Source of the DNA: Membranipora membranacea | Lineage: Eukaryota > Bryozoa > Gymnolaemata > Cheilostomatida > Membraniporidae | Reading direction: 5' to 3' | Length of the DNA stretch: 64,000 nt | Assembly (NCBI GenBank): GCA_914767715.1 | Contig: OU612069.1 | Location: 11,839,387-11,903,386 of the forward strand | Shown: piece by piece, positions 1 through 64,000 of the stretch | Position numbering within the stretch: position 1 is the stretch's first letter | Layout of the letters: the number at the start of each line of letters is the position of its first letter | Translations under genes and position numbers: made by a program | Notes under the pieces: generated by a model | The model's database searches: none | What the model saw: the letters and a program-made list of their open reading frames with translations, nothing else | Told to the model about the DNA's origin: nothing

Positions 1-2
1 CA

Positions 3-137
3 AGTGGAGGACAAAAACTGGTTTCAACACTTTCCTCCAAGCTTTCATCGAAAAAAAGAGGTGGGGTCAAGAGGAAAGCACCAACTGTCGCTGTTAAAAA
101 GAAGAGACGAAGCATTACTAAAGACATTTTTAAATAG
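3..137 (+). pseudogene. C-terminal tail of a basic virion-type protein (Polinton-like debris)
   Basis: An open frame enters from the left edge and ends at TAG 135-137 (45 codons visible). It is rich in Ser, Lys and Arg, with clusters KKRGGVKRK and VKKKRR, and ends KDIFK. It lies 62 bp before the capsid-type pseudogene that starts near 199 and has the same orientation. Short very basic proteins are common beside capsid genes of Maverick/Polinton-like and adenovirus-like elements, where they are thought to bind packaged DNA. The assignment rests on composition and position only, because the rest of the gene is outside the window. The frame itself is undamaged, but its neighbour is broken, so this copy is probably dead too. 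Confidence 0.4.
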
Positions 138-198
138 ATTGTCCACACAATGACATCCCAGTTCCGTATAAAAAATAAAATCTTCACAAGAAAGTATC

Positions 199-1317
199 AT
201 GAGTGAACTTGAATTTTTCATCCAGGAATGTCCAAAACTAGTATCCGTGAAGGGGAGGTGTTTGAACTTCCACCGGAAATCCATCCTAGTGGCTTAGCAC
301 CATTAACATTTGAGATAACAGGCAATTCAACATTCTATATTGACCTCCGTAACACATTTCTTCATTTGCAATGCAAAATACTGAAACAAGGCGGAAGTTC
401 ACTCACTATACTGCAGCTGACGTAAAAATTACTCATGTAACCAATCTTCTTCATAGCATGATTTCAAATATTAGAATATACATGAATCAAAAAGAAATAG
501 AGAGCAATCCAAACTACAACTATAAAGCATTTCTTTCCACCATCTTAAACCATGGAAGTGATGCCAAGAATTCACACTTGACAACAGCTAAATGGATTAA
601 CGATGACATGGAGGAGGAACATGCAGCAAATTTTTCAGGTTCTCAAACAACAAAGATGAAAGCCAGAGCAGCTCTGTTGGCAGGAAGTAAGACGTTGGAC
701 TTGATTGGTTGACCCATAACACCACTTTTCTCCCAAGGTCAATACTTGATTCCTGGTCTAAGTTTGAGAATTGAATTTGAATTCAATAATCCTCGCACTA
801 TCTTGCAAAATGTTGAGAAAGATCTTACCACTGAGTACAAGATTGATATTGTGAAAGCATCCTTACTTGTTCGACGACTACAAGTACACCCAACGATTGC
901 GTCATCCCATGCAAAATGCTATATGATGGCAAGAAAGCAAAGTATACTATTAATAGAACTGATGCACAATTCTTCACAATATCACCTGGTAGACAAAACC
1001 AGAACATTACTCTCATTAACAACAATCAGGAAGCAAAAACAATGATTATTGGTTTAATTGATCACATAGCAAAAACGGATTCTCCTTTCAAGTTTGAGAA
1101 CTTTTGCCTCTCATCCATCAACATTATTATGAATGGGAGTTATGTGTTGAAGAAACCACTCCAGGTAGATTATGACAATGATATCTATATCCGTGCATAC
1201 ATGAACCTTCTCTCAGTCTCTTGAAAGTCACTAACAGATGCAGGCAATAATATCTCTCTTGAGACATTTAAGAACAGTCTCTGCCTATACGCATTCGACC
1301 TTCTGCAACCCTTATAG
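199..1317 (+). pseudogene. F54H12.2-like (Maverick/Polinton-type capsid-associated) pseudogene
   Basis: The reading frame is broken but recognisable along its whole length. It starts at ATG 199, changes frame near 230, near 395-415 and near 890-915, and is cut by in-frame TGA at 710-712 and 1222-1224. The remaining frame stops at TAG 1315-1317. Landmarks in order are YIDLRNTF (about 340-365), the NHGSDAKNSHLTTAKW stretch, LLAGSKTLDLIG just before the first stop, ASLLVRRLQVHP, IYIRAYMNLLS just before the second stop, and LCLYAFDL near the end. These match the family annotated as F54H12.2-like in many invertebrate genomes, which I associate from general knowledge with Maverick/Polinton or adintovirus-like elements and their virion proteins. 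At least three frameshifts and two stops show it cannot make an intact product. No polymerase, integrase or terminal repeats are visible, so only a fragment of the element is here. Confidence 0.6.
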
Positions 1318-1686
1318 TATTAAGATCATTGTTTCTTGATTTAAACCATTATTATAATCATTGATTCTTGCTAATGTCAACTAATGTTAACTTACAATGA
1401 CTGCTCTTTGTTGTTATTTTAGGGACACCCTGTACTAGTTTAGCATGTTCGATAGGGGATGAGAGTTGGTTCAGCAACGGTTATCTTTATTGTTAGAAGT
1501 TTGTACCCTGTGACATAAAAATGCATATTTACAAATTATGAAACTTATTATGGGTGTAGTTCTCTGTTAATTAATAATAACAAAAATGTTTAAGTTGATT
1601 TTAAATTATGCTGCCGATAAATTCCTTAGCGATCAAGTGGACACATATTGAAAAACTGTAGCCTGTGAATGTAAGAGTAGTAGTAT

Positions 1687-2445
1687 AATGGGGTTGTGTC
1701 AGGAGTTCTCCCTTATTATAGGGGGCGCTGAACAGATGAGACCATAAATTGGCACTTTTGTATATAAGCCATCATTGGAGCAGATCACACTTTTTGGTCT
1801 GGCAGCCAGGGAAATTAAGATAGAAACAAAATGAGGGCAATTTCATAGGCGGATTATGCTGACCCACTTTATGAGACAAAAATTGATTTCAAATTTAATT
1901 TGATATTTATTATATTATATAATATAATAAAAATATCATTAAAATATAGAGAAATAATAATATTCCAGCTTTGAATTTTGAATATTATATAAATTAACCT
2001 GAAAATGTTGATTGCAGAAAGAAAATTCAGAATAACATATATATATTTTATGTTATTGTAATACAAAGCAATTCTATATTTAATACAATAACTTAATATA
2101 TTTATGGAATGTTTTTGCAAAACAAATTTAGGTGTATATTTCATGACACCTTCCTTCCTGACACTGAATTTCATTGTGATTGATCAGGTTTTTATAATTT
2201 AATGTATTATTATTTAATTTTGATTGTATTAATAATTAAGATTTTCCGATACTTTTTTATTTCAGCATATAGGTCAGATTTTTGGATTACCGAAGAAAAA
2301 TATCAATTGTAGTTAGCAGAAACCGAGGAGTTTTTACAGCAAAAGGTCTCATCTGCTTCCTTTATGGCTTATATAAAACTTTGCAAAAGTATGGTCTCAT
2401 CTGTAAATAATCAAGGGATATTACTCCGAAAACCACAACCCCATT
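1687..2445. mobile_element. MITE-like element with about 85-bp imperfect inverted ends
   Basis: The left end (1687-1772) and the right end (2364-2445) are inverted copies of each other. Both contain AATGGGGTTGTG at the outside, CAGATGAGACCATA in the middle and TATATAAGCCAT at the inside. The roughly 600 bp between them is very AT-rich and has no convincing coding frame. This is the shape of a non-autonomous DNA transposon. I could not define a target-site duplication with confidence, and the superfamily is unknown. Confidence 0.6.
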
Positions 2446-3900
2446 GAACGGGGATTCCAGGCAACTTCTAAAAGTTGTGGTGTATGGTGAAAAGCTGGAT
2501 GTTTTATCAGACAGAGGGGAACAAGTATTACGTTAGAATTATGAAACCACAGACAGGACCAGTGCTAGCGAATCAAATGGGTATTTAAGTCATTACTCAT
2601 CATCCCTCACATGGACTGCATAGTACACACGCTCTCTTCTTGATGAATCAAGGCTATATTGTATATATCCACAATTTAGCTGGTTTTTTGCCAGAATTCA
2701 GCATACTCAGCCTAGCTTTACTACCCACTGGGTTACATTGTCATTGAAACCACCTTATGATTAAAGTAGGAGTCAGGATTAACCAGGTGGTCAAGTGCAC
2801 AAACTTGTTATCTGTGAGGTCAAAGTTCAATTTCTGGCATCGACAGACATTCTTTATTTGGGATTGGTATGTCATTCTTCTTATCCAGTTCCTTACCAAT
2901 CTCAAAATGTTCGAAGCCCATTTGATTTTACTCTAACCCCTCGCAAAAGAGTAAAGTTGCGATAGGTCATCTCATCTAAGGCTACGCATAGCCTTTTGAG
3001 CTCAAGTGGTCGATACTAGGAACCTATTGTGAAAGCCTTCCCTGCATCTCATCAAATTTTTTCAGGTAGTAATCAAGTATCAGGTATGATAATGATTTCC
3101 AGTAGGCCTTTGATGCTATTGTGAAATCTGATACAAATGAAGTGTTGTCAGATCGAGAAAGATCATGACAGTTCACTGCTGGCAGAGTTCATATGAGATT
3201 ACTTTATAATACTGAATGCAGTTTTTCGGCAGTTTGATGATTTAATTACTGAACTACACCCTGGGGCAAATGCCCCAGGCAACTGATAAATTGCAACGCC
3301 AAGTTGTAACTATCACAAGTAACTCCCGATCGTAACTCCCAATTATAACTCGCAATTGTAACTGCTTCTTCAGAGCAAAAACCACTGTTCTTTATACTGA
3401 CCTGTATAAATAGGTCGTAAAAATAGAAACGGGTGGAATGATACGTCATTATTTTGATGGCCAACCTCCGCATTTAGACGGTAATTAAATGTGCAAAAAA
3501 TGGAAGTAAATGCGGAAGAGTATAACAATTAATCAGATTAGGACCATGGCAACCATGACAGTGCAATATACAACACCTAACTTCATGAAGAGTCATGCAC
3601 ATAGGCGTGTCACATACAGTGTATGTGACAGTGTATCGAAATTATAATGCATAATGCTAATTTTTTCATCAGTTTTGTTGAAGCATTTTGCTGACAGAAG
3701 TTCTGCACTCAAAAATTCCTTGCATTTCTTTTGGTAGGTGACTTAGTTCTGTGTGTAATGTATTGAAATCTAAGGGTGATGTGACATCACCAAAGATCAA
3801 TCATCAAATAAATAAGACCCCTACAGGTTTGTGGCTACCATACTATGGAATTGGTTATAATGATGCTACTGCTTCTGATATTGAAAACAAAAGTATATTT
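2446..3900. other. Non-coding stretch with a degenerate tRNA-like SINE
   Basis: No credible exon is visible here. Positions 2771-2845 look like an old tRNA-derived SINE head: a box-A-like AACCAGGTGGTCAAGTG is followed by a box-B-like AAAGTTCAATTTC. The rest, including several short repeats of an 'aactcccaattgtaactgc' type near 3290-3365, shows nothing I can name. Confidence 0.35.
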
Positions 3901-3917
3901 TCTGTGCTCAATCACCA

Positions 3918-3923
3918 TTTATT
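3918..3923 (-). terminator. Candidate polyadenylation signal of collagen gene A
   Basis: AATAAA on the minus strand lies about 260 bp beyond the stop codon of gene A. It is the nearest canonical hexamer I see in the 3' direction. Confidence 0.4.
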
Positions 3924-4180
3924 GTAATATTATGTTGTTATAAAAAAATCAGAATCTGCCAATACTATGTGTTCATGGTGTTATGTTTGAAATTAGGTAA
4001 ATCAACAATTTACAGTTAAAAACTTACTTCAAAGCCAGTGTATTACTGTTTGAATGCTGAGGTGACATAAAAAATGTAACTAAAACCAAAATAATGTTAC
4101 CAATGGGTCCTTCGGCCAGGTCAAAAAGTGTAGCATCACTTTGACAACCGATTGCCAGCATCCTTGTGTTGTGAAGAAAG

Positions 4181-7100
4181 TTAATGCTTGCTAGTACCCT
4201 GAAAATAAAAAAGGAAGAAATAGGTTGTTATCACAAAGATGGAAAGGTAGTAGAGAATCTGTGAAACGTGTTCAACAGTTTTTTGCATCTCATGTAATAT
4301 TGTATCATTGATGATCATGTCACAATCACCAAGAATTGAAAATTCCCCTTAAATAGTTTCTTGATAGGGGAAAATGTTAAATCCAGATTTATTACTTATC
4401 ACTTCATCAAAGTTGCCAAAGTTCTGACATATAATTTGCCTAAGTTTTGACTTAAAATAATTACAAAAACATACATACCTGAGGTCCCTTGGGGCCTTTA
4501 GGTCCCCTTGGTCCTGAGGGTCCTCTTGGTCCAGCTGGGCCTGTCTTTCCTGTTGGTCCCTTTGATCCAGTCTTACCAGTTGGACCAGATGGTCCCTTGT
4601 CTCCTTTTGAACCTGGTCCACCATTCTTACCATCTTTACCATTCTTTCCTGGCCCACCTGATGGTCCCCTTGCGCCTGTTGATCCTTTAAAATGTCAGAG
4701 TATGAACTGTTAGTCAGGATATACAACTTGGACTTGGACAATACTGATTTTTTTATATTATTAGCAGGGATATGTGTCAATGCAGCTTAGGCCACTCCAA
4801 ATTAATTACTTGATCTAGATGAACGCCCGCCACGATGTCATGGCCCTGATAAAAACAAAATTCCGCCAGACGCCAGTTGAAAATAGTCATAAAATAATAA
4901 AATATTTTACCTCCTGGTCATTTGACCAAGTAAAATATAAAAAAATTACCCCTAAACGCCTGTCAATTCCCTATATGTATGCACACGGTATGCATGATAT
5001 ATAATTTTATTACCTATGGCGAGTGGTGACTCAATATGGATGAAGAGAACAAAAAATATAACCTGAAAATAAAATTCTGTCTTTCTTCTTGTTCATTGTC
5101 CATCGTTGATTTTATAACATGATACTGATTGGCCAATTTGTAGTGTGCTTGCCCAATGAGAGGCAACCTAAAATCTTTTAAAATAATCAAAATGGACTCA
5201 GGGGGTAGGGGGCGTGGCTTGCTACTCTTGTGGCACTGGCTACTTATTTGTATACAAACATTCTGAAAGCACATGGCTTGTAATGTGAGTTAGGTGTGTG
5301 TGAGGTGGCAGGGTCAACCATTCAAGATTTGTGTATGTGAGAGAAAATTAAAAAAAATTGCAGCTACTTGAGTTCAGGGTATATAGATAAAACAAAAAAA
5401 TATTTTAACTCCAACTGTTTTATAGGGCTAAAATAAAAAATAAAAAAAACCCCTCCTCCACCTACAAATCTTCAAATTGTCATCTAGATCAAGGTATTAA
5501 TTTGTAGTGGCCTTATTTTGACCATATAGACTTGTGAATTATGAACTTTGAGGATGTCACTTGGAAACAAAAGGGCCTTGATCATAGTGATAGGGTTGGA
5601 GATTGGTAATTCCTGGCAGTATACCTTTTGGTCCTGGAGATCCGGTCTTTCCTGTACTACCAGCCTTTCCAGTTGGTCCCTTGGGTCCTTTGTCTCCTTT
5701 TGGACCAGGGCTTCCATTCTTACCAGCTGGTCCTGTTTCACCTCTTGATCCTTTATCTCCTGAAGGTCCCTTTGATCCGTCCTTTCCTGGCTTACCTGCT
5801 GAGCCTTTAGCAAAGAAAAGTTAATATTATAATGAGATCAATGATGAATATTAGCAATGCTAAGTCTCTACACAAAGAATGAAACATTTTTTCATCTCTG
5901 ACATGCTATTGGACTGATATTAATTTAACAGCGCATAACTTAAAGCCTACCCAAAGACCAAAGCATGTTACTGTCAGGCAGTGAGGTAGTCCCGGGAGGT
6001 GCTTGTTTCTTTTATTGTAAACCAGGGAGACATGATGTAGAGAATGAGAGTTACCTTGCCGTATTATTCATACCACGTAGAGCATTGAATTTTTTGTACC
6101 ATGCAAATCTGACACAACGTTATCATAAGTAACTGCCTGACTCTCACACACTTTGGTAATAGTCTTCAATCAAGTTATTATTCATAGTATGATGGTCATA
6201 CCTGTTTTGCCAGTTGGTCCCCTAGGTCCAGAAGGTCCCTTTGGTCCAGTGTTTCCTTGTTTACCATCCTTTCCTGTCTTTCCTGTAGGTCCAGATGGGC
6301 CCTTAGGTCCTTTTGGTCCTGTAGGTCCTGTCCTGCCTTTGTCTCCTTGCTTGCCAACTCCTGGTTTGCCAACTCCTTTGTCACCCTTTTCACCCTTAGA
6401 TCCAGTGCTTCCCTTTGGTCCAGTTGAGCCCTGTGATGAGAGAAGAAATTTGTTCAGCTTCTTTACGCTCCCAAAGATATTGAAAAATTTTTTTTCCTAT
6501 GGGTTGAAGATCTAACATTACAGGCATCACAACCCCTATTGTCTTGACATGGAGGAGTGTAAACAGTAATCATTTTTCTGGTAGGCCCGTAGCACTGCCT
6601 CCCTTAGAAATCTAAATAAGGTTGCCTGAAAGCAAATTATTGAGAAAGCCATGTAATGAAAAGCTCCTTTTGGGATGTCATTTTACTGTTTATTTAACCT
6701 AGATTGCATTTTGGAGGCTGCAGCACCCCTCCTAGTGATGTTTTGAAGTTTGCCTCCCCTGACATTTTTTCTAAACTACATCCCTGTCTGGGTAATAAAC
6801 ATACCTTTGAGCCAGGGGGTCCTGGTGGACAATTACAGGAACTACCTTTAGAGCTTGATCTCTTCACTCTCTGAAAATAAAAGGAGCCATTGTTATTATT
6901 TTAATCCTAAATGTGGATGTATCTTAGCCTCCACATCTTAGCCTTGATAAACGGGCCGCTTTAGAAGTTGAATACCTAGTATGAGTAATAGTTTGAGTAC
7001 CACCTTGTTAGCTTCGATGATATGATAAATATTTGCTTACCAGATATTCCCTTAAACATCACACAACCTGATAATCTAAATGCATTGCTTGGTAAGCAGT

Positions 7101-7538
7101 GTTTTATGTTATAAAGCATCTTGTGACCATGAAGTCATAGAATGACACAAAGAACTTACCAAATCCTCCATGACACCGCTACTGCTGACAGCAATTTCTA
7201 GCTCTCCAATCTTTTGCTGCTCCTATCAAGAAGAGTTTAAAATGAGTTGAGCTATCTGACAACTTTTTTGTCATGCTCAGAGGCCATTTACGGACAGAAA
7301 ACAGTACAATTCAAATCAAATCAATTATGAAGAATCATAATACATAATGTTTAAAAAGCCATTTTGAGTTCATGGGATCTTAACTTACCGCAGCAAACTT
7401 CTGGTACATGTGACTGTATGTCATGATGTTTGACACAACGAGTCCGAGGCAGAAGACAGCTAAGATAGCGGTAGCATAGCCATAGGCTCTCAGTTTGGCC
7501 TTGTTGGCGTGTGCGATTGCGAAATCTGTTTTCTCCAT
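4181..7538 (-). CDS. Collagen A: type II transmembrane, furin-cleavable short-chain collagen
   Basis: Seven coding exons join in phase (minus strand): 7538-7389, 7222-7160, 6870-6805, 6430-6202, 5804-5625, 4684-4479, 4198-4181, giving 303 aa. The ATG follows a CAACAG acceptor and is preceded by a separate untranslated exon ending at 7997. Residues 1-19 are polar and basic (cytoplasmic). Residues about 20-40 form the single membrane segment, with no cleavable signal, so the chain should be type II. A stalk ([12 protein letters not shown]) precedes RVKR|S, a furin-type site, then [10 protein letters not shown], a Cys-X-Cys knot right before the helix. Three exons (229, 180, 206 nt) encode Gly-X-Y repeats with split Gly codons at the internal junctions; one conserved interruption ([11 protein letters not shown]) lies in the first. 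The last exon adds only GTSKH, so there is no NC1 or COLFI domain. It belongs to the same subfamily as D and E. Probable role: a membrane-tethered or shed extracellular matrix collagen. Confidence 0.85.
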
Positions 7539-7996
7539 CTGTTGAATGAAGTATTGTTTCAAGTAAATTAATTTGTTCTTTATTTATTCTTTATTAATTT
7601 AATTTGATAACAAAATAGATGGCACATAGAAAGACTGCACCCTAGCATTTTTATTATAGTAGGAAATTTATATCATAATCTGATGAATTAGAACGATAAA
7701 TTGCTTCAACTTTTTTTTGAAAATGGTTGCTGTAATTATAAACCATGAGTAAGTTGATGTTTTAGGGATAATTCCTATTCAATGACACAGTGTGTTTGTT
7801 TAAATTCTAAAATTCACACTAATCTGATTTTCTCCTGAAAATCGGACAGAGGAACTTTTTTATTAAAAACGATCCACAAAAATGTGGCAAAATCAAGTAA
7901 ATTATGCAATCAATACAATCACTATTATTATGAAGAGTTAGTATCAGTACTACAATACAACTTGAAGCTCCTCATTCTAAAGTTTGGAAAGCTCAC

Positions 7997-8028
7997 CTTG
8001 ACTCTATGGTAGAATGATCTGCTCTGAT
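7997..8028 (-). other. 5' untranslated exon of collagen A
   Basis: A donor site (AAG followed by GTGAGC, exon end at 7997) lies just downstream of a TATA box and about 460 bp upstream of the ATG exon. The start near 8028 is inferred from the TATA spacing. Every collagen gene of the cluster has the same short untranslated first exon. Confidence 0.55.
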
Positions 8029-8049
8029 TTCTGTTTCACAATTCTCTGT

Positions 8050-8057
8050 CTTTTATA
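8050..8057 (-). promoter_or_regulatory. TATA box of collagen A
   Basis: TATAAAAG on the minus strand, about 55 bp upstream of the first donor. Placement matches the TATA boxes of genes B, C, D and E. Confidence 0.6.
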
Positions 8058-8059
8058 CT

Positions 8060-9400
8060 CAATCTCCTGTAAAGGTTATCACAGATTAGCACCATTGAGT
8101 GACAAGGGTAAGCCACATAGCTTTGATCCATACCAAAGGCTTTGATAAATTTTAGGAGAATGCATAGTCCCCCTCACAAGGGATATAAAGTATGTCAATA
8201 CAATTCTAGGGCTATTGCCTGTTGTCAACATGATATGAGGCTGACTTGGCTAAATCAAAATAAGTGATCAATAACAATGAATTTGTACTCCCAGGTCACG
8301 AGCAGGAAATTTGATGATCGATTTAGAGGTCTATTGTGTAATTATTCAGCGATCATTCTTTATGAATAATATGAGTAGTTGGTTGCTCTTGGCACTATGT
8401 CATTGCTCCTCGGCGACTGAATGACATTTCACAAGTAATTATGCATAAGATGGATTCCCAAACAACATAATTCCATGTGTTTTATCAACAACAATACAAA
8501 AACAATCTAACTCAAGTTCTGCAGGACACACCCTGACCGATCTCTAACCTAGCTCCCAATTGATCATGTCATATACACTATCTGACAGGAATCCAGACCG
8601 TCATATATTCTGGCACCCAGACGGAGCTAGATAAGCCTGAGGGTGCTTGGGGCTGGAACAATCCACCACGAAAGCTAGGCAAGTGAGAGGTGAGCCCACA
8701 ACTGCTGCGGCAGATGACAGTAAACAGTAAGCGTCCTAACCGACTGCCAAATCTTACAAGCCAAAAAAAAGTGGGTTGATGATGCTATTTGGTTAACCAG
8801 CTATATAATTCTCAGAGTTTTGCATTCAACTCCAAAAAGAACAGTCTATGCAACACAGTGCACATGTTAGGGTCATCGGCTTAATATTACCCATCGCTTG
8901 GACCCTGTGTATTGTTCTTAGCTTTGTTTTTAAAACTAGTCGGCGAAGAATTTAACTTCTGAATGACTCTAATACACAATCATGGTGCTAAGAGTTTTGA
9001 GCAATTACTGCTGCCCTTGCGAAAACTGAAAGTCACAAAGACCAAAAAATAACGCAGCAATGATCTCACAAGTTGCAATGCTGGTTTTTTCTCAGCTCTA
9101 ATGGTTAAAATATCTATTTTCCATCGCTGGCTTGTAGCCTACATTTTGATATCTCCATTTGGCATTTCCAACATATGATAAAGCTGAATTTAATTCATCA
9201 AAATGATAGAAACTGACATATTTTATTGCACCACACACAAGCAGATACCTTACAGGTGGCTTCCCCTTTAGGATGAAGATTATTCAGTCTCTTTGTATGT
9301 ATACTGACATCCTTCCTTCGATTGTTATTATATCCATTATGATCACCATTTTCCTATTATTGCAACCAGAATTTCAACCACACGGGATTATATTCCAAAT
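8060..9400. other. Upstream region of gene A; no gene seen
   Basis: No exon-like frames are visible. The stretch 8636-8735 (GGGGCTGGAACAATCCAC, ending in GTCCTAACCGACTGCC) resembles the arms of the foldback element near 34310-34705 and is probably a SINE-like relic. The remainder is unremarkable AT-rich DNA. Confidence 0.35.
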
Positions 9401-9404
9401 TAAA

Positions 9405-12400
9405 TTCTAGACATAACTGGCCTGGTATTTCTGTATAATTCACCAGGTTTCAAATAATGTTATCGGCTATGGAAGTCAGAAACAGTGATAGTGCCACAAA
9501 GCCAGGTGATCATGACTCTTTATTCAACAATGAAAGAAGCGCAGATCATGATAACCTGAACCTTATGAATCAATGTATTGATGCTAGAAATCGTCAACGC
9601 ACAGATGTTGGATTTAAATTGCTATTCAAGCCAAGCCAAGATACAGCCACTTTTTGGTGCTTGATTTTGTTTTTGAATACGCTGTGGGATTTTGGGTTTT
9701 TTAGTATCTTTTTGAGCATGGCTCAGATTATTTTTCAGCAGCTTCTCATGAGTGCTGAGCTGAAGGAAAGCCCTCACAATGGAACTGGTGTAAACTGGTT
9801 ACCTGGATTAATTCATTTTCACTACTTTTTGAATACTCTTTGTTGATCACAGTACTTTATAACTATAAAATCTTATTTGCAACACAAATCAACCAACCAA
9901 ATTTTGGTTTGAGAAATTCAACTCAAATTACTCCCTTTGAAGCAGATGATCTGATCCTACCAAACCAACTCAGTTTATTAGCCATGTGATGTAAGTAGTG
10001 TTTCATTGATAATTATTATATACATTGATTTGATAGAGAGTATTGAGAAAAAAGCCAAGTAATATATGTGACAAGAGAGAACAATGTCATATTGTAACTA
10101 CACGAATGCACCCTGCAGTAGGCTTAAAGGGCAGCTTCTCATTGATGGCCATTGATTAATAGCAGATTGCACCTTCTGCATGGGGAAAAAGACAAAATAT
10201 AATTCGGATGATTATTCAGCCAGAATTCTTGTGAAACATTTCTTCCATCAGGTACTCAAACTCAGCTAAAAGAGAATACCACATAGCAGTTTCCTGTTCC
10301 TGTTATTATTTAGCCTGTGCTCTATAATTATTACAGCAAAGTCTTGGAACCTCCCCTAAACTGAAGTGTTACCCAGCTTAGAGTCAGCAACTACTTTGAG
10401 TTTTGCATCGCGTAATGCACAAAGCTGATGCTGCCCAGCACATTATTTGCTACCCATTAATGCATTGCTGCGAAACCTTGGTTGCCCTTTAAGGCACAGC
10501 TTTATATCTGTTTCATACAAAGCTATAAGCTAATCATAATCATTAATTAATCTATTGGTCACACTTCAACTCAAATTATAAGGACACTCAGATACAGGTG
10601 TATTGTTATTGTAATATCTTTATTTTGGTATCGCAATTACATGTCCTTTTATGCTATCAAAAATTCTAATGCATATATCTGATGTAAAGCATTATTGCTG
10701 TTTTTCTTTTCTTTTTATTATGTTAGTCTTATTTTCTTGCAATTTTAAATTTCAACGGAATAAACCTCAATATGTCAACACAAAACTTCTTCTACAACCA
10801 AGTGCAGTACATAATAAAAATGCCTAGTGATAGAAAATGTTCTACATCTGTGCCGGATGTTTCTAACACAAGCTTGTACCATGGGCACCTTAGTATTGAA
10901 ATCACCAGTGAGCAAATCTGAAATTGATCACTCTTTATCCTGCAAAGTCATATTAATTTTTTTTTTCATTACCTCACACCCCCACAAAAAACTTCCTTGT
11001 ATTAAGTTCAATCATGTTAAGAGATCTTCAATTGCTTTGGACCATTTTCAAACCACTTGGATGGTTCTTACACAAGCTTTTACCATGGGCACCTTAATAC
11101 CAGTGAATAAATCTGAAATTGATCGTTCTTAATCCTGCAAAGCAATATTAACATTTTTCATTACCTCACACCCCCACAAAGAGTTTCCGTGTATCAAGTT
11201 CTATCATGTTAAGAGATCTTCAATGTTGCTTGGGACCATTTATAAACCATAGAGATTATTCAACATTCAAATCTAGACATAAGTGGCCTGGTATTTTTGT
11301 ATCATTCATCAGGTTTTAAAACCTCTGACATAATAATGTCATTGGTTATAGAAGTCAGAAACATTGATAGTGTCACAAAGCATCTTATGAATCGATGTAC
11401 TGATACTAGAAATGTTCCACAGACAGAGGTAGGATTGAAATATCTATTCATGCCGAGCCAAGACTCAGCCACATTTTTGTGCTCGTTGAATTCGCATCCT
11501 CTGTTCGTTTCTTTTTAGAGCATGGCTCCGGTTATTGTTTCATGGTGAGCCAAAGGAAGGCCCTTACAATGGAACTTGTGTAACCTAGTTATCTGGATTA
11601 CAATGGCAGTTCACAAATTTTTGATTACTCTTCGTACATCATAACTATGAAATCTTTTTTTTTGCAACAAAATTCAAGAAAGCCAAGAAATTCACTCCCT
11701 CTGAAGCGGATAGGATCACATCCTAGCAAACGAAGTTAGTTTGATAATTGTGTGAAATCAATAGTATTTCAATGATATTTATTGTAGCTGCAGCCGTGGT
11801 TAAGTTGTTGAAATTTTATAGAGCCGTTAGTCTCGAACTGATGTCATAATGTCACCTAGAAAACTATTATTAAAGTCATTAATTACCTGATTGGCTCTAC
11901 AAAACGGCCATGCTAAATGGTGAAACTAGGACATGACCTTCCATGGCTAGGCCAAGCATAGAACAATTCTCTAATATCAATTCACATGCATTTATAGTAA
12001 GTTAAAACTGTTTACAAAAACAACTGAACGATTCATAGCTTTATGGCTAGATAGCTGATTAGCGTAGAAATACAATAGATGACAAGCAAGTAACAGTTGG
12101 ATATCTGATTAATACCGGAAAAGTTTCAACATATTTACTTATAATAATATAAAGGTTTTACAGAGCGCAAAGTGACAAACAACATCAGCTGAAATTATGC
12201 CATGCTGACCGTTACATTAACCATAGTACACTGATTTGATAGAGAGTATTGAAAACGAAAGCCAAGCAATAAATGTGACAAGAGAGAAGACAACAAAATC
12301 ATTATGTAACTGCAGAAATGAACCCTGCAGGAGGCTTGAGGCATGGATTTTTATCTGTTTGCTATAAACCTACGCTAATAATAATTTTATACTATTGTTA

Positions 12401-12960
12401 GCAAATCAACCCAAAATATTCGGACACAGAGACGTACATTACTTGACTATACATGAGTAATTTGTTGTGATCTTATGATACAGTGGTATTTTTCATAAAT
12501 ATTTATTTGATAACTGTGATGATTTGAAGAAATTAAAGGACCCAAATAATTATATAGGTAATCATCGATTATCTTACATAGCTGATTTTTGTGTCGCATT
12601 TACTTTCTTTCCTATTAATTGTGTTCTTCTTATTCTCTTTACATCTCACCATATTAAACCCAATGAGTCAAAACAAACCTCTTTAACATCTCGGCAACAC
12701 CGTCACACTTCTTAGTGATAGATTATGGGTCCCAACACAAGCTTGTCTGGTGGTCATCTTAATATTAAATTGACGAGTAAATAAATGGGATATTGATCAA
12801 TCCTAATCGGGCAGAGCGATATCAACACTTTTTCATTACATCACACCCCCATGAAAAGAGTATCCTTGTCCGGTATCAAATTCGGTCGGTTTAAGAGATC
12901 TTCAACGTTTGCTTTTGGACCATTTTTAAACAACTTGAGCATGGGATCAATTAAGTTAGG
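9405..12960 (+). repeat. Locally duplicated unknown sequence, including a 204-bp tandem unit
   Basis: Two diverged copies of a block of about 600 bp lie at about 9405-9990 and 11260-11790, both with TCTAGACATAA, GGCCTGGTATTT and GAAGTCAGAAAC in the same order. A further piece (TTGATAGAGAGTATTGA with the following GTGACAAGAGAG) recurs at about 10025 and 12232. Inside lies a tandem unit of about 204 bp (10861 and 11065, marker CACAAGCTT then CCATGGGCACC); a third copy starts near 12730 (marker ACACAAGCTTG). The longest open frame (9457-9846, 129 codons) is not kept open in its duplicate, so I do not call a gene. I do not recognise the repeat family. Confidence 0.6.
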
Positions 12961-13544
12961 CTGTAATAGCAGGAAAGACAGACAGAGTAAAGATGTGTCA
13001 CCTTAATTGATAGGAGGAACTTCAGTTTTTTCTTTGTCGGATGAAATAGCTTCATCTGTTTTTTTAATGCGAGAACTTGGAAGGCTGGTAAATTTCAGTT
13101 TTTTTGGTAATGCTAGAAACAGGAAATCGTTTGAGAGATATTACTCCCTCCAATCGCTAAGAGTATTTGGGTAACTTGGGTTTTTTTATTCTGTCCACAT
13201 CTCCAATCAAGAAAGGATCAATGAGCACCCATAGATGAAGCTTCCGCGCCTGTCTTAAGAAATCAGTTTATGTTGCTTTGAGCCAGCATGCCTTGAGAAT
13301 TTTTTCAATCTGTTTGCGGTTTTTCTGATTTGTTTTTCTCTTTCACTGTCTCTTTGTTTTTAAGCTGTTTGGAGATCAACACCAAGAGGCACTATAGCAT
13401 AAATATCTAGGCGTGTGACAAATGCATAAAAAATGGATCTGACAGCTAGACAAGAACTGAATTCATGCGATAATAATTTTGACAGCAGTCCATTTGTTTC
13501 GCAGCTTAACTGCTTTATAATGTCTGTGCAACCAGTAATTTCTT

Positions 13545-15710
13545 TCCACAGAAAGGAAGTTTGGGTACAAATTGACAATCCATAGCCGTTATTTACGCTA
13601 TTTTGTTTCGTTAATCCCCCATAAAGATGACAGAACTATCAATGAAACAAAATAATTGATGTCACAGCAAAACACTAAATTACCACGAGTCCTCATCAAA
13701 CATAGATGAAGGCTGTCAGGATCCCTTCATTTCCACGCTTGTGATAAATGGCAATCCAAGATGTGCTGAGTATCAATAAACAATTGTATTCAAATATGCA
13801 AACTTATTTAACTTCTTTTGTGGACATGTTGCTTAATCTACGCTCAATATTCACCCCATAAGCCTCCATCATGCCCTAAACAATAGTCTGGCCCTCTCAA
13901 ATTATTATTTTACACACTTCGCCTCCTGATCCTGGTCCGCCAATCATCTATATAATTACTTAACAAATCTTTGCCGACAAGCAAAGCAGACATGGGTCCT
14001 CAAGTATTATATATGATTTATAGCCGAAGGGTACATCCCTGTTGCAGCAACACCAGGTATAAATTTTGGCAGATTTTATTGGCTAGATTTGTTACAATAA
14101 GTGACAGGTGGACACTAAACCTGGTTGAGATCCAACTCATCAGCTTTATAAATGCTTTAATTACTTACTCTTTATCAGGTGTGAGTGTACATTCATATAT
14201 GTTTGTAATTGCCCCTTTTTTAAGTGGTTATAGCCCTTTGCTTTAGCTAGCATTTCATCATTTTCGTTAAATACATATTGTGCCAAACATAAACCTTAAC
14301 TTATTCATTGTCTATTTGTGCTTTTCTGTAATCCCAAGCTTGATTTTTATGTTTCGACTGATAAATAGCCTACTGTTAGCTCGTTCATATTCTGGTGTGT
14401 AGATTCAACTACAGTGAACCTGAAGCTACATCTATACCGTCTGGGTGCGGTAGCACTTGAAAATAACGTGGGTATCAAAGAAGGCCCTTGCCAAGTTGAA
14501 AGGGTTGGTGGTCATATAAGCTGTTGTAGAGACCATTTGCAACACGCTGGTACAGCCCTGCTCAACATGTCACATTTCGGTGACACTAATCAAGATGTTT
14601 ACACCGCAATGCAATAGACTGTGGTCAAGGAAACTATTTATTTTTCCATGGAAAAGAAATATTGGTACAAATTGATCATCCAGGGAGTAACCCACTCGCT
14701 TTTGTTATGTTAATCCCCAATAAAGATGGCAGAAATATCGATGTAACGAAATAATTGGTGTCACAGTAGAACCCTACATTACCATGAGCCCTCATCAAAC
14801 AGAGGTGAAGGCTGTCATACCTCTATCACTTCCAACATGCTAGTTATAAATTGCGTACATATACAACTGTATTCAAATACCCAAAGTTTATTAACCTCTT
14901 TTTGAGTATTCTTTATAGTCGCTCAGTATGCCTCCTCTTTTATAAACTGAAATTGTTTGCGGACATTAGTCTGGCAGATATTTTGCCTAATTCACAACCT
15001 GATCCAGGCTCGCTCTTCATGGATAGAATGACCTGACAAATCATTACCAAGAAGAAATTAATCTGGTCCTGAAGTACATACATGTAATATAGCAGAAGGA
15101 TGTCTCCCTGTTGCAACAACACCTGATATACATTTTGGCAGTTTTTATTGACTGACTTATTTTTACAAGTACAATAAGTGGTAGCTATACACCGAACCTG
15201 TTTGCATTGATATTCAACTTATCAGGATTTAGCAGAGCAGATGCTCATACCTGTGTGTATCGGCACTTGGGTGAAGTGGTTTTGACCTGAAGCTATCGAG
15301 CTATTTCATTTTTTTTCAATAAGTATTGTGGTAAAAATAAACCTTTACGTATTCATTGTACTATATTTGTGCATAGGTTCAAACCTTGCTGAAATACTTT
15401 TAGGCAACAAAATGTTTTGACTGACTGATAGCATACTGTAAGCTCATTCATATACTTGTTTGTAGATTCCAGTGAACCTGAAGCTACATCTAACCCATAT
15501 TGGTGCAGTCATGTTGGAAAATAACACATTCATCAAAGAAAGCCTTGTCAAGTTGAAAGTGTGGGTTGACATTTATAAGCTCTTGATGTAACCAGGACCT
15601 TATTCAACAGTTGGTACAGCCCTGCTCGCCATGTCATATTTTGGTGACACTACTCAAGATAATTACAGCGCGATGCAATAATCGGTAGCAAAGGAAACTA
15701 TTAATGTCAC
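13545..15710 (+). repeat. Two diverged copies of a unit of about 1.06 kb with exon-like 3' ends
   Basis: Unit 1 covers about 13545-14640 and unit 2 about 14640-15710. Shared markers in order are GGTACAAATTGA, AATAAAGATG, GATGAAGGCTGTCA (unit 1, slightly changed in unit 2), TGTTGCA...ACACC, GAACCTGAAGCTACATCTA and the GACACTA(A/C)TCAAGAT block. Each unit ends with a frame that follows an AG acceptor-like site. In unit 1 it is open (14414-14617, ending MSHFGDTNQDVYTAMQ and a stop). In unit 2 it is internally broken, but the same C-terminal residues and stop survive. This suggests a duplicated piece of an old gene. I do not recognise the protein. Confidence 0.5.
14417..14617 (+). pseudogene. Exon-like open frame of unknown family (copy 1)
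   Basis: The frame begins right after an ACAG acceptor-like site and runs 66 codons to a TAG. It contains LGAVALENN, HAGTALLNMSHFGD and NQDVYTAMQ. The homologous stretch in the second repeat unit (about 15473-15681) keeps the start and the last 25 codons (FGDTTQD...SAMQ, stop) but is disrupted in the middle. Preservation of the terminal residues and of the stop in both copies argues for descent from a real last exon. No upstream exons, promoter or partner gene were found, so a dead gene fragment is the most likely reading. Confidence 0.35.
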
Positions 15711-15915
15711 GTTTAATGAATGTCTATTACAAAGAATATTTTGATTTATGTACTGTTTATTGGGTCATTATAACTTCCACAAATTCTGTTTAAAAACAAT
15801 ATTTCAATTTTTGGCATTAAGTTCCTGTCTTATGGAGTTTCCTTAATTCTCCATATCGATCAGGATTAACAAAGCAATCAATCATGATGTCAGTTATGAC
15901 AAACGCTTGATCGGT

Positions 15916-15933
15916 CCAATCTTGCTATAAAAG
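15916..15933 (+). promoter_or_regulatory. CCAAT and TATA elements of collagen B
   Basis: CCAAT at 15916-15920 is followed closely by TATAAAAG at 15926-15933. A short untranslated exon follows and ends at 15999 before GTGAGT. The layout matches the other collagen genes. Confidence 0.55.
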
Positions 15934-16584
15934 CAAATTCTTGGGATCGAAGTGGCAGTACAGTTTGGTGTCCTGTAGACAGAAGACGACAAATTCACAG
16001 TGAGTTATCTGCTTAAAAAATAATCAATCAATACTTTCAAGACTAACTTATTCTATATGTACCCAACATACCAGTCCATATGGTACATCAAGAAAACCAG
16101 TTAAAAGCAATGATGATGAATGGATTTGGACTCCCCGCCTTTATAACTATACACCAGAGTTTAATTTAATGTTGATAATTCTAACTTGACTTTGCTCATA
16201 AGAATTTTACTCCATTTTTTTATTAATATAAGGTCTTGGTACTGACACTTTCTTTGCTAATTCATGTACTATGTTACAGCAAAAAGAATTTTTTTTTTAC
16301 CCTCAGTAATGGAGCAGGGAGAAGGCTATTCACTGTCTGTTGAGAACAAATCTAAGATCAGAGTAGTCAGCTATGGTACTCTGATAATTAGCGTTGTCGT
16401 AGTTGGACTCATCGTCGGTAATCTTCATGTTCTCCCATATGAACTTGCAGTTCTCTGAGGTAAGCGGCAATATAACTTATTGAAGTGTCACCGGCTATTG
16501 ATCAATATAATGTTTTTAATTTTCACTTTCTTGATTTCTGTAAATAGATCTTACATATAGATAATACCATTGGAATGAGCATTT

Positions 16585-16805
16585 GCATGTTTCTCACCTT
16601 TCACCGTCTTTGTCCTGTGCGGGTGGCGGGATTTTGCTTGTACCAAGCTCAACCAGACTTCTCCATCTGCTCCGGTCTTCCACATCGCTGCTATCAGGAT
16701 CCAGCCATCTGAGGTCCGCATTTATTGTATCACTCCATCTCTGCTTAGGGCGGCCTCTAGGTCTATTGCCATCTATCTCAATCTCACATACTTTTCTGAT
16801 GTCTT
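16585..16805 (-). mobile_element. 5'-truncated non-LTR retrotransposon (3' end of the RT ORF)
   Basis: On the minus strand an open stretch reads IDGNRPRGRPKQRW followed by DVEDRSRWRSLVE and ends KDGER with a stop. The G-x-R-x-R-G-R-P-x-x-R-W pattern followed by a D..RWR motif is typical of the C-terminal end of LINE reverse-transcriptase ORFs (RTE/CR1/Jockey-like groups). Only about 220 bp remain, consistent with strong 5' truncation. It lies in the intron just after the frameshifted membrane exon of collagen B. Confidence 0.65.
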
Positions 16806-18907
16806 TCTGACTATCTCGTCTTTGAACATTTGTATGTGACAGTTAGAATCCAGTTTAGCGCAGTTCAGATGGAGCATGTGGAAAACGCTTTTTCTCTATT
16901 AACAATTTATTCAATGTTCATTTAGGAGATAACCTAGTGAGTAGTAGCGCAACTGATGTCCTGACTCATGAGGTTTCTTATGCATCCAGTAGCCTTTAGG
17001 CCCAACTAAATCACTGAACAAAATGAAAGAACACATATATCAAAATAAATGACACAATTTTTTGATATGACTCTTTGATTTAGGCTTACATTGTATTAGT
17101 TTTACTGATTCTAGAATGAGCAAAGAATATTGAAGGTACAGACTATTCTAGCAAAGGCAAGAGCCTCCAACTCTGATCCTACCCCAGCCGCCATCTTTGA
17201 GACTGAAGAGACTACCGTAAGCATTGATGATCTCAAAACTTTCTCAATAATTGCTAACAAAAATGAAAATAGAAGACATTCATGATTGTACTGATACAAT
17301 GTTTTTGGTAAAGACCAAAATACTGTCTGGTCATAAGATTGTTCACAAGTACAGCCTGCGATCTTATGTTGCTGTACTGTAAATTCAAGCTTCGACATTT
17401 TCAAATGTGATCAATATGTTTGCAGGATGCGGACAGATACAGGAGATCATCGAAGGAGAGAGATTGTGGGTGTAAGGCCGGACCTAAAGGACCAAAGGTT
17501 AGATATAAACCATTTATTCATAACCGGTCATATTGAAAGAATATTTTGTTGTATGAGAACAGAAGCAAAGGTTTCCAGTTCAAGAGCCCTCATTCATTAT
17601 ACTGATTATTGAAACACCCTCAGTGGTTCCATCCATACTAAATAAATGGATTGAATTTTGTGATTACTTTACTTTATTTATTAATAGTTTAAATCCATCC
17701 GTATTCTTTGTTTCAGGGACCTACAGGACATAAAGGATCAAAGGGTAGCAAAGGACCTAAAGGAGATAAAGGTGCAGGAGTGCCCGGTCCAAGCCTTAAA
17801 GGACCAGCTGGTGCACCTGGATCTACTGGACCAAAGGGACCTTCAGGAGACAAAGGATCAACCGGGAGGGAAGGGAACCAAGGTAGGTTATTTTTATAGG
17901 AGCTCTTTACAGACATGTGTGTTTTAGGGTATCCTGTGCTAATGCTATCAATCACAGCGATGCACAATACGAACTGAAATAAGAATCGCCGTAGATAATG
18001 CATATTCAAACAAGGTGAATATTGACTTCACTCTAAAATAATTAAGGTCCTTGTCTTGGTGGCTCAATATATAATAATATAGAATAGCAACGGTTACTTC
18101 TAAATACATTCAGTAATTCTTTTTTGTTTCAGGGAAGCAGGGAGCAACAGGTAGACCAGGCTCAAAGGGATCAACAGGCTCAACTGGAAGCACCGGAAAG
18201 CAGGGAGCTAATGGTGCAAATGGTAAAACTGGTGCAAAAGGACCAAAGGGATCAACAGGGCCAGCTGGCAAGACTGGAAGTAATGGAAAGGATGGATCGA
18301 AGGGAACAACTGGAGACAAGGGTAAGCAAACACTTATACAATACAATGAACTCATACAAGGATAATCGATGAATCTCATAGTGTAAGTAATAATTATGAT
18401 GATTATATCAATATTATGATTGTAACCATCTAAGTTGATGTTGATGAAATTTTCTGCACATTATAGGACCAGCGGGGCCTTCAGGAAAACAAGGTTCTAC
18501 AGGAAAGGCAGGACCAAAGGGATCTACAGGATCTAAAGGACCAAGTGGTCCATCTGGACCTGCCGGAAAGGATGGAAAGAATGGTAGTCCAGGATCAAAG
18601 GGATCAAGAGGAGACAAAGGATCTACTGGCAAGACGGGACCAAAAGGACCAGCAGGATCCTCTGGACCCAAGGGACCTAAAGGACCATCTGGTGATGCTG
18701 GACCTAAAGGTCCTGCAGGAGATAAGGTGAGTAATCAGTTTAGCAATTATGTTGTGATTGGGTCAAGAGAGATGACAGGGAGGCTAATCAAAAGGTTATC
18801 CACACATGGTTGTTTTCATGTTAAATATTTGGTTGAAATTGTCATTCATCATACTCATGCTTTCTTTGATTGCAAACAAGACCGCAACTCTTGACATAGT
18901 TATCCCT

Positions 18908-18908
<1 letters not shown>

Positions 18909-18945
<37 letters not shown>
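18909..18945 (+). repeat. (GATA)n microsatellite
   Basis: About nine uninterrupted GATA units in the last intron of collagen B. Confidence 0.95.
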
Positions 18946-19481
18946 TGGAATTTATTTCACCGCTCAATAAAAAGTACATAATGCAATCATAATCAGAGCA
19001 TGAGTTACATTAAAAAATTATTCGAACTGCATTAGTCGTTCTTTATAATGTCACACATAGAAAAATAAATCCATTTTATACACCGAATTTGTTAAATAGT
19101 ATTCATTAGGCTCTGAGTTCGGTGCATTTTGATCAGGGTGTTATGAGTTCTAGTAGAGTGCCTGTTTGTGTCTTGCCTGGATGGAATCAGGTGGGATAAC
19201 CGATGTATAGGGTTATATATGACCCTTCACAGTTATTTAAACTTGCACCTTACTCTTCATTGATAATTCATTTTATTATCGCCCATTTATATGTATGAAA
19301 AAGAGTTCTTCCTTGTTTCAGGGACACCGATATGGAAAATAATTCGAGAAGAGTTGATATGAGTATCCATATCAATACTAAATGTGGCTTACTCCGACCA
19401 AATGATATGATCAAGCTGACACTAATATCTATGCTATACAGAGATTGCTATTCGAATTGAAACATAAATGATTGATACTTG

Positions 19482-19487
19482 AATAAA
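19482..19487 (+). terminator. Polyadenylation signal of collagen B
   Basis: AATAAA 140 bp after the stop codon, within a plausible 3' untranslated region. Confidence 0.6.
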
Positions 19488-19499
19488 GACTTACATTAC

Positions 19500-20985
19500 C
19501 AAAATCAACACCTCATCTTTTGCCAAGTTAAGAATTATCTGAAAGTTTAAAATAACTACCATTTTTCAACTGAAGGTAGAGCACAAGGTTCCGTATGGTT
19601 CACAACGCATTTGTAAATAGAATTTTCTTGGCAAATATAAATTAAGTTTTCATTCGTTGCATATAGTAATGCTCTTGGACACAGCCTCACAAAATAAGTT
19701 GTAGTGTTACATATGTGATATTTAAAAATCATTGATTTTGATAAGCTTTTACTCTTGAGAAATCAACCAGAAAAAAGTGGGGGTAATGGACTGAGTTCCA
19801 AAAGTAAAGTTTACGTTGAGACTAAAGATACTTCTTCGATGAAGATAAAGTTGTATTGTCAGATAATCTTTTGGGAGGGTGAAACCACTTGAAGATAAAA
19901 TTTGATGACTATCTTTCAACAAGTATTTCAATTAGCAGGATTTCTGAAAATCTAAGTGCACTGTCTTTTCTTTTTTTGATTGAATATAAAGACTTTCTTG
20001 ATAGCGAGTTCAACTAAGACGACAATATTTGTCAAAGCACCATTACTGGTTGCTTGAATCTTTGATTTGATTTCAGCGGAAAGTGAATAGCCTCGGCCCT
20101 TCTCCATTTTTGTGAGTTACAACAAAGTGCATAAGTTGATGCAACATTGCAAGATAATTAACATTTTGCAAAATGGATTTTTTAGATTTAAATTGTTGTA
20201 TATTTTGGAGCTGGCCCTCCTTGATTCACAGGTCCCCCCCCTCCTGATATGTGTGTCTGTAAAGGAGCACAGTCCATGTAGACTAATGCCTAAAAACCTA
20301 CTTTGAAGTCTGGTATGTGGTCCTGATTGGCTAACCAACTACATACATATTGAGGTGCAAAGGTCATTACCTTCCTTTCATTGCTTTACCTCTGACCAAG
20401 TGACAGTGGAGCTCAGAATGTTGAAAAATGTAAGTATAACTCTTGGCTAAACCAGTGAATAACAATCACTAAGATTTAATTTGTCACAGCTGGGGTGAAT
20501 CGGTATTCACCAAAATGTCGGCGTCCTATTCTTCGCCAAAATACCTTACTCAGAATTATTTTTATTCAAAAATGATAACCTTTTACTGGAATTTTTTGAT
20601 GTGTTGTACAAATAAATACCTGAATCAAATGATGAAGTTGCAGCCCGTTGATTGATTATGCAGCAATAATTGACATGAGAACAATAGTTTCTTTCTCCTC
20701 ATTGCCCAACTCAGATGAAATTTAACTGCCTTTGGCTCCAGCAGATGAAAAATGTTAGACGGCAGTAGAGCTTTCAACCTTCTCAAACAGGCTTCATTGC
20801 TTACTTCCAATAATTTTCGTGATTGTGACGACAATGAGACCAACAGCAATGAACATCCTGATAAATCTCGACAAAATGTTTTATTTGCTCTCAATTGGAA
20901 GCTGATCTAGGCTCACGAGAATGTACAAGTGCTGTACTGTGTCTCAGCAAGACCATCAAATTCTATAAATTTAATTAGAATGTGG
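19500..20985. other. Intergenic region between convergent genes B and D; no gene seen
   Basis: Several short open frames on both strands have no splice context, no family features and no partner. I see nothing to annotate before the U2-type SINE at 20989. Confidence 0.4.
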
Positions 20986-20988
20986 GTC

Positions 20989-21223
20989 CCCCCCTGTTTA
21001 TGACAAAACAGAGGGTGGGCTGCCCCTAAAAAGGGACGCAAGTTGCTCGGAGTCCTCATACTGAGAGTGTGATACATTCTAGCAAGCTAGAATGCATCCT
21101 AGAGGTGAGGCCATGGTGGACCTCCTAATCGTGAGTGTGCAGCAAGCTGCCAGAAACTGAAACAGGCACTAATCAGCCATTAGCCATGACACTTCGATCT
21201 TAGCCAATAGGCCGAGAAGCGAT
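20989..21223 (-). mobile_element. U2-snRNA-headed SINE, copy 1 (full length, with target-site duplication)
   Basis: On the minus strand the element starts ATCGCTTCTCGGCC, exactly the 5' end of U2 snRNA, and continues (one substitution) through TTGGCTAAGATC. An unrelated body of about 160 bp follows, ending GTTTTGTCATAAACAGG. A perfect 15-bp direct repeat (ATTAGAATGTGGGTC) flanks it at 20974-20988 and 21222-21236, overlapping the first two element bases. This is the mark of LINE-type integration. Confidence 0.85.
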
Positions 21224-21884
21224 TAGAATGTGGGTCACAGCTGGCTTTTTATCAGTCAGGGACCTTATCAAACATGATTTATTTAGGTAGGAGAACTGAC
21301 ATTGATTGGCACCTAATGCCTTTCTGGTCGGAATGCGATTATCCTGTTTTTATGGAAGTCATAATGTCTAAATAATTAGTTCATAAATCACAATGTCAAT
21401 CTTTTTATCAGCAACTATTTGGAACCTTCAAAACAACTTGTGTCCCATGTAAAAAATAAGACGATGCACAGGATAATTCTGACCAATTTTCAGTTTTTTT
21501 ATTTGGCCCTAAATAGATATTCGGAAATGCAAGTGTATGGTTGTTGATTGGCAGGTAGGTTCAGATTCAGCCTCCTACATCGTTTGAGTCAAGGTCTATA
21601 AGGGAAAATTAGCGCTGATGGCTGAGAACACGAGTAAGCATTTTCAAACAGACCACTCAACTAAGCCTACCAAGAGCAACGGACACATGAGAGCATAATT
21701 GAATCAAGGAATTTGAGGTGTGTAAATTTTTAGAAGTGGCTATTTTATTCCGTTTCTAGAAAACAATAACGGCATCACCATTTTATTCAAATTCATTATT
21801 ACCAATAATTATTTTGTGTGTTTAGTCAGTCTTATTAGTGATCGGATAGGATTTTGATCATAATTATTGTCCAGGTTTGGGGTT

Positions 21885-22112
21885 AGGGGCCTGAGGAGAT
21901 GTGTGTGTGAGGAGCAGGAATTGGCTGAGATCTTCACAGGGTCAGGCCTCATTTGCCCAATTGTTATATGTCCTGGGTTTGAATCCCAATACACTCTACT
22001 GACTACGATTTGTCGGGTAATAGGTGTTCTCGGACCAGCCTTCAAATAGAACAAATAAAATTTGCACTCTGCTGCCTTACGCTGAAGGCAACCAATATCT
22101 GTAACCAATACC
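21885..22112 (+). mobile_element. tRNA-derived SINE, family 1 (diverged copy)
   Basis: A box-B-like GGGTTTGAATCCC at about 21977 is followed by CTCTACTGACTAC and the family-1 tail. The head is diverged. Other members lie at 31621, 31865, 37955 and 49866. Confidence 0.5.
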
Positions 22113-22163
22113 TTTAGATGATGATTTTTTGAGTATCTGTGAAATATGATAAGATTTCATTAT

Positions 22164-22169
22164 TTTATT
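22164..22169 (-). terminator. Candidate polyadenylation signal of collagen D
   Basis: AATAAA on the minus strand, about 100 bp past the stop of gene D. Confidence 0.5.
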
Positions 22170-22267
22170 TCTAAAAAGAAATGCAATTAAACAAAAAGAA
22201 AACTTAACAATTCTACTTCCGACAAAGTCCTCGGAAAAATAAGTTATATACGAGGCTAGCAGATTTG

Positions 22268-25200
22268 TTAATAGCCATCTTTGGTTTTCTCTTCAAACTC
22301 AAAGCCACCCTTACCAGCATCTCCCTGTAAGTTAAAATTAAAACATAATTCGTGTAGTTTCACATTTAAATATATTCTGATTATGATGTTTATGCATTCA
22401 TGATATTTTATGTGTGGCCAGTATATTGTGTAAATTGAATTTCTCCTTACGCCAACGGTAAGCAAGACAACGGGAGCCCGTTTGAGAGGAGGCAAGTAAT
22501 ACACCATTTCCAGGTACATGATCGGATTGAAGTCACCAAGTACGCGTGCGATGCTTTGACAATAATGCATGAGCAATAATATGTGAAATCTGAAAGGCCA
22601 GGCTGCGGCTGAGGTGCGAAAAACTTTGTGTATTAGGAATGTTTGGTTATGATCATTTCAGGTTGTGTCAAATGGGTTTGTTTTGTGTTTAAAATGGAGA
22701 CATTAGCATTCCCTGTTTTTTGTCATGATGTTACAAGGTCACGTATAAATATAATGTACAATTATATTACATGTGAAGTTATGTCTTTTATCGGTGAGTC
22801 CTTCCTGCATACGCTTTTTCAGCAACCTTGATGAACTTGCGGTATAACTTTATACACAGCACAGCTAGCCCCTTACCATTATTAATTATATTAATTATAA
22901 TTTTCACTGCTTCCAGGCTCAGATCGTAAGAATTTGTGCAGATCTCTTCAAATAATCCACAGAAAATTAATATCAAATTGAAGGAAAAGATTTTTCAAAT
23001 TTAGAAAATCTACAGGCTTACCTTTGGCCCTTGGTCGCCCATCGGTCCCGTTGATCCCTTGACACCTAGTGCACCACGTGGTCCGTCAGCGCCTGATTTT
23101 CCTGGAGCTCCTGGTTGTCCAACATCACCTGGTTGGCCCTGTTTCCCATCCTTACCGTTCTGTCCATCTTTTCCTGGCATTCCCATTGGCCCAGCAGGTC
23201 CTGTGTTACCTGCAGTGTCAAAACAAAATGAATCTTATTTGCTCGCACTGGTTCTTGATTGTGAAGCAAATTCAGGCAACAAAACAACTTACAGACATAT
23301 TTTGTATTCAAAACAAATTTTGCTGATTCTCATATTATTCAAATGTATTCCAAATAAAAGATATATATCTTCTGCATTGGTCTTACCTCTTAGTCCTGGG
23401 GCTCCTTCTTTTCCTGCCTCACCAGCGCTGCCTGAGTTACCTTGGGGTCCCCGGTCACCCTTTCTACCTGAAAAGCCTGTTCGCCCAGTTAATCCTGGTG
23501 CTCCAGGTGACCCTGTCTCTCCAATCGGTCCGCTGGGTCCATCAGCACCAGGGTTGCCAGGTAATCCTGTAAAGAGAAATGGATGAAGCATTGCATAGAT
23601 GATAACAAGATATGTCCAAGCCTACCTCCCCTACCCTTGTTCATAGTAGCTAGCTTATTTGGTAGATACAACCCTATCAGCAGCACATTATGACCAATGG
23701 TGTATCGATGTAAGGCAGGACATTCCCAATTGAAGTTTGCAGTACTATTTCAAGACTGAAATCTGTTATTGAGTTACCTCCTCGTGAATCAAGGGAACAA
23801 TACTCCTAAAAACACACCTTCATTATTGATCAGCTCATGAGAACCTTGAATTTAAAAGTAAGCTAGCTAATATTGCGTTTTTTAGACCTAAATTGGAAAT
23901 TAGAAGGGAATTGCAGGCCCATTGCACAACAAATAGTCCCTGGTAGATATATTGCAAGTGATATGAATATCTGCTGAGTCCAAACATCCTAAGGCTAAGT
24001 TTTATGTGCATTATTCAACGAACCTGCATTACCCTTGTCACCAATTGCGCCAGCTTGTCCTTTAAGTCCTGGGCTACCATTCCTTCCATCCTGACCATCT
24101 CCACCCGGTGCTCCTTGGGCTCCCTGAGGTCCTTTAATACCAGCTTGACCTGGCAGCCCCATGTCACCTTTTTGTCCAATGGCTGGTTTGCCAACTCCTT
24201 TCTCTCCCTTAGGTCCCTGAGATCCTGAATCCCCTCTAGCTCCAGCTGGGCCCTAGAGTAGATTAAAGTGAGATCCATCATCGTAAAAAGAAAAGTATTA
24301 CAGCAACAGTTGTCATAACAGCCTCAATAAGCTTATCTGATCAAGCTGATGACAGAAACTGTGAAAACACATCTGGACTGGATTATAACACAGTGAAGGA
24401 TTTGTGCTTATTCTTAACCATAAGTGGAGTGGTACCAGAAATGCAGTCAATGCTGACCAAGTGGTTAAATACTTGGAATTGCCGAAAAGGATAATAACAG
24501 AGGTAGTGAGAAGAGTTTATTTGACGGTTTCACAGCAATAGCTGTTCCATTTTGGTCAAAAAATATTTTCCTTGTAACATACCTTTGGTCCTTGAGGCCC
24601 TGGAGGGCAGTTACATGAAGATTTTTGAGCCTTTGTACGTTTAGAAGCTTTAGAGACTGTTGAACCATATGATCTCTTCACTCTCTAAAAAATAGAACAA
24701 CATGTGAAAATTCTTCTCGTTATACTTAATTGTTTAGCCAGGGAAAAATTGTCTTTCTTTCTAAGGTATGGACAATGGTGCATGACCTTTTCAATCGCAT
24801 ATAATTCACTGCACACACTTAAATTGTGAAAAATAGCAGCAGTGTCTAAGCCCTGGCTGTCACTTTTCACAATATTAGTGTTATTACAATGCCTTTATCC
24901 TAACCACATCAATCATACAGTGCAAAAATGCTCTAAGTCTTTGTTTGCTTATCATTGCACATTACCAATGTATGGATACTAGAAGAGACAAAATGAATGG
25001 ATGATCATAATAGATTAAACAAAATAAGTTAAATATTTCTCACCAATTCATCTATCTCCCTGGCTCCACATTTAATTTCTAAATGTCCAATCTTCTGTTC
25101 CTCCTGCGCATGAAAATATATAAAAATATACCAATATTACCGATATTACAGATACGATCTTATGTTTGAAATTAAAAAAAGTAATGGCAGTAATCTGGCA

Positions 25201-25473
25201 ACACAATTTTTGACCGAGTAAGAAGGGATCCCAGTGATATTAATCACAAGTTCGTCTGAATTTTGATGAAAGGAACATTCAAATTCAAAATGTAAAATTT
25301 GAAAACACCTTTTCTCTACTTACACTGGCGAATCTCTGAAATATGTAGTTGAATGTCATAACGTTAGTCACTACAAGTCCAATGCAGAGTACAGCTAAGA
25401 TAGCGGTAGCATAGCCATGAGCACTCAGTTTGGCCTTGTTGGCATGTGCGATTGCAAAATCTGTTTTCTCCAT
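22268..25473 (-). CDS. Collagen D: type II transmembrane, furin-cleavable short-chain collagen
   Basis: Seven coding exons (minus): 25473-25324, 25103-25044, 24684-24583, 24252-24024, 23566-23387, 23209-23022, 22324-22268, giving 321 aa, all phase-correct. The first exon ([16 protein letters not shown], then a membrane segment about residues 22-40) is nearly identical to A and E. The stalk EEQKIGHLEIKC carries an extra Cys not found in A or E. The third exon has RVKR|S followed by an 11-residue Lys/Ser-rich insertion relative to E, then [11 protein letters not shown]. Helix exons are 229, 180 and 188 nt. The third is 18 nt (six residues, two triplets) shorter than in A and E, and the interruption GVGKPAIGQKG is conserved. 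The tail is GDAGKGG plus an acidic/basic end and a terminal GY. There is no C-terminal NC domain. As in its paralogues, a separate untranslated first exon precedes it (end at 25735). Confidence 0.85.
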
Positions 25474-25734
25474 CTGCAAAAACCAACGCTAGGTAAATTA
25501 CATCACTGCAGCACAAATTTTGATTATCACTCATTGCAAACATTTGGTAACAGTGAACCTACATAGTTGATTACGGAGCTGTTTTCAATGAGTTTTTGAG
25601 TTATCACATATTTAGGAGCAACAATTTGGTCGATCGTAAATAATTGGTATGGGATAAAGACGAGATGTGCCCCATAGAGTCTACAGCATGGTATAAAATA
25701 TGTCTTCCATATAAGTGTACTAAAAGTGACCTAC

Positions 25735-25795
25735 CCTAGTTTTTTGTCGTTTACTCTGAGAGAAATTGATTGACTCTGAGTTGAGATCTTATATC
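25735..25795 (-). promoter_or_regulatory. TATA box and 5' untranslated exon of collagen D
   Basis: GATATAAG lies at 25788-25795 (minus). The untranslated exon ends at 25735 before GTAGGT. Its sequence shares a TCAAT...TCTCTCAGAG stretch with the matching exon of gene E. A CCAATC box is present farther upstream, near 25870. Confidence 0.5.
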
Positions 25796-25879
25796 TGTTT
25801 TTTTTATATACAAATGATACATTTATTGCAAATCAGTTGGAAAAAGCTGATGTAGTTGGTTCTGTCAGCCAATCACATC

Positions 25880-27380
25880 GTATGTGTTCCATGTGACGTA
25901 GCGTTAGTCCCGATTGTTGAACTCCACTGTGAAGAGAGGATTAGGAAGAACTTGCTCGGCTTCATTTGATATTGAATTTGGTGAACCGGAGTGTGCCACT
26001 GAGAAAATAAATACTAGATCATTGAAAACAATCTGGCATTGATCCTATAAATACATTTAATTCTTATTAATTGTGATGATAGATAAAAATGACACTGTGC
26101 ATTCTGATGGGATAATGGCAATCAATAGCTATTCCATTGTTATATTTACACTTCCAGGTCTTTTTCGTATCAGGGATGATAAGGTCCGGATATAGGGATA
26201 AATGCATTTGCTGATCAGAAATAGTGTGCTAGGCTGCAATCATTTGCGTTAATCTTATTTTCATTGCAAACGGCTGGACTGCATGAACATAGACATGACA
26301 TTTAATTGAATTTAATTTGACCTGCCATGCAGGCTTTAAGACAAAGGCACACCGTTCTACTTTATGCTTTTGTACTTCCCTTGTTATTCATGAATATGGG
26401 GAAAGTGGCAAAATGTGAATGCTAGAGTTTCCAATATTTTTTTTTCCTATGCACTAGGTCTTATTTGACCGCCCTATTTAGCGGGCCCCCTTAAGCTCGG
26501 GTGGCTTGTGGGTGGCGGGTGGCTTGCCCGCAATTCTCTTTATACTCTTCTATATCTTTATACTGCATTCAAGCACACAGTAGATCTCCTGTATTTATGG
26601 TCCTGATCCGAACACACCTGGCTAGGATGAAAGGCTTGCCAGTGCCAAATCGGAAATGACAGCCGGCGCCGGAAATCGAACCCGGATCATAAGATCACAA
26701 GTCCATACCCTTAACCGTCAGACCACTCCTGACTATGACTGAAGCTATCACAAATACCATAGAGGAATGATGAATAAATACATATTGTGGTACGGATGGA
26801 GTTGTGCAGGTCATTAGTTTACTTGCAAGGTTAAGCCTGATATTTTCTCAATGTAGAGGATGACAACAACTTATCACCTAAGTAACATACAATATTGATG
26901 ACAGCTTTCACTTTAAGTTGGTTACAGCCTAACGAGATAAGGGGGAGTATTGAGTAGTCAGTAATGAGTATAGTGATCTCGAGGCAGGAATATAGCGGTC
27001 ATCAACTTTAATCACACATAGACAACGGGAAACTTCGTAAATATCATGTGCTTAATTGGAAATTTTATTCTTACACCAGCTGGCGTCAGGCTCCGTAACC
27101 AAGCTTGCAGATTTAACAATTTGCGGTTTACTGGTTATGGCATTTGAGAGCATCGTTAATATTTTGCTCAAACCAGACAAGAATATATCCATGTTTTCTA
27201 AACAAAGCTTGGTAGAGAGCATTGCGATGTTCACCAGCCTGATCAACTGCATCTCTTCATATGAATTATAGGTACCGTTTTATGATAGGATTTAAGATTT
27301 AGATTTGAAAACCTGGAACTACATGTTTGATTTTTTTGCATGAGTCGTGGTATTGTCATCAACAAGTAAGGGTCATATAA
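25880..27380. other. Intergenic region between D and E; one tRNA SINE, otherwise nothing seen
   Basis: Apart from the family-2 SINE at 26545-26736 and a GGTGGCTTG / GGGTGGC short direct repeat near 26500-26530, I find no exon-like sequence. The frames at 27052-27271 on both strands overlap each other and have no splice context. Confidence 0.4.
26545..26736 (-). mobile_element. tRNA-derived SINE, family 2
   Basis: On the minus strand: GTCAGGAGTGGTCTGACGG (box-A-like), CCGGGTTCGATTTCCGGC (box B), then a body with TTTGGCACTGG and GATCTACTGTGTGCTTG. The plus-strand copy at 38974-39165 has the same order of blocks. Confidence 0.7.
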
Positions 27381-27388
27381 TTCAGGCT

Positions 27389-27394
27389 TTTATT
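27389..27394 (-). terminator. Candidate polyadenylation signal of collagen E
   Basis: AATAAA on the minus strand, about 190 bp after the stop of gene E. Confidence 0.45.
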
Positions 27395-27582
27395 AATATT
27401 ATGCAAAATGAAAATGATTTTAAAAACCGAAGAAATAATACTATATGATAAAGCAATCAATAAGTTTGAACCATTGAGGCAATCAAAGTCAAGGTCATAG
27501 TTGAATCTGACCAGACTAGGCAGTCCTATATTTGAGGCTATAACTTTCCAAGTTCATTGTAATGACTTTAGTAGATTTTCTT

Positions 27583-30070
27583 TTAATATCCGAAGTTCTT
27601 TGAACCAGCATCTCCCTGTAAAAAGTAAACAGTACAGCGATTAATTATAGGAGGAAAATTTGTCGCCGTTTTGTGTTTATGTGTTGAACATAGAATAGAG
27701 CCTCAGAGTCACAGAGGCACAGAGTCTGTATCTTGACACTGAGATAGACAACTTTACATGATACATGATTTTTTTAATGTGCAGAGTGATGATCAATGAG
27801 CCAGCCTGTGTACTGCCTTGTCTGACATATCTATCGATGATCAATGAGCCAGCCTGTGTACTGCCTTGGCTGATATATCTATGTTTGTAAACTGATGGAC
27901 ATTTCCTTTTTAATACCAATGGAGGAAAAGCATAATTGAATTAATAGAATAAACTCAGTCAGAAAATAAAAACCTGCAGCGCTTTTACCTTTTGTCCTGG
28001 GTGTCCCTTTGGTCCTGGTTTGCCTTGTGATCCCTTGGGTCCCTGAATTCCTGGTGCTCCTGTAACTCCATTAGCACCATCCTTACCTGGAGCTCCTGGT
28101 TGTCCCACATTACCCGGTCTGCCTGGTTGTCCAACATTACCATCTTTCCCATCATTTCCTGGTATACCAATTGGTCCTTCAAATCCTCTGTTTCCTGAAG
28201 GCGTAAAACTAAACTTATTAAAACTTTGTTTGCAGGCAGCAGCAGGCCGATGTGATGCCACAATCATATGGAAACTCAATGTTTCTTGTATCATTTGCCT
28301 TAATAGAAAATTACCTATACTAAATTGTCAGTGAATACAGTTTTACCTAAGACTTCAATGCCTCCTGAATTGTCAGATTACAAATTCAAGAAAAAAACAT
28401 AATAGCCGATCTTCAATCTTACCTTTTGGTCCTGGGCCACCATCCTTTCCTGGTTGACCGTTGCTTCCTGGGATGCCTCTGTGTCCTTTGTCTCCCTTTG
28501 GACCTGATGATCCTGGTGTTCCATCTTGGCCCGGTGCTCCCATTGATCCTTGTTTTCCCATTGGTCCTTTTGGTCCATCATCTCCTGGCTTTCCTGGTAT
28601 TCCTGCGTAGGTAGTTGTGAATATAATAGCAAGTATTATGACGAGAAATTTTATTGGATATGGATTATGATCTGTTTAGTATCTAATACTGAAAGGAAAT
28701 CAATTGTTGCTCATACCAAGGAGTTAGGGACAACTCCTAATTCCTTGCTCATACTAATTTCAGATTCATTGATGGCAGTTACTGCTTTATCTAAAATAAC
28801 AAGAAATGATAGCAATTTCAATTCCACATACCTGATTTGCCTTTGTCTCCCTTAGCACCAGCTGGTCCTTTAGGTCCTGGTCCACCATCTATTCCATCCT
28901 TACCATCTCTACCTGGTGCTCCTGGTGCTCCCTCAGGTCCTTTAGGTCCTTTAGCTCCTGGAAGTCCTGTTTCACCCTTTACCCCAACTCCTGGTTTGCC
29001 GACTCCCTTGTCCCCCTTAGGCCCCTTTGATCCTGTATGTCCCTTTGCTCCTGATGGTCCCTATAAGTGAAATAAAATTGACTTCTCTAGTTAAATTGTT
29101 GAAAAATCTCCCTTTGAGCAAGGAAAATACTACATCGATCAAGTTTAACAGGTCAAAGCGGAAAAAGAAGCCAAACTAGTCAATCATGAGCCCATCAATC
29201 AGTAAGTTACCCATATTGAGTAAAAACGAAGAAAAGATAATGGGAACAGAAGGTCATCAATGACTCCATTATGGAATATAATCTCCAAAGATTATCTATT
29301 GAGTGGAGCAAAGTTCCTTTCTCATAACATACCTTAGGTCCTGGGGGTCCTGCTGGGCATTGGCATGAAGATCCCTTTGTGTGGAATGATCTCTTCACTC
29401 TCTATAAAAAGGAGGAAGAAAATTACACTATAACAAATTTCTAATATTCTTCTTTTTTAAATCTACTGTATTGTAATGTTGAGATAAACCTTTTTCAACC
29501 AAAAACATACATATCAAATTCTAATGAATTTGCTTACAAGAGTTTGTCTTTGGAATTCGCTTATATCCAACTTTCTTTTGCTATTACAACTTGCCTTTTA
29601 GGTTGGAGACACATAACAATAAGAATCTATCAATAATCAATCAATTACCATTACTCACCAAATCTTCTATATCGCTGGTTCCAACTGTAACCTCAAGCTT
29701 ACCAATCTTCTGATCTTCCTGCAAAATATTCGAATTTTAATTGTATGGAATATGAATATAGAAACGTCCAAATGCATATATGGTTGGGGCTACAGAGAGT
29801 GCACTTATCGTATTAAAGTGTTGACAGTTGGTTATAAAGTAAGTGATAGTATGCTTGGGGAGCATGTCACCAAATTTTTCCGTAAATGGATTATTCGGAA
29901 AGCTGGCTGTATCAACTTACATCAGCAAATCTCTGATACATGTAGTTGAAGGTCATGATGTTGGACACTACAAGCCCAAGACAGAGTACAGCTAAGATAG
30001 CAGTCGCATAGCCATAGGCTCGCAGTTTAGCTTTGTTGGCATGTGCGATAGCAAAATCTGATTTCTCCAT
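27583..30070 (-). CDS. Collagen E: type II transmembrane, furin-cleavable short-chain collagen
   Basis: Seven coding exons (minus): 30070-29921, 29718-29659, 29401-29333, 29060-28832, 28602-28423, 28194-27989, 27615-27583, giving 308 aa in one continuous phase. It opens [17 protein letters not shown], then a single membrane segment (about residues 20-40) and the shared FNYMYQRF end. The stalk is [17 protein letters not shown] marks a furin-type site and [11 protein letters not shown] is the Cys-X-Cys knot. Helix exons of 229, 180 and 206 nt equal those of gene A exactly. The interruption [11 protein letters not shown] is in the same place. The final exon encodes [10 protein letters not shown]. 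Compared with A, X and Y positions carry more Pro in Gly-x-Pro and Gly-Pro-x triplets and more charged residues (NVGQPG, KDG). The subfamily with D is clear from both protein and exon lengths. Confidence 0.87.
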
Positions 30071-30287
30071 CTGTAACAAAGTTCACATTGTACATTGATG
30101 CGTCATTCATAAGATGATTTACAGTAAGCACAGGATTAAATGCAAATCTGTTGAATGAATTTATTTCTAAAAGATTGAAACAAAAATTCCAAAAGCTTTC
30201 GAAGCGGTATCTGGTTAAAGGGAATGGTTTCCAACTTTATAGTTGCACTGTGCTGTTTGATATATCATTCTGAAAATATTGTCTTAC

Positions 30288-30355
30288 CTTGGTTATTTGT
30301 CTTGATCTCTGAGAGGAATTGATTATTGGTTTCATGCATATCTTGCCCTTATATA
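30288..30355 (-). promoter_or_regulatory. TATA box and 5' untranslated exon of collagen E
   Basis: TATATAAG (minus) at 30348-30355; the untranslated exon ends at 30288 (CCAAG followed by GTAAGA). A CCAATC motif lies about 55 bp farther upstream, near 30408. Confidence 0.55.
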
Positions 30356-30419
30356 CTAAGATTTCAAAAACCAGTTATAAGGTCACAAACCAAAAATCAC
30401 TAATTAACCAATCAGATGA

Positions 30420-31620
30420 TGATATTTTGCAGTTTAGGTAAGCACTTAATCAAAGTCCAAAACATCCCTGTTTCCTTGATTTGGTGCCGAGCTGTGGCAC
30501 AATTCCCTAATTCAAAGGATGATTAATTATTTCCTTGGAACGTGCCAATAAGGAAATCCTTAACAGTTCCAATAAACTAATTAATCAATTACCAGGGCAG
30601 ATGACAGAGCACAGTTTGATATGAGACTGTTAATCAATTGCTATACATCATATGGTATTCTTTTCCTCGAGTTGTTCAAAGAAATTCAGATTTGGTACCA
30701 GGGATGGAAAGGGGTCGGCAGTCTTTGCCTGGCGACTTGAGGTATGCTCTTCAAGGACATTAATTTCCTACGACCAATTGACACATTTTGTCATGAGGAA
30801 AAGTGGCGGTAAACAATTCCAGACTGAGTTAGGTGCAAGTATACTAAGAGTGAGGCACGCAGAGTACATAGACACATTATAACGATTTCAATGTAATTTA
30901 TTTAGATATTTTGATACAAATATTATGATATTGATGATATAAAAGTCATTAATTGCAGGTAAAATTTAGGATACACAAAATATAAAAGCTCAAGAGCACC
31001 CATAATTATAAGAGCTGCCATCGTGATCAAAAAAAGTTTCCTAACATGTGTGTTTGTAAAAATCGTATCAATCATAAGATCCCTTGGTTGTGAGAGGAGG
31101 AGAAGCGTTGCCCAGTTTTGTGGGTTCTGAGGGGATCAGAGGATGTATGTTTGCTTATGAGAGCAATCAAGTGGCCACAATTAAGATTTTATTTTGAATG
31201 TTGATTTAAATCTGGCAGAAGGTATTCCAGAATCCCAAAAAAAAAAATTGAATCAATAATTTCTAGAAAATCGGAACTCCTGTTGCAGCAGAATTCTTTC
31301 TCAATGACATCTGATAATTTTGTAGTATTGCTCGAAAAAGATACTGATGGAAATGCTAAAATCCATTGAAACTACACCACTTCTCCCTATCTTGCCAATA
31401 TTATTCTTTTAAAAACAGAAAATAGAACCAAATCTAAAAATTATTGATCAAGTTCAAGTTAAAGCTCCTCTCAGAGCAGTGCAATGACTTAGAAGAAAGT
31501 GCAGTGCAACTGGTACTAGAACTATAATGAAACAATTTGGCAACAATTGCAACGAGAAATTCGTTTTCAAAGGTAAAAGTGAAGGTCACCTAAGGGGCAG
31601 TTCCTGAACCAACATTAAGA
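30420..31620. other. Divergent intergenic region between E and C (part); no gene seen
   Basis: One open frame of 76 codons (30652-30882) has no splice sites, no paralogue in the window and no family feature. I treat the stretch as non-coding. Confidence 0.4.
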
Positions 31621-31860
31621 GTAGGGGGTGGCTTAGTGGTTAGAGCGACGGTCCTTCAGCATGCAAATGTTGAAGGTCTTGGGTTCGAATCCCACTGCAG
31701 TCTACTGACTACTGGGAGTTGATGGACCCCCAGGTATGCTTCGACCTGCCTACAAAACTGAGAGCAAATTTGCGCAGACATTGCAGCCTCGCCCTCAAGG
31801 CACACATTACTTTGCCGCCACGATGTGGTGAGCGACTAACCCTTGCAAAAAGAGAAAAGA
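31621..31860 (+). mobile_element. tRNA-derived SINE, family 1 (good copy)
   Basis: Box A is TGGCTTAGTGGTTAGAGC and box B GGTTCGAATCCC, followed by TCTACTGACTACTGGG, a CCCCAGGTATGCTTCGACC body and GCCTCGCCCTCAAGGCAC near the tail. It lies head-out beside an inverted second copy. Confidence 0.75.
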
Positions 31861-31864
31861 AAAA

Positions 31865-32037
31865 TGTGGGTTAAAATCACAAGTTTGTCTCTGTCTGAAG
31901 ACTGAGAAATGAAGGTGCCTTAAGGGCGCAGCCGCCATGTTCGACGCCAAGTTGCTCTCTGTTTGCAGGCAGGTCCGAGCACACCTGGGGCGGAACCCGA
32001 GACAGGCGCTGTAACCAACTAAGCTACCTCCTACTCC
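31865..32037 (-). mobile_element. tRNA-derived SINE, family 1 (inverted neighbour)
   Basis: Minus-strand copy beginning GGAGTAGGAGGTAGCTTAGTTGG with the box-B region damaged (GTCTCGGGTTCCG), the CCAGGTGTGCTCGGACC body, and a tail containing CTCAGTCTTCAGACAGAGAC. It forms an inverted pair with 31621-31860, able to fold as a hairpin. Confidence 0.7.
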
Positions 32038-32749
32038 AACACAAGAACTGAAATATGTGCCACAATGTTTAATGATTTTACCATAGTTCAATGGAAAATG
32101 TGTCGATAAATTTACATTGAGCAATTGTGAATAGAGAATCACAAGATTGTTTGTGGTAAAATATCAAATGAGTTCTTGTTTTCATCAAAGCCCTATGCAC
32201 AAAACATACCCCCAAAGCTTAAAATTGGAGACTGTATTTTACAAACATTACTAAGAATAGAACAAGATTCTAATATCAATTTCTGGAAAGATTTTGAAGG
32301 CCTAAGAGGGAAATTGTTATGAACGGAGAGGGGGCATATTTACTTCTGCTATGTCTGTCAACACCCATTTTATGATAATGTGTTCTGGGGTAACGGGGTT
32401 TCCAAAAACATCAATCCAGCCACTGTACAGAGAGTTGGAATAAATCAAATGAATAAATTAATTAGTAAAATAAATAGATTGTGCCGTTGAATAGGGACTT
32501 TGAATAGAGATTCACGAAGAAGTTATCAAGATCGTTTTAAATAGAAGAAAATACTAGATATGAGTCCCAGATATGAGAACAGTTATCGCTCAAACAACCT
32601 AAAATTACCAAAACCCACAACACCAGCGCCAAAGTTTGTGAGGCAGGTGGCGATATGGTTGGCATGCGTTGCTCAGGCTTATCCTGAAGTTTGTGTGGCC
32701 AAGTCCAAAAACCCCTGCTAACCTATACTTTCATCTTCTATCAAACCTT

Positions 32750-33900
32750 TTCTTTCATAGTCTAAACAGTTACTGTTGAGCATGAACAAAACAACTTTTT
32801 CCCTGCAAGATCATCGGTTCCTCATTTGCGTGCATTTTAAATGGTTTTCTTAGGTCTGATTTATGAGTTTGTAGCGACCCTGCAAGCCTCCTGTCAATCA
32901 AGAACTTTCAACAGATTTTTGAGACTCATCTGCCGTTATTTACAGTCTGACGGAGCAGGGCAGTACCATATGAGTAATTGAAATGGCATAACATGATTGG
33001 AAGGTTATATGCCAACTCAGGCACATATTTGTTTGATTACTGCATCATTCCAGTTGCAAAATCTGTATTTAATTGCAATGAGGAAAAAAGGCTTTACCAT
33101 GAACCAAGTGATACCACCGATTTCTACTGCTTATCTTTTTTCATCAGTCTCCGTACAAAATAATTTCTAACAATGATATGCAGCCCATGAAATTGTCAAA
33201 AAAATCCAAACTGCTTGTAATTCTCAGCGTACAGGCACGCAAACACAAGTCCTCGAGAAGTAGCAAATATTAAAGTCATGTGAAACTTTGACAAAAGTGA
33301 TATCCTCTCAATGGCATGCATCTTGTATGCATTAATCAAGAGGGAATAATACATTCTATATTTTGCCTGGGCCAAGGTCAAACCAGGGATTATCTGTCTA
33401 TTATTCTTCACTAAGTCAACTAGAAAGCTAGCCTCCAAATCGTGTCTTTTATGTTGAGCGAGAGATAAGTTGAATTTATCATCTTCCCATCAAAATGAAC
33501 AGATTATGATAATGAACTGCTTAGACTATAAAATATGTTGGGCATAAAACAAGGCCAACCGTTTACTTCAAGATCATTGTTTCCTCATTTCCGTGATTTC
33601 AAATGGTGTGCATATGTCTAATCGATTAGTTTGTCACGACTCTGCAAGCCTCCTGTCAACTATCAAATAGTAATCATTTACAGATTTTTGAGACATTTCT
33701 GCCGTTTCTTGCAGGAAAATGGAACAGGGCAATACCATACGAGTAATTGAAATGGCATAACAGCGATTGGAAGATCGTATGCCAACTTAGGCACATATTT
33801 GTTTGATTACTTCATTATTTCAGCTGCAAAATCTGTATTTAATTGCAATGAGGAAAAAAGGCTTTAGCATGAACCAAGTGATACCACCCTAATTAAAATG
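32750..33900 (+). repeat. Tandem duplication, unit about 770 bp
   Basis: The block 32780-33118 recurs at 33545-33890. Shared markers in order are TGCAAGCCTCCTGTCAA, CAGATTTTTGAGAC, GAGTAATTGAAATGGCATAAC and AATTGCAATGAGGAAAAAAGG. A further block (GTGTCTTTT...TTGAGCGA...ATCTTCCCA) recurs at about 33440 and 34790. No open frame is conserved between the copies. Confidence 0.7.
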
Positions 33901-34309
33901 TTTGATTTCCTTGATTTCTCCTGCGACAATTGTTTTCTATCATTGATTCAAATAAATGAATGCCTGGCGGTACCAAGTTGTGATATTTTTCATGACTTTT
34001 CTCTTTGAAACCTGCAAACCAAAGTGAAGACAACTGGTACCACCATACCAAGTTCCTGGTTTCCCTTTAGTAATCAGAATTTAGTAATTATCATTATGAG
34101 CCAATAAGCTGTCACTGGTTTTTCTGCAGAGATTTTTATTATGCATAAACAAAAGGAAAACTGGATTGTGGCATAGTGTTCTTTCTTCAAAATATTTTTT
34201 TCTGAACCACAAAGGTTTTCTGCTGCGTTCTTATTTCTTCAGTCTTGCGATGAAGCAATTTCTGGGATGATATGCAGTCCATAAAAAATACCCAAACTGT
34301 ATGTTATTC

Positions 34310-34705
34310 TTGAGGAGAGGTATACACCTGTGGTTTCTGGGGGCTGGAACAATCCACTTTGAAAGCTCCTCCAGTTGAACTCGAACCAACTACTCATGCG
34401 GAACAAATTGCCTGGCAGTGAGTAGCATTGAAAGCTCCCCCAATTGATCTCAAACCCACTACTCCTGCGAAACAAATTGCCTGGCAGTGAGTAGCAAGTG
34501 CGCTAACTGATTGCACGATTGCGCTGTCTCGCCATCTCACCATCCATCGCAAGATGACGAGATGGTGCAAACAATTAGCACACTAGCTATTCACTGCTTG
34601 ACAATTTGGGTCGCAGTAGTTGTGGGATTGTGTCCCACTGGGGAAGCTTTCAAAGGATGATTGTTCTAACCCCCAGCAACCTGTGTGTATACCTCTCCGT
34701 CATTA
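34310..34705. repeat. Foldback (inverted-repeat) element
   Basis: The left part (34313-34520) and right part (34556-34703) are imperfect inverted copies. GAGAGGTATACAC with GGGGGCTGGAACAAT on the left pairs with GTATACCTCTCC and ATTGTTCTAACCCCC on the right. A short direct duplication (GAACAAATTGCCTGGCAGTGAGTAGC-type, about 34399 and 34464) lies in the left arm. The arms resemble 8636-8735. Confidence 0.6.
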
Positions 34706-34899
34706 AGCAAAGGCTGAAAACAAATTCGATAGTTTTTGTCCTGGCTGACATTGACTGCCTATTCGACCAGAAAGCCTCAACTTCTAAAGCGTGTCTTTTG
34801 TATTGAGCGAAGGATTAGTTGAATGCATTATCTTCCCACCCAGCCGGACAGATTAAGATAATGACCTTCTTTGCCAACAAGAGCGGGAGGTATTACAGC

Positions 34900-36020
34900 A
34901 TTACTGCATTGAGTGTTTCCACAAACAAGCTAAAAGAATTTAAACCTATGCCCTTTCTTTCCTTTTCAAATTGTATGCAAGCAAAAATTTCGGATTGACA
35001 ACACCAGCTTGGCTGTACGTTCCAAATGAAAACATGAAATATTTTAACGCTGAATATCTCAATTGAATTTTCATGTGTAACTTCATAGTGCCCCCATGTC
35101 ATTGAAGTCTGTTGGACTTAATATCAAAAGGGCAAAGGGTCTTTGAATGCCGGCTGAAGATGCAAATACACCGTTGCATATATCTTAGTAATGCTCCCAA
35201 AAGGCCTTACCCATAAGCCAACCCTCCACTACATGACTATAGTCTAACATCATTCTTACACATGCAATATTTGAAATAATTCTCCATTCTATAATTCTAT
35301 AGAATTATTTATTAGATGAATAGCATTAAACTTATTCAACAATTGATCAAAATATTAAAGGGTTGTTCAAATCAACATACTGATAATTTGACCTGTAATC
35401 AAGTTTTGCAACAGTAGGCGGCCTTACATAAAACTGTCAGATACAAAATTGAAATTGTGCCTAAAAAATGGAGCAAGCTTATGATGAGACAATACATCAA
35501 ATATAGGTTTTCGATTAACCATGTTCAAAGCTCATGCTACAATATATTCTGTGTAGGTATTGCAGGGCTTGCTTGATCTGAGTACAATGGACTGCCATCC
35601 CAGGCAATGCCAAGTATTATTTTGAAACTTTGCAGAAGTGATCACTCATAGTAGTGTGTGCTCATCATCTGTTTTAATTCAGCTTTTCTTTCAATCTTGC
35701 CGCCTAAATTCAGTAGATATAACATTGTCAATTTGTGGTAAATCCATTTAGCTAGCTTAGGCCAAATAGAAGTGTCACTGCTTAACCAAAAGAATCTTTG
35801 ATTCACTTCCAACTGTCAATCAAACCTGGTAATCTTCTCTCGTACCACGCTCACTCAGGATACACGGCCACCGCAACTCGGTTCTCTTAAGAAGAGGCAA
35901 TTTTCAACTCATCAATCATCAGATGGCTAAGAAATTAAAATTTAGCCAACCTGTCAAATATTGATGAAGGGTGTCCATGGATGAAACCCACTATCTGTTA
36001 TGAATTTGGGGCTAAGCTTG
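34900..36020. other. Upstream region of collagen C; nothing recognised
   Basis: AT-rich sequence without exon-like frames or clear repeats up to the TATA box at 36026. Confidence 0.35.
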
Positions 36021-36025
36021 TGGGG

Positions 36026-36097
36026 TATAAATACGAAATGCACTTGGTCATCCAATTAGAATTGCCTTGGTTGCCGTCTGAAACACACAGCCTCAAA
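36026..36097 (+). promoter_or_regulatory. TATA box and 5' untranslated exon of collagen C
   Basis: TATAAATA at 36026-36033; the untranslated exon runs from about 36055 to 36097, where GTGAGT begins. Confidence 0.55.
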
Positions 36098-36546
36098 GTG
36101 AGTGTTACCATATTAGGAAATCTGGTCGTTAGCTCATTTCAAGAACCAAAGCTTTGAAGTTACATTTAGTTTGAAATATTGTGCTCAAAGATCTGAATCT
36201 TTCAAGAGTACTCTTTCATGCAACCTTGTAACTCCTAATGACAATGATTATTAAAGAGTAAAAGCTTCCTCTCTCGGAATTGAAGGCTGTTGTTGCATTA
36301 TGGGAATGTTAAAAGCATAACTTTTTTTATGTCTTAACCTGACTGTTTTAAGTTAAATTTAAAATCATAATACACTAAAATGATTGAAAGTAACAAGTTA
36401 CATTGTCCCAATCTTGAACTGTGAAGATGTTGAAATTCAAAACTGATCGCCACAGTCTTTCAATCGGGCTAAATATTGCATTCTGGGTTTTTAGTGACTG
36501 TTAAATTTAGACATAATTGATCGATTTCCTTGCGTGTTCAACAGAA

Positions 36547-39500
36547 ATGGAGAAGGGAGAGGGATATTCACTTTCTGTTGAGAACAAATCTAAGATCAGA
36601 GTGATAAGTTATGGATCTCTTATAATCGGCACACTCGTCGTTGGTATGATTGTTGGTAACATCTTCATGTTCAACTACATGAACAAGAGGTTTGATCTGG
36701 TGAGTGAAGATAGTTCGTAATTCTTGCAAGAACAATTGATATGTGATGTGATGTAAGATGTTCAATTAAATGAACTTGCTGTTTAGTATGAAACAGAAGT
36801 TTGGACTGCCTCTAAATAGGGACGCATGGTGCCCTAAATCCTCATACTGAGAATGCGATACATCCTAGAAAACTAGAATGCATCCTAGAGATGAGGCCAT
36901 GGTGGTCCTCCTTATCGTGGGTGTGAAGCGAGCTGCCAAAACTGAACTGGCACTAACCAGCCATTGGCAGTGACACTTTGATCTTAGCCAATAGACCGAA
37001 CACTGCAAATTTTCAAAGTTTTCAAATCATAAAAGTGTAATGGTTTGAGTTGAGTGTTTAAGTAAACTATTGTTCATATCCTAATGCTAGAATTTATATG
37101 AATTAGGCAACTTAATCTGGCAAAATAAACTTAGATCGGTGCCCGAAGTTCTATGAATCGGAAAATCCTTCATAATATGTTACTGAGAAATATCCATCCA
37201 AATGACAGTACAATATGTATGTCATATTGCGAAATTGCCACATAATAATGATCTCACTAGACTCATTCACTTTTGTTGAATTTGTTGCGATGATGAGACA
37301 CCACCATGTCAAATCAGCCACGATACTTTGCGAAATAAAAACTTCATTATTTGTGTTCGGGATTATCATATTATATTATATTATATCATATGATATTATA
37401 TTATATTTTATCCTATCATCATATCATATCATATCACATCCTATCAAACTACATTGTATTATAATATATTATACTATATCATTTTTTATAATACTATATT
37501 ATTATTTTATATAATTCAATCCTATTTGTATTGATAGAATAACCAAAGGATCATGAGGGTACAAACCATTGTAGCTGCAGAAGGACTAGAGTTTGATTCA
37601 GCAACCACACCTGATGCCGAGGTAAGTCATTATATAAAGAAAAGCGTTGAGATTTGCACCAGTGATGAACATGTTGAGGAATTTATGATACTTGATCATA
37701 TATTACCTTTCTACTGTAACCTGTCGAATCCAGCTACTTTATCCCCTAACGGTTTCCTTGTATGAATCAAACAAAATTAAATATGATAATCGGAAGAAAA
37801 TCTTTACCATATCACACACAATAGTTGATGTTGAGGTAAACAACTACGCAATTGAATTCAACCTCCCTATTCAATGCACTTTGTGTGGAGATCCTAATCA
37901 CTGTAAACTATAGCCTCTCTATTTTGAAACACCTACTATGGTGACAAAGGTTCCCAATTGGAGGTCTTGGGTTTAAATCCTGATACTGTCTACCAACTAC
38001 TGGGCTCAATCGACGCCCCAGGTGTGCTCCGACCTGCCTCCAAACTGAGAGTAACTTGGTGCCGAATACAGCGGCCTCGCCCTTAAGGCACTGTTATTTC
38101 TCAGTCTTCGAACAGAGACATACTTGCGATTTTAACACACCATTTTTACTCTCACATAATTTTTGAATCCAGGTCAATCAAGCCCTTCTCTTCTAATAAT
38201 GAGCTGCTGCAGTCTAGGGGGGATTTAAATTGTATCACTAACTGTACCTACTGTTTGCCTCATGAACTCACAGGGGTCAGCAAATTCTTTACTTTTTGTA
38301 CACTGTTAGAAAGTTGTTGAGCTACTGATGATGTAAGACCTAAAATACAATTTTATTTGGTGACATTGCGTCATTTCATCAAAGAAATGAGGCCCACCTT
38401 TACGCAGTAATCCATACATACTCTCAGCTTTACCTATAGTATACTCAACCTCAAACTCGGAAACTACATATCCTAACATACAACAGATATGAATCCGTAC
38501 CTACTCAATTGTACATCTCTCCCATTTTTCAGTTGCAGGAGGTAGACAGACTCAAGAGAACAGTTTACAGGAAAAGACCAAGCTGTAAATGTAAAGCGGG
38601 ACCTGCAGGACCAAGAGTGAGTTGACTTCCATGTTTTTTTAGTGAGAGGAGGTTGTTATTGACAACCCACAGTTGATGTTGGCTGATTCGGCTGTCTTAG
38701 CTATCAGAAAGCTCAGGGTGGAAACTGACAATGGTAATCAATCTTACAAAGATTGAGATGATCTGATTTGGAAGTGTCGACAAAAGGTTCAATAGCCAAA
38801 GAAATCCCTCAGTAGTGTTCTTAGTTGGCTTTCATCTTCTGCTCAGGAGAAGACAACACTGTGAGACAATTTTCAGAAAGAGAAAATTATACATGGACAT
38901 AAAAGTTATAAAGGGAGTATAGATGACCGATTGAATAACAATTATCCTGCTCAAACCTACAGATAAGGTGTTCAAGAGTCAGGAGTGGTTTAATGGTTAA
39001 GGGTTTGGATGTGATCTATGAGATCCAGGTTCAATTCCCAGCGCTGATTTGGTACTGGAATACCGTTTGTCCTAGCTAGGTCCTTGTGGAATGGGACTGA
39101 AAACACCGAAGGTCTACTGTGTGCTTGCGCCATCCACAGGCAGTAAAAAGAACCCCCTCTGCCTATTGATGATGATGATAAAACATAAAACGTTTGACGT
39201 ATTTTTCAGGGCCCAAGCGGATCAAAAGGACCAACAGGAAGTCCAGGTCCAAAAGGAGACAGGGGAGAGATGGGTGTCGGAATCAGCCTCCCAGGTGTAC
39301 CCGGATTACCTGGACCAAAGGGACCGACTGGACCAGCAGGAGACACGGGACCAACTGGAGCTCCAGGCCGTGATGGTGAGTTTATCGGAAACTACCCCGG
39401 ATCAATTGAATAAAGTTTTTCCTCTTTTCCAAAGCTAAAATTGTACTGCTCAAAAACTAAAAACCTGCTTCCCTTCATAGTATGAAAATGTCATTACAAA

Positions 39501-41575
39501 TTTGTAATGGAATCGGTTGAGACACAATTATTTGTCAAAATCAGATCACTTGTAATCGACTTATAAGAGGTAAAACTCTGCTTGCTCAATGCATAATAGA
39601 ATTATAGTAACAACGGAAACGTACTTTGAAAGGAAACTTCATGATAATTAATCTCTGGCTTTCCTTAGTTGATAAAGAACATGCAACCCTCGGTATCACC
39701 CTTCCAGATTATGAAGAAAACTTGGACATATCCACATGAAATTTCTACTATGTAAATTATTTATAGGAGGACAAGGCATTCCAGGAGACCGTGGTATGCA
39801 AGGTGCTAAGGGAAGGACAGGCGATATGGGTGCACAAGGGGCTCCAGGAAAGGATGGAAACCCAGGTCCACAAGGAGATAAAGGAGAAGCCGGAGAACCA
39901 GGAGCTCGAGGAGCTAATGGAGAAAGTGCACCTAAGGGACAACCAGGAGTCAAAGGTAAGTCTGTTGAATAAATCGTAAGTACCTTTAAAAAAATATTAT
40001 GAGTAATAATAATGATAATAAATTAATAATGAATAATTGTAATAGGCAACGTAAATATACAGAGTTTTCTTCACACCTCAAGAACTCATTTTTTCTTGAG
40101 CAATGTGGCAAGGCTCAGTTAATTAATAACACAGTACTGTGTTATAACTGGTAAAATTTACTAGCTTTAACCTGGCCTTTGAGCCTTATATTTTGTAGTT
40201 ATCTTATCTTACCTTAAGCATTATCCTGAACCACGGCGCATCTTATAGCGAGTTTATGCAAATTTACTTATCTCGTTAGTTCGTCTAGTTCGCGGGTTTT
40301 TCTCATCCCATTCATTCTAGACAACTGAAGTGACAAGCCGTCTTTTCACAATTCCCACCCTCCCGCCCTAAAATACTACCTTATGTTACTATATTTCTCA
40401 GTGTGTGAAAGGTGACCTGGGTGCATATGTGGTTGGTGCTAAATTTTCCGCCTTTTCTAAAGTATCGAGGCCGAATTTCCTCCTATAAAGTTCTTGCCCT
40501 GCCCATGCTGTTCTCCAGCAACTTACTGCACTTACTTAAATGTTCATTTCTAACTTATTGGGGGTTAACCAGGAAATGGCGTATTAGTCGCCCCCTCTTA
40601 TAGGGGAACCCCCAGCTATCTTGTTATTCATTGAGGTAAGAAAAAATAAGTTTTTCTCAGTTAACTATTGTGAAGTACAAACAACCGTGTAAAACAAGAA
40701 AATATGTTTTCATAAAGTGAAGGCAAGTGATTTAGTTTATATTGACTTCTGCCTTGATAAGGTATTGATAAATTTATAGCTTTATTGATACAATGTTGAT
40801 CGATATTCACAGGAAGTGCTGGAGCACCAGGCCGCCCAGGTAACGATGGTGAGCAAGGACCAAAGGGACCAGTCGGCAACCCAGGCTCTGGGGGAAGAAA
40901 GGGAGACGCTGGAAAAGATGGTGAAGATGGAAAGCCAGGAAGTAAGGGAATAGAAGGTCCACCAGGACAGCCAGGCAGACCAGGATTTGATGGTGAACCA
41001 GGACCAACAGGCAAGCAGGGACCAGCTGGTGCACCAGGAGCTCCTGGCATGAAGGGTCCACAGGGAGATAAGGTGAGGGGGTATTTCTCTTTAACTAAGC
41101 TCCAATTCAGAGAAGACAATATTGAATAGTTGGCCCAAAAAAGTCACTTAAAGTCACAGTTCTATTGAGCGATGAATGATGAGAGAATTATTCTGGCAGT
41201 AATAAATTTTAAGTCCCCACCCCAGTTTTGATGTGATAATAGGCAAGAACATACTTGATTTGTGTCATGTTCTTAATGGCGTGGCAATAAGTCTCCATGA
41301 AATACTACCATATGCGGTCACTCGAACAATCAGAGATTTCTGGCAGTAGGTGATTCAGGGCTATCAATATTGATGCGATATCAGACAGGAAGCTATCGGA
41401 TTACATGGTTTTAGTGACCAAAATACGGCAATAGATATGGTGGTATTCCCACTAACGTAGAGGCATATATATAACCACAGTTTATAACCTTTTGATTATA
41501 TAGGGACCTGCTGGACACAGTGGAGTTGAAGCTGGAGATTATGGATATGAGTATAAGGGCACTCCTGGTTGGTAG
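36547..41575 (+). CDS. Collagen C: type II transmembrane, furin-cleavable short-chain collagen
   Basis: Seven coding exons: 36547-36699, 37538-37621, 38533-38616, 39210-39375, 39767-39955, 40813-41072, 41504-41575, giving 335 aa with all phases consistent. The first exon ([19 protein letters not shown], then one membrane segment about residues 19-44) resembles gene B, and the stalk is [17 protein letters not shown] is the furin-type site and [11 protein letters not shown] the Cys-X-Cys knot. Helix exons are 166, 189 and 260 nt, identical to B. The interruption (MGVGISLPG) falls at the same residues as in the other four genes. In the second helix exon a triplet reads APK instead of Gly-x-y (GES-APK-GQP), which would break the helix again. 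The Tyr-rich tail is [20 protein letters not shown]. The acceptor of exon 3 could also be 6 nt later without frame change. AATAAA follows at 41612-41617. Confidence 0.87.
36785..37000 (-). mobile_element. U2-snRNA-headed SINE, copy 2
   Basis: Minus-strand copy in the intron after the membrane exon of collagen C. The U2-derived part is trimmed (starts GGTCTATTGGCTAAGATC); the body (CTAGGATGCATTCTAG, GGACGC) matches the others. Confidence 0.75.
37365..37515. repeat. AT-rich low-complexity tract (TATTA/TATCA units)
   Basis: About 150 bp made of interchanging ATATT, ATATC and TATCA pentamer-like units in the intron before the second coding exon of collagen C. It ends 20-25 bp before the acceptor. 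Confidence 0.85.
37955..38150 (+). mobile_element. tRNA-derived SINE, family 1 (5'-truncated)
   Basis: Starts within the tRNA part (GGTCTTGGGTTTAAATCC), then TCTACCAACTACTGGG, CCCAGGTGTGCTCCGACC, CCTCGCCCTTAAGGCAC and the CTCAGTCTTCG tail. Intronic in collagen C. Confidence 0.7.
38974..39165 (+). mobile_element. tRNA-derived SINE, family 2
   Basis: GTCAGGAGTGGTTTAATGG, then box-B-like CCAGGTTCAATTCCC, TTTGGTACTGG, and GGTCTACTGTGTGCTTG near the end. It ends about 45 bp before the acceptor of the first helix exon of collagen C. Confidence 0.7.
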
Positions 41576-41611
41576 TTCTCGTTAATTCTCCTGCATAAAG
41601 GACAAGAGGAA

Positions 41612-41617
41612 AATAAA
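41612..41617 (+). terminator. Polyadenylation signal of collagen C
   Basis: AATAAA 37 bp after the stop codon. Unusually close, but the only nearby hexamer in the transcript direction. Confidence 0.5.
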
Positions 41618-41629
41618 TCATGAAGAAGC

Positions 41630-43740
41630 ACAAATATTCAAAGAGCAATGATGACGCACCAGTTCGAGCCTTTGAACTTTACAAAAGACTATAATTACAA
41701 AGCTGAAACTATTTTTTAAAACTGATTGCTTCTCTCTTACTTATGATTAAATAAAGGCACTCGGCACCTTCTAACCAACTTTGTACTAGTATTAAGCATT
41801 TCTGGGTCAAATATCCGATCACATCCAGTCAAAATAGAAATCGATGAACAAAGAAAATAGGCAGAAGGAGCAAACGCAAAAAAGAAGGGACAATTTGTTT
41901 TGTCACGTTAGCGATATAAATTAACTCCAAGGCCGAAACAGCAATCATGCTCGATACACATTATACTATACACATTGTAAATCATCACTCGACTTACTTT
42001 CCACCAAAAGACACTCAGTTAAATTTTTGTTATCCTCTTAATTCCCATGTAAGGACAACTCACTGGCAACAGTTAAAACTTTCTTAGTGCAAAAAGTTGA
42101 GTTTGATTTATTTGATTTGGTACAGAGAAATGACAAAATGAACAGAACCTTTGGAAACCAGAAAGGAAGCATATGGCCAAAAATTCCACGCTATAAACTT
42201 GCAACATGAGATTCATCGACATGTCGAATTTGTTCTTTTATAAAGACTATCAATAAGAGTGTTAAAAAAAGAAGTGTTTGTTATTATTTCAATCGTTATT
42301 TAGTAAGTTAGCATGCATCTTTTAAGTGCCGATAGCCAGCTGGTATGGCACCGATTTATGATAACACTTTGAATCAGCAAGAAAAAAGTCATAAATTACA
42401 TCAGCAACGAATAATGAAGAGATCTCAGAAATTAATTATGTTGACCCAAAAGTTGTCGGAGGCAATAACTCTATGTAGATAATGAGCTGAATATGGCTCC
42501 ACCTTGCTACTGATTTCCACCGTAAAAAATATTACCAATTTATATAAGGGCTCAAACATTTGAGACCGGCGCTGAAGCTGTGGATATGGTCAAGGAGTAA
42601 AAATAGTCATTATTGATCCTAAATTAAGATGACCTCATAATGGTTTACACTGCTTACACATCATAACGGAAAATTCTGTACCTATCTTTGACGGTGAGTT
42701 GTGTGCCTATCTGTCGGTAGACTTTCATCTATATTATTGCATCATGTCACATACACTACATTGTATTTTAGAGAACAGTATCTAATCCTTGTGGGCTTTG
42801 CGAGCAAATATGCTGCCTATTCAGTGGCTTTGAATAGATAACCTCCGCCGAACATGCATACCATTGTTGCTTGTGTATTTTACCTTCTGTCACTTATGGG
42901 ATTAGGCAGTAATAAGGCGATTTAGGTTTGGGTTAAGGAATTCCTTATATTTATTCCAACCTTGAAGATAAAACATTGACCACTGCACACACATATTAGG
43001 GGTAGTTTTTTTTTATAAATTCCAAACTCTTATTTTTGTGATTTGAACACAGACGTTTGTACTTTGTTGAAGATCTTAGGCTACAAATAAAAGTTGTTCT
43101 TCATTCACAGATCATATCAACAAGCTGACGTAAAACTTTCTCAGGTAGGTAGGTAGTTAATCATCAGATATCCTTACCAATACCATCCTTGTATATATTT
43201 CATGTTATTCTCTTCCGTTTTATACACGTCAAGTTAAATGAACTAGTGGGAAAGTGTCGAATTTACAATGGATGGCACAATAATTTTATACTATAAGTGC
43301 CATTTACATATTTAAAACCTGAATGTGTTAAGCGGTTAAGTATTGTGTTAGTTAGGCATTATAACAGCTTTCTATAAATTCATATTGTTTTGTGCGAAGC
43401 AAAGAATGAAATTTAAAAAGAAAAACTTTCACGTGCAAGGCTTTAAATCCAGTCTGCTACTACATGTCTAAGCGGCTTACATGGCCGACTTAGGGGGATA
43501 TTAAAGTTTGAAACAAAAGACTCAGCGGGGTAAGTGGGTGAAAGTGCCAAATCAACCAAATGACAAGAAAAGCAAACCAAGGCACTTGGTATCAGTAATT
43601 AAAAGCCTGTATACTGCAACAGTGTCTTTCTATAACCTGTTACTTTCAAACATTCATCACCTTTCTTTGCTTCGTTATAATAAACATGCAAGTTTTGAAG
43701 CATTTGATACTCTTTCCGACAGACCTCTGTTTACACACCG
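41630..43740. other. Intergenic region between collagen C and the TIR gene; no gene seen
   Basis: AT-rich, no exon-like frame and no repeat family shared with the rest of the window. A TAATAAAC-rich stretch near 43675 could hold the TIR gene's core promoter, but I cannot support a specific element. Confidence 0.35.
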
Positions 43741-43753
43741 TTAAGGAACCAAG

Positions 43754-46700
43754 ATGCCACCAAGAAGAGCAGGAGCGGCTGTGAGCGGTGTGGGAAGGCG
43801 GAACTTTTGCAGAGCATTAGACAACAAGAGAAGTAAGAAGAAAATGGAGGCTGAGAAGCATAAGTGGATAATTGATGTACCGACTCGATGCGCTGTCAGC
43901 GAGAGGATGATAGGTATGTTTATATCTCCTGCTTAGAAATACAGGCTGCATGGTGAAGAGGCATGTTTGATGTACCAATTTGAGATCAATCAGGGTGATG
44001 TAACACTTTTCAGTCCAGGCCAACAATCGCGAAGACATAAATTGTTTTGATTTTGATAAACACGGGATAAAATAAGGGGGTCTCATTGAACACCACTCAA
44101 TATGATGTTACAAAGACTGTGTCAAATTGCTCTCTGTATGAGCCAGACTCTGACCGGGAAGATTCTCCAACACGCCCTGCTCTGACTAACCATGTACAAT
44201 ACTGCCCTAGATCTCAAATCTAAATAGGTGTTGGTGAGGTTGTACATGGGGCATCCCTTTGAGTCCATCAAATTCATGTCGTCTGCCCTAAGACCCTCCC
44301 TCTTCACTGTCCTGGGAAAATTACTATATACGACCGTGCCAATAGAGAGGGGGGGACAATTCCCATGTAACAATGTATATCTTCATTTCCCTCAAAAGTA
44401 TAGAACTGCATTAAAAAAAACTCAATATTTTATTAGATGCTCTCCAGATTACGCAGTAAACAATTAATAAGTTCATTTTAATAGATAATTCACATATTGG
44501 ATAACCATACCATAGGCAATAAAACAAGTAATTTAATGCCTTCTGAGGTGATCTTTTTACATTATAAGCGCTAGGGGCTCATTTTGGTAGTCCAGTTGAA
44601 AGGATAATGGACATCCAAATATATATATATATATATCAATTTCGGCATCACTATTTATGAAATCTATCAGCATCAACGCATCACCGCTCTAGTAAGAGGA
44701 GTTAGTTTCAAGATATCAACCTGGTAGAGCTGCATAGTTCATTTGTTTCAGTTGTAAGAGCTGGAATATATGATGTGATATCCTAGATGAATAAAGCATT
44801 CACTGGAGGAAATTTGTGCCACTTTGCACGTACTTGTAATGGTAAAGTTTGATTCATGGTCACATTTATTAACCCTACTACATATAAGCTTAACTACCTA
44901 AAATATATCTAAAATTAGTACTAGCAAACATAAAGCCAACCCTAACTAGCCAAACTGAACATGAGCTAAAGATAACACCATTGTAGGGTCATATTTTCAT
45001 GTCTTTAATAGTATTGTAGTAAGTATTGCAGAGAAATTTGTAGAGAATTATGGGTATTTTTCTTAGTTTAGTAACTTTACAATAAATGCACTGGCTGTTT
45101 AAAAAGTGACTACACAGGTTTTGACAACTTGTCCGGAGAAATCAAAGCTGTGTCCCCAAAGTCCAAATTCAGATATGACACTCTATTTAGGTATCATCAA
45201 CAGTTGACAAAGTAGCTGCCGTCATTTTTCTAAAATCTCATTTACATTTGTGTAATTGTACGTATTTGTATCCTTAATTGTAGACGAGGAGTTATTAAAA
45301 GCCATAGGTTACTATCGCCCTCCGTCCTCATGTGACGAGGAATCGGAGGACAACTTCTACTCTCTGGACCCGGCTCAGTATAAATCCCCTCAGGACTCTC
45401 CGCTGCTGGGGGACGCTAGTAGGAGAGGATCATATAACAGTGTGAAGAGTAAGCGAAAACAGTGGAGAAAAGAGCTCCGAAGGAGAATCAAACATGGCGG
45501 CCAGTCCACAGCCAACAAACTCAAGGTGAAGGTCAAGTAGATCAACAAATACTAAAATCACTTTTGCCTTGCTCTGTCCTCCTATTAAGACTCGTCTCCC
45601 CTCTACTTTCCTCTCCGCACTGCCAGCGGCTCAGCTTTCTACAGAAAATATTCTCGCTCGTCCCTCAGAGCTCACTAGTTTTGTTGGAATCATTCACCTT
45701 TATCTTTCTCTGTCTGGTGACGGTGATATCAGTAATTGTTTTCACTGGTATACCCTATAGGAGTTTAGTTTTCGCGGCATTTAGGATTCGCTTTTCGCAT
45801 TGTTGCCTAGGCTGCGAAATTTAGTGTATCTTAAATTAAACTCAATCACCATAGATTCATAAACAATGTACAATTATACAGGAATACACCTTGCCCAGGC
45901 ATGCTAGCTTGCGTGGTGTAGTGGTCTAAGTGTCTGCCTTGCAAACAGATGGAGATTTATGTCCTGGGTTCGCATCCCATCTCGGACATTTTTTTTAATT
46001 TTCACTAGTAAGCTTACTAGCGAAATTAAGTACTAGTGAAATTAAACTCTAGCTAAATTAAACTCCTATAGGGTATTGTAAACTCTACTAACACTAGCTA
46101 CCTTGACAGCCAACTTGTGCATGTGCAATTTAACGGTGCTTCACATACGGTGGAGACGTTAAGTGACGCCTGACTTTTCTCTACCTAGGATCACAGGTGC
46201 ACAAAAAAAGGGAATGTGTCATTCATACGAGGATATTGGAGTTATGTTCCCAGTTTGAATGAATTCACAATAATTTAAAAGATGCTTTTCAGAATAAACC
46301 AAACATCATAGGGCGAAAAACTGTTGCTTGTGTGTGATGGGTTCTCCGAATCGCTACGGCCTGCACACAAACTGGATAGGGATAGAGGCCAAGTATGGCT
46401 GTAACACTCCCTTGAGAAATTAAGAAGTTGATGGCTGTTGGAATACAATTACCTCTCTACTGTTTTCAATGTCAACAGTTTACAGCACTACGTTTAGTCT
46501 TTCTATCATTAAGATTTGCTGTCACATATTTAGCCCAAAGCTATGTTTATTTAACAAATCTGATAGTCTGAATCTATGTTAGATCTCAACTTACACAGGA
46601 ATCAATCTGCTAAACAAAAAACTGGCAGTACATTTGATAGCTTTTCCAACATGACATTATTGATGAATTTATAACAGGTATTGGGAGGTTGTACTGTTTC

Positions 46701-49700
46701 AGGGTCATCAGAATTCAGTTGTGGCTTTACTTGACTGCTCGGAAACTTAAGGCTTTGACAGGGTCTCTTAGGCTATCGCTTTGCTTGACTGCGGAGAAAT
46801 TTATTGACAGGCGACTCACTGTTGTCAAACTTCTGTCTTTGAACTTTTAAATAAATAATCCAAGGAAACTTTACTATGCCAAATCTTCGTAACATGAGGT
46901 ATTGCAGAAGGAGGAGAAACCTTACAATGGTAGGTTCTAAGATTTCATGGGCAGTTCTCGCTCCTTGTGTCTAATTCATTGTTATACTTTAACTATGACA
47001 GGTTGTGGAACCAGATTTAGCTTCAGTTCAACCAATGGTTGATATCAAGCGCATCAGTGAAAAAAGCTTTTTTTTGTTAATCAAATGTGTCACAAAATTA
47101 TGCCTTGGATATTTAGCAAGATAAGTTTAACTAGCACAATCAACAACCTGTAACTTGGAAAGCAAGCATGATTATTAAGACTTTTTATGTCTCCGGTCTG
47201 AAAAGCAGTTTGTTTCAGTCAATTAATTTAATTGAAAATTTAGGGATTCGCAACCTTACTTAATTGCTGCATTTTGACTTAGTGACCTAAGGTGGAGTGA
47301 TGTACATCACATCAAGTTCCGCGTGATTTTGTTGATATTGGGGATAGGCAACTCTCATTGGCTTATTATGTTCTATAATTCTGCATTTTATATTTATTAG
47401 AATAAACATACAATGAAACCAGAGGATGCTGTGGGTCTTTTCATTGTGAGTTCATTTAATTTTGTAAAGATTGCTTTATTTCATCCACTTATTCTTTTTC
47501 TTCCTATTTCAACCTCATCTCTTCTCCTCACCTTGTTTTGATTCTGTTTTTGTCATTTCCTCAAGGTCTAAATAATTACTGAAAAAAATATTGTTTAAAT
47601 TTAGTTATTTTATATACATATAATTTTAATCTTTTTTGCCTCATTGTACTGTACCGAATTTTCATAGATTTTTATATGTTTATTCACAAGAATTAGCAAG
47701 AGTCATCTAAGAATGGCGTAGAGGTAGCCTGTCTTGGCAAGCGTTGTATTTAGGGGTGGTTTCCCCCCTACCACCAACAAAAAACTTGTCAAGACAGGTA
47801 GTGAAGAGGTTGAATCGGCTAGTTTTTTATTTCCAATTTCTTTCTCTTCCGACTATTAACTGTTTATGATCGTGACAATGATCATATCCATAGGCTATTG
47901 TTATGATATATTTTTTGTAATGAAGTTTATTCTCATTCAGTCACCATAATATTATTTGATTTATTGTTTCAGAAGGGTATGAGCAGGCAAAGACAAAAGA
48001 CAAGACATAACACCGCCAAACACGGACATTTCATAACAAACAATAATAGCGTAAGTTTGAAGCATATTAAAATATTCCTAGTCTTGGAGAATAGAAATGT
48101 GAACCATTAACACCAGGAAAAGTCAATGATCTATTTAAATTTGGTGAAGCCTACAACTTGTGTATTATTAACCTTGCATGTTGTTTCGTTTACATTAATG
48201 ATGAGAATCATGCAAACTGATTGCAAGCTCCAAGATTCATCTATTGACTATCATCAAAACTTTACAGGAAACTTTTAACTATCTTGTCTTCTTGAAATGG
48301 CAGCAAAACCTACAAAAACCTTTTTCTGATACAACACCCTGTTGGTATCAAACTGAATTTCAATATAGTCGTATATTGACATATTCAAAGAATTATTTTG
48401 TTTGGTTATAATACAGCAAACTAAAAATTTATGTGTTTAAAACAGTATGACTTGCATTCATTGGGATATTATAGAGAGTAAGTGGAGGAGCTGGCAAACC
48501 AGGACAAAGACCGGATTCTTATCGCATGAGGCGAAGATACATGCACGGTGGTGTAACTGGAGGTAGGGATTACCAGGCTGTATCAAGCCTGAGGTAGAGG
48601 CTCGTAGACAAATGCTTTTAATAACTGAAATACACATTTCAGATATCCCTGTACTATCTCTGAGCATACCTACTAGTGTGCCTGTCAACTAACTGCAGAT
48701 TGATGTTGTTGCAACTACTCCAGATCATCAAATGATTTTTTCTTGAGTTTGAAAACGGCTTCTCATTTTTCGCATCAATTAATTTGTTCTTAATTTCTAT
48801 CTACAGATGCTAATGGCTCTGGGATGTATGACGGGGATGATATAGATGGAAATCCATTCCTGGATCACGATGTATTTGGCAATGAATCGGTGCTAGAAGA
48901 CTTTGACCATGGAGGTAAGGAGGTTACTTTATTGTGTAAAGTTTTCGCTTGAAAGTACTGCGTACGAGGATTCAACTTTATTATATTTACTCAAAGTTTT
49001 CATCCCCGATTCCAATTATGTAAACATATATACTAAATGGTGATAGATATTGATGCAGTTTACCTATAAAGCAAGTCCCAGCAAACTTAATTCTGATTGT
49101 GACTTAGAATTTCTTGTCATACCACTACACATTACTACAAGATGATTTTACTTCTATGCTTCTATAGTTCTGCAACTCATCACTAAACACATTGTATGAA
49201 TTAAGATATTTGGTATATTAATTATATTTTCTACTGTGTGGTTCAATTCGTAACAAAGTATCACCCACATGCAGTGCATCCTAGAATTGATTATAATTCT
49301 AGATGAAGATACTGAAACTTGCTCTGAAAGCGATGAAGGTGAAACTTACCCTCGTTTTTGTGTCCTTTGGGTCACAATACTATCTGCTTTGACCATAAGC
49401 TTACTCATTTTCTACTCATACCATTTTCAGTAGCACAATTGGGTGTGGTTTACAAACAGTAACATATGTTGATGTGTGCGATGTATCTTGTAGTGATAGC
49501 GACAAAACAACTTTAATAATAGTAATGATTTCTCACCCACATATATTATTTTGGGGTTGTCTTGCTATGGAACAATAGAAGACAACTCCATTACCAATTT
49601 GAATAAATCTGGAAAACTAGATATCTTGAAACTCTCCTTTAGAGGAATAAAAATCTGATGTGAATAAATAACGGCAGAATATCAGTTTACCATCAAGGCA

Positions 49701-52700
49701 TCAATTTTTACATAAAAGTTGTGGGTCACTAGAAAATGCATTTGGTTTGACAACTGAGCTTGGGGAGCTGGAAAGGGGAATTACTTTGGTACCATGTGTT
49801 GGACAATCAATGAATTTAATACAGTGACATCTCAACAGCTTTGGGTTCCCTCAAGTACAGAACAACAAGTTGCTTTCAGTTAGCAGGCAGGTCGGAGCAC
49901 ACCTGGGGTTTCAATTGAGCCCAGTAGTCAGTAGACTACAGTGGGATTCGAACCCAAGACCTCCAATGCATTGCGTACGAGAGGGTAGCCGCTCTAACCA
50001 ACTGAGCTACCTCCTACCATTAAGTTATTTTGTAATTGTAGATTCTGTACTATCAGAGCCCGTGGACCAACGGGAGCAATTTATTGATGGGCCGCCTCCC
50101 CTGGAGACTGACGATCACTTTCATCTTTTCTTCTACCATTCCCCAGCTGTAGAGGATCAGGAACAAGTTAAACAACTCAAGAAGATACTAGAGAACAAGT
50201 AAGATAGCGACAACAGTACATGTGTCCTATTAAACTATTTTAAGAGCTGGCTACACTCCGTCCGGGTTCCTGGTATCAACCGTAGCCCAATAAGCTATTC
50301 AATCATGTTCTGGTTGATAAAGGCTACTACAAGCAACTCTGTCCGTCTTTGAGAACCTAAACTTGTGAGCTATATGTACAATAGATTGAGTTTGATCCAG
50401 TGTGCCTGCATTTCAGTTGCTCCCCTTCCACCGGTTCATCGGTCCTGCGGCGTGATCAGTGGAGAGAAGCAACTCCAAATGCAGGAATATGGACCAAACT
50501 GGTGACTTTTATGTGCATAGGGACCAAGGAACAGTCCAATGGTAAAGGGTACACGTTTGTAGGCTTTGTAATTTGGCACTGGTGTGCCTTTCATCCTTAC
50601 CAAGACCTCGCAGCATTGGCCTAGGAATAGGGTAATGGTAAGGAATACTTCATTAAAGGGTCAGGGAGAGGAACTTTTCATTAGTCAAATTAGTTTCAAT
50701 GCAATCTATAATAAAGCCACACCAGAGTTTTCTGACAACATTCCATTGGAAAACTTTCAAGGGTAATGCTAAGGGTGATACGACAACATATCAAATGCAG
50801 TATCCTGTACACTTTTGATCAAAAACACCTTGATAGAATCCAGATCAAGCATGATCCAATTTGCTTTGTGAACTTTTGAGCCACAAGCAAACCTGGCTCA
50901 CTAGTGAAATTAAGAGAGCCTGAATCTGCGCATAATTAGATAAAACTTGATCTAGCGTTGACCTAGACTTGTCACACGGTTACTTACCAAACAAAAAAAG
51001 TAGCTATGTGACAAAGGCTAGCGCTAACCATTGTTTTCTATATACCATATTGGATATGGGTTTTGAAACGCGAACCGATCATCAATGAGATTTGTCGAAC
51101 AGCCCTGATAAGATAAAATTTAATATCTATTTTATATCAATCAATACTATTTTATTATAAGACATTGTCTTTTGTATTTGAGCAGCCCGTATGAGTTGAA
51201 AGTGATGACATCAATGGATGATTATAAACCTGAACTCACAGCCACTCAGAATCTAATGCTTTGTGCGGGACTGAGTCAAAAGACCGTACTACTCTGCTCT
51301 CAGGAATTTGCAGACAACAATCTAAATAATTACATCTCCTCTGGTCTTCAGTTTCAGGTATGTGATATCTCCATTCTGCTCGATAAAATGTACTCCCTTG
51401 TGAATAAGGATGGATACATGACTGGTATTTATTTGTCAGCTTCAGTCACAGGATTTCCTGTATAATATTTTTAAGTATTCAGCGCTGAATCTGTAGTTAT
51501 CTATTGCACTATATGGGAATTGATTTATCGAGACCAAGTAGACATGTGAAAGGAAGTGGACTCTTCTGCTGCCGACTACGAAATTGTGTTATCTCTGAGG
51601 TGATGTTGCAAAAATTTATTATTATAAGCGTTAGACTACGGAAAACGAAAGAAAAAATCCACTACAAATATCATATTCAGTATCAGAACAATGGAACACT
51701 ATTTTGATTATTCAATAAAAGGAGCAAGATTTTTTAACATTTTTACTGGCGAGTGTATTCAAAGATATAATTAACTTTTTCCCTATGATGACAGCGTATG
51801 TTAAAACAATTACAAACATATATATAATAAATTAAATGAGCTACAAATTTAAAAACGGGTTTATGACCATGTCTATGGCAGAGACCGTTATGAAATCAAT
51901 GATCGATCATGTGAACCAGTTAGGGGTATTTACCTAGTAAGTCCTCACTCATTAGGTCAAGCTAAAGATCTACGCAAGCAACATACTGTGAAGCTACCAT
52001 CAAGTGTTTACAAAGTGCTTAGAGAGCCATTACTAGCAGCGGTCAGCAAATAATTAAATATCATACCTTAAGGCACAAGTCATCTAAAAAATAAAAATAC
52101 AGTTACGACTTCTCTATACATTTACTGACATGTTTTACAAATTATGGTAATATTTCGTTAGGGTCAAATTGCTAAATATTGTAAATATCCAGGGAAAAGT
52201 GGTTTCTGCAATGTCAACAAGTTGCTCACCTTCCAACAAAGTACAAGTTTTCTCCTAATTTCAGAGCAGAAAATTGAATACCCTAGGGGAGTATATGTGG
52301 GCTAGAGTTTCCTTTGGCTATTTGTGAAGTAACTTAATCTTAGCTACACTACAAGTACAAATGTTAGCTAGAATTTCTTTTGGCTATTTCATGGGTTATC
52401 AAACCTTAGCTAGCACAAAGCTTTGACTACCTAAGGCCAGAGTCTATATGATGCGAATGGGGCTGGGTCTATTTTAGCTAGAATATATTAAGCTTCTTCA
52501 AGCATGTGCAAACTTTTTCTCCGCAAATACTTTTAATCATCTAGGATTTGGCATTGATATCAAATATATCTTATTATAGTTTATCATTATTATCAGCGTC
52601 AAACTCAGTGTCAAGAGGTGACTGACTTTATACTGCCAGTCTAATAATCTTTGTGAAAACGAATATATAAATAACACAATATATATCCTTTAGTTGCGAA

Positions 52701-54771
52701 CACTTTGTAATTATAGTTCTAGCTAACCGATTAGTTTGCCGCCTGGTAAATTTTTAGGTGCATGCGAGCTAAGGATAGAAATCCAGAGCGTACATAAGTC
52801 AATTATAAATATAGACATGAAACTGTACAAGTTGGTGTCTTACATCAGAACAAGTGTCTCGGGACACAAATTAATATTTGATGGTCAACTTGAAAAGATA
52901 ATTGAAAGTCAGGCGCCAGAGAGTTGGATCAATTTTTCTAAAGTGTATTACGAGTTGGCGTTAGCTTCAATGCCTGCTGATTTGAAGTAGACATATGAAG
53001 TGTGGTCTAGTCATTATTCTGAAGGTGACAGTTGGGGAGCATCAAGATAAAGTAGCTGCAACTTTTGATTTTCAGGAGAAGAGTAGCAACAGAGTCATCG
53101 TGTTGTTGGGTGAAGGTGTCCCGCTCCCAGAATCGCTGCAAGGATATTGCAAAGTTCTTAGTCTAACCGATCAGGATTGTTTGGAGAAGCTGGCGAAAAT
53201 GGTTGGAAGACACAGTAAGTTTTCTTCCATTGTCTTCCTTGTACAGATAGTGTATTTTTGATCTATCTTAACCGTCTCAATCTCTATTACCCCAAGAAGT
53301 TTGAATAATCTCCCAAGTTCTTGGTCACAATCCAAGTGACAGTTGTCGCTGCCTATAGCATGTGACGGTAAAACTGAGTTTTCACATTCATCCGATTAAT
53401 TTGATTATTCTATTCAATGCAAAAATGATAACCTACATTATTTCATGCTCCCTATTCATTGAATTCCATATCGTATCTCGCTTCTCGGCCTATTGGCTAA
53501 GATCAAAGTGTCATAGCCAATGGCTGATTAGTGCCTGTTTCAGTTTCTGGCAGCTTGCTGCACACTTACGATTAGGAGGTCCACCATGGCCTCACCTCGA
53601 GGATGCATTCTAGCTTACTAGGATGTATCACACTCTCAGTACGAGGACTCCGGGCAACTTGCGTCCCTCTTTAGGGGCAGCCCACCCTCTGTTTTGTCAT
53701 AAACAGGTCCATATCGTATCTGCATGAGACAAATAAAATTCATCGGTCTATTTGGGTAAGAGCAAAGGGTAACTGCCAGCTTAAGTATAGGCAGGTTGTT
53801 GCACATAAAGCTCAGGCTGTCATTCAAGGCCACAAACCTGAGATGTGTTATAGTTTCTAGGATGCATCACACTCTCATTATGAGGATTTTTTGTATCTCC
53901 GATCCTCATTACTGGGTGCTCAATCTTCTGTCCTTTACCAGTTGATTTCAGCTTGATTGTTGATTAGTATCTTATTCATCATTTTGTGGCCTGCTGCACA
54001 CCTTAGAAGGTTTGTTATGGCCTTAGGCATCTGGGATGCAAGATACATCACGCCCTCAATATGATTATTAAAGGCACCTCACATGCCTCTCTAGGGATAG
54101 ACTAATTTTCTATATTGTTCTGTATAGTAATTTCCTTCCGATTTTGTTGGCGAACAACTTTATGGCAACATTCAAATATCGGCCGAACAGCATTACTTAC
54201 AACCGTGGACCCTGTTAGGTGGGAAACAAAACAGTAAATTACAACTTGATAATAATAAAATAACATCTATAATTAATCAAACATCATTTCACTTTTTCTA
54301 ACATGTTGTTCTTGACTGAGTGGGAAGTCTTTTCTGGGTTCATGGACCGTCATTCCAAGTCATCGAGAGTTTCGAATGCTGGAGCAGATATTTCTTTACA
54401 TTGGTGTCATTGATTTTATGGCATAGCATGAGCAGGTTGTTATGGGATAATTCATACTGCTAGACAACCTTGCTTGAATCAACCAGCTGCAAAGAATAAT
54501 CATGCGGAAAGGTGTCTGAAAGCTGCCGGTCAAGCTGCCCACACAACATTTTCTTTTCTGCAACGCATACTCAATATTGAATGCCAGGATGACTTCCGCA
54601 TGAAAAGCCTCAATTTAAAACTTTAATACAAAACATTAAACGCTGACACTGAAAGTAATAACTATGTTACAATCTGCAGACGTCTTATCAGTGCCTCGAA
54701 AATCAATAACTCATTTTTCTTACTCAAAGTCAACTCCAGAGCTGCACGTAGATATCGCTTTCGCAGGTTGA
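43754..54771 (+). CDS. TIR-domain protein with long unrecognised basic/acidic N-terminal region
   Basis: Exons with compatible phases: 43754-43913, 45284-45525, 47973-48050, 48475-48562, 48807-48914, 49303-49338, 50042-50198, 51186-51357, 53076-53214, 54680-54771; about 423 aa. An extra 45-nt exon at 47401-47445 would also fit in phase. The N-terminal half has no known domain: Arg/Lys-rich start, PPSSCDEESEDNFYSLD, a basic KSKRKQWRKELRRR run and an acidic MYDGDDIDGNPF stretch. The last exons form a TIR domain, with strand A-like FHLFFYHS, MDDYKPELT in the box-2 region, TVLLCSQEF (strand D) and RVIVLLGEGVPLPESL (strand E). Box-3 FW and a catalytic-type Glu near the SQEF helix are not apparent, so I infer a scaffolding TIR in innate-immune-type signalling rather than an NAD hydrolase. 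The TIR part is firm. The joining of early exons into one gene and the last exon (tail TPELHVDIAFAG) are inferred from phase only. Confidence 0.6.
45744..46077. mobile_element. Small inverted-repeat element carrying a tRNA-like segment
   Basis: Ends at about 45748-45772 and 46048-46073 are inverted copies (ATACCCTATAGGAGTTTA). Subterminal blocks ACTAGTGAAATTAA and relatives repeat near the right end. Inside lies a tRNA-like stretch (45905-45985) with box-A-like GTGGTGTAGTGGTCTAAG and box B GGGTTCGCATCCC. It may be a MITE that received a SINE. Confidence 0.45.
45908..45988 (+). repeat. tRNA-like (Ala-type?) SINE head
   Basis: The stretch has box A, an anticodon-arm-like TCTG...CAGA with central TGC, and box B, but it lacks a proper acceptor stem. 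It runs straight into a T-rich tract, so I read it as a tRNA-derived repeat and not a working tRNA gene. Confidence 0.45.
49303..49433 (+). other. Alternative read-through exon encoding a membrane segment (TIR gene)
   Basis: If the donor at 49339 (GTGAAA) is not used, the frame of the 36-nt exon continues in phase to TAG 49431-49433. It adds a hydrophobic run FCVLWVTILSALTISLLIFY. The product would be a C-terminally anchored membrane protein without the TIR domain. No expression evidence is available here. Confidence 0.4.
49866..50019 (-). mobile_element. tRNA-derived SINE, family 1, touching a TIR exon acceptor
   Basis: On the minus strand GGTAGGAGGTAGCTTAGTTGG (box A) and GGGTTCGAATCCC (box B), followed by the family-1 body ending at CTGAAAGCAACTTG. 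The head end is only about 22 bp from the acceptor at 50041. The frame is open through SINE and exon together. Confidence 0.75.
50535..50625 (+). mobile_element. Degenerate tRNA-SINE family 2 fragment
   Basis: AATGGTAAAGGGT followed by TTTGGCACTGG and CCTTTCATCCTTA match family 2 in order. Intronic in the TIR gene. Confidence 0.35.
51360..52730. other. Intron of the TIR gene; short dispersed repeats only
   Basis: A motif of about 25 bp (TTAGCTAGAATTTCTTTTGGCTATTT-type) occurs twice near 52307 and 52366; related TTAGCTAG-rich stretches lie at 56860-56945 and 57260-57305. The open frame 51504-51707 has no splice context. Confidence 0.35.
52727..52990 (+). pseudogene. Possible dynein-heavy-chain C-terminal fragment
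   Basis: An open stretch without a start Met reads PPGKFLGACELRIEIQ, continues through KLYKLVSYIRTSVSG and LEKIIESQAPESWINFS, and stops at TAG 52988. The spacing F-L...E...L..IR.S.....P..W fits the conserved segment near the C-terminus of dynein heavy chains. It is one isolated fragment inside an intron of the TIR gene, with no adjoining dynein exons. I see it as a retrocopy or stray exon remnant. The resemblance is by pattern only. Confidence 0.35.
53477..53708 (+). mobile_element. U2-snRNA-headed SINE, copy 3 (with target-site duplication)
   Basis: Starts TCTCGCTTCTCGGCC and continues TTGGCTAAGATCAAAGTG, then the shared body and the GTTTTGTCATAAACAGG end. A 13-bp repeat CCATATCGTATCT flanks it (about 53466 and 53709). 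Confidence 0.85.
53739..54125 (+). mobile_element. Two old, diverged U2-headed SINE copies in tandem
   Basis: The first (53739-53940) keeps a decayed head (CGGTCTATTTGGGTAAGAGC) and ends near TCTTCTGTCCTTTACC. The second (53940-54125) has lost the head but keeps GATTAGT, CTGCTGCACACC, GGGATGCA and CTCTCTAGGGA. With copy 3 they make a head-to-tail array of three. Confidence 0.6.
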
Positions 54772-55281
54772 GAAAGACAGAACTTTTTTCAGTTGAGACT
54801 TACACAAGTCACAGATACTATTACTTAGAAAAGTTATTTCTGTCGTCAGATACAAAAGGAGCAGGGTCAGCCCCTGGTACCGCCCTAAAACACCACTCCC
54901 AACAGATAAAACACATATTTGGAGGGCATAGCAGGAAATTCCCGAAGGAAAAAATTCTTTCATGTGTTAAAGATGCTACATATGTATGACATTCTTGTGT
55001 TTTTGCGCACTGTAAAGCTGTAAAGGATTTGTCCAGGACACAGCTAATTAGCAATATACAATACTTGAAAGAGTCCGCGCCGATCAACTGGGGATTTCAT
55101 AACGGTGAAGATTCTTTGTTGGTGAGAAGTACATGTAGAGTCAGGAGTTCTCTGGAGAGTCTAAACACGATCTAACCATCCAAGTGTGGGCGGTAGAAAA
55201 AAGAGTAGCTGCTTACTGACGTAATCTTTGCAGCTTCAATTCAGCTCACGGCGTTGGTGGAGATATACCGTCGTCATCGAA

Positions 55282-58200
55282 ATGCCGAGAAACAACGCAA
55301 CGAAACACTTGAAGCGCTCGAAGCCTGTGGGCGGCGGGGGAGGTGGGTCGGACTACCAGAACTACCAGTATTCTCATATGTATATGGATAAGTTTTATGG
55401 TGATGCTACCATTAATCCGTTTGGCTGTTTTCTGGAAGATGATGAAATTGAACAAGAAGGTAGTAATCAATGTAGTCATTTTATTCATGTTATTGTATTG
55501 TGTTTGTTCTGTATGTAGTGGTACTTACCTCAATAATTACCTCTATCGACATAGTCTCCAGCACAAACTTCTACGGTTGTTACTTGTATGACTTTTTTCC
55601 TCATAAGTCGGAATGCTCTGTGTATGGGCGTTGTAGAGGTTTGCTCTTGTTTGACAGGTGATTCCATTGTTTCACTGTAGTATAGTTGTAATCAAATTGC
55701 ATCGATAGTAATTTTTTTTAAAGTTTTTTTAAACAAACAATTCAATATCAAGCTTTACTTATGTCACACTCAAAGAAAGTTGGAGCTGTATATGAAGTGT
55801 GCGGTGTGGGGTAGGGCCTTTTCTGGTCCACCTGTTACAGAGACTCAGATAAATCCTAATGCTTTGCAATAGTGGCTATCTACCCATCGCTATTAAAAAC
55901 TGACAGCACGACAAATCATGTTGTCACGGAGTAATCAACAGCAATAAAAACTTGCTCTATATTTAATATAAAAAATAGAAAAATTTCCTTTATATTATAA
56001 AATTGGATGGACAAGAAAAGTCATGTTGGATCATTTTGAGTCTGTGGTTATCACCCACCAGTGGTACGTCAAAATGTGTGACAAACAGCGGGAAGTGAAA
56101 GAAACCATCTTATTATTTATTTTCTCGCCTGCAATACAATAACGAATCCAAGAAGCTTTTATCTAAAAAAGAAATGTTCAGTCCTCATCAAATACTTGAT
56201 AAGATAAAGGCAAACCATAAAGTGTTATTTTTCATTTGTTCTTGCCTGTTTGGAACATAGTTAAATTATGGGATCACATGTCTACTAGAACAAGTTTGTT
56301 CCCTCCGTGAATGAGGAGGAATACCTAAACAGCTGTGTATCATGCCGTCATACTGCAATACCCGTCTTTTGCGTTAGCACTACGCCAACAAACTTCTCCT
56401 AAAACGAAACTGATCAACATAGTAAAATCCTAATAGAATATTGTTTTCCCATCTTTAGGTGCTGTTGGCAAAAATCATGGAAACAATTCTGCCGAGAAAT
56501 CAAATCCAGAGCCATCCGCACCGCCACCAGATGAAGAGGAAACTGCACCGCGTAACGTCAGAAAAGGGGAGAGGAGAGGAGCAGAAGAGGAGAGCACTGC
56601 TCCAGCGCCAGAGGCAAAAGAGTCAACTACAAGTGAGTGTAAACATTACAAGTTTATGATTGCAGATATTTGACCTAGGAGAGCAAATTATTAGCAAGTA
56701 CAGGGGGCACTTTACACTTGCTGACACCCATTTTTCGTCAGTTTAGGTGGGAGGCTTGGAGCTTATATTCGCTATTTAAAGCATTAGCAGAACAGCTAAC
56801 ATTTTTCTCCTACAAACACTTTAACCCCTCTTGTATATGTAATAGCTAATAGCTAGTTTGGGTGTCTAAATGTTATCTAGTACCAACATAAGCTATCTAA
56901 GAGTTTATATACAGTGTCTAGCCTCAATAATGTTAGCTAGAAATCAACTTCATTGACACAAGCCTGTGCGAGATGGGGAACATTTCCAGTTGCAAATTTG
57001 TTTGTCTGCTCGGGTATAATTTCTAGTTTGGCAAATTTTGACACTATAGTAAATCATCGATGTGGTTGCAATAATTTGGTAACAATTCTCTTTTCTCTCC
57101 TTTCTCACTGAACATTTTTTTCCGACTACAAAAGGGAAGCAACTCCAAATACAGACCAAGTGGTCCATTAGATAACACCCAACCCTTATTCACTGTAATT
57201 GACCAGACAGTTTGCTGTTGCCAGGATATTTAATCATCTTCACTTTCTCTTCACAATTGATTGTTAGCTAGTTTGGGGTAGCTAGCTTTAATTTTAGCTA
57301 GTTACTGTGAACGCTTACATAATGTATTAAAGTTGAATGAATTTCAACTTCACTACTTCTAACCTGTGCATCCTGGCAACATCAGCCATCACTTTTCTCC
57401 TCTAGACTACAATTTCCAATAAGAGAAAATTTTGAGACAAAAAACTAATCATTAATGTGGTAAATGACTTGGTAATAACTCATTGTTTCTCTTCTCCAGT
57501 TTATCTGAATGGTACGGTGATAAAGAAAGTGACAGCTTGTAACTACACTGCGTTTGAATCTCGAGATGCTGAGTTGGGTATCTGTCAGACTTACTGCCCT
57601 CAAAGTGATCTACTGTGTCCGAGGGAAGAGCCAAACTATAAAATACCTTCAGTTCTCTCCAGGCGTGGACTGCAGGTAAGAATTAATCAGTAGCTGTTCT
57701 TTGATCAAGATAAAATAAGAAACACCTACGCCAGTTTATCAGGCTAAGATTGACAACACTGACTAGATATTGATCCTTAATCCGCAACTGTTCGGGTAAG
57801 GGAGGTGAAATTTTCCTTAATAATATCTACTGTAGCTTTCATAAAAATCACTTGCAGTCATTTTCTGATAGCTTAAAGTTCGTAGCACCGCTTTTATTCA
57901 GCTTTGAAGGTCAAATTGGCAGAGTTTTGTTTTTTCCATATTTCAGGTCACAGAAGGCGAATTTGCACACATTTTACACTCACTTACCGAAGCTTCAAAT
58001 GTCACATTCTTCCAGAAAGCTGTAGACTGCTCATTGCCATGTCTCTACTTATCTGTTGTGGTGGTAAGTCAAACAAATGATGCTCTGTCAATATCTTATG
58101 GTGATATCCAATAAGCAAGGGAATCATCCCACCTTGACAAAGAAGAAGGTAACTCCCAATATTGCTTTAAACAAAATAATCTCTATGGAACTGTAAGGAC

Positions 58201-60934
58201 AGTTCAAAATTAATTAACCGGATTCATATGCAAATTTAGGACAGACTGTAACTGTATGTTAAAATCTTTCAGATTGTGAGTTTCATCAGCTGCTGTACAT
58301 GGTTCCTTGTTATCGGAGCTCTAAATCATTACAAATCAGAAACAACCATATCAACACCAACATTCTGGAGCTTTATGACATTTGTGTTCTTCATTCCTGG
58401 AGGTACAGCCCTAATTATGCTCATGATTGTTCTACACCTAGTAAATTATGTGAGTAAAGACAGAAGAGACATTCAAGGGCTAGGGACACGTGTTCCAATT
58501 GATCATCTCAAAAATGATTGTATCAGTATTTTTTTCAATTGTTATACTTAAAAATGTAGGCAACATAGGGAGTGTTTTAGACACTACTTAGTGCGACCAA
58601 AATCACCCCTTTTTGCCAATTTGCATAATTGTAATTGGTAGAAGCAAATAATTGGAAGAAGCGAGTGATTTACTATGCATTGTTGTTTACTTATCTTGAA
58701 CTCTGAGAGTTTCCTATTTTCTTGGAAAGCAGTGAGAGTCTTGCACCACTGTGGAGAAAGTCTAAATCATCTGTCTGGCAGGCAGGATATGTTCTAGACT
58801 TAAAACCCAAACGTCATCGCCTGTGATTTTTTTGGATCTTTCGAAATCACAAAATAGTAAAGCTATTTGTGTTTTGATTATAGAAATATCTAAAGTACCG
58901 ACTAAAAGTTGAAGAGTTCAATAAAAGGTTCAGGGAGACAAACTTAGTACTTCATGTCAGGAAAGGATTCTGGAGCTGCTCGGGAAAACTAAAACTCTTC
59001 TTCATATACTACAACTTTGAAGAATGCCAGGTGAGTGTCCTTAGATCGAGTTCAAGTTATTTGGCAAGAAATTTCTCTTCTTATGAAGTTATAAATAGCG
59101 CAACTTCTTGTTTTTAACATGACATCGCTAACAAGGCTCCCACAATGCAGCTCTAGCTTAGAACCTGGCAAACTTTTGTTTTATTGGATCGCTTATATGA
59201 ATCGGAAATTCCATCAGTCAGGAAACCTCATGTGAGTAGGGATATTTTTGTCATTCGCGACTGACTAATTCCATTCAACCGATTGGTTTCCTTTATCATT
59301 TGTTGACCTTCAAGCTGCTTTTATTTTCAGCAAACGCTATATTGCCATGTACATGACAACATGAGGTTCCCGATAACTCCGAACTGGGAAGAAAATGAAA
59401 AGCTTCTTAATGACATTGCTACAGTGAAACTAGATAGAATTATGGTAAGTTTGGTTTTGGCATTCTCTCTAAAAAACCATTTGGAATATGATCCAAACAA
59501 ACCTTTATAACATGAGTATGTAAATGCAGAGTGATGGCTGATGATCAGTGGTGTTGCATATAAATGCAACTATTTGAGATAGTACCATAGTTTTTGGTTC
59601 AGAATAGACCATCGAAGCATCAATTATCATTAAAATTCACAGTGGGCTTGGGTTTTCTAGAAAGTTCCAACACAGTAACGATCCCCCTGAGATATGATTT
59701 GGATATGGAAATAAGTTGCTGTTTGCGAAGAAACAGAAGATTGGGCTGCCCCTAAAGAGGGACGCAAGGTGCCCAAAATCCTCATACAGAGAATGTGATA
59801 CATCCTAGAAAACTAGAATGCATCCTAGAGGTGAGGCCATGGTGGGCCTCCTAATCGTGGGTGTGCAGCGAGCTGCCAAAACTGAACTGGCACTAATCAG
59901 CCATTGGCAGTGACACTTTGATTTTAGCCAATAGGCCGAGAAGCGATATAGAAATAAGTTTGTGATTTGGTGCCAATAACCAAGAAAATTGTTTGGGATT
60001 CCCTATTTTATTTCTTGTGTTTACTCGTCTTATGACATGTCCTTCTCTCCTTTAGAAACGAGTGAACACACTCACCAAAAAGTTCGAGTGGGATTACTTT
60101 GAGGCTCTCACTACACAGGCATTACCAAATGTCGAAGATAAAGAACATAGGAAAAAGGTATGGATTGAAACTGTATTGCAATTTTCTCGTATCCCACAAT
60201 GCAACATAAGCCTAAAATGCCTGGTTATTTTATCACTGACCTGGTCTAGATGGGATTTCCAGACAATTGCATTGTGGGATACTCAGTAACATCCCGTCCT
60301 GAGCATTGAAAACTTTTATACACATCACTCTTCTATAATCACTTCATATATGTATAAAAATGAATTTTAAGCATGACGAGATCTGATTATTTTTGGGAAA
60401 TGTGAAACAATAATTGAAATATGCTATGCTTTTCAAAAGAACTTACAACTATCACATCGCTCAAAATTATCGCTCAATTGTAACGTATTTAGCTCCATCA
60501 ATGATTTGCAGGTCTTGCTGTCTTGCTGAGTGATCAGATAGCAATCTTGGCTGATTTTGATTGAAATACCTCCCTATAGGCCTATATCAAATTTGACAGT
60601 GGTTGATGACATCACAGCTTCAGCTTATGACAGTATAGTTGTAGTTTATGGACTACTAGAGCGTCAAAATCAGCTATTCTTATATATTTTACAGGGAATG
60701 TGCTTCTGTCAGTATGTTCTACATAGAGAACAGATTGCTGCCGCAGCCAAGTCTGTCGTGCAACAGGTCAAAGGCCAAATGCACAGCATGAGAAGGCACA
60801 CTTCTATACAGATCAATCTAAGAGGTCAGGACAATTATAACATTCCAGCTTATCATCTCCACCCTTCTGGTATGAGCGACTCATCCTTCTCCAGCCGTGA
60901 CCATCACAAACAAGCAAGCGTCACTTTCATGTGA
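55282..60934 (+). CDS. Two-pass membrane protein of unrecognised family
   Basis: Nine exons in consistent phase: 55282-55459, 56459-56632, 57500-57675, 57947-58063, 58273-58449, 58884-59030, 59331-59444, 60056-60157, 60695-60934; 474 aa. The N-terminal 115 residues are polar, with a Gly run and a Pro/Glu/Ala-rich acidic part. Next comes a Cys-rich segment with N-glycosylation sites NGT, NYT and NVT and several Cys (TACNYT, GICQTYCPQ, LLCPRE, DCSLPC). Two hydrophobic helices follow: SVVVIVSFISCCTWFLVIGA and FMTFVFFIPGGTALIMLMIV. The C-terminal about 190 residues are basic/amphipathic, contain GMCFCQYVLH and end QASVTFM. The topology is puzzling: the Cys-rich part looks extracellular, yet no signal peptide or earlier helix is visible, so an N-terminal exon could be missing. 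It vaguely recalls small channel-accessory subunits, but I cannot place it. AATAAA follows at 60960-60965. Its last exon has a paralogue at 63642-63884. Confidence 0.75.
59718..59947 (-). mobile_element. U2-snRNA-headed SINE, copy 6 (full length, with target-site duplication)
   Basis: The minus-strand element begins ATCGCTTCTCGGCC, the exact U2 5' end, and keeps the whole body. The 3' end is the second variant (CAGCCCAATCTTCTGTTTCTT). A 15-bp near-perfect repeat (ATATRGAAATAAGTT) flanks it at about 59703 and 59946. Intronic in the two-pass membrane protein gene. Confidence 0.85.
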
Positions 60935-60959
60935 CATCATCGTATTAGGAAAATAGCTG

Positions 60960-60965
60960 AATAAA
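60960..60965 (+). terminator. Polyadenylation signal of the two-pass membrane protein gene
   Basis: AATAAA 26 bp after the stop codon. Confidence 0.5.
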
Positions 60966-60969
60966 GTTG

Positions 60970-62255
60970 TCTTCTCTCGCTTTACTCTCAGATGAGCAAA
61001 TTGCTATTAGCAATCATAATCAGTTTGTACAAGACTGGCCAAATGACAACAAGGCCAGCATGATGTTTAGTCTTACTCCTTGCTTTCACAGATACAAATT
61101 TTGTACACAAAAATATTTTAGCGCTTGACATTAGAATTCATGCTATTCCGTATATTGTATAGGTATGAACAGTAGTGCATGGTTGTTTTCAAAATTATTA
61201 GTTTTTAAACCTAGTCACCACAAAATCTTTTTGTTTTGTTTATTCATATCCAAAACCAATACATGGACACACTGAACTGAAAGTGGGTGGTGAATGTGAG
61301 AAGCTTCGCATAAAACATCAATTTCAGACACCAAAGTTCATGCAAAGGGAACACAGCCTTAATTCTCGTTAGGTCGTTCAACCTGATTTTGATTTGTAAT
61401 GGATTTCTAGATTCTTGGGGGTTTTGTCATGATTAGAGCTGTTGCAATAGGCTACGCCCCTACACTCCTAACAATTGCCTTGCCGTGAAATTTGGTTATG
61501 TATTCACAGCCATGCTTTTTCCTTTCCAGATCATAGCTCATTTTATAATTGTTATGGTCGATTGTTATTTTTTGTTATTCATATAAATTTGAATATATAT
61601 TTGGTATGCTTTCTGCATACACAATAATTGATTTGTATTAGCAGAAAATTAGACAATGTACATTCAGACATGATATGGCCCCCTTGGATAGTTGACTAGA
61701 AGTAGTGTGATCTAGATTGCTCAAATTCCCACAGGAAAACTACAATTAACGATAAAGAGGGGAACAACTCCAAATACAGGCAAACAGAATTAAACTGAAT
61801 GTAATGTAGCAATGATCTTATGAGTCCTGTTTTACAATGCTGTTGAGGTTATTACATAGGATACAAGTGTTACACTAGTCAAAACAGCTTCTGTTAAACG
61901 AAGGCTAAGGACTGTGATGTCTGTATTTTGCAACCTGTTGGGTCAGCCAGGAAGGAGTTAGCTTCTGTGTCTGAACATTGAACTTCTGAACCCAAAGGAT
62001 TAATGTTCACAACATTATGTGCTGCGGTCGTCGCATGGGAGACAACACTAGATAGGAGATAACAGATGGAGCAAAGCGTCGTGACTTCATTTTCATAACC
62101 AGGGGGTACATGATGGAGCCTGAATGGGGTTGACTCAAGGGGGCCTCTTAGTCCAACTATTCGATGCCGAGAGAGTTATTACACATCTTCTAAGGTTCAA
62201 GTCCCTGTAGCCATATCTCAAAGTCCCCTTTTTTGTTTCTGAAAATGACAAAGCA
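60970..62255. other. Intergenic region between convergent paralogues; nothing recognised
   Basis: No exon-like frames or clear repeats are visible before the SINE at 62262. Confidence 0.35.
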
Positions 62256-62261
62256 AAAAAG

Positions 62262-62480
62262 GGTCTTCTCGGCCTATTGGCTAAGATCAGAGTGTCATGG
62301 CCAGTGCCTGATTAGTGCCTGTTTCAGGTTCTGGCAGCTTGCTGCACACTCACGATTAAGAGGTCCACCATGGCCTCACCTCTAGTTTACTAGGATGTAT
62401 CACACTCTCAGTACAAGGACTCCGGGCAACTCGCGTCCCTCTTTAGGAGCGGCCCACCCTATGTTTTGTCATAAACAGGG
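62262..62480 (+). mobile_element. U2-snRNA-headed SINE, copy 7
   Basis: Starts TCTTCTCGGCCTATTGGC (first few U2 bases changed), then the body with a small internal deletion around CACCTCTAG, and ends GTTTTGTCATAAACAGG. A clear target-site duplication was not found. Confidence 0.8.
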
Positions 62481-62858
62481 CTATGAGATAACCCTAGGTC
62501 CCTCCATCCACAAAATGAATAAATAGCATCCATTGAATTGAACTTGATTCTCAAATACAACTAGTCTGTACTCATAACCATAAGATCAATCCTTACTCAC
62601 GTTTAAATTTAGAGTTATTCCCCTCCTCTGACAAACCACTGACAAGCCGAAGCCTATGAGTAGAGGGGTGTAACTTTGAATGAAGGCAAACTGAACAAAA
62701 CTTGTTTTAGATCTCTCCTGACTCCTCGAGTCAAAATAGATGCGTGGTCATTACTAAGGACACAAAACTGAACAGTTATCACAGCTGGACTTCAATTGCA
62801 TCAATCTGGCCTAATTAACTATGGTATCGGTAATGTATTGTAGAAATGCATCATTTAG

Positions 62859-63025
62859 ATCGCTTCACGGCCTATTGGCTAAGATCAAAGTGTCACTGCC
62901 ATGGCCACACCTCTAGGATGCATTCTAGTTTTCTAGGATGTATCACATTCTCAGTATGAGGATTTAGGGCACCTTGCGTCCGTCTTTAGGGGCAGCCCAA
63001 TCTTCTGTTTCTTACTAAACAGCAA
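62859..63025 (+). mobile_element. U2-snRNA-headed SINE, copy 8 (internally deleted, with target-site duplication)
   Basis: Begins ATCGCTTCACGGCC, lacks the TGATTAGTGCC...CCACC part, and ends with the CAGCCCAATCTTCTGTTTCTT variant. Flanking repeat GAAATGCAYCATTTAGAT (18 bp, one mismatch) at 62843 and 63026. Confidence 0.85.
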
Positions 63026-63438
63026 GAAATGCACCATTTAGATAAAAACCCACCGCAATGGAGAAGAAAAGTTGGCTTTATATTTTGGATAATCTTAACC
63101 TAAGCTTTCTAAGTCAGTAGCTACAGAAGCTATTCAAATCATACTTGGTATTCACGTAAACAATAAAATACTTCTGTTTTTGTGCAAGAAAGTAAATGCC
63201 TCTAATGTGTTTGAAACACACAGCAAAGATCAGTTAGGGGCACACAAATGAGTGTGAAAATAAATTACAAGAAAACTAGGCATAATAAGTGAAAATTCAT
63301 CAAAACTTTCTTGTAGCTGCACATCATAATTTAATAATCTATGAAAATATTGTCTTATATTTGCATGGCACCACAGCGTGAATACAGAAATCAAATAACC
63401 ACTAAATAAATATTTTTGGTTCATGTGCACAAAGAAGA

Positions 63439-63444
63439 TTTATT
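63439..63444 (-). terminator. Candidate polyadenylation signal of the right-edge gene
   Basis: AATAAA on the minus strand, about 200 bp past the stop at 63642. Confidence 0.5.
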
Positions 63445-63641
63445 CAAATAAAAGGAGCGTTACAAATGCGCACCCATTCTCTAATACTAAAATATATCTT
63501 ATATACATTTAACACAGCTTTTTTATATTCACTCAATGCATTTCAAGCCTGTAACTTCCACGGTGACCATGTTGAACCATCATATCAAGTTAACAACCAA
63601 TAGAATTGCATTGTGGGTAATAGCTGTGCATTGGAATACCA

Positions 63642-64000
63642 CTATATAAAAGTCACGCTAGCCTGTTTCTCCGGATGACGATTGTTGGTGAAATGAGATG
63701 TTCCATTTATAATGTGGGTTGGTGGCAGATAATGTGCAGGGATATTGGAATCACGTCGCTTGTGGCTCTTCTTTAGGGCGTTCTTTCTCATGCTAACCAC
63801 CTGATCTTTAACGTGCTCAACAACGGATTGCGCAGGTCTTGTACACTGTTCTCGATGTAATACGTACTGGCAGAAGCACATCCCCTGTAATAGAACAAGA
63901 TACCATACAGTAAAACATATGACAATTGACATTGAGACAGCATCACCAGGATGTCGGTCACTTATCAGTACCTTGTAGACATCACACCTTTTCTTGCTGT
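63642..64000 (-). CDS. Partial paralogue of the two-pass membrane protein (last two exons)
   Basis: The last exon (63884-63642, 80 codons) begins GMCFCQYVLHREQ right after a TTACAG acceptor and ends QASVTFI with a stop. This matches start, end and length of the last exon of the gene at 55282-60934. The preceding exon ends at 63972 (donor GTACTG) and is cut by the window edge; its visible end reads SKKRCDVYK in the same phase. The middle of the exon has diverged (HVKDQVVSMRKNALKK here versus QVKGQMHSMRRHTS there). The two genes point at each other across 2.7 kb. The rest of the gene lies outside the window. Confidence 0.7.
   Translation of the reverse strand, partial: SKKRCDVYKVLISDRHPGDAVSMSIVICFTVWYLVLLQGMCFCQYVLHREQCTRPAQSVVEHVKDQVVSMRKNALKKSHKRRDSNIPAHYLPPTHIINGTSHFTNNRHPEKQASVTFI

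Follow-up and report, generated by a model that had tools for sequence, protein, structure and literature searches.

Eight copies of a short repeat headed by the 5′ end of U2 snRNA are present in a 64-kb stretch of Membranipora membranacea DNA (the window; the count of eight covers all copies within it). The family is very probably (probability about 0.88, which refers to what the element is and how it inserted and leaves the polymerase aside) a SINE of the SINEU kind, inserted by the target-primed reverse transcription of a LINE. The evidence comes from the U2 match itself, target-site duplications (TSDs), the structure of the 3′ end, promoter searches and RNA folding.

Copies of the repeat

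Searches of the 64-kb window by blastn, and by nhmmer with a six-copy model, revealed one repeat of ~230 bp on both strands. Six copies are well kept (A-F) and two are old (G and H):

20993-21223, minus strand: copy A, full length, subfamily 1 (blastn, nhmmer)
53477-53707, plus strand: copy B, full length, subfamily 1 (blastn, nhmmer)
62261-62480, plus strand: copy C, subfamily 1, with a 12-nt internal deletion; U2 part from about nt 5
59717-59947, minus strand: copy D, full length, subfamily 2 (blastn, nhmmer)
36777-37007, minus strand: copy E, subfamily 2; U2 part recognisable from about nt 10
62859-63025, plus strand: copy F, subfamily 2, with a ~60-nt internal deletion just after the head
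53739-53945, plus strand: old copy G, U2-like head still present
53946-54135, plus strand: old copy H, body only, without the U2 head

The earlier note had counted about eight copies with one body, and its eight positions agree with those found here. Copies A, B, D and F, which lie on both strands and are spread over 42 kb, have common 5′ and 3′ ends and define an element of ~230 nt. A and B are 95.7% identical and D and E 90.9%; of the 223 comparable columns, 24 separate the two subfamilies (A-B-C and D-E-F). The body of G is identical to that of D at 122 of 169 aligned letters.

Some copies lie close together. B, G and H follow one another head to tail in one orientation (53477-54135), B having been inserted ~30 bp before old copy G, and C and F are neighbours in the same orientation. 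At the internal deletion of F (62895-62903), head and body are joined within a few letters of a CCA common to both sides, an arrangement to be expected of either a reverse-transcriptase jump or a later deletion.

The U2-derived head

Seven of the eight copies carry 5′ U2 snRNA sequence, H being the exception. Human U2 served as the reference for the alignments, and human numbering is used. A, D and F match from U2 nt 1 onward, with one further change in the head of F, and B, which has C at nt 1, matches from nt 2. The match starts at about nt 5 in C and about nt 10 in E, both of which have lost the first head letters, and at nt 6 in G. In A, B, D and F it ends at U2 nt 34. The heads of these four copies are as follows:

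21189-21223, minus strand: U2 head of A, U2 nt 1-34 plus one inserted A
53477-53511, plus strand: U2 head of B (Rfam U2, shuffle test)
59913-59947, minus strand: U2 head of D (Rfam U2, shuffle test)
62859-62893, plus strand: U2 head of F (Rfam U2)

B agreed with human U2 nt 2-34 at 32 of 33 aligned letters plus one inserted A (score 56), and D with human U2 at 32 of 34 plus the inserted A (score 53). The shuffle maximum for B was 24, and none of 1000 dinucleotide shuffles reached the score of B or D. Relative to human U2, the commonest head has T16A and one extra A at nt 29-30; an extra A also occurs in insect and worm U2. When the whole window was run through cmscan in E-value mode, the Rfam U2 model ranked first, with E-values of 2.1e-5 (B), 2.7e-4 (A), 0.13 (D), 0.17 (F) and 0.27 (C); E, G and H were absent from the U2 matches of this run. 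No copy reached the Rfam U2 gathering score, because only the first fifth of U2 is present. The head of G matched U2 better than 1000 of 1000 simple shuffles, and the head is therefore probably older than the split of the subfamilies.

These alignments agree with the earlier description of the head. Two full-length copies were said to begin exactly at U2 nt 1, as A and D do, and to follow U2 for ~35 nt, which corresponds to nt 1-34 with the inserted A. The single visible substitution noted up to nt 24 is T16A. The homology was said to stop just before the branch-point-recognition region; the end at nt 34 lies directly before the GUAGUA that pairs with the branch site.

Head and body are joined at one point in all six well-kept copies. 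The head is the best conserved part of the element: none of the 24 subfamily-diagnostic sites fell within its 36 usable columns (P = 0.011, from a small sample). The 64-kb window held no U2 sequence continuing past the head. A second U2-derived part was considered, since the Rfam alignment paired AGCUUGCU of the body with U2 stem-loop III. It was rejected, the rest of the element matching the rest of U2 at shuffle level: the score was reached by 513 (A), 535 (B) and 739 (D) of 1000 shuffles in sense orientation and by 1000 (A), 328 (B) and 201 (D) of 1000 in antisense orientation.

Target-site duplications and 3′ end

The TSD test took in copies A-F. Duplications flanked four of these six, being exact in A (15 bp) and B (14 bp) and having one mismatch each in D (16 bp) and F (19 bp):

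21222-21236 (5′) and 20974-20988 (3′): TSDs of A
53465-53478 (5′) and 53708-53721 (3′): TSDs of B
59945-59960 (5′) and 59702-59717 (3′): TSDs of D
62842-62860 (5′) and 63025-63043 (3′): TSDs of F

Their scores were 12-15, and the best of 3000 random 230-bp control stretches scored 10. Because the TSDs scored above all 3000 controls, we conclude that the copies moved by target-primed reverse transcription. No TSD was found for C or E, both of which have a damaged 5′ end. The four TSDs are unlike each other in sequence. In all four copies the duplication abuts the U2 start and includes the first two letters of the element (three in D); these are AT, but CT in B, whose target also reads CT. This overlap, seen in four cases, suggests that microhomology with the U2 end serves to seal the 5′ junction.

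The earlier note had reported four copies with TSDs of 13-18 bp and had attributed them to LINE-type retrotransposition. The number of copies and the mode of insertion hold. The lengths given here are 14-19 bp, and the difference comes from the counting of the two or three letters common to TSD and element. The same note had named two findings that would speak against the family, a consensus in which most copies lack the U2 part or have it start inside other sequence, and a lack of TSDs at other copies. Neither was seen within the window: the head was present in seven of eight copies and TSDs in four of the six well-kept ones.

The 3′ end is a terminal hairpin, CTGTTT...AAACAG, with exact arms in A, B, D, E and F and one change in C. 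Five such exact-arm hairpins occur in the window, against 0.08 expected. The hairpin of B is located as follows:

53689-53706, plus strand: 3′ terminal hairpin of B, exact arms

In the copies with TSDs, one to five letters separate the hairpin from the duplication: G's in A and B, and C or CA in D and F. These four copies have no poly-A at the 3′ end. A hairpin 3′ end without poly-A points to a LINE whose reverse transcriptase recognises 3′ structure. A LINE ending in the same way was looked for in the window and not found. A crude test for reverse-transcriptase motifs in the six frames of the window gave two matches to a short ADD pattern, neither of them in reverse-transcriptase-like surroundings.

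Folding of the RNA

In copy B, the 5′ region (53477-53533, plus strand) is predicted to fold back on itself, the U2 arm (nt 3-27) pairing with element nt 34-57, at -27.1 kcal/mol (z -5.7; 0 of 200 shuffles). Folding of this region covered A-E. The foldback had z values of -4.1 in A, -4.6 in D and -3.1 in E (0 of 200 shuffles each) and was weak in C (z -1.4; 16 of 200 shuffles), so energy supported it in four of five copies. Copy B as a whole folded with z -3.7 (1 of 200 shuffles). RNAalifold on the six copies gave 56 pairs, one of which had a two-sided change, and the covariation term was unfavourable (+1.85). In the consensus fold the head formed the native stem-loop I of U2 instead of the long foldback, a choice that may reflect the missing second arm of F. 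Folding energy thus favours the predicted foldback in four copies (A, B, D and E), whereas covariation lends it no support.

Promoter boxes and transcription

Pol III A and B boxes were searched for by plain consensus match, a scan that would miss odd promoters. In the first 110 nt of A-F the joint score was 11-12 of 18, which 93-183 of 200 shuffles also reached. As positive controls we used two tRNA-headed repeats of the same window, which gave joint A and B scores of 17 and 18 of 18 (0 of 200 shuffles). Two further control stretches, 37958-38091 and 31860-31992, scored 12 and 11. A Pol III promoter in the head was therefore rejected, the heads being no better than shuffles in a scan with two positive controls. 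In a scan of whole copies, for which the shuffle comparison covered A, B, D and F, copy B scored 14 of 18 at nt 135-172, in the body and not in the head (19 of 300 shuffles); A, D and F stayed at shuffle level. Each of A-F has at least one internal TTTT, a motif that usually ends Pol III transcription. ARAGORN found no tRNA in the window; this says little, because it also missed the tRNA-headed repeats.

The control repeats are SINE-like and share a common body (31615-31803, plus strand; 49863-50023, minus strand). Their Rfam tRNA matches are weak (E 9-10). The stretch 37958-38091 is a relative of theirs without a recognisable head.

The 5′ end of the element coincides with the transcription start of U2, and no internal promoter was found; from this a Pol II source is inferred. 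Our first choice, held at a little under even odds, is that Pol II transcribes a few source copies under a U2-type promoter that lies outside the element and that the scattered copies are silent. This step is drawn from an absence, that of the boxes. Next in rank comes a weak or unusual internal Pol III promoter, which is possible, at roughly one chance in three. Transcription from neighbouring promoters is unlikely.

Proposed explanation and alternatives

The SINE reading may be put together as follows. The family is very probably propagated as an RNA of ~230 nt, too short to encode a LINE protein, whose first ~35 nt are the U2 5′ end, joined at one common point to an unrelated structured body. 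A LINE very probably copied this RNA into new places by target-primed reverse transcription, with the 3′ hairpin presumably acting as the signal for the partner's reverse transcriptase. Transcription would be by Pol II from a few source copies, with the U2-type promoter lying outside the element and the dispersed copies silent.

How the head was acquired admits more than one answer. One plausible answer, tentatively the better one though at less than even odds, is that it was added once, when the reverse transcriptase of the LINE switched template from the SINE RNA onto U2 RNA or when the two RNAs were ligated, and was inherited from then on; transcription would then use an unrecognised internal or flanking promoter. 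The same join in all six well-kept copies and the U2-like head of the much older copy G agree with a single gain. One report considers both routes, template switching and RNA ligation, for chimeras of LINE-1 with small RNAs (PMC13174262). However, a single gain does not by itself account for the head being the best conserved part, and it leaves unexplained how copies without a visible promoter are amplified.

A more specific form of the Pol II explanation, which we regard as doubtful, is that the source sits, or once sat, inside a U2 gene. The body would be a short non-autonomous element in that gene and would be read through, the head (U2 nt 1-34) coming from the U2 gene itself. The hint comes from the position of the join: the head ends at nt 34, four letters before the downstream U2 sequence (from nt 39) that adjoins Utopia and Keno insertions (PMC4640811), which suggests that the source RNA may come from within a U2 gene. 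From such a place the element could draw its promoter and its exact 5′ end, and the U2 gene would keep renewing the head. This arrangement would account for the start at U2 +1, the absent A and B boxes, and the lack of diagnostic sites in the head columns (0 of 24 in 36 columns; P 0.011). Against it, U2 nt 39-47 does not adjoin any of the eight copies within 60 nt on the 3′ side; the single match to it, with two mismatches and 40 nt after E, looks like chance. The window holds no U2 beyond the head, and M. membranacea's own U2 would have to carry T16A and the extra A. We estimate a ~5% probability that a join would fall this close (within 4 nt) to a given site by chance, and the coincidence of sites is therefore weak evidence. 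The fullest version of this scheme, a SINE outside crocodilians read by Pol II from a U2 promoter, with source copies in U2 genes at the Utopia/Keno site, a fresh head in each round and a downstream foldback arm, complementary to U2 nt 3-24, that hides or displaces U2 stem-loop I, is unlikely to hold in all its parts.

That the family is an ordinary Pol III SINE, with a decorative U2 head and with transcription driven by a degenerate promoter of tRNA or 5S type, is improbable. TGGCTAAG at U2 nt 18-25 resembles an A-box core, and the body of B contains the box pair scoring 14 of 18 (19 of 300 shuffles); yet joint scores over the first 110 nt were at shuffle level in six of six copies, and internal TTTT is present in each well-kept copy. 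An origin without retrotransposition, as a DNA-transposon relic or a local duplication with a U2 fragment, is very improbable: it would suit the adjoining copies (B, G and H in one orientation, likewise C and F), but it is contradicted by 14-19-bp TSDs that differ in sequence, and A, B and D do not end in inverted repeats, their first and last 12 letters agreeing at 4 (A), 5 (B) and 5 (D) of 12 positions.

Other features of the window

The GC content of the window is 35-39% and its CpG observed/expected ratio is 0.46. Clusters of Gly-X-Y stretches were found at five places (the list omits one short row on the opposite strand, 4483-4545):

4479-6430, minus strand: Gly-X-Y cluster
17717-18726, plus strand: Gly-X-Y cluster
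23022-24252, minus strand: Gly-X-Y cluster
27989-29060, minus strand: Gly-X-Y cluster
39210-41072, plus strand: Gly-X-Y cluster

Pfam Collagen matched three of six frames tested. Stretches of 7, 18 and 21 triplets recur in three clusters, so that the clusters have the look of short collagen genes arrayed along both strands. The base composition, the CpG ratio, these clusters and the extra A of the U2 head fit an invertebrate genome.

Two adjacent open frames at 353-1045 (plus strand) have no Pfam match; they may resemble a Polinton/Maverick capsid protein. The open frames at 60542-60934 (plus strand) and 63642-63998 (minus strand) both contain LQGMCFCQYVLHREQ and a KQASVTF end, and were unpaired in the DNA self-comparison. 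They are perhaps paralogous exons and may resemble TM7 of adhesion GPCRs; the Pfam search of the 60542-60934 frame gave a weak MrcB_N match and nothing else. A 1.1-kb tandem duplication (13543-14641 and 14643-15705) has ~67% identity between its units.

Comparison with known systems

Most SINEs use Pol III promoters inside tRNA, 7SL or 5S heads. The tRNA-headed SINEs (SINE2) resemble the present family in being short dispersed elements with an RNA-gene head; they have near-perfect A and B boxes, whereas the U2-headed family lacks such boxes (17-18 versus 11-12 of 18).

The closest known elements are the SINEU, which Kojima (2015, Genome Biol Evol) reportedly described in crocodilians as SINEs with U1 or U2 snRNA heads. 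They are said to prefer a Mariner family as target and to be linked to LINEs of the Tx1 clade. The present family shares with them a U2 snRNA-derived head and LINE-type insertion, and has the features of the class: an snRNA head (seven of eight copies), short dispersed copies with common ends, and TSDs of the target-primed type (four of six). The likeness is drawn from descriptions of the class. The family differs from the described ones, which are crocodilian and reportedly prefer Mariner targets, in its AT-rich invertebrate setting and in its four TSDs, which are unlike each other. SINEU is a recognised class of SINEs with snRNA heads in two papers (PMC8143547, PMC8010984), and a further one gives a list of SINE classes (PMC5753468). 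The earlier statement that snRNA-headed SINEs have rarely been described fits this class.

According to Kojima and Jurka (PMC4640811), Utopia LINEs enter U2 genes and are followed by U2 sequence from nt 39, a 3′ flank that Keno shares. Our family is associated with this part of U2 too, their site (nt 38/39) lying four letters past the end of its head. Unlike Utopia and Keno, which are LINEs in or next to U2 genes, the copies described here are short and have no U2 flank; downstream U2 from nt 39 was absent from the 3′ flanks of all eight. A small nuclear or nucleolar RNA is likewise joined to a retroelement in the U6- and U3-LINE-1 chimeras (PMC13174262). Those are described there as repeated fusion events, in contrast to the one join common to many copies in M. 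membranacea.

Exact patterns of the head, body, tail and U2 with A16 had no match in viral contigs, and those of the head and U2 with A16 had none in prokaryote genome contigs, collections that may not include the genome of the window; both results are as expected, because this is an animal repeat. Sequence strings of the element had no match in paper texts. Among the matches listed for the openly accessible literature, as far as its text could be searched, no report of a U2-headed family other than Kojima's was found. As far as we know, the family is thus the first U2-headed SINE outside crocodilians, though within a known class. Another U2-headed SINE in which no Pol III boxes are visible would suggest that SINE families can also be founded by Pol II snRNA genes.
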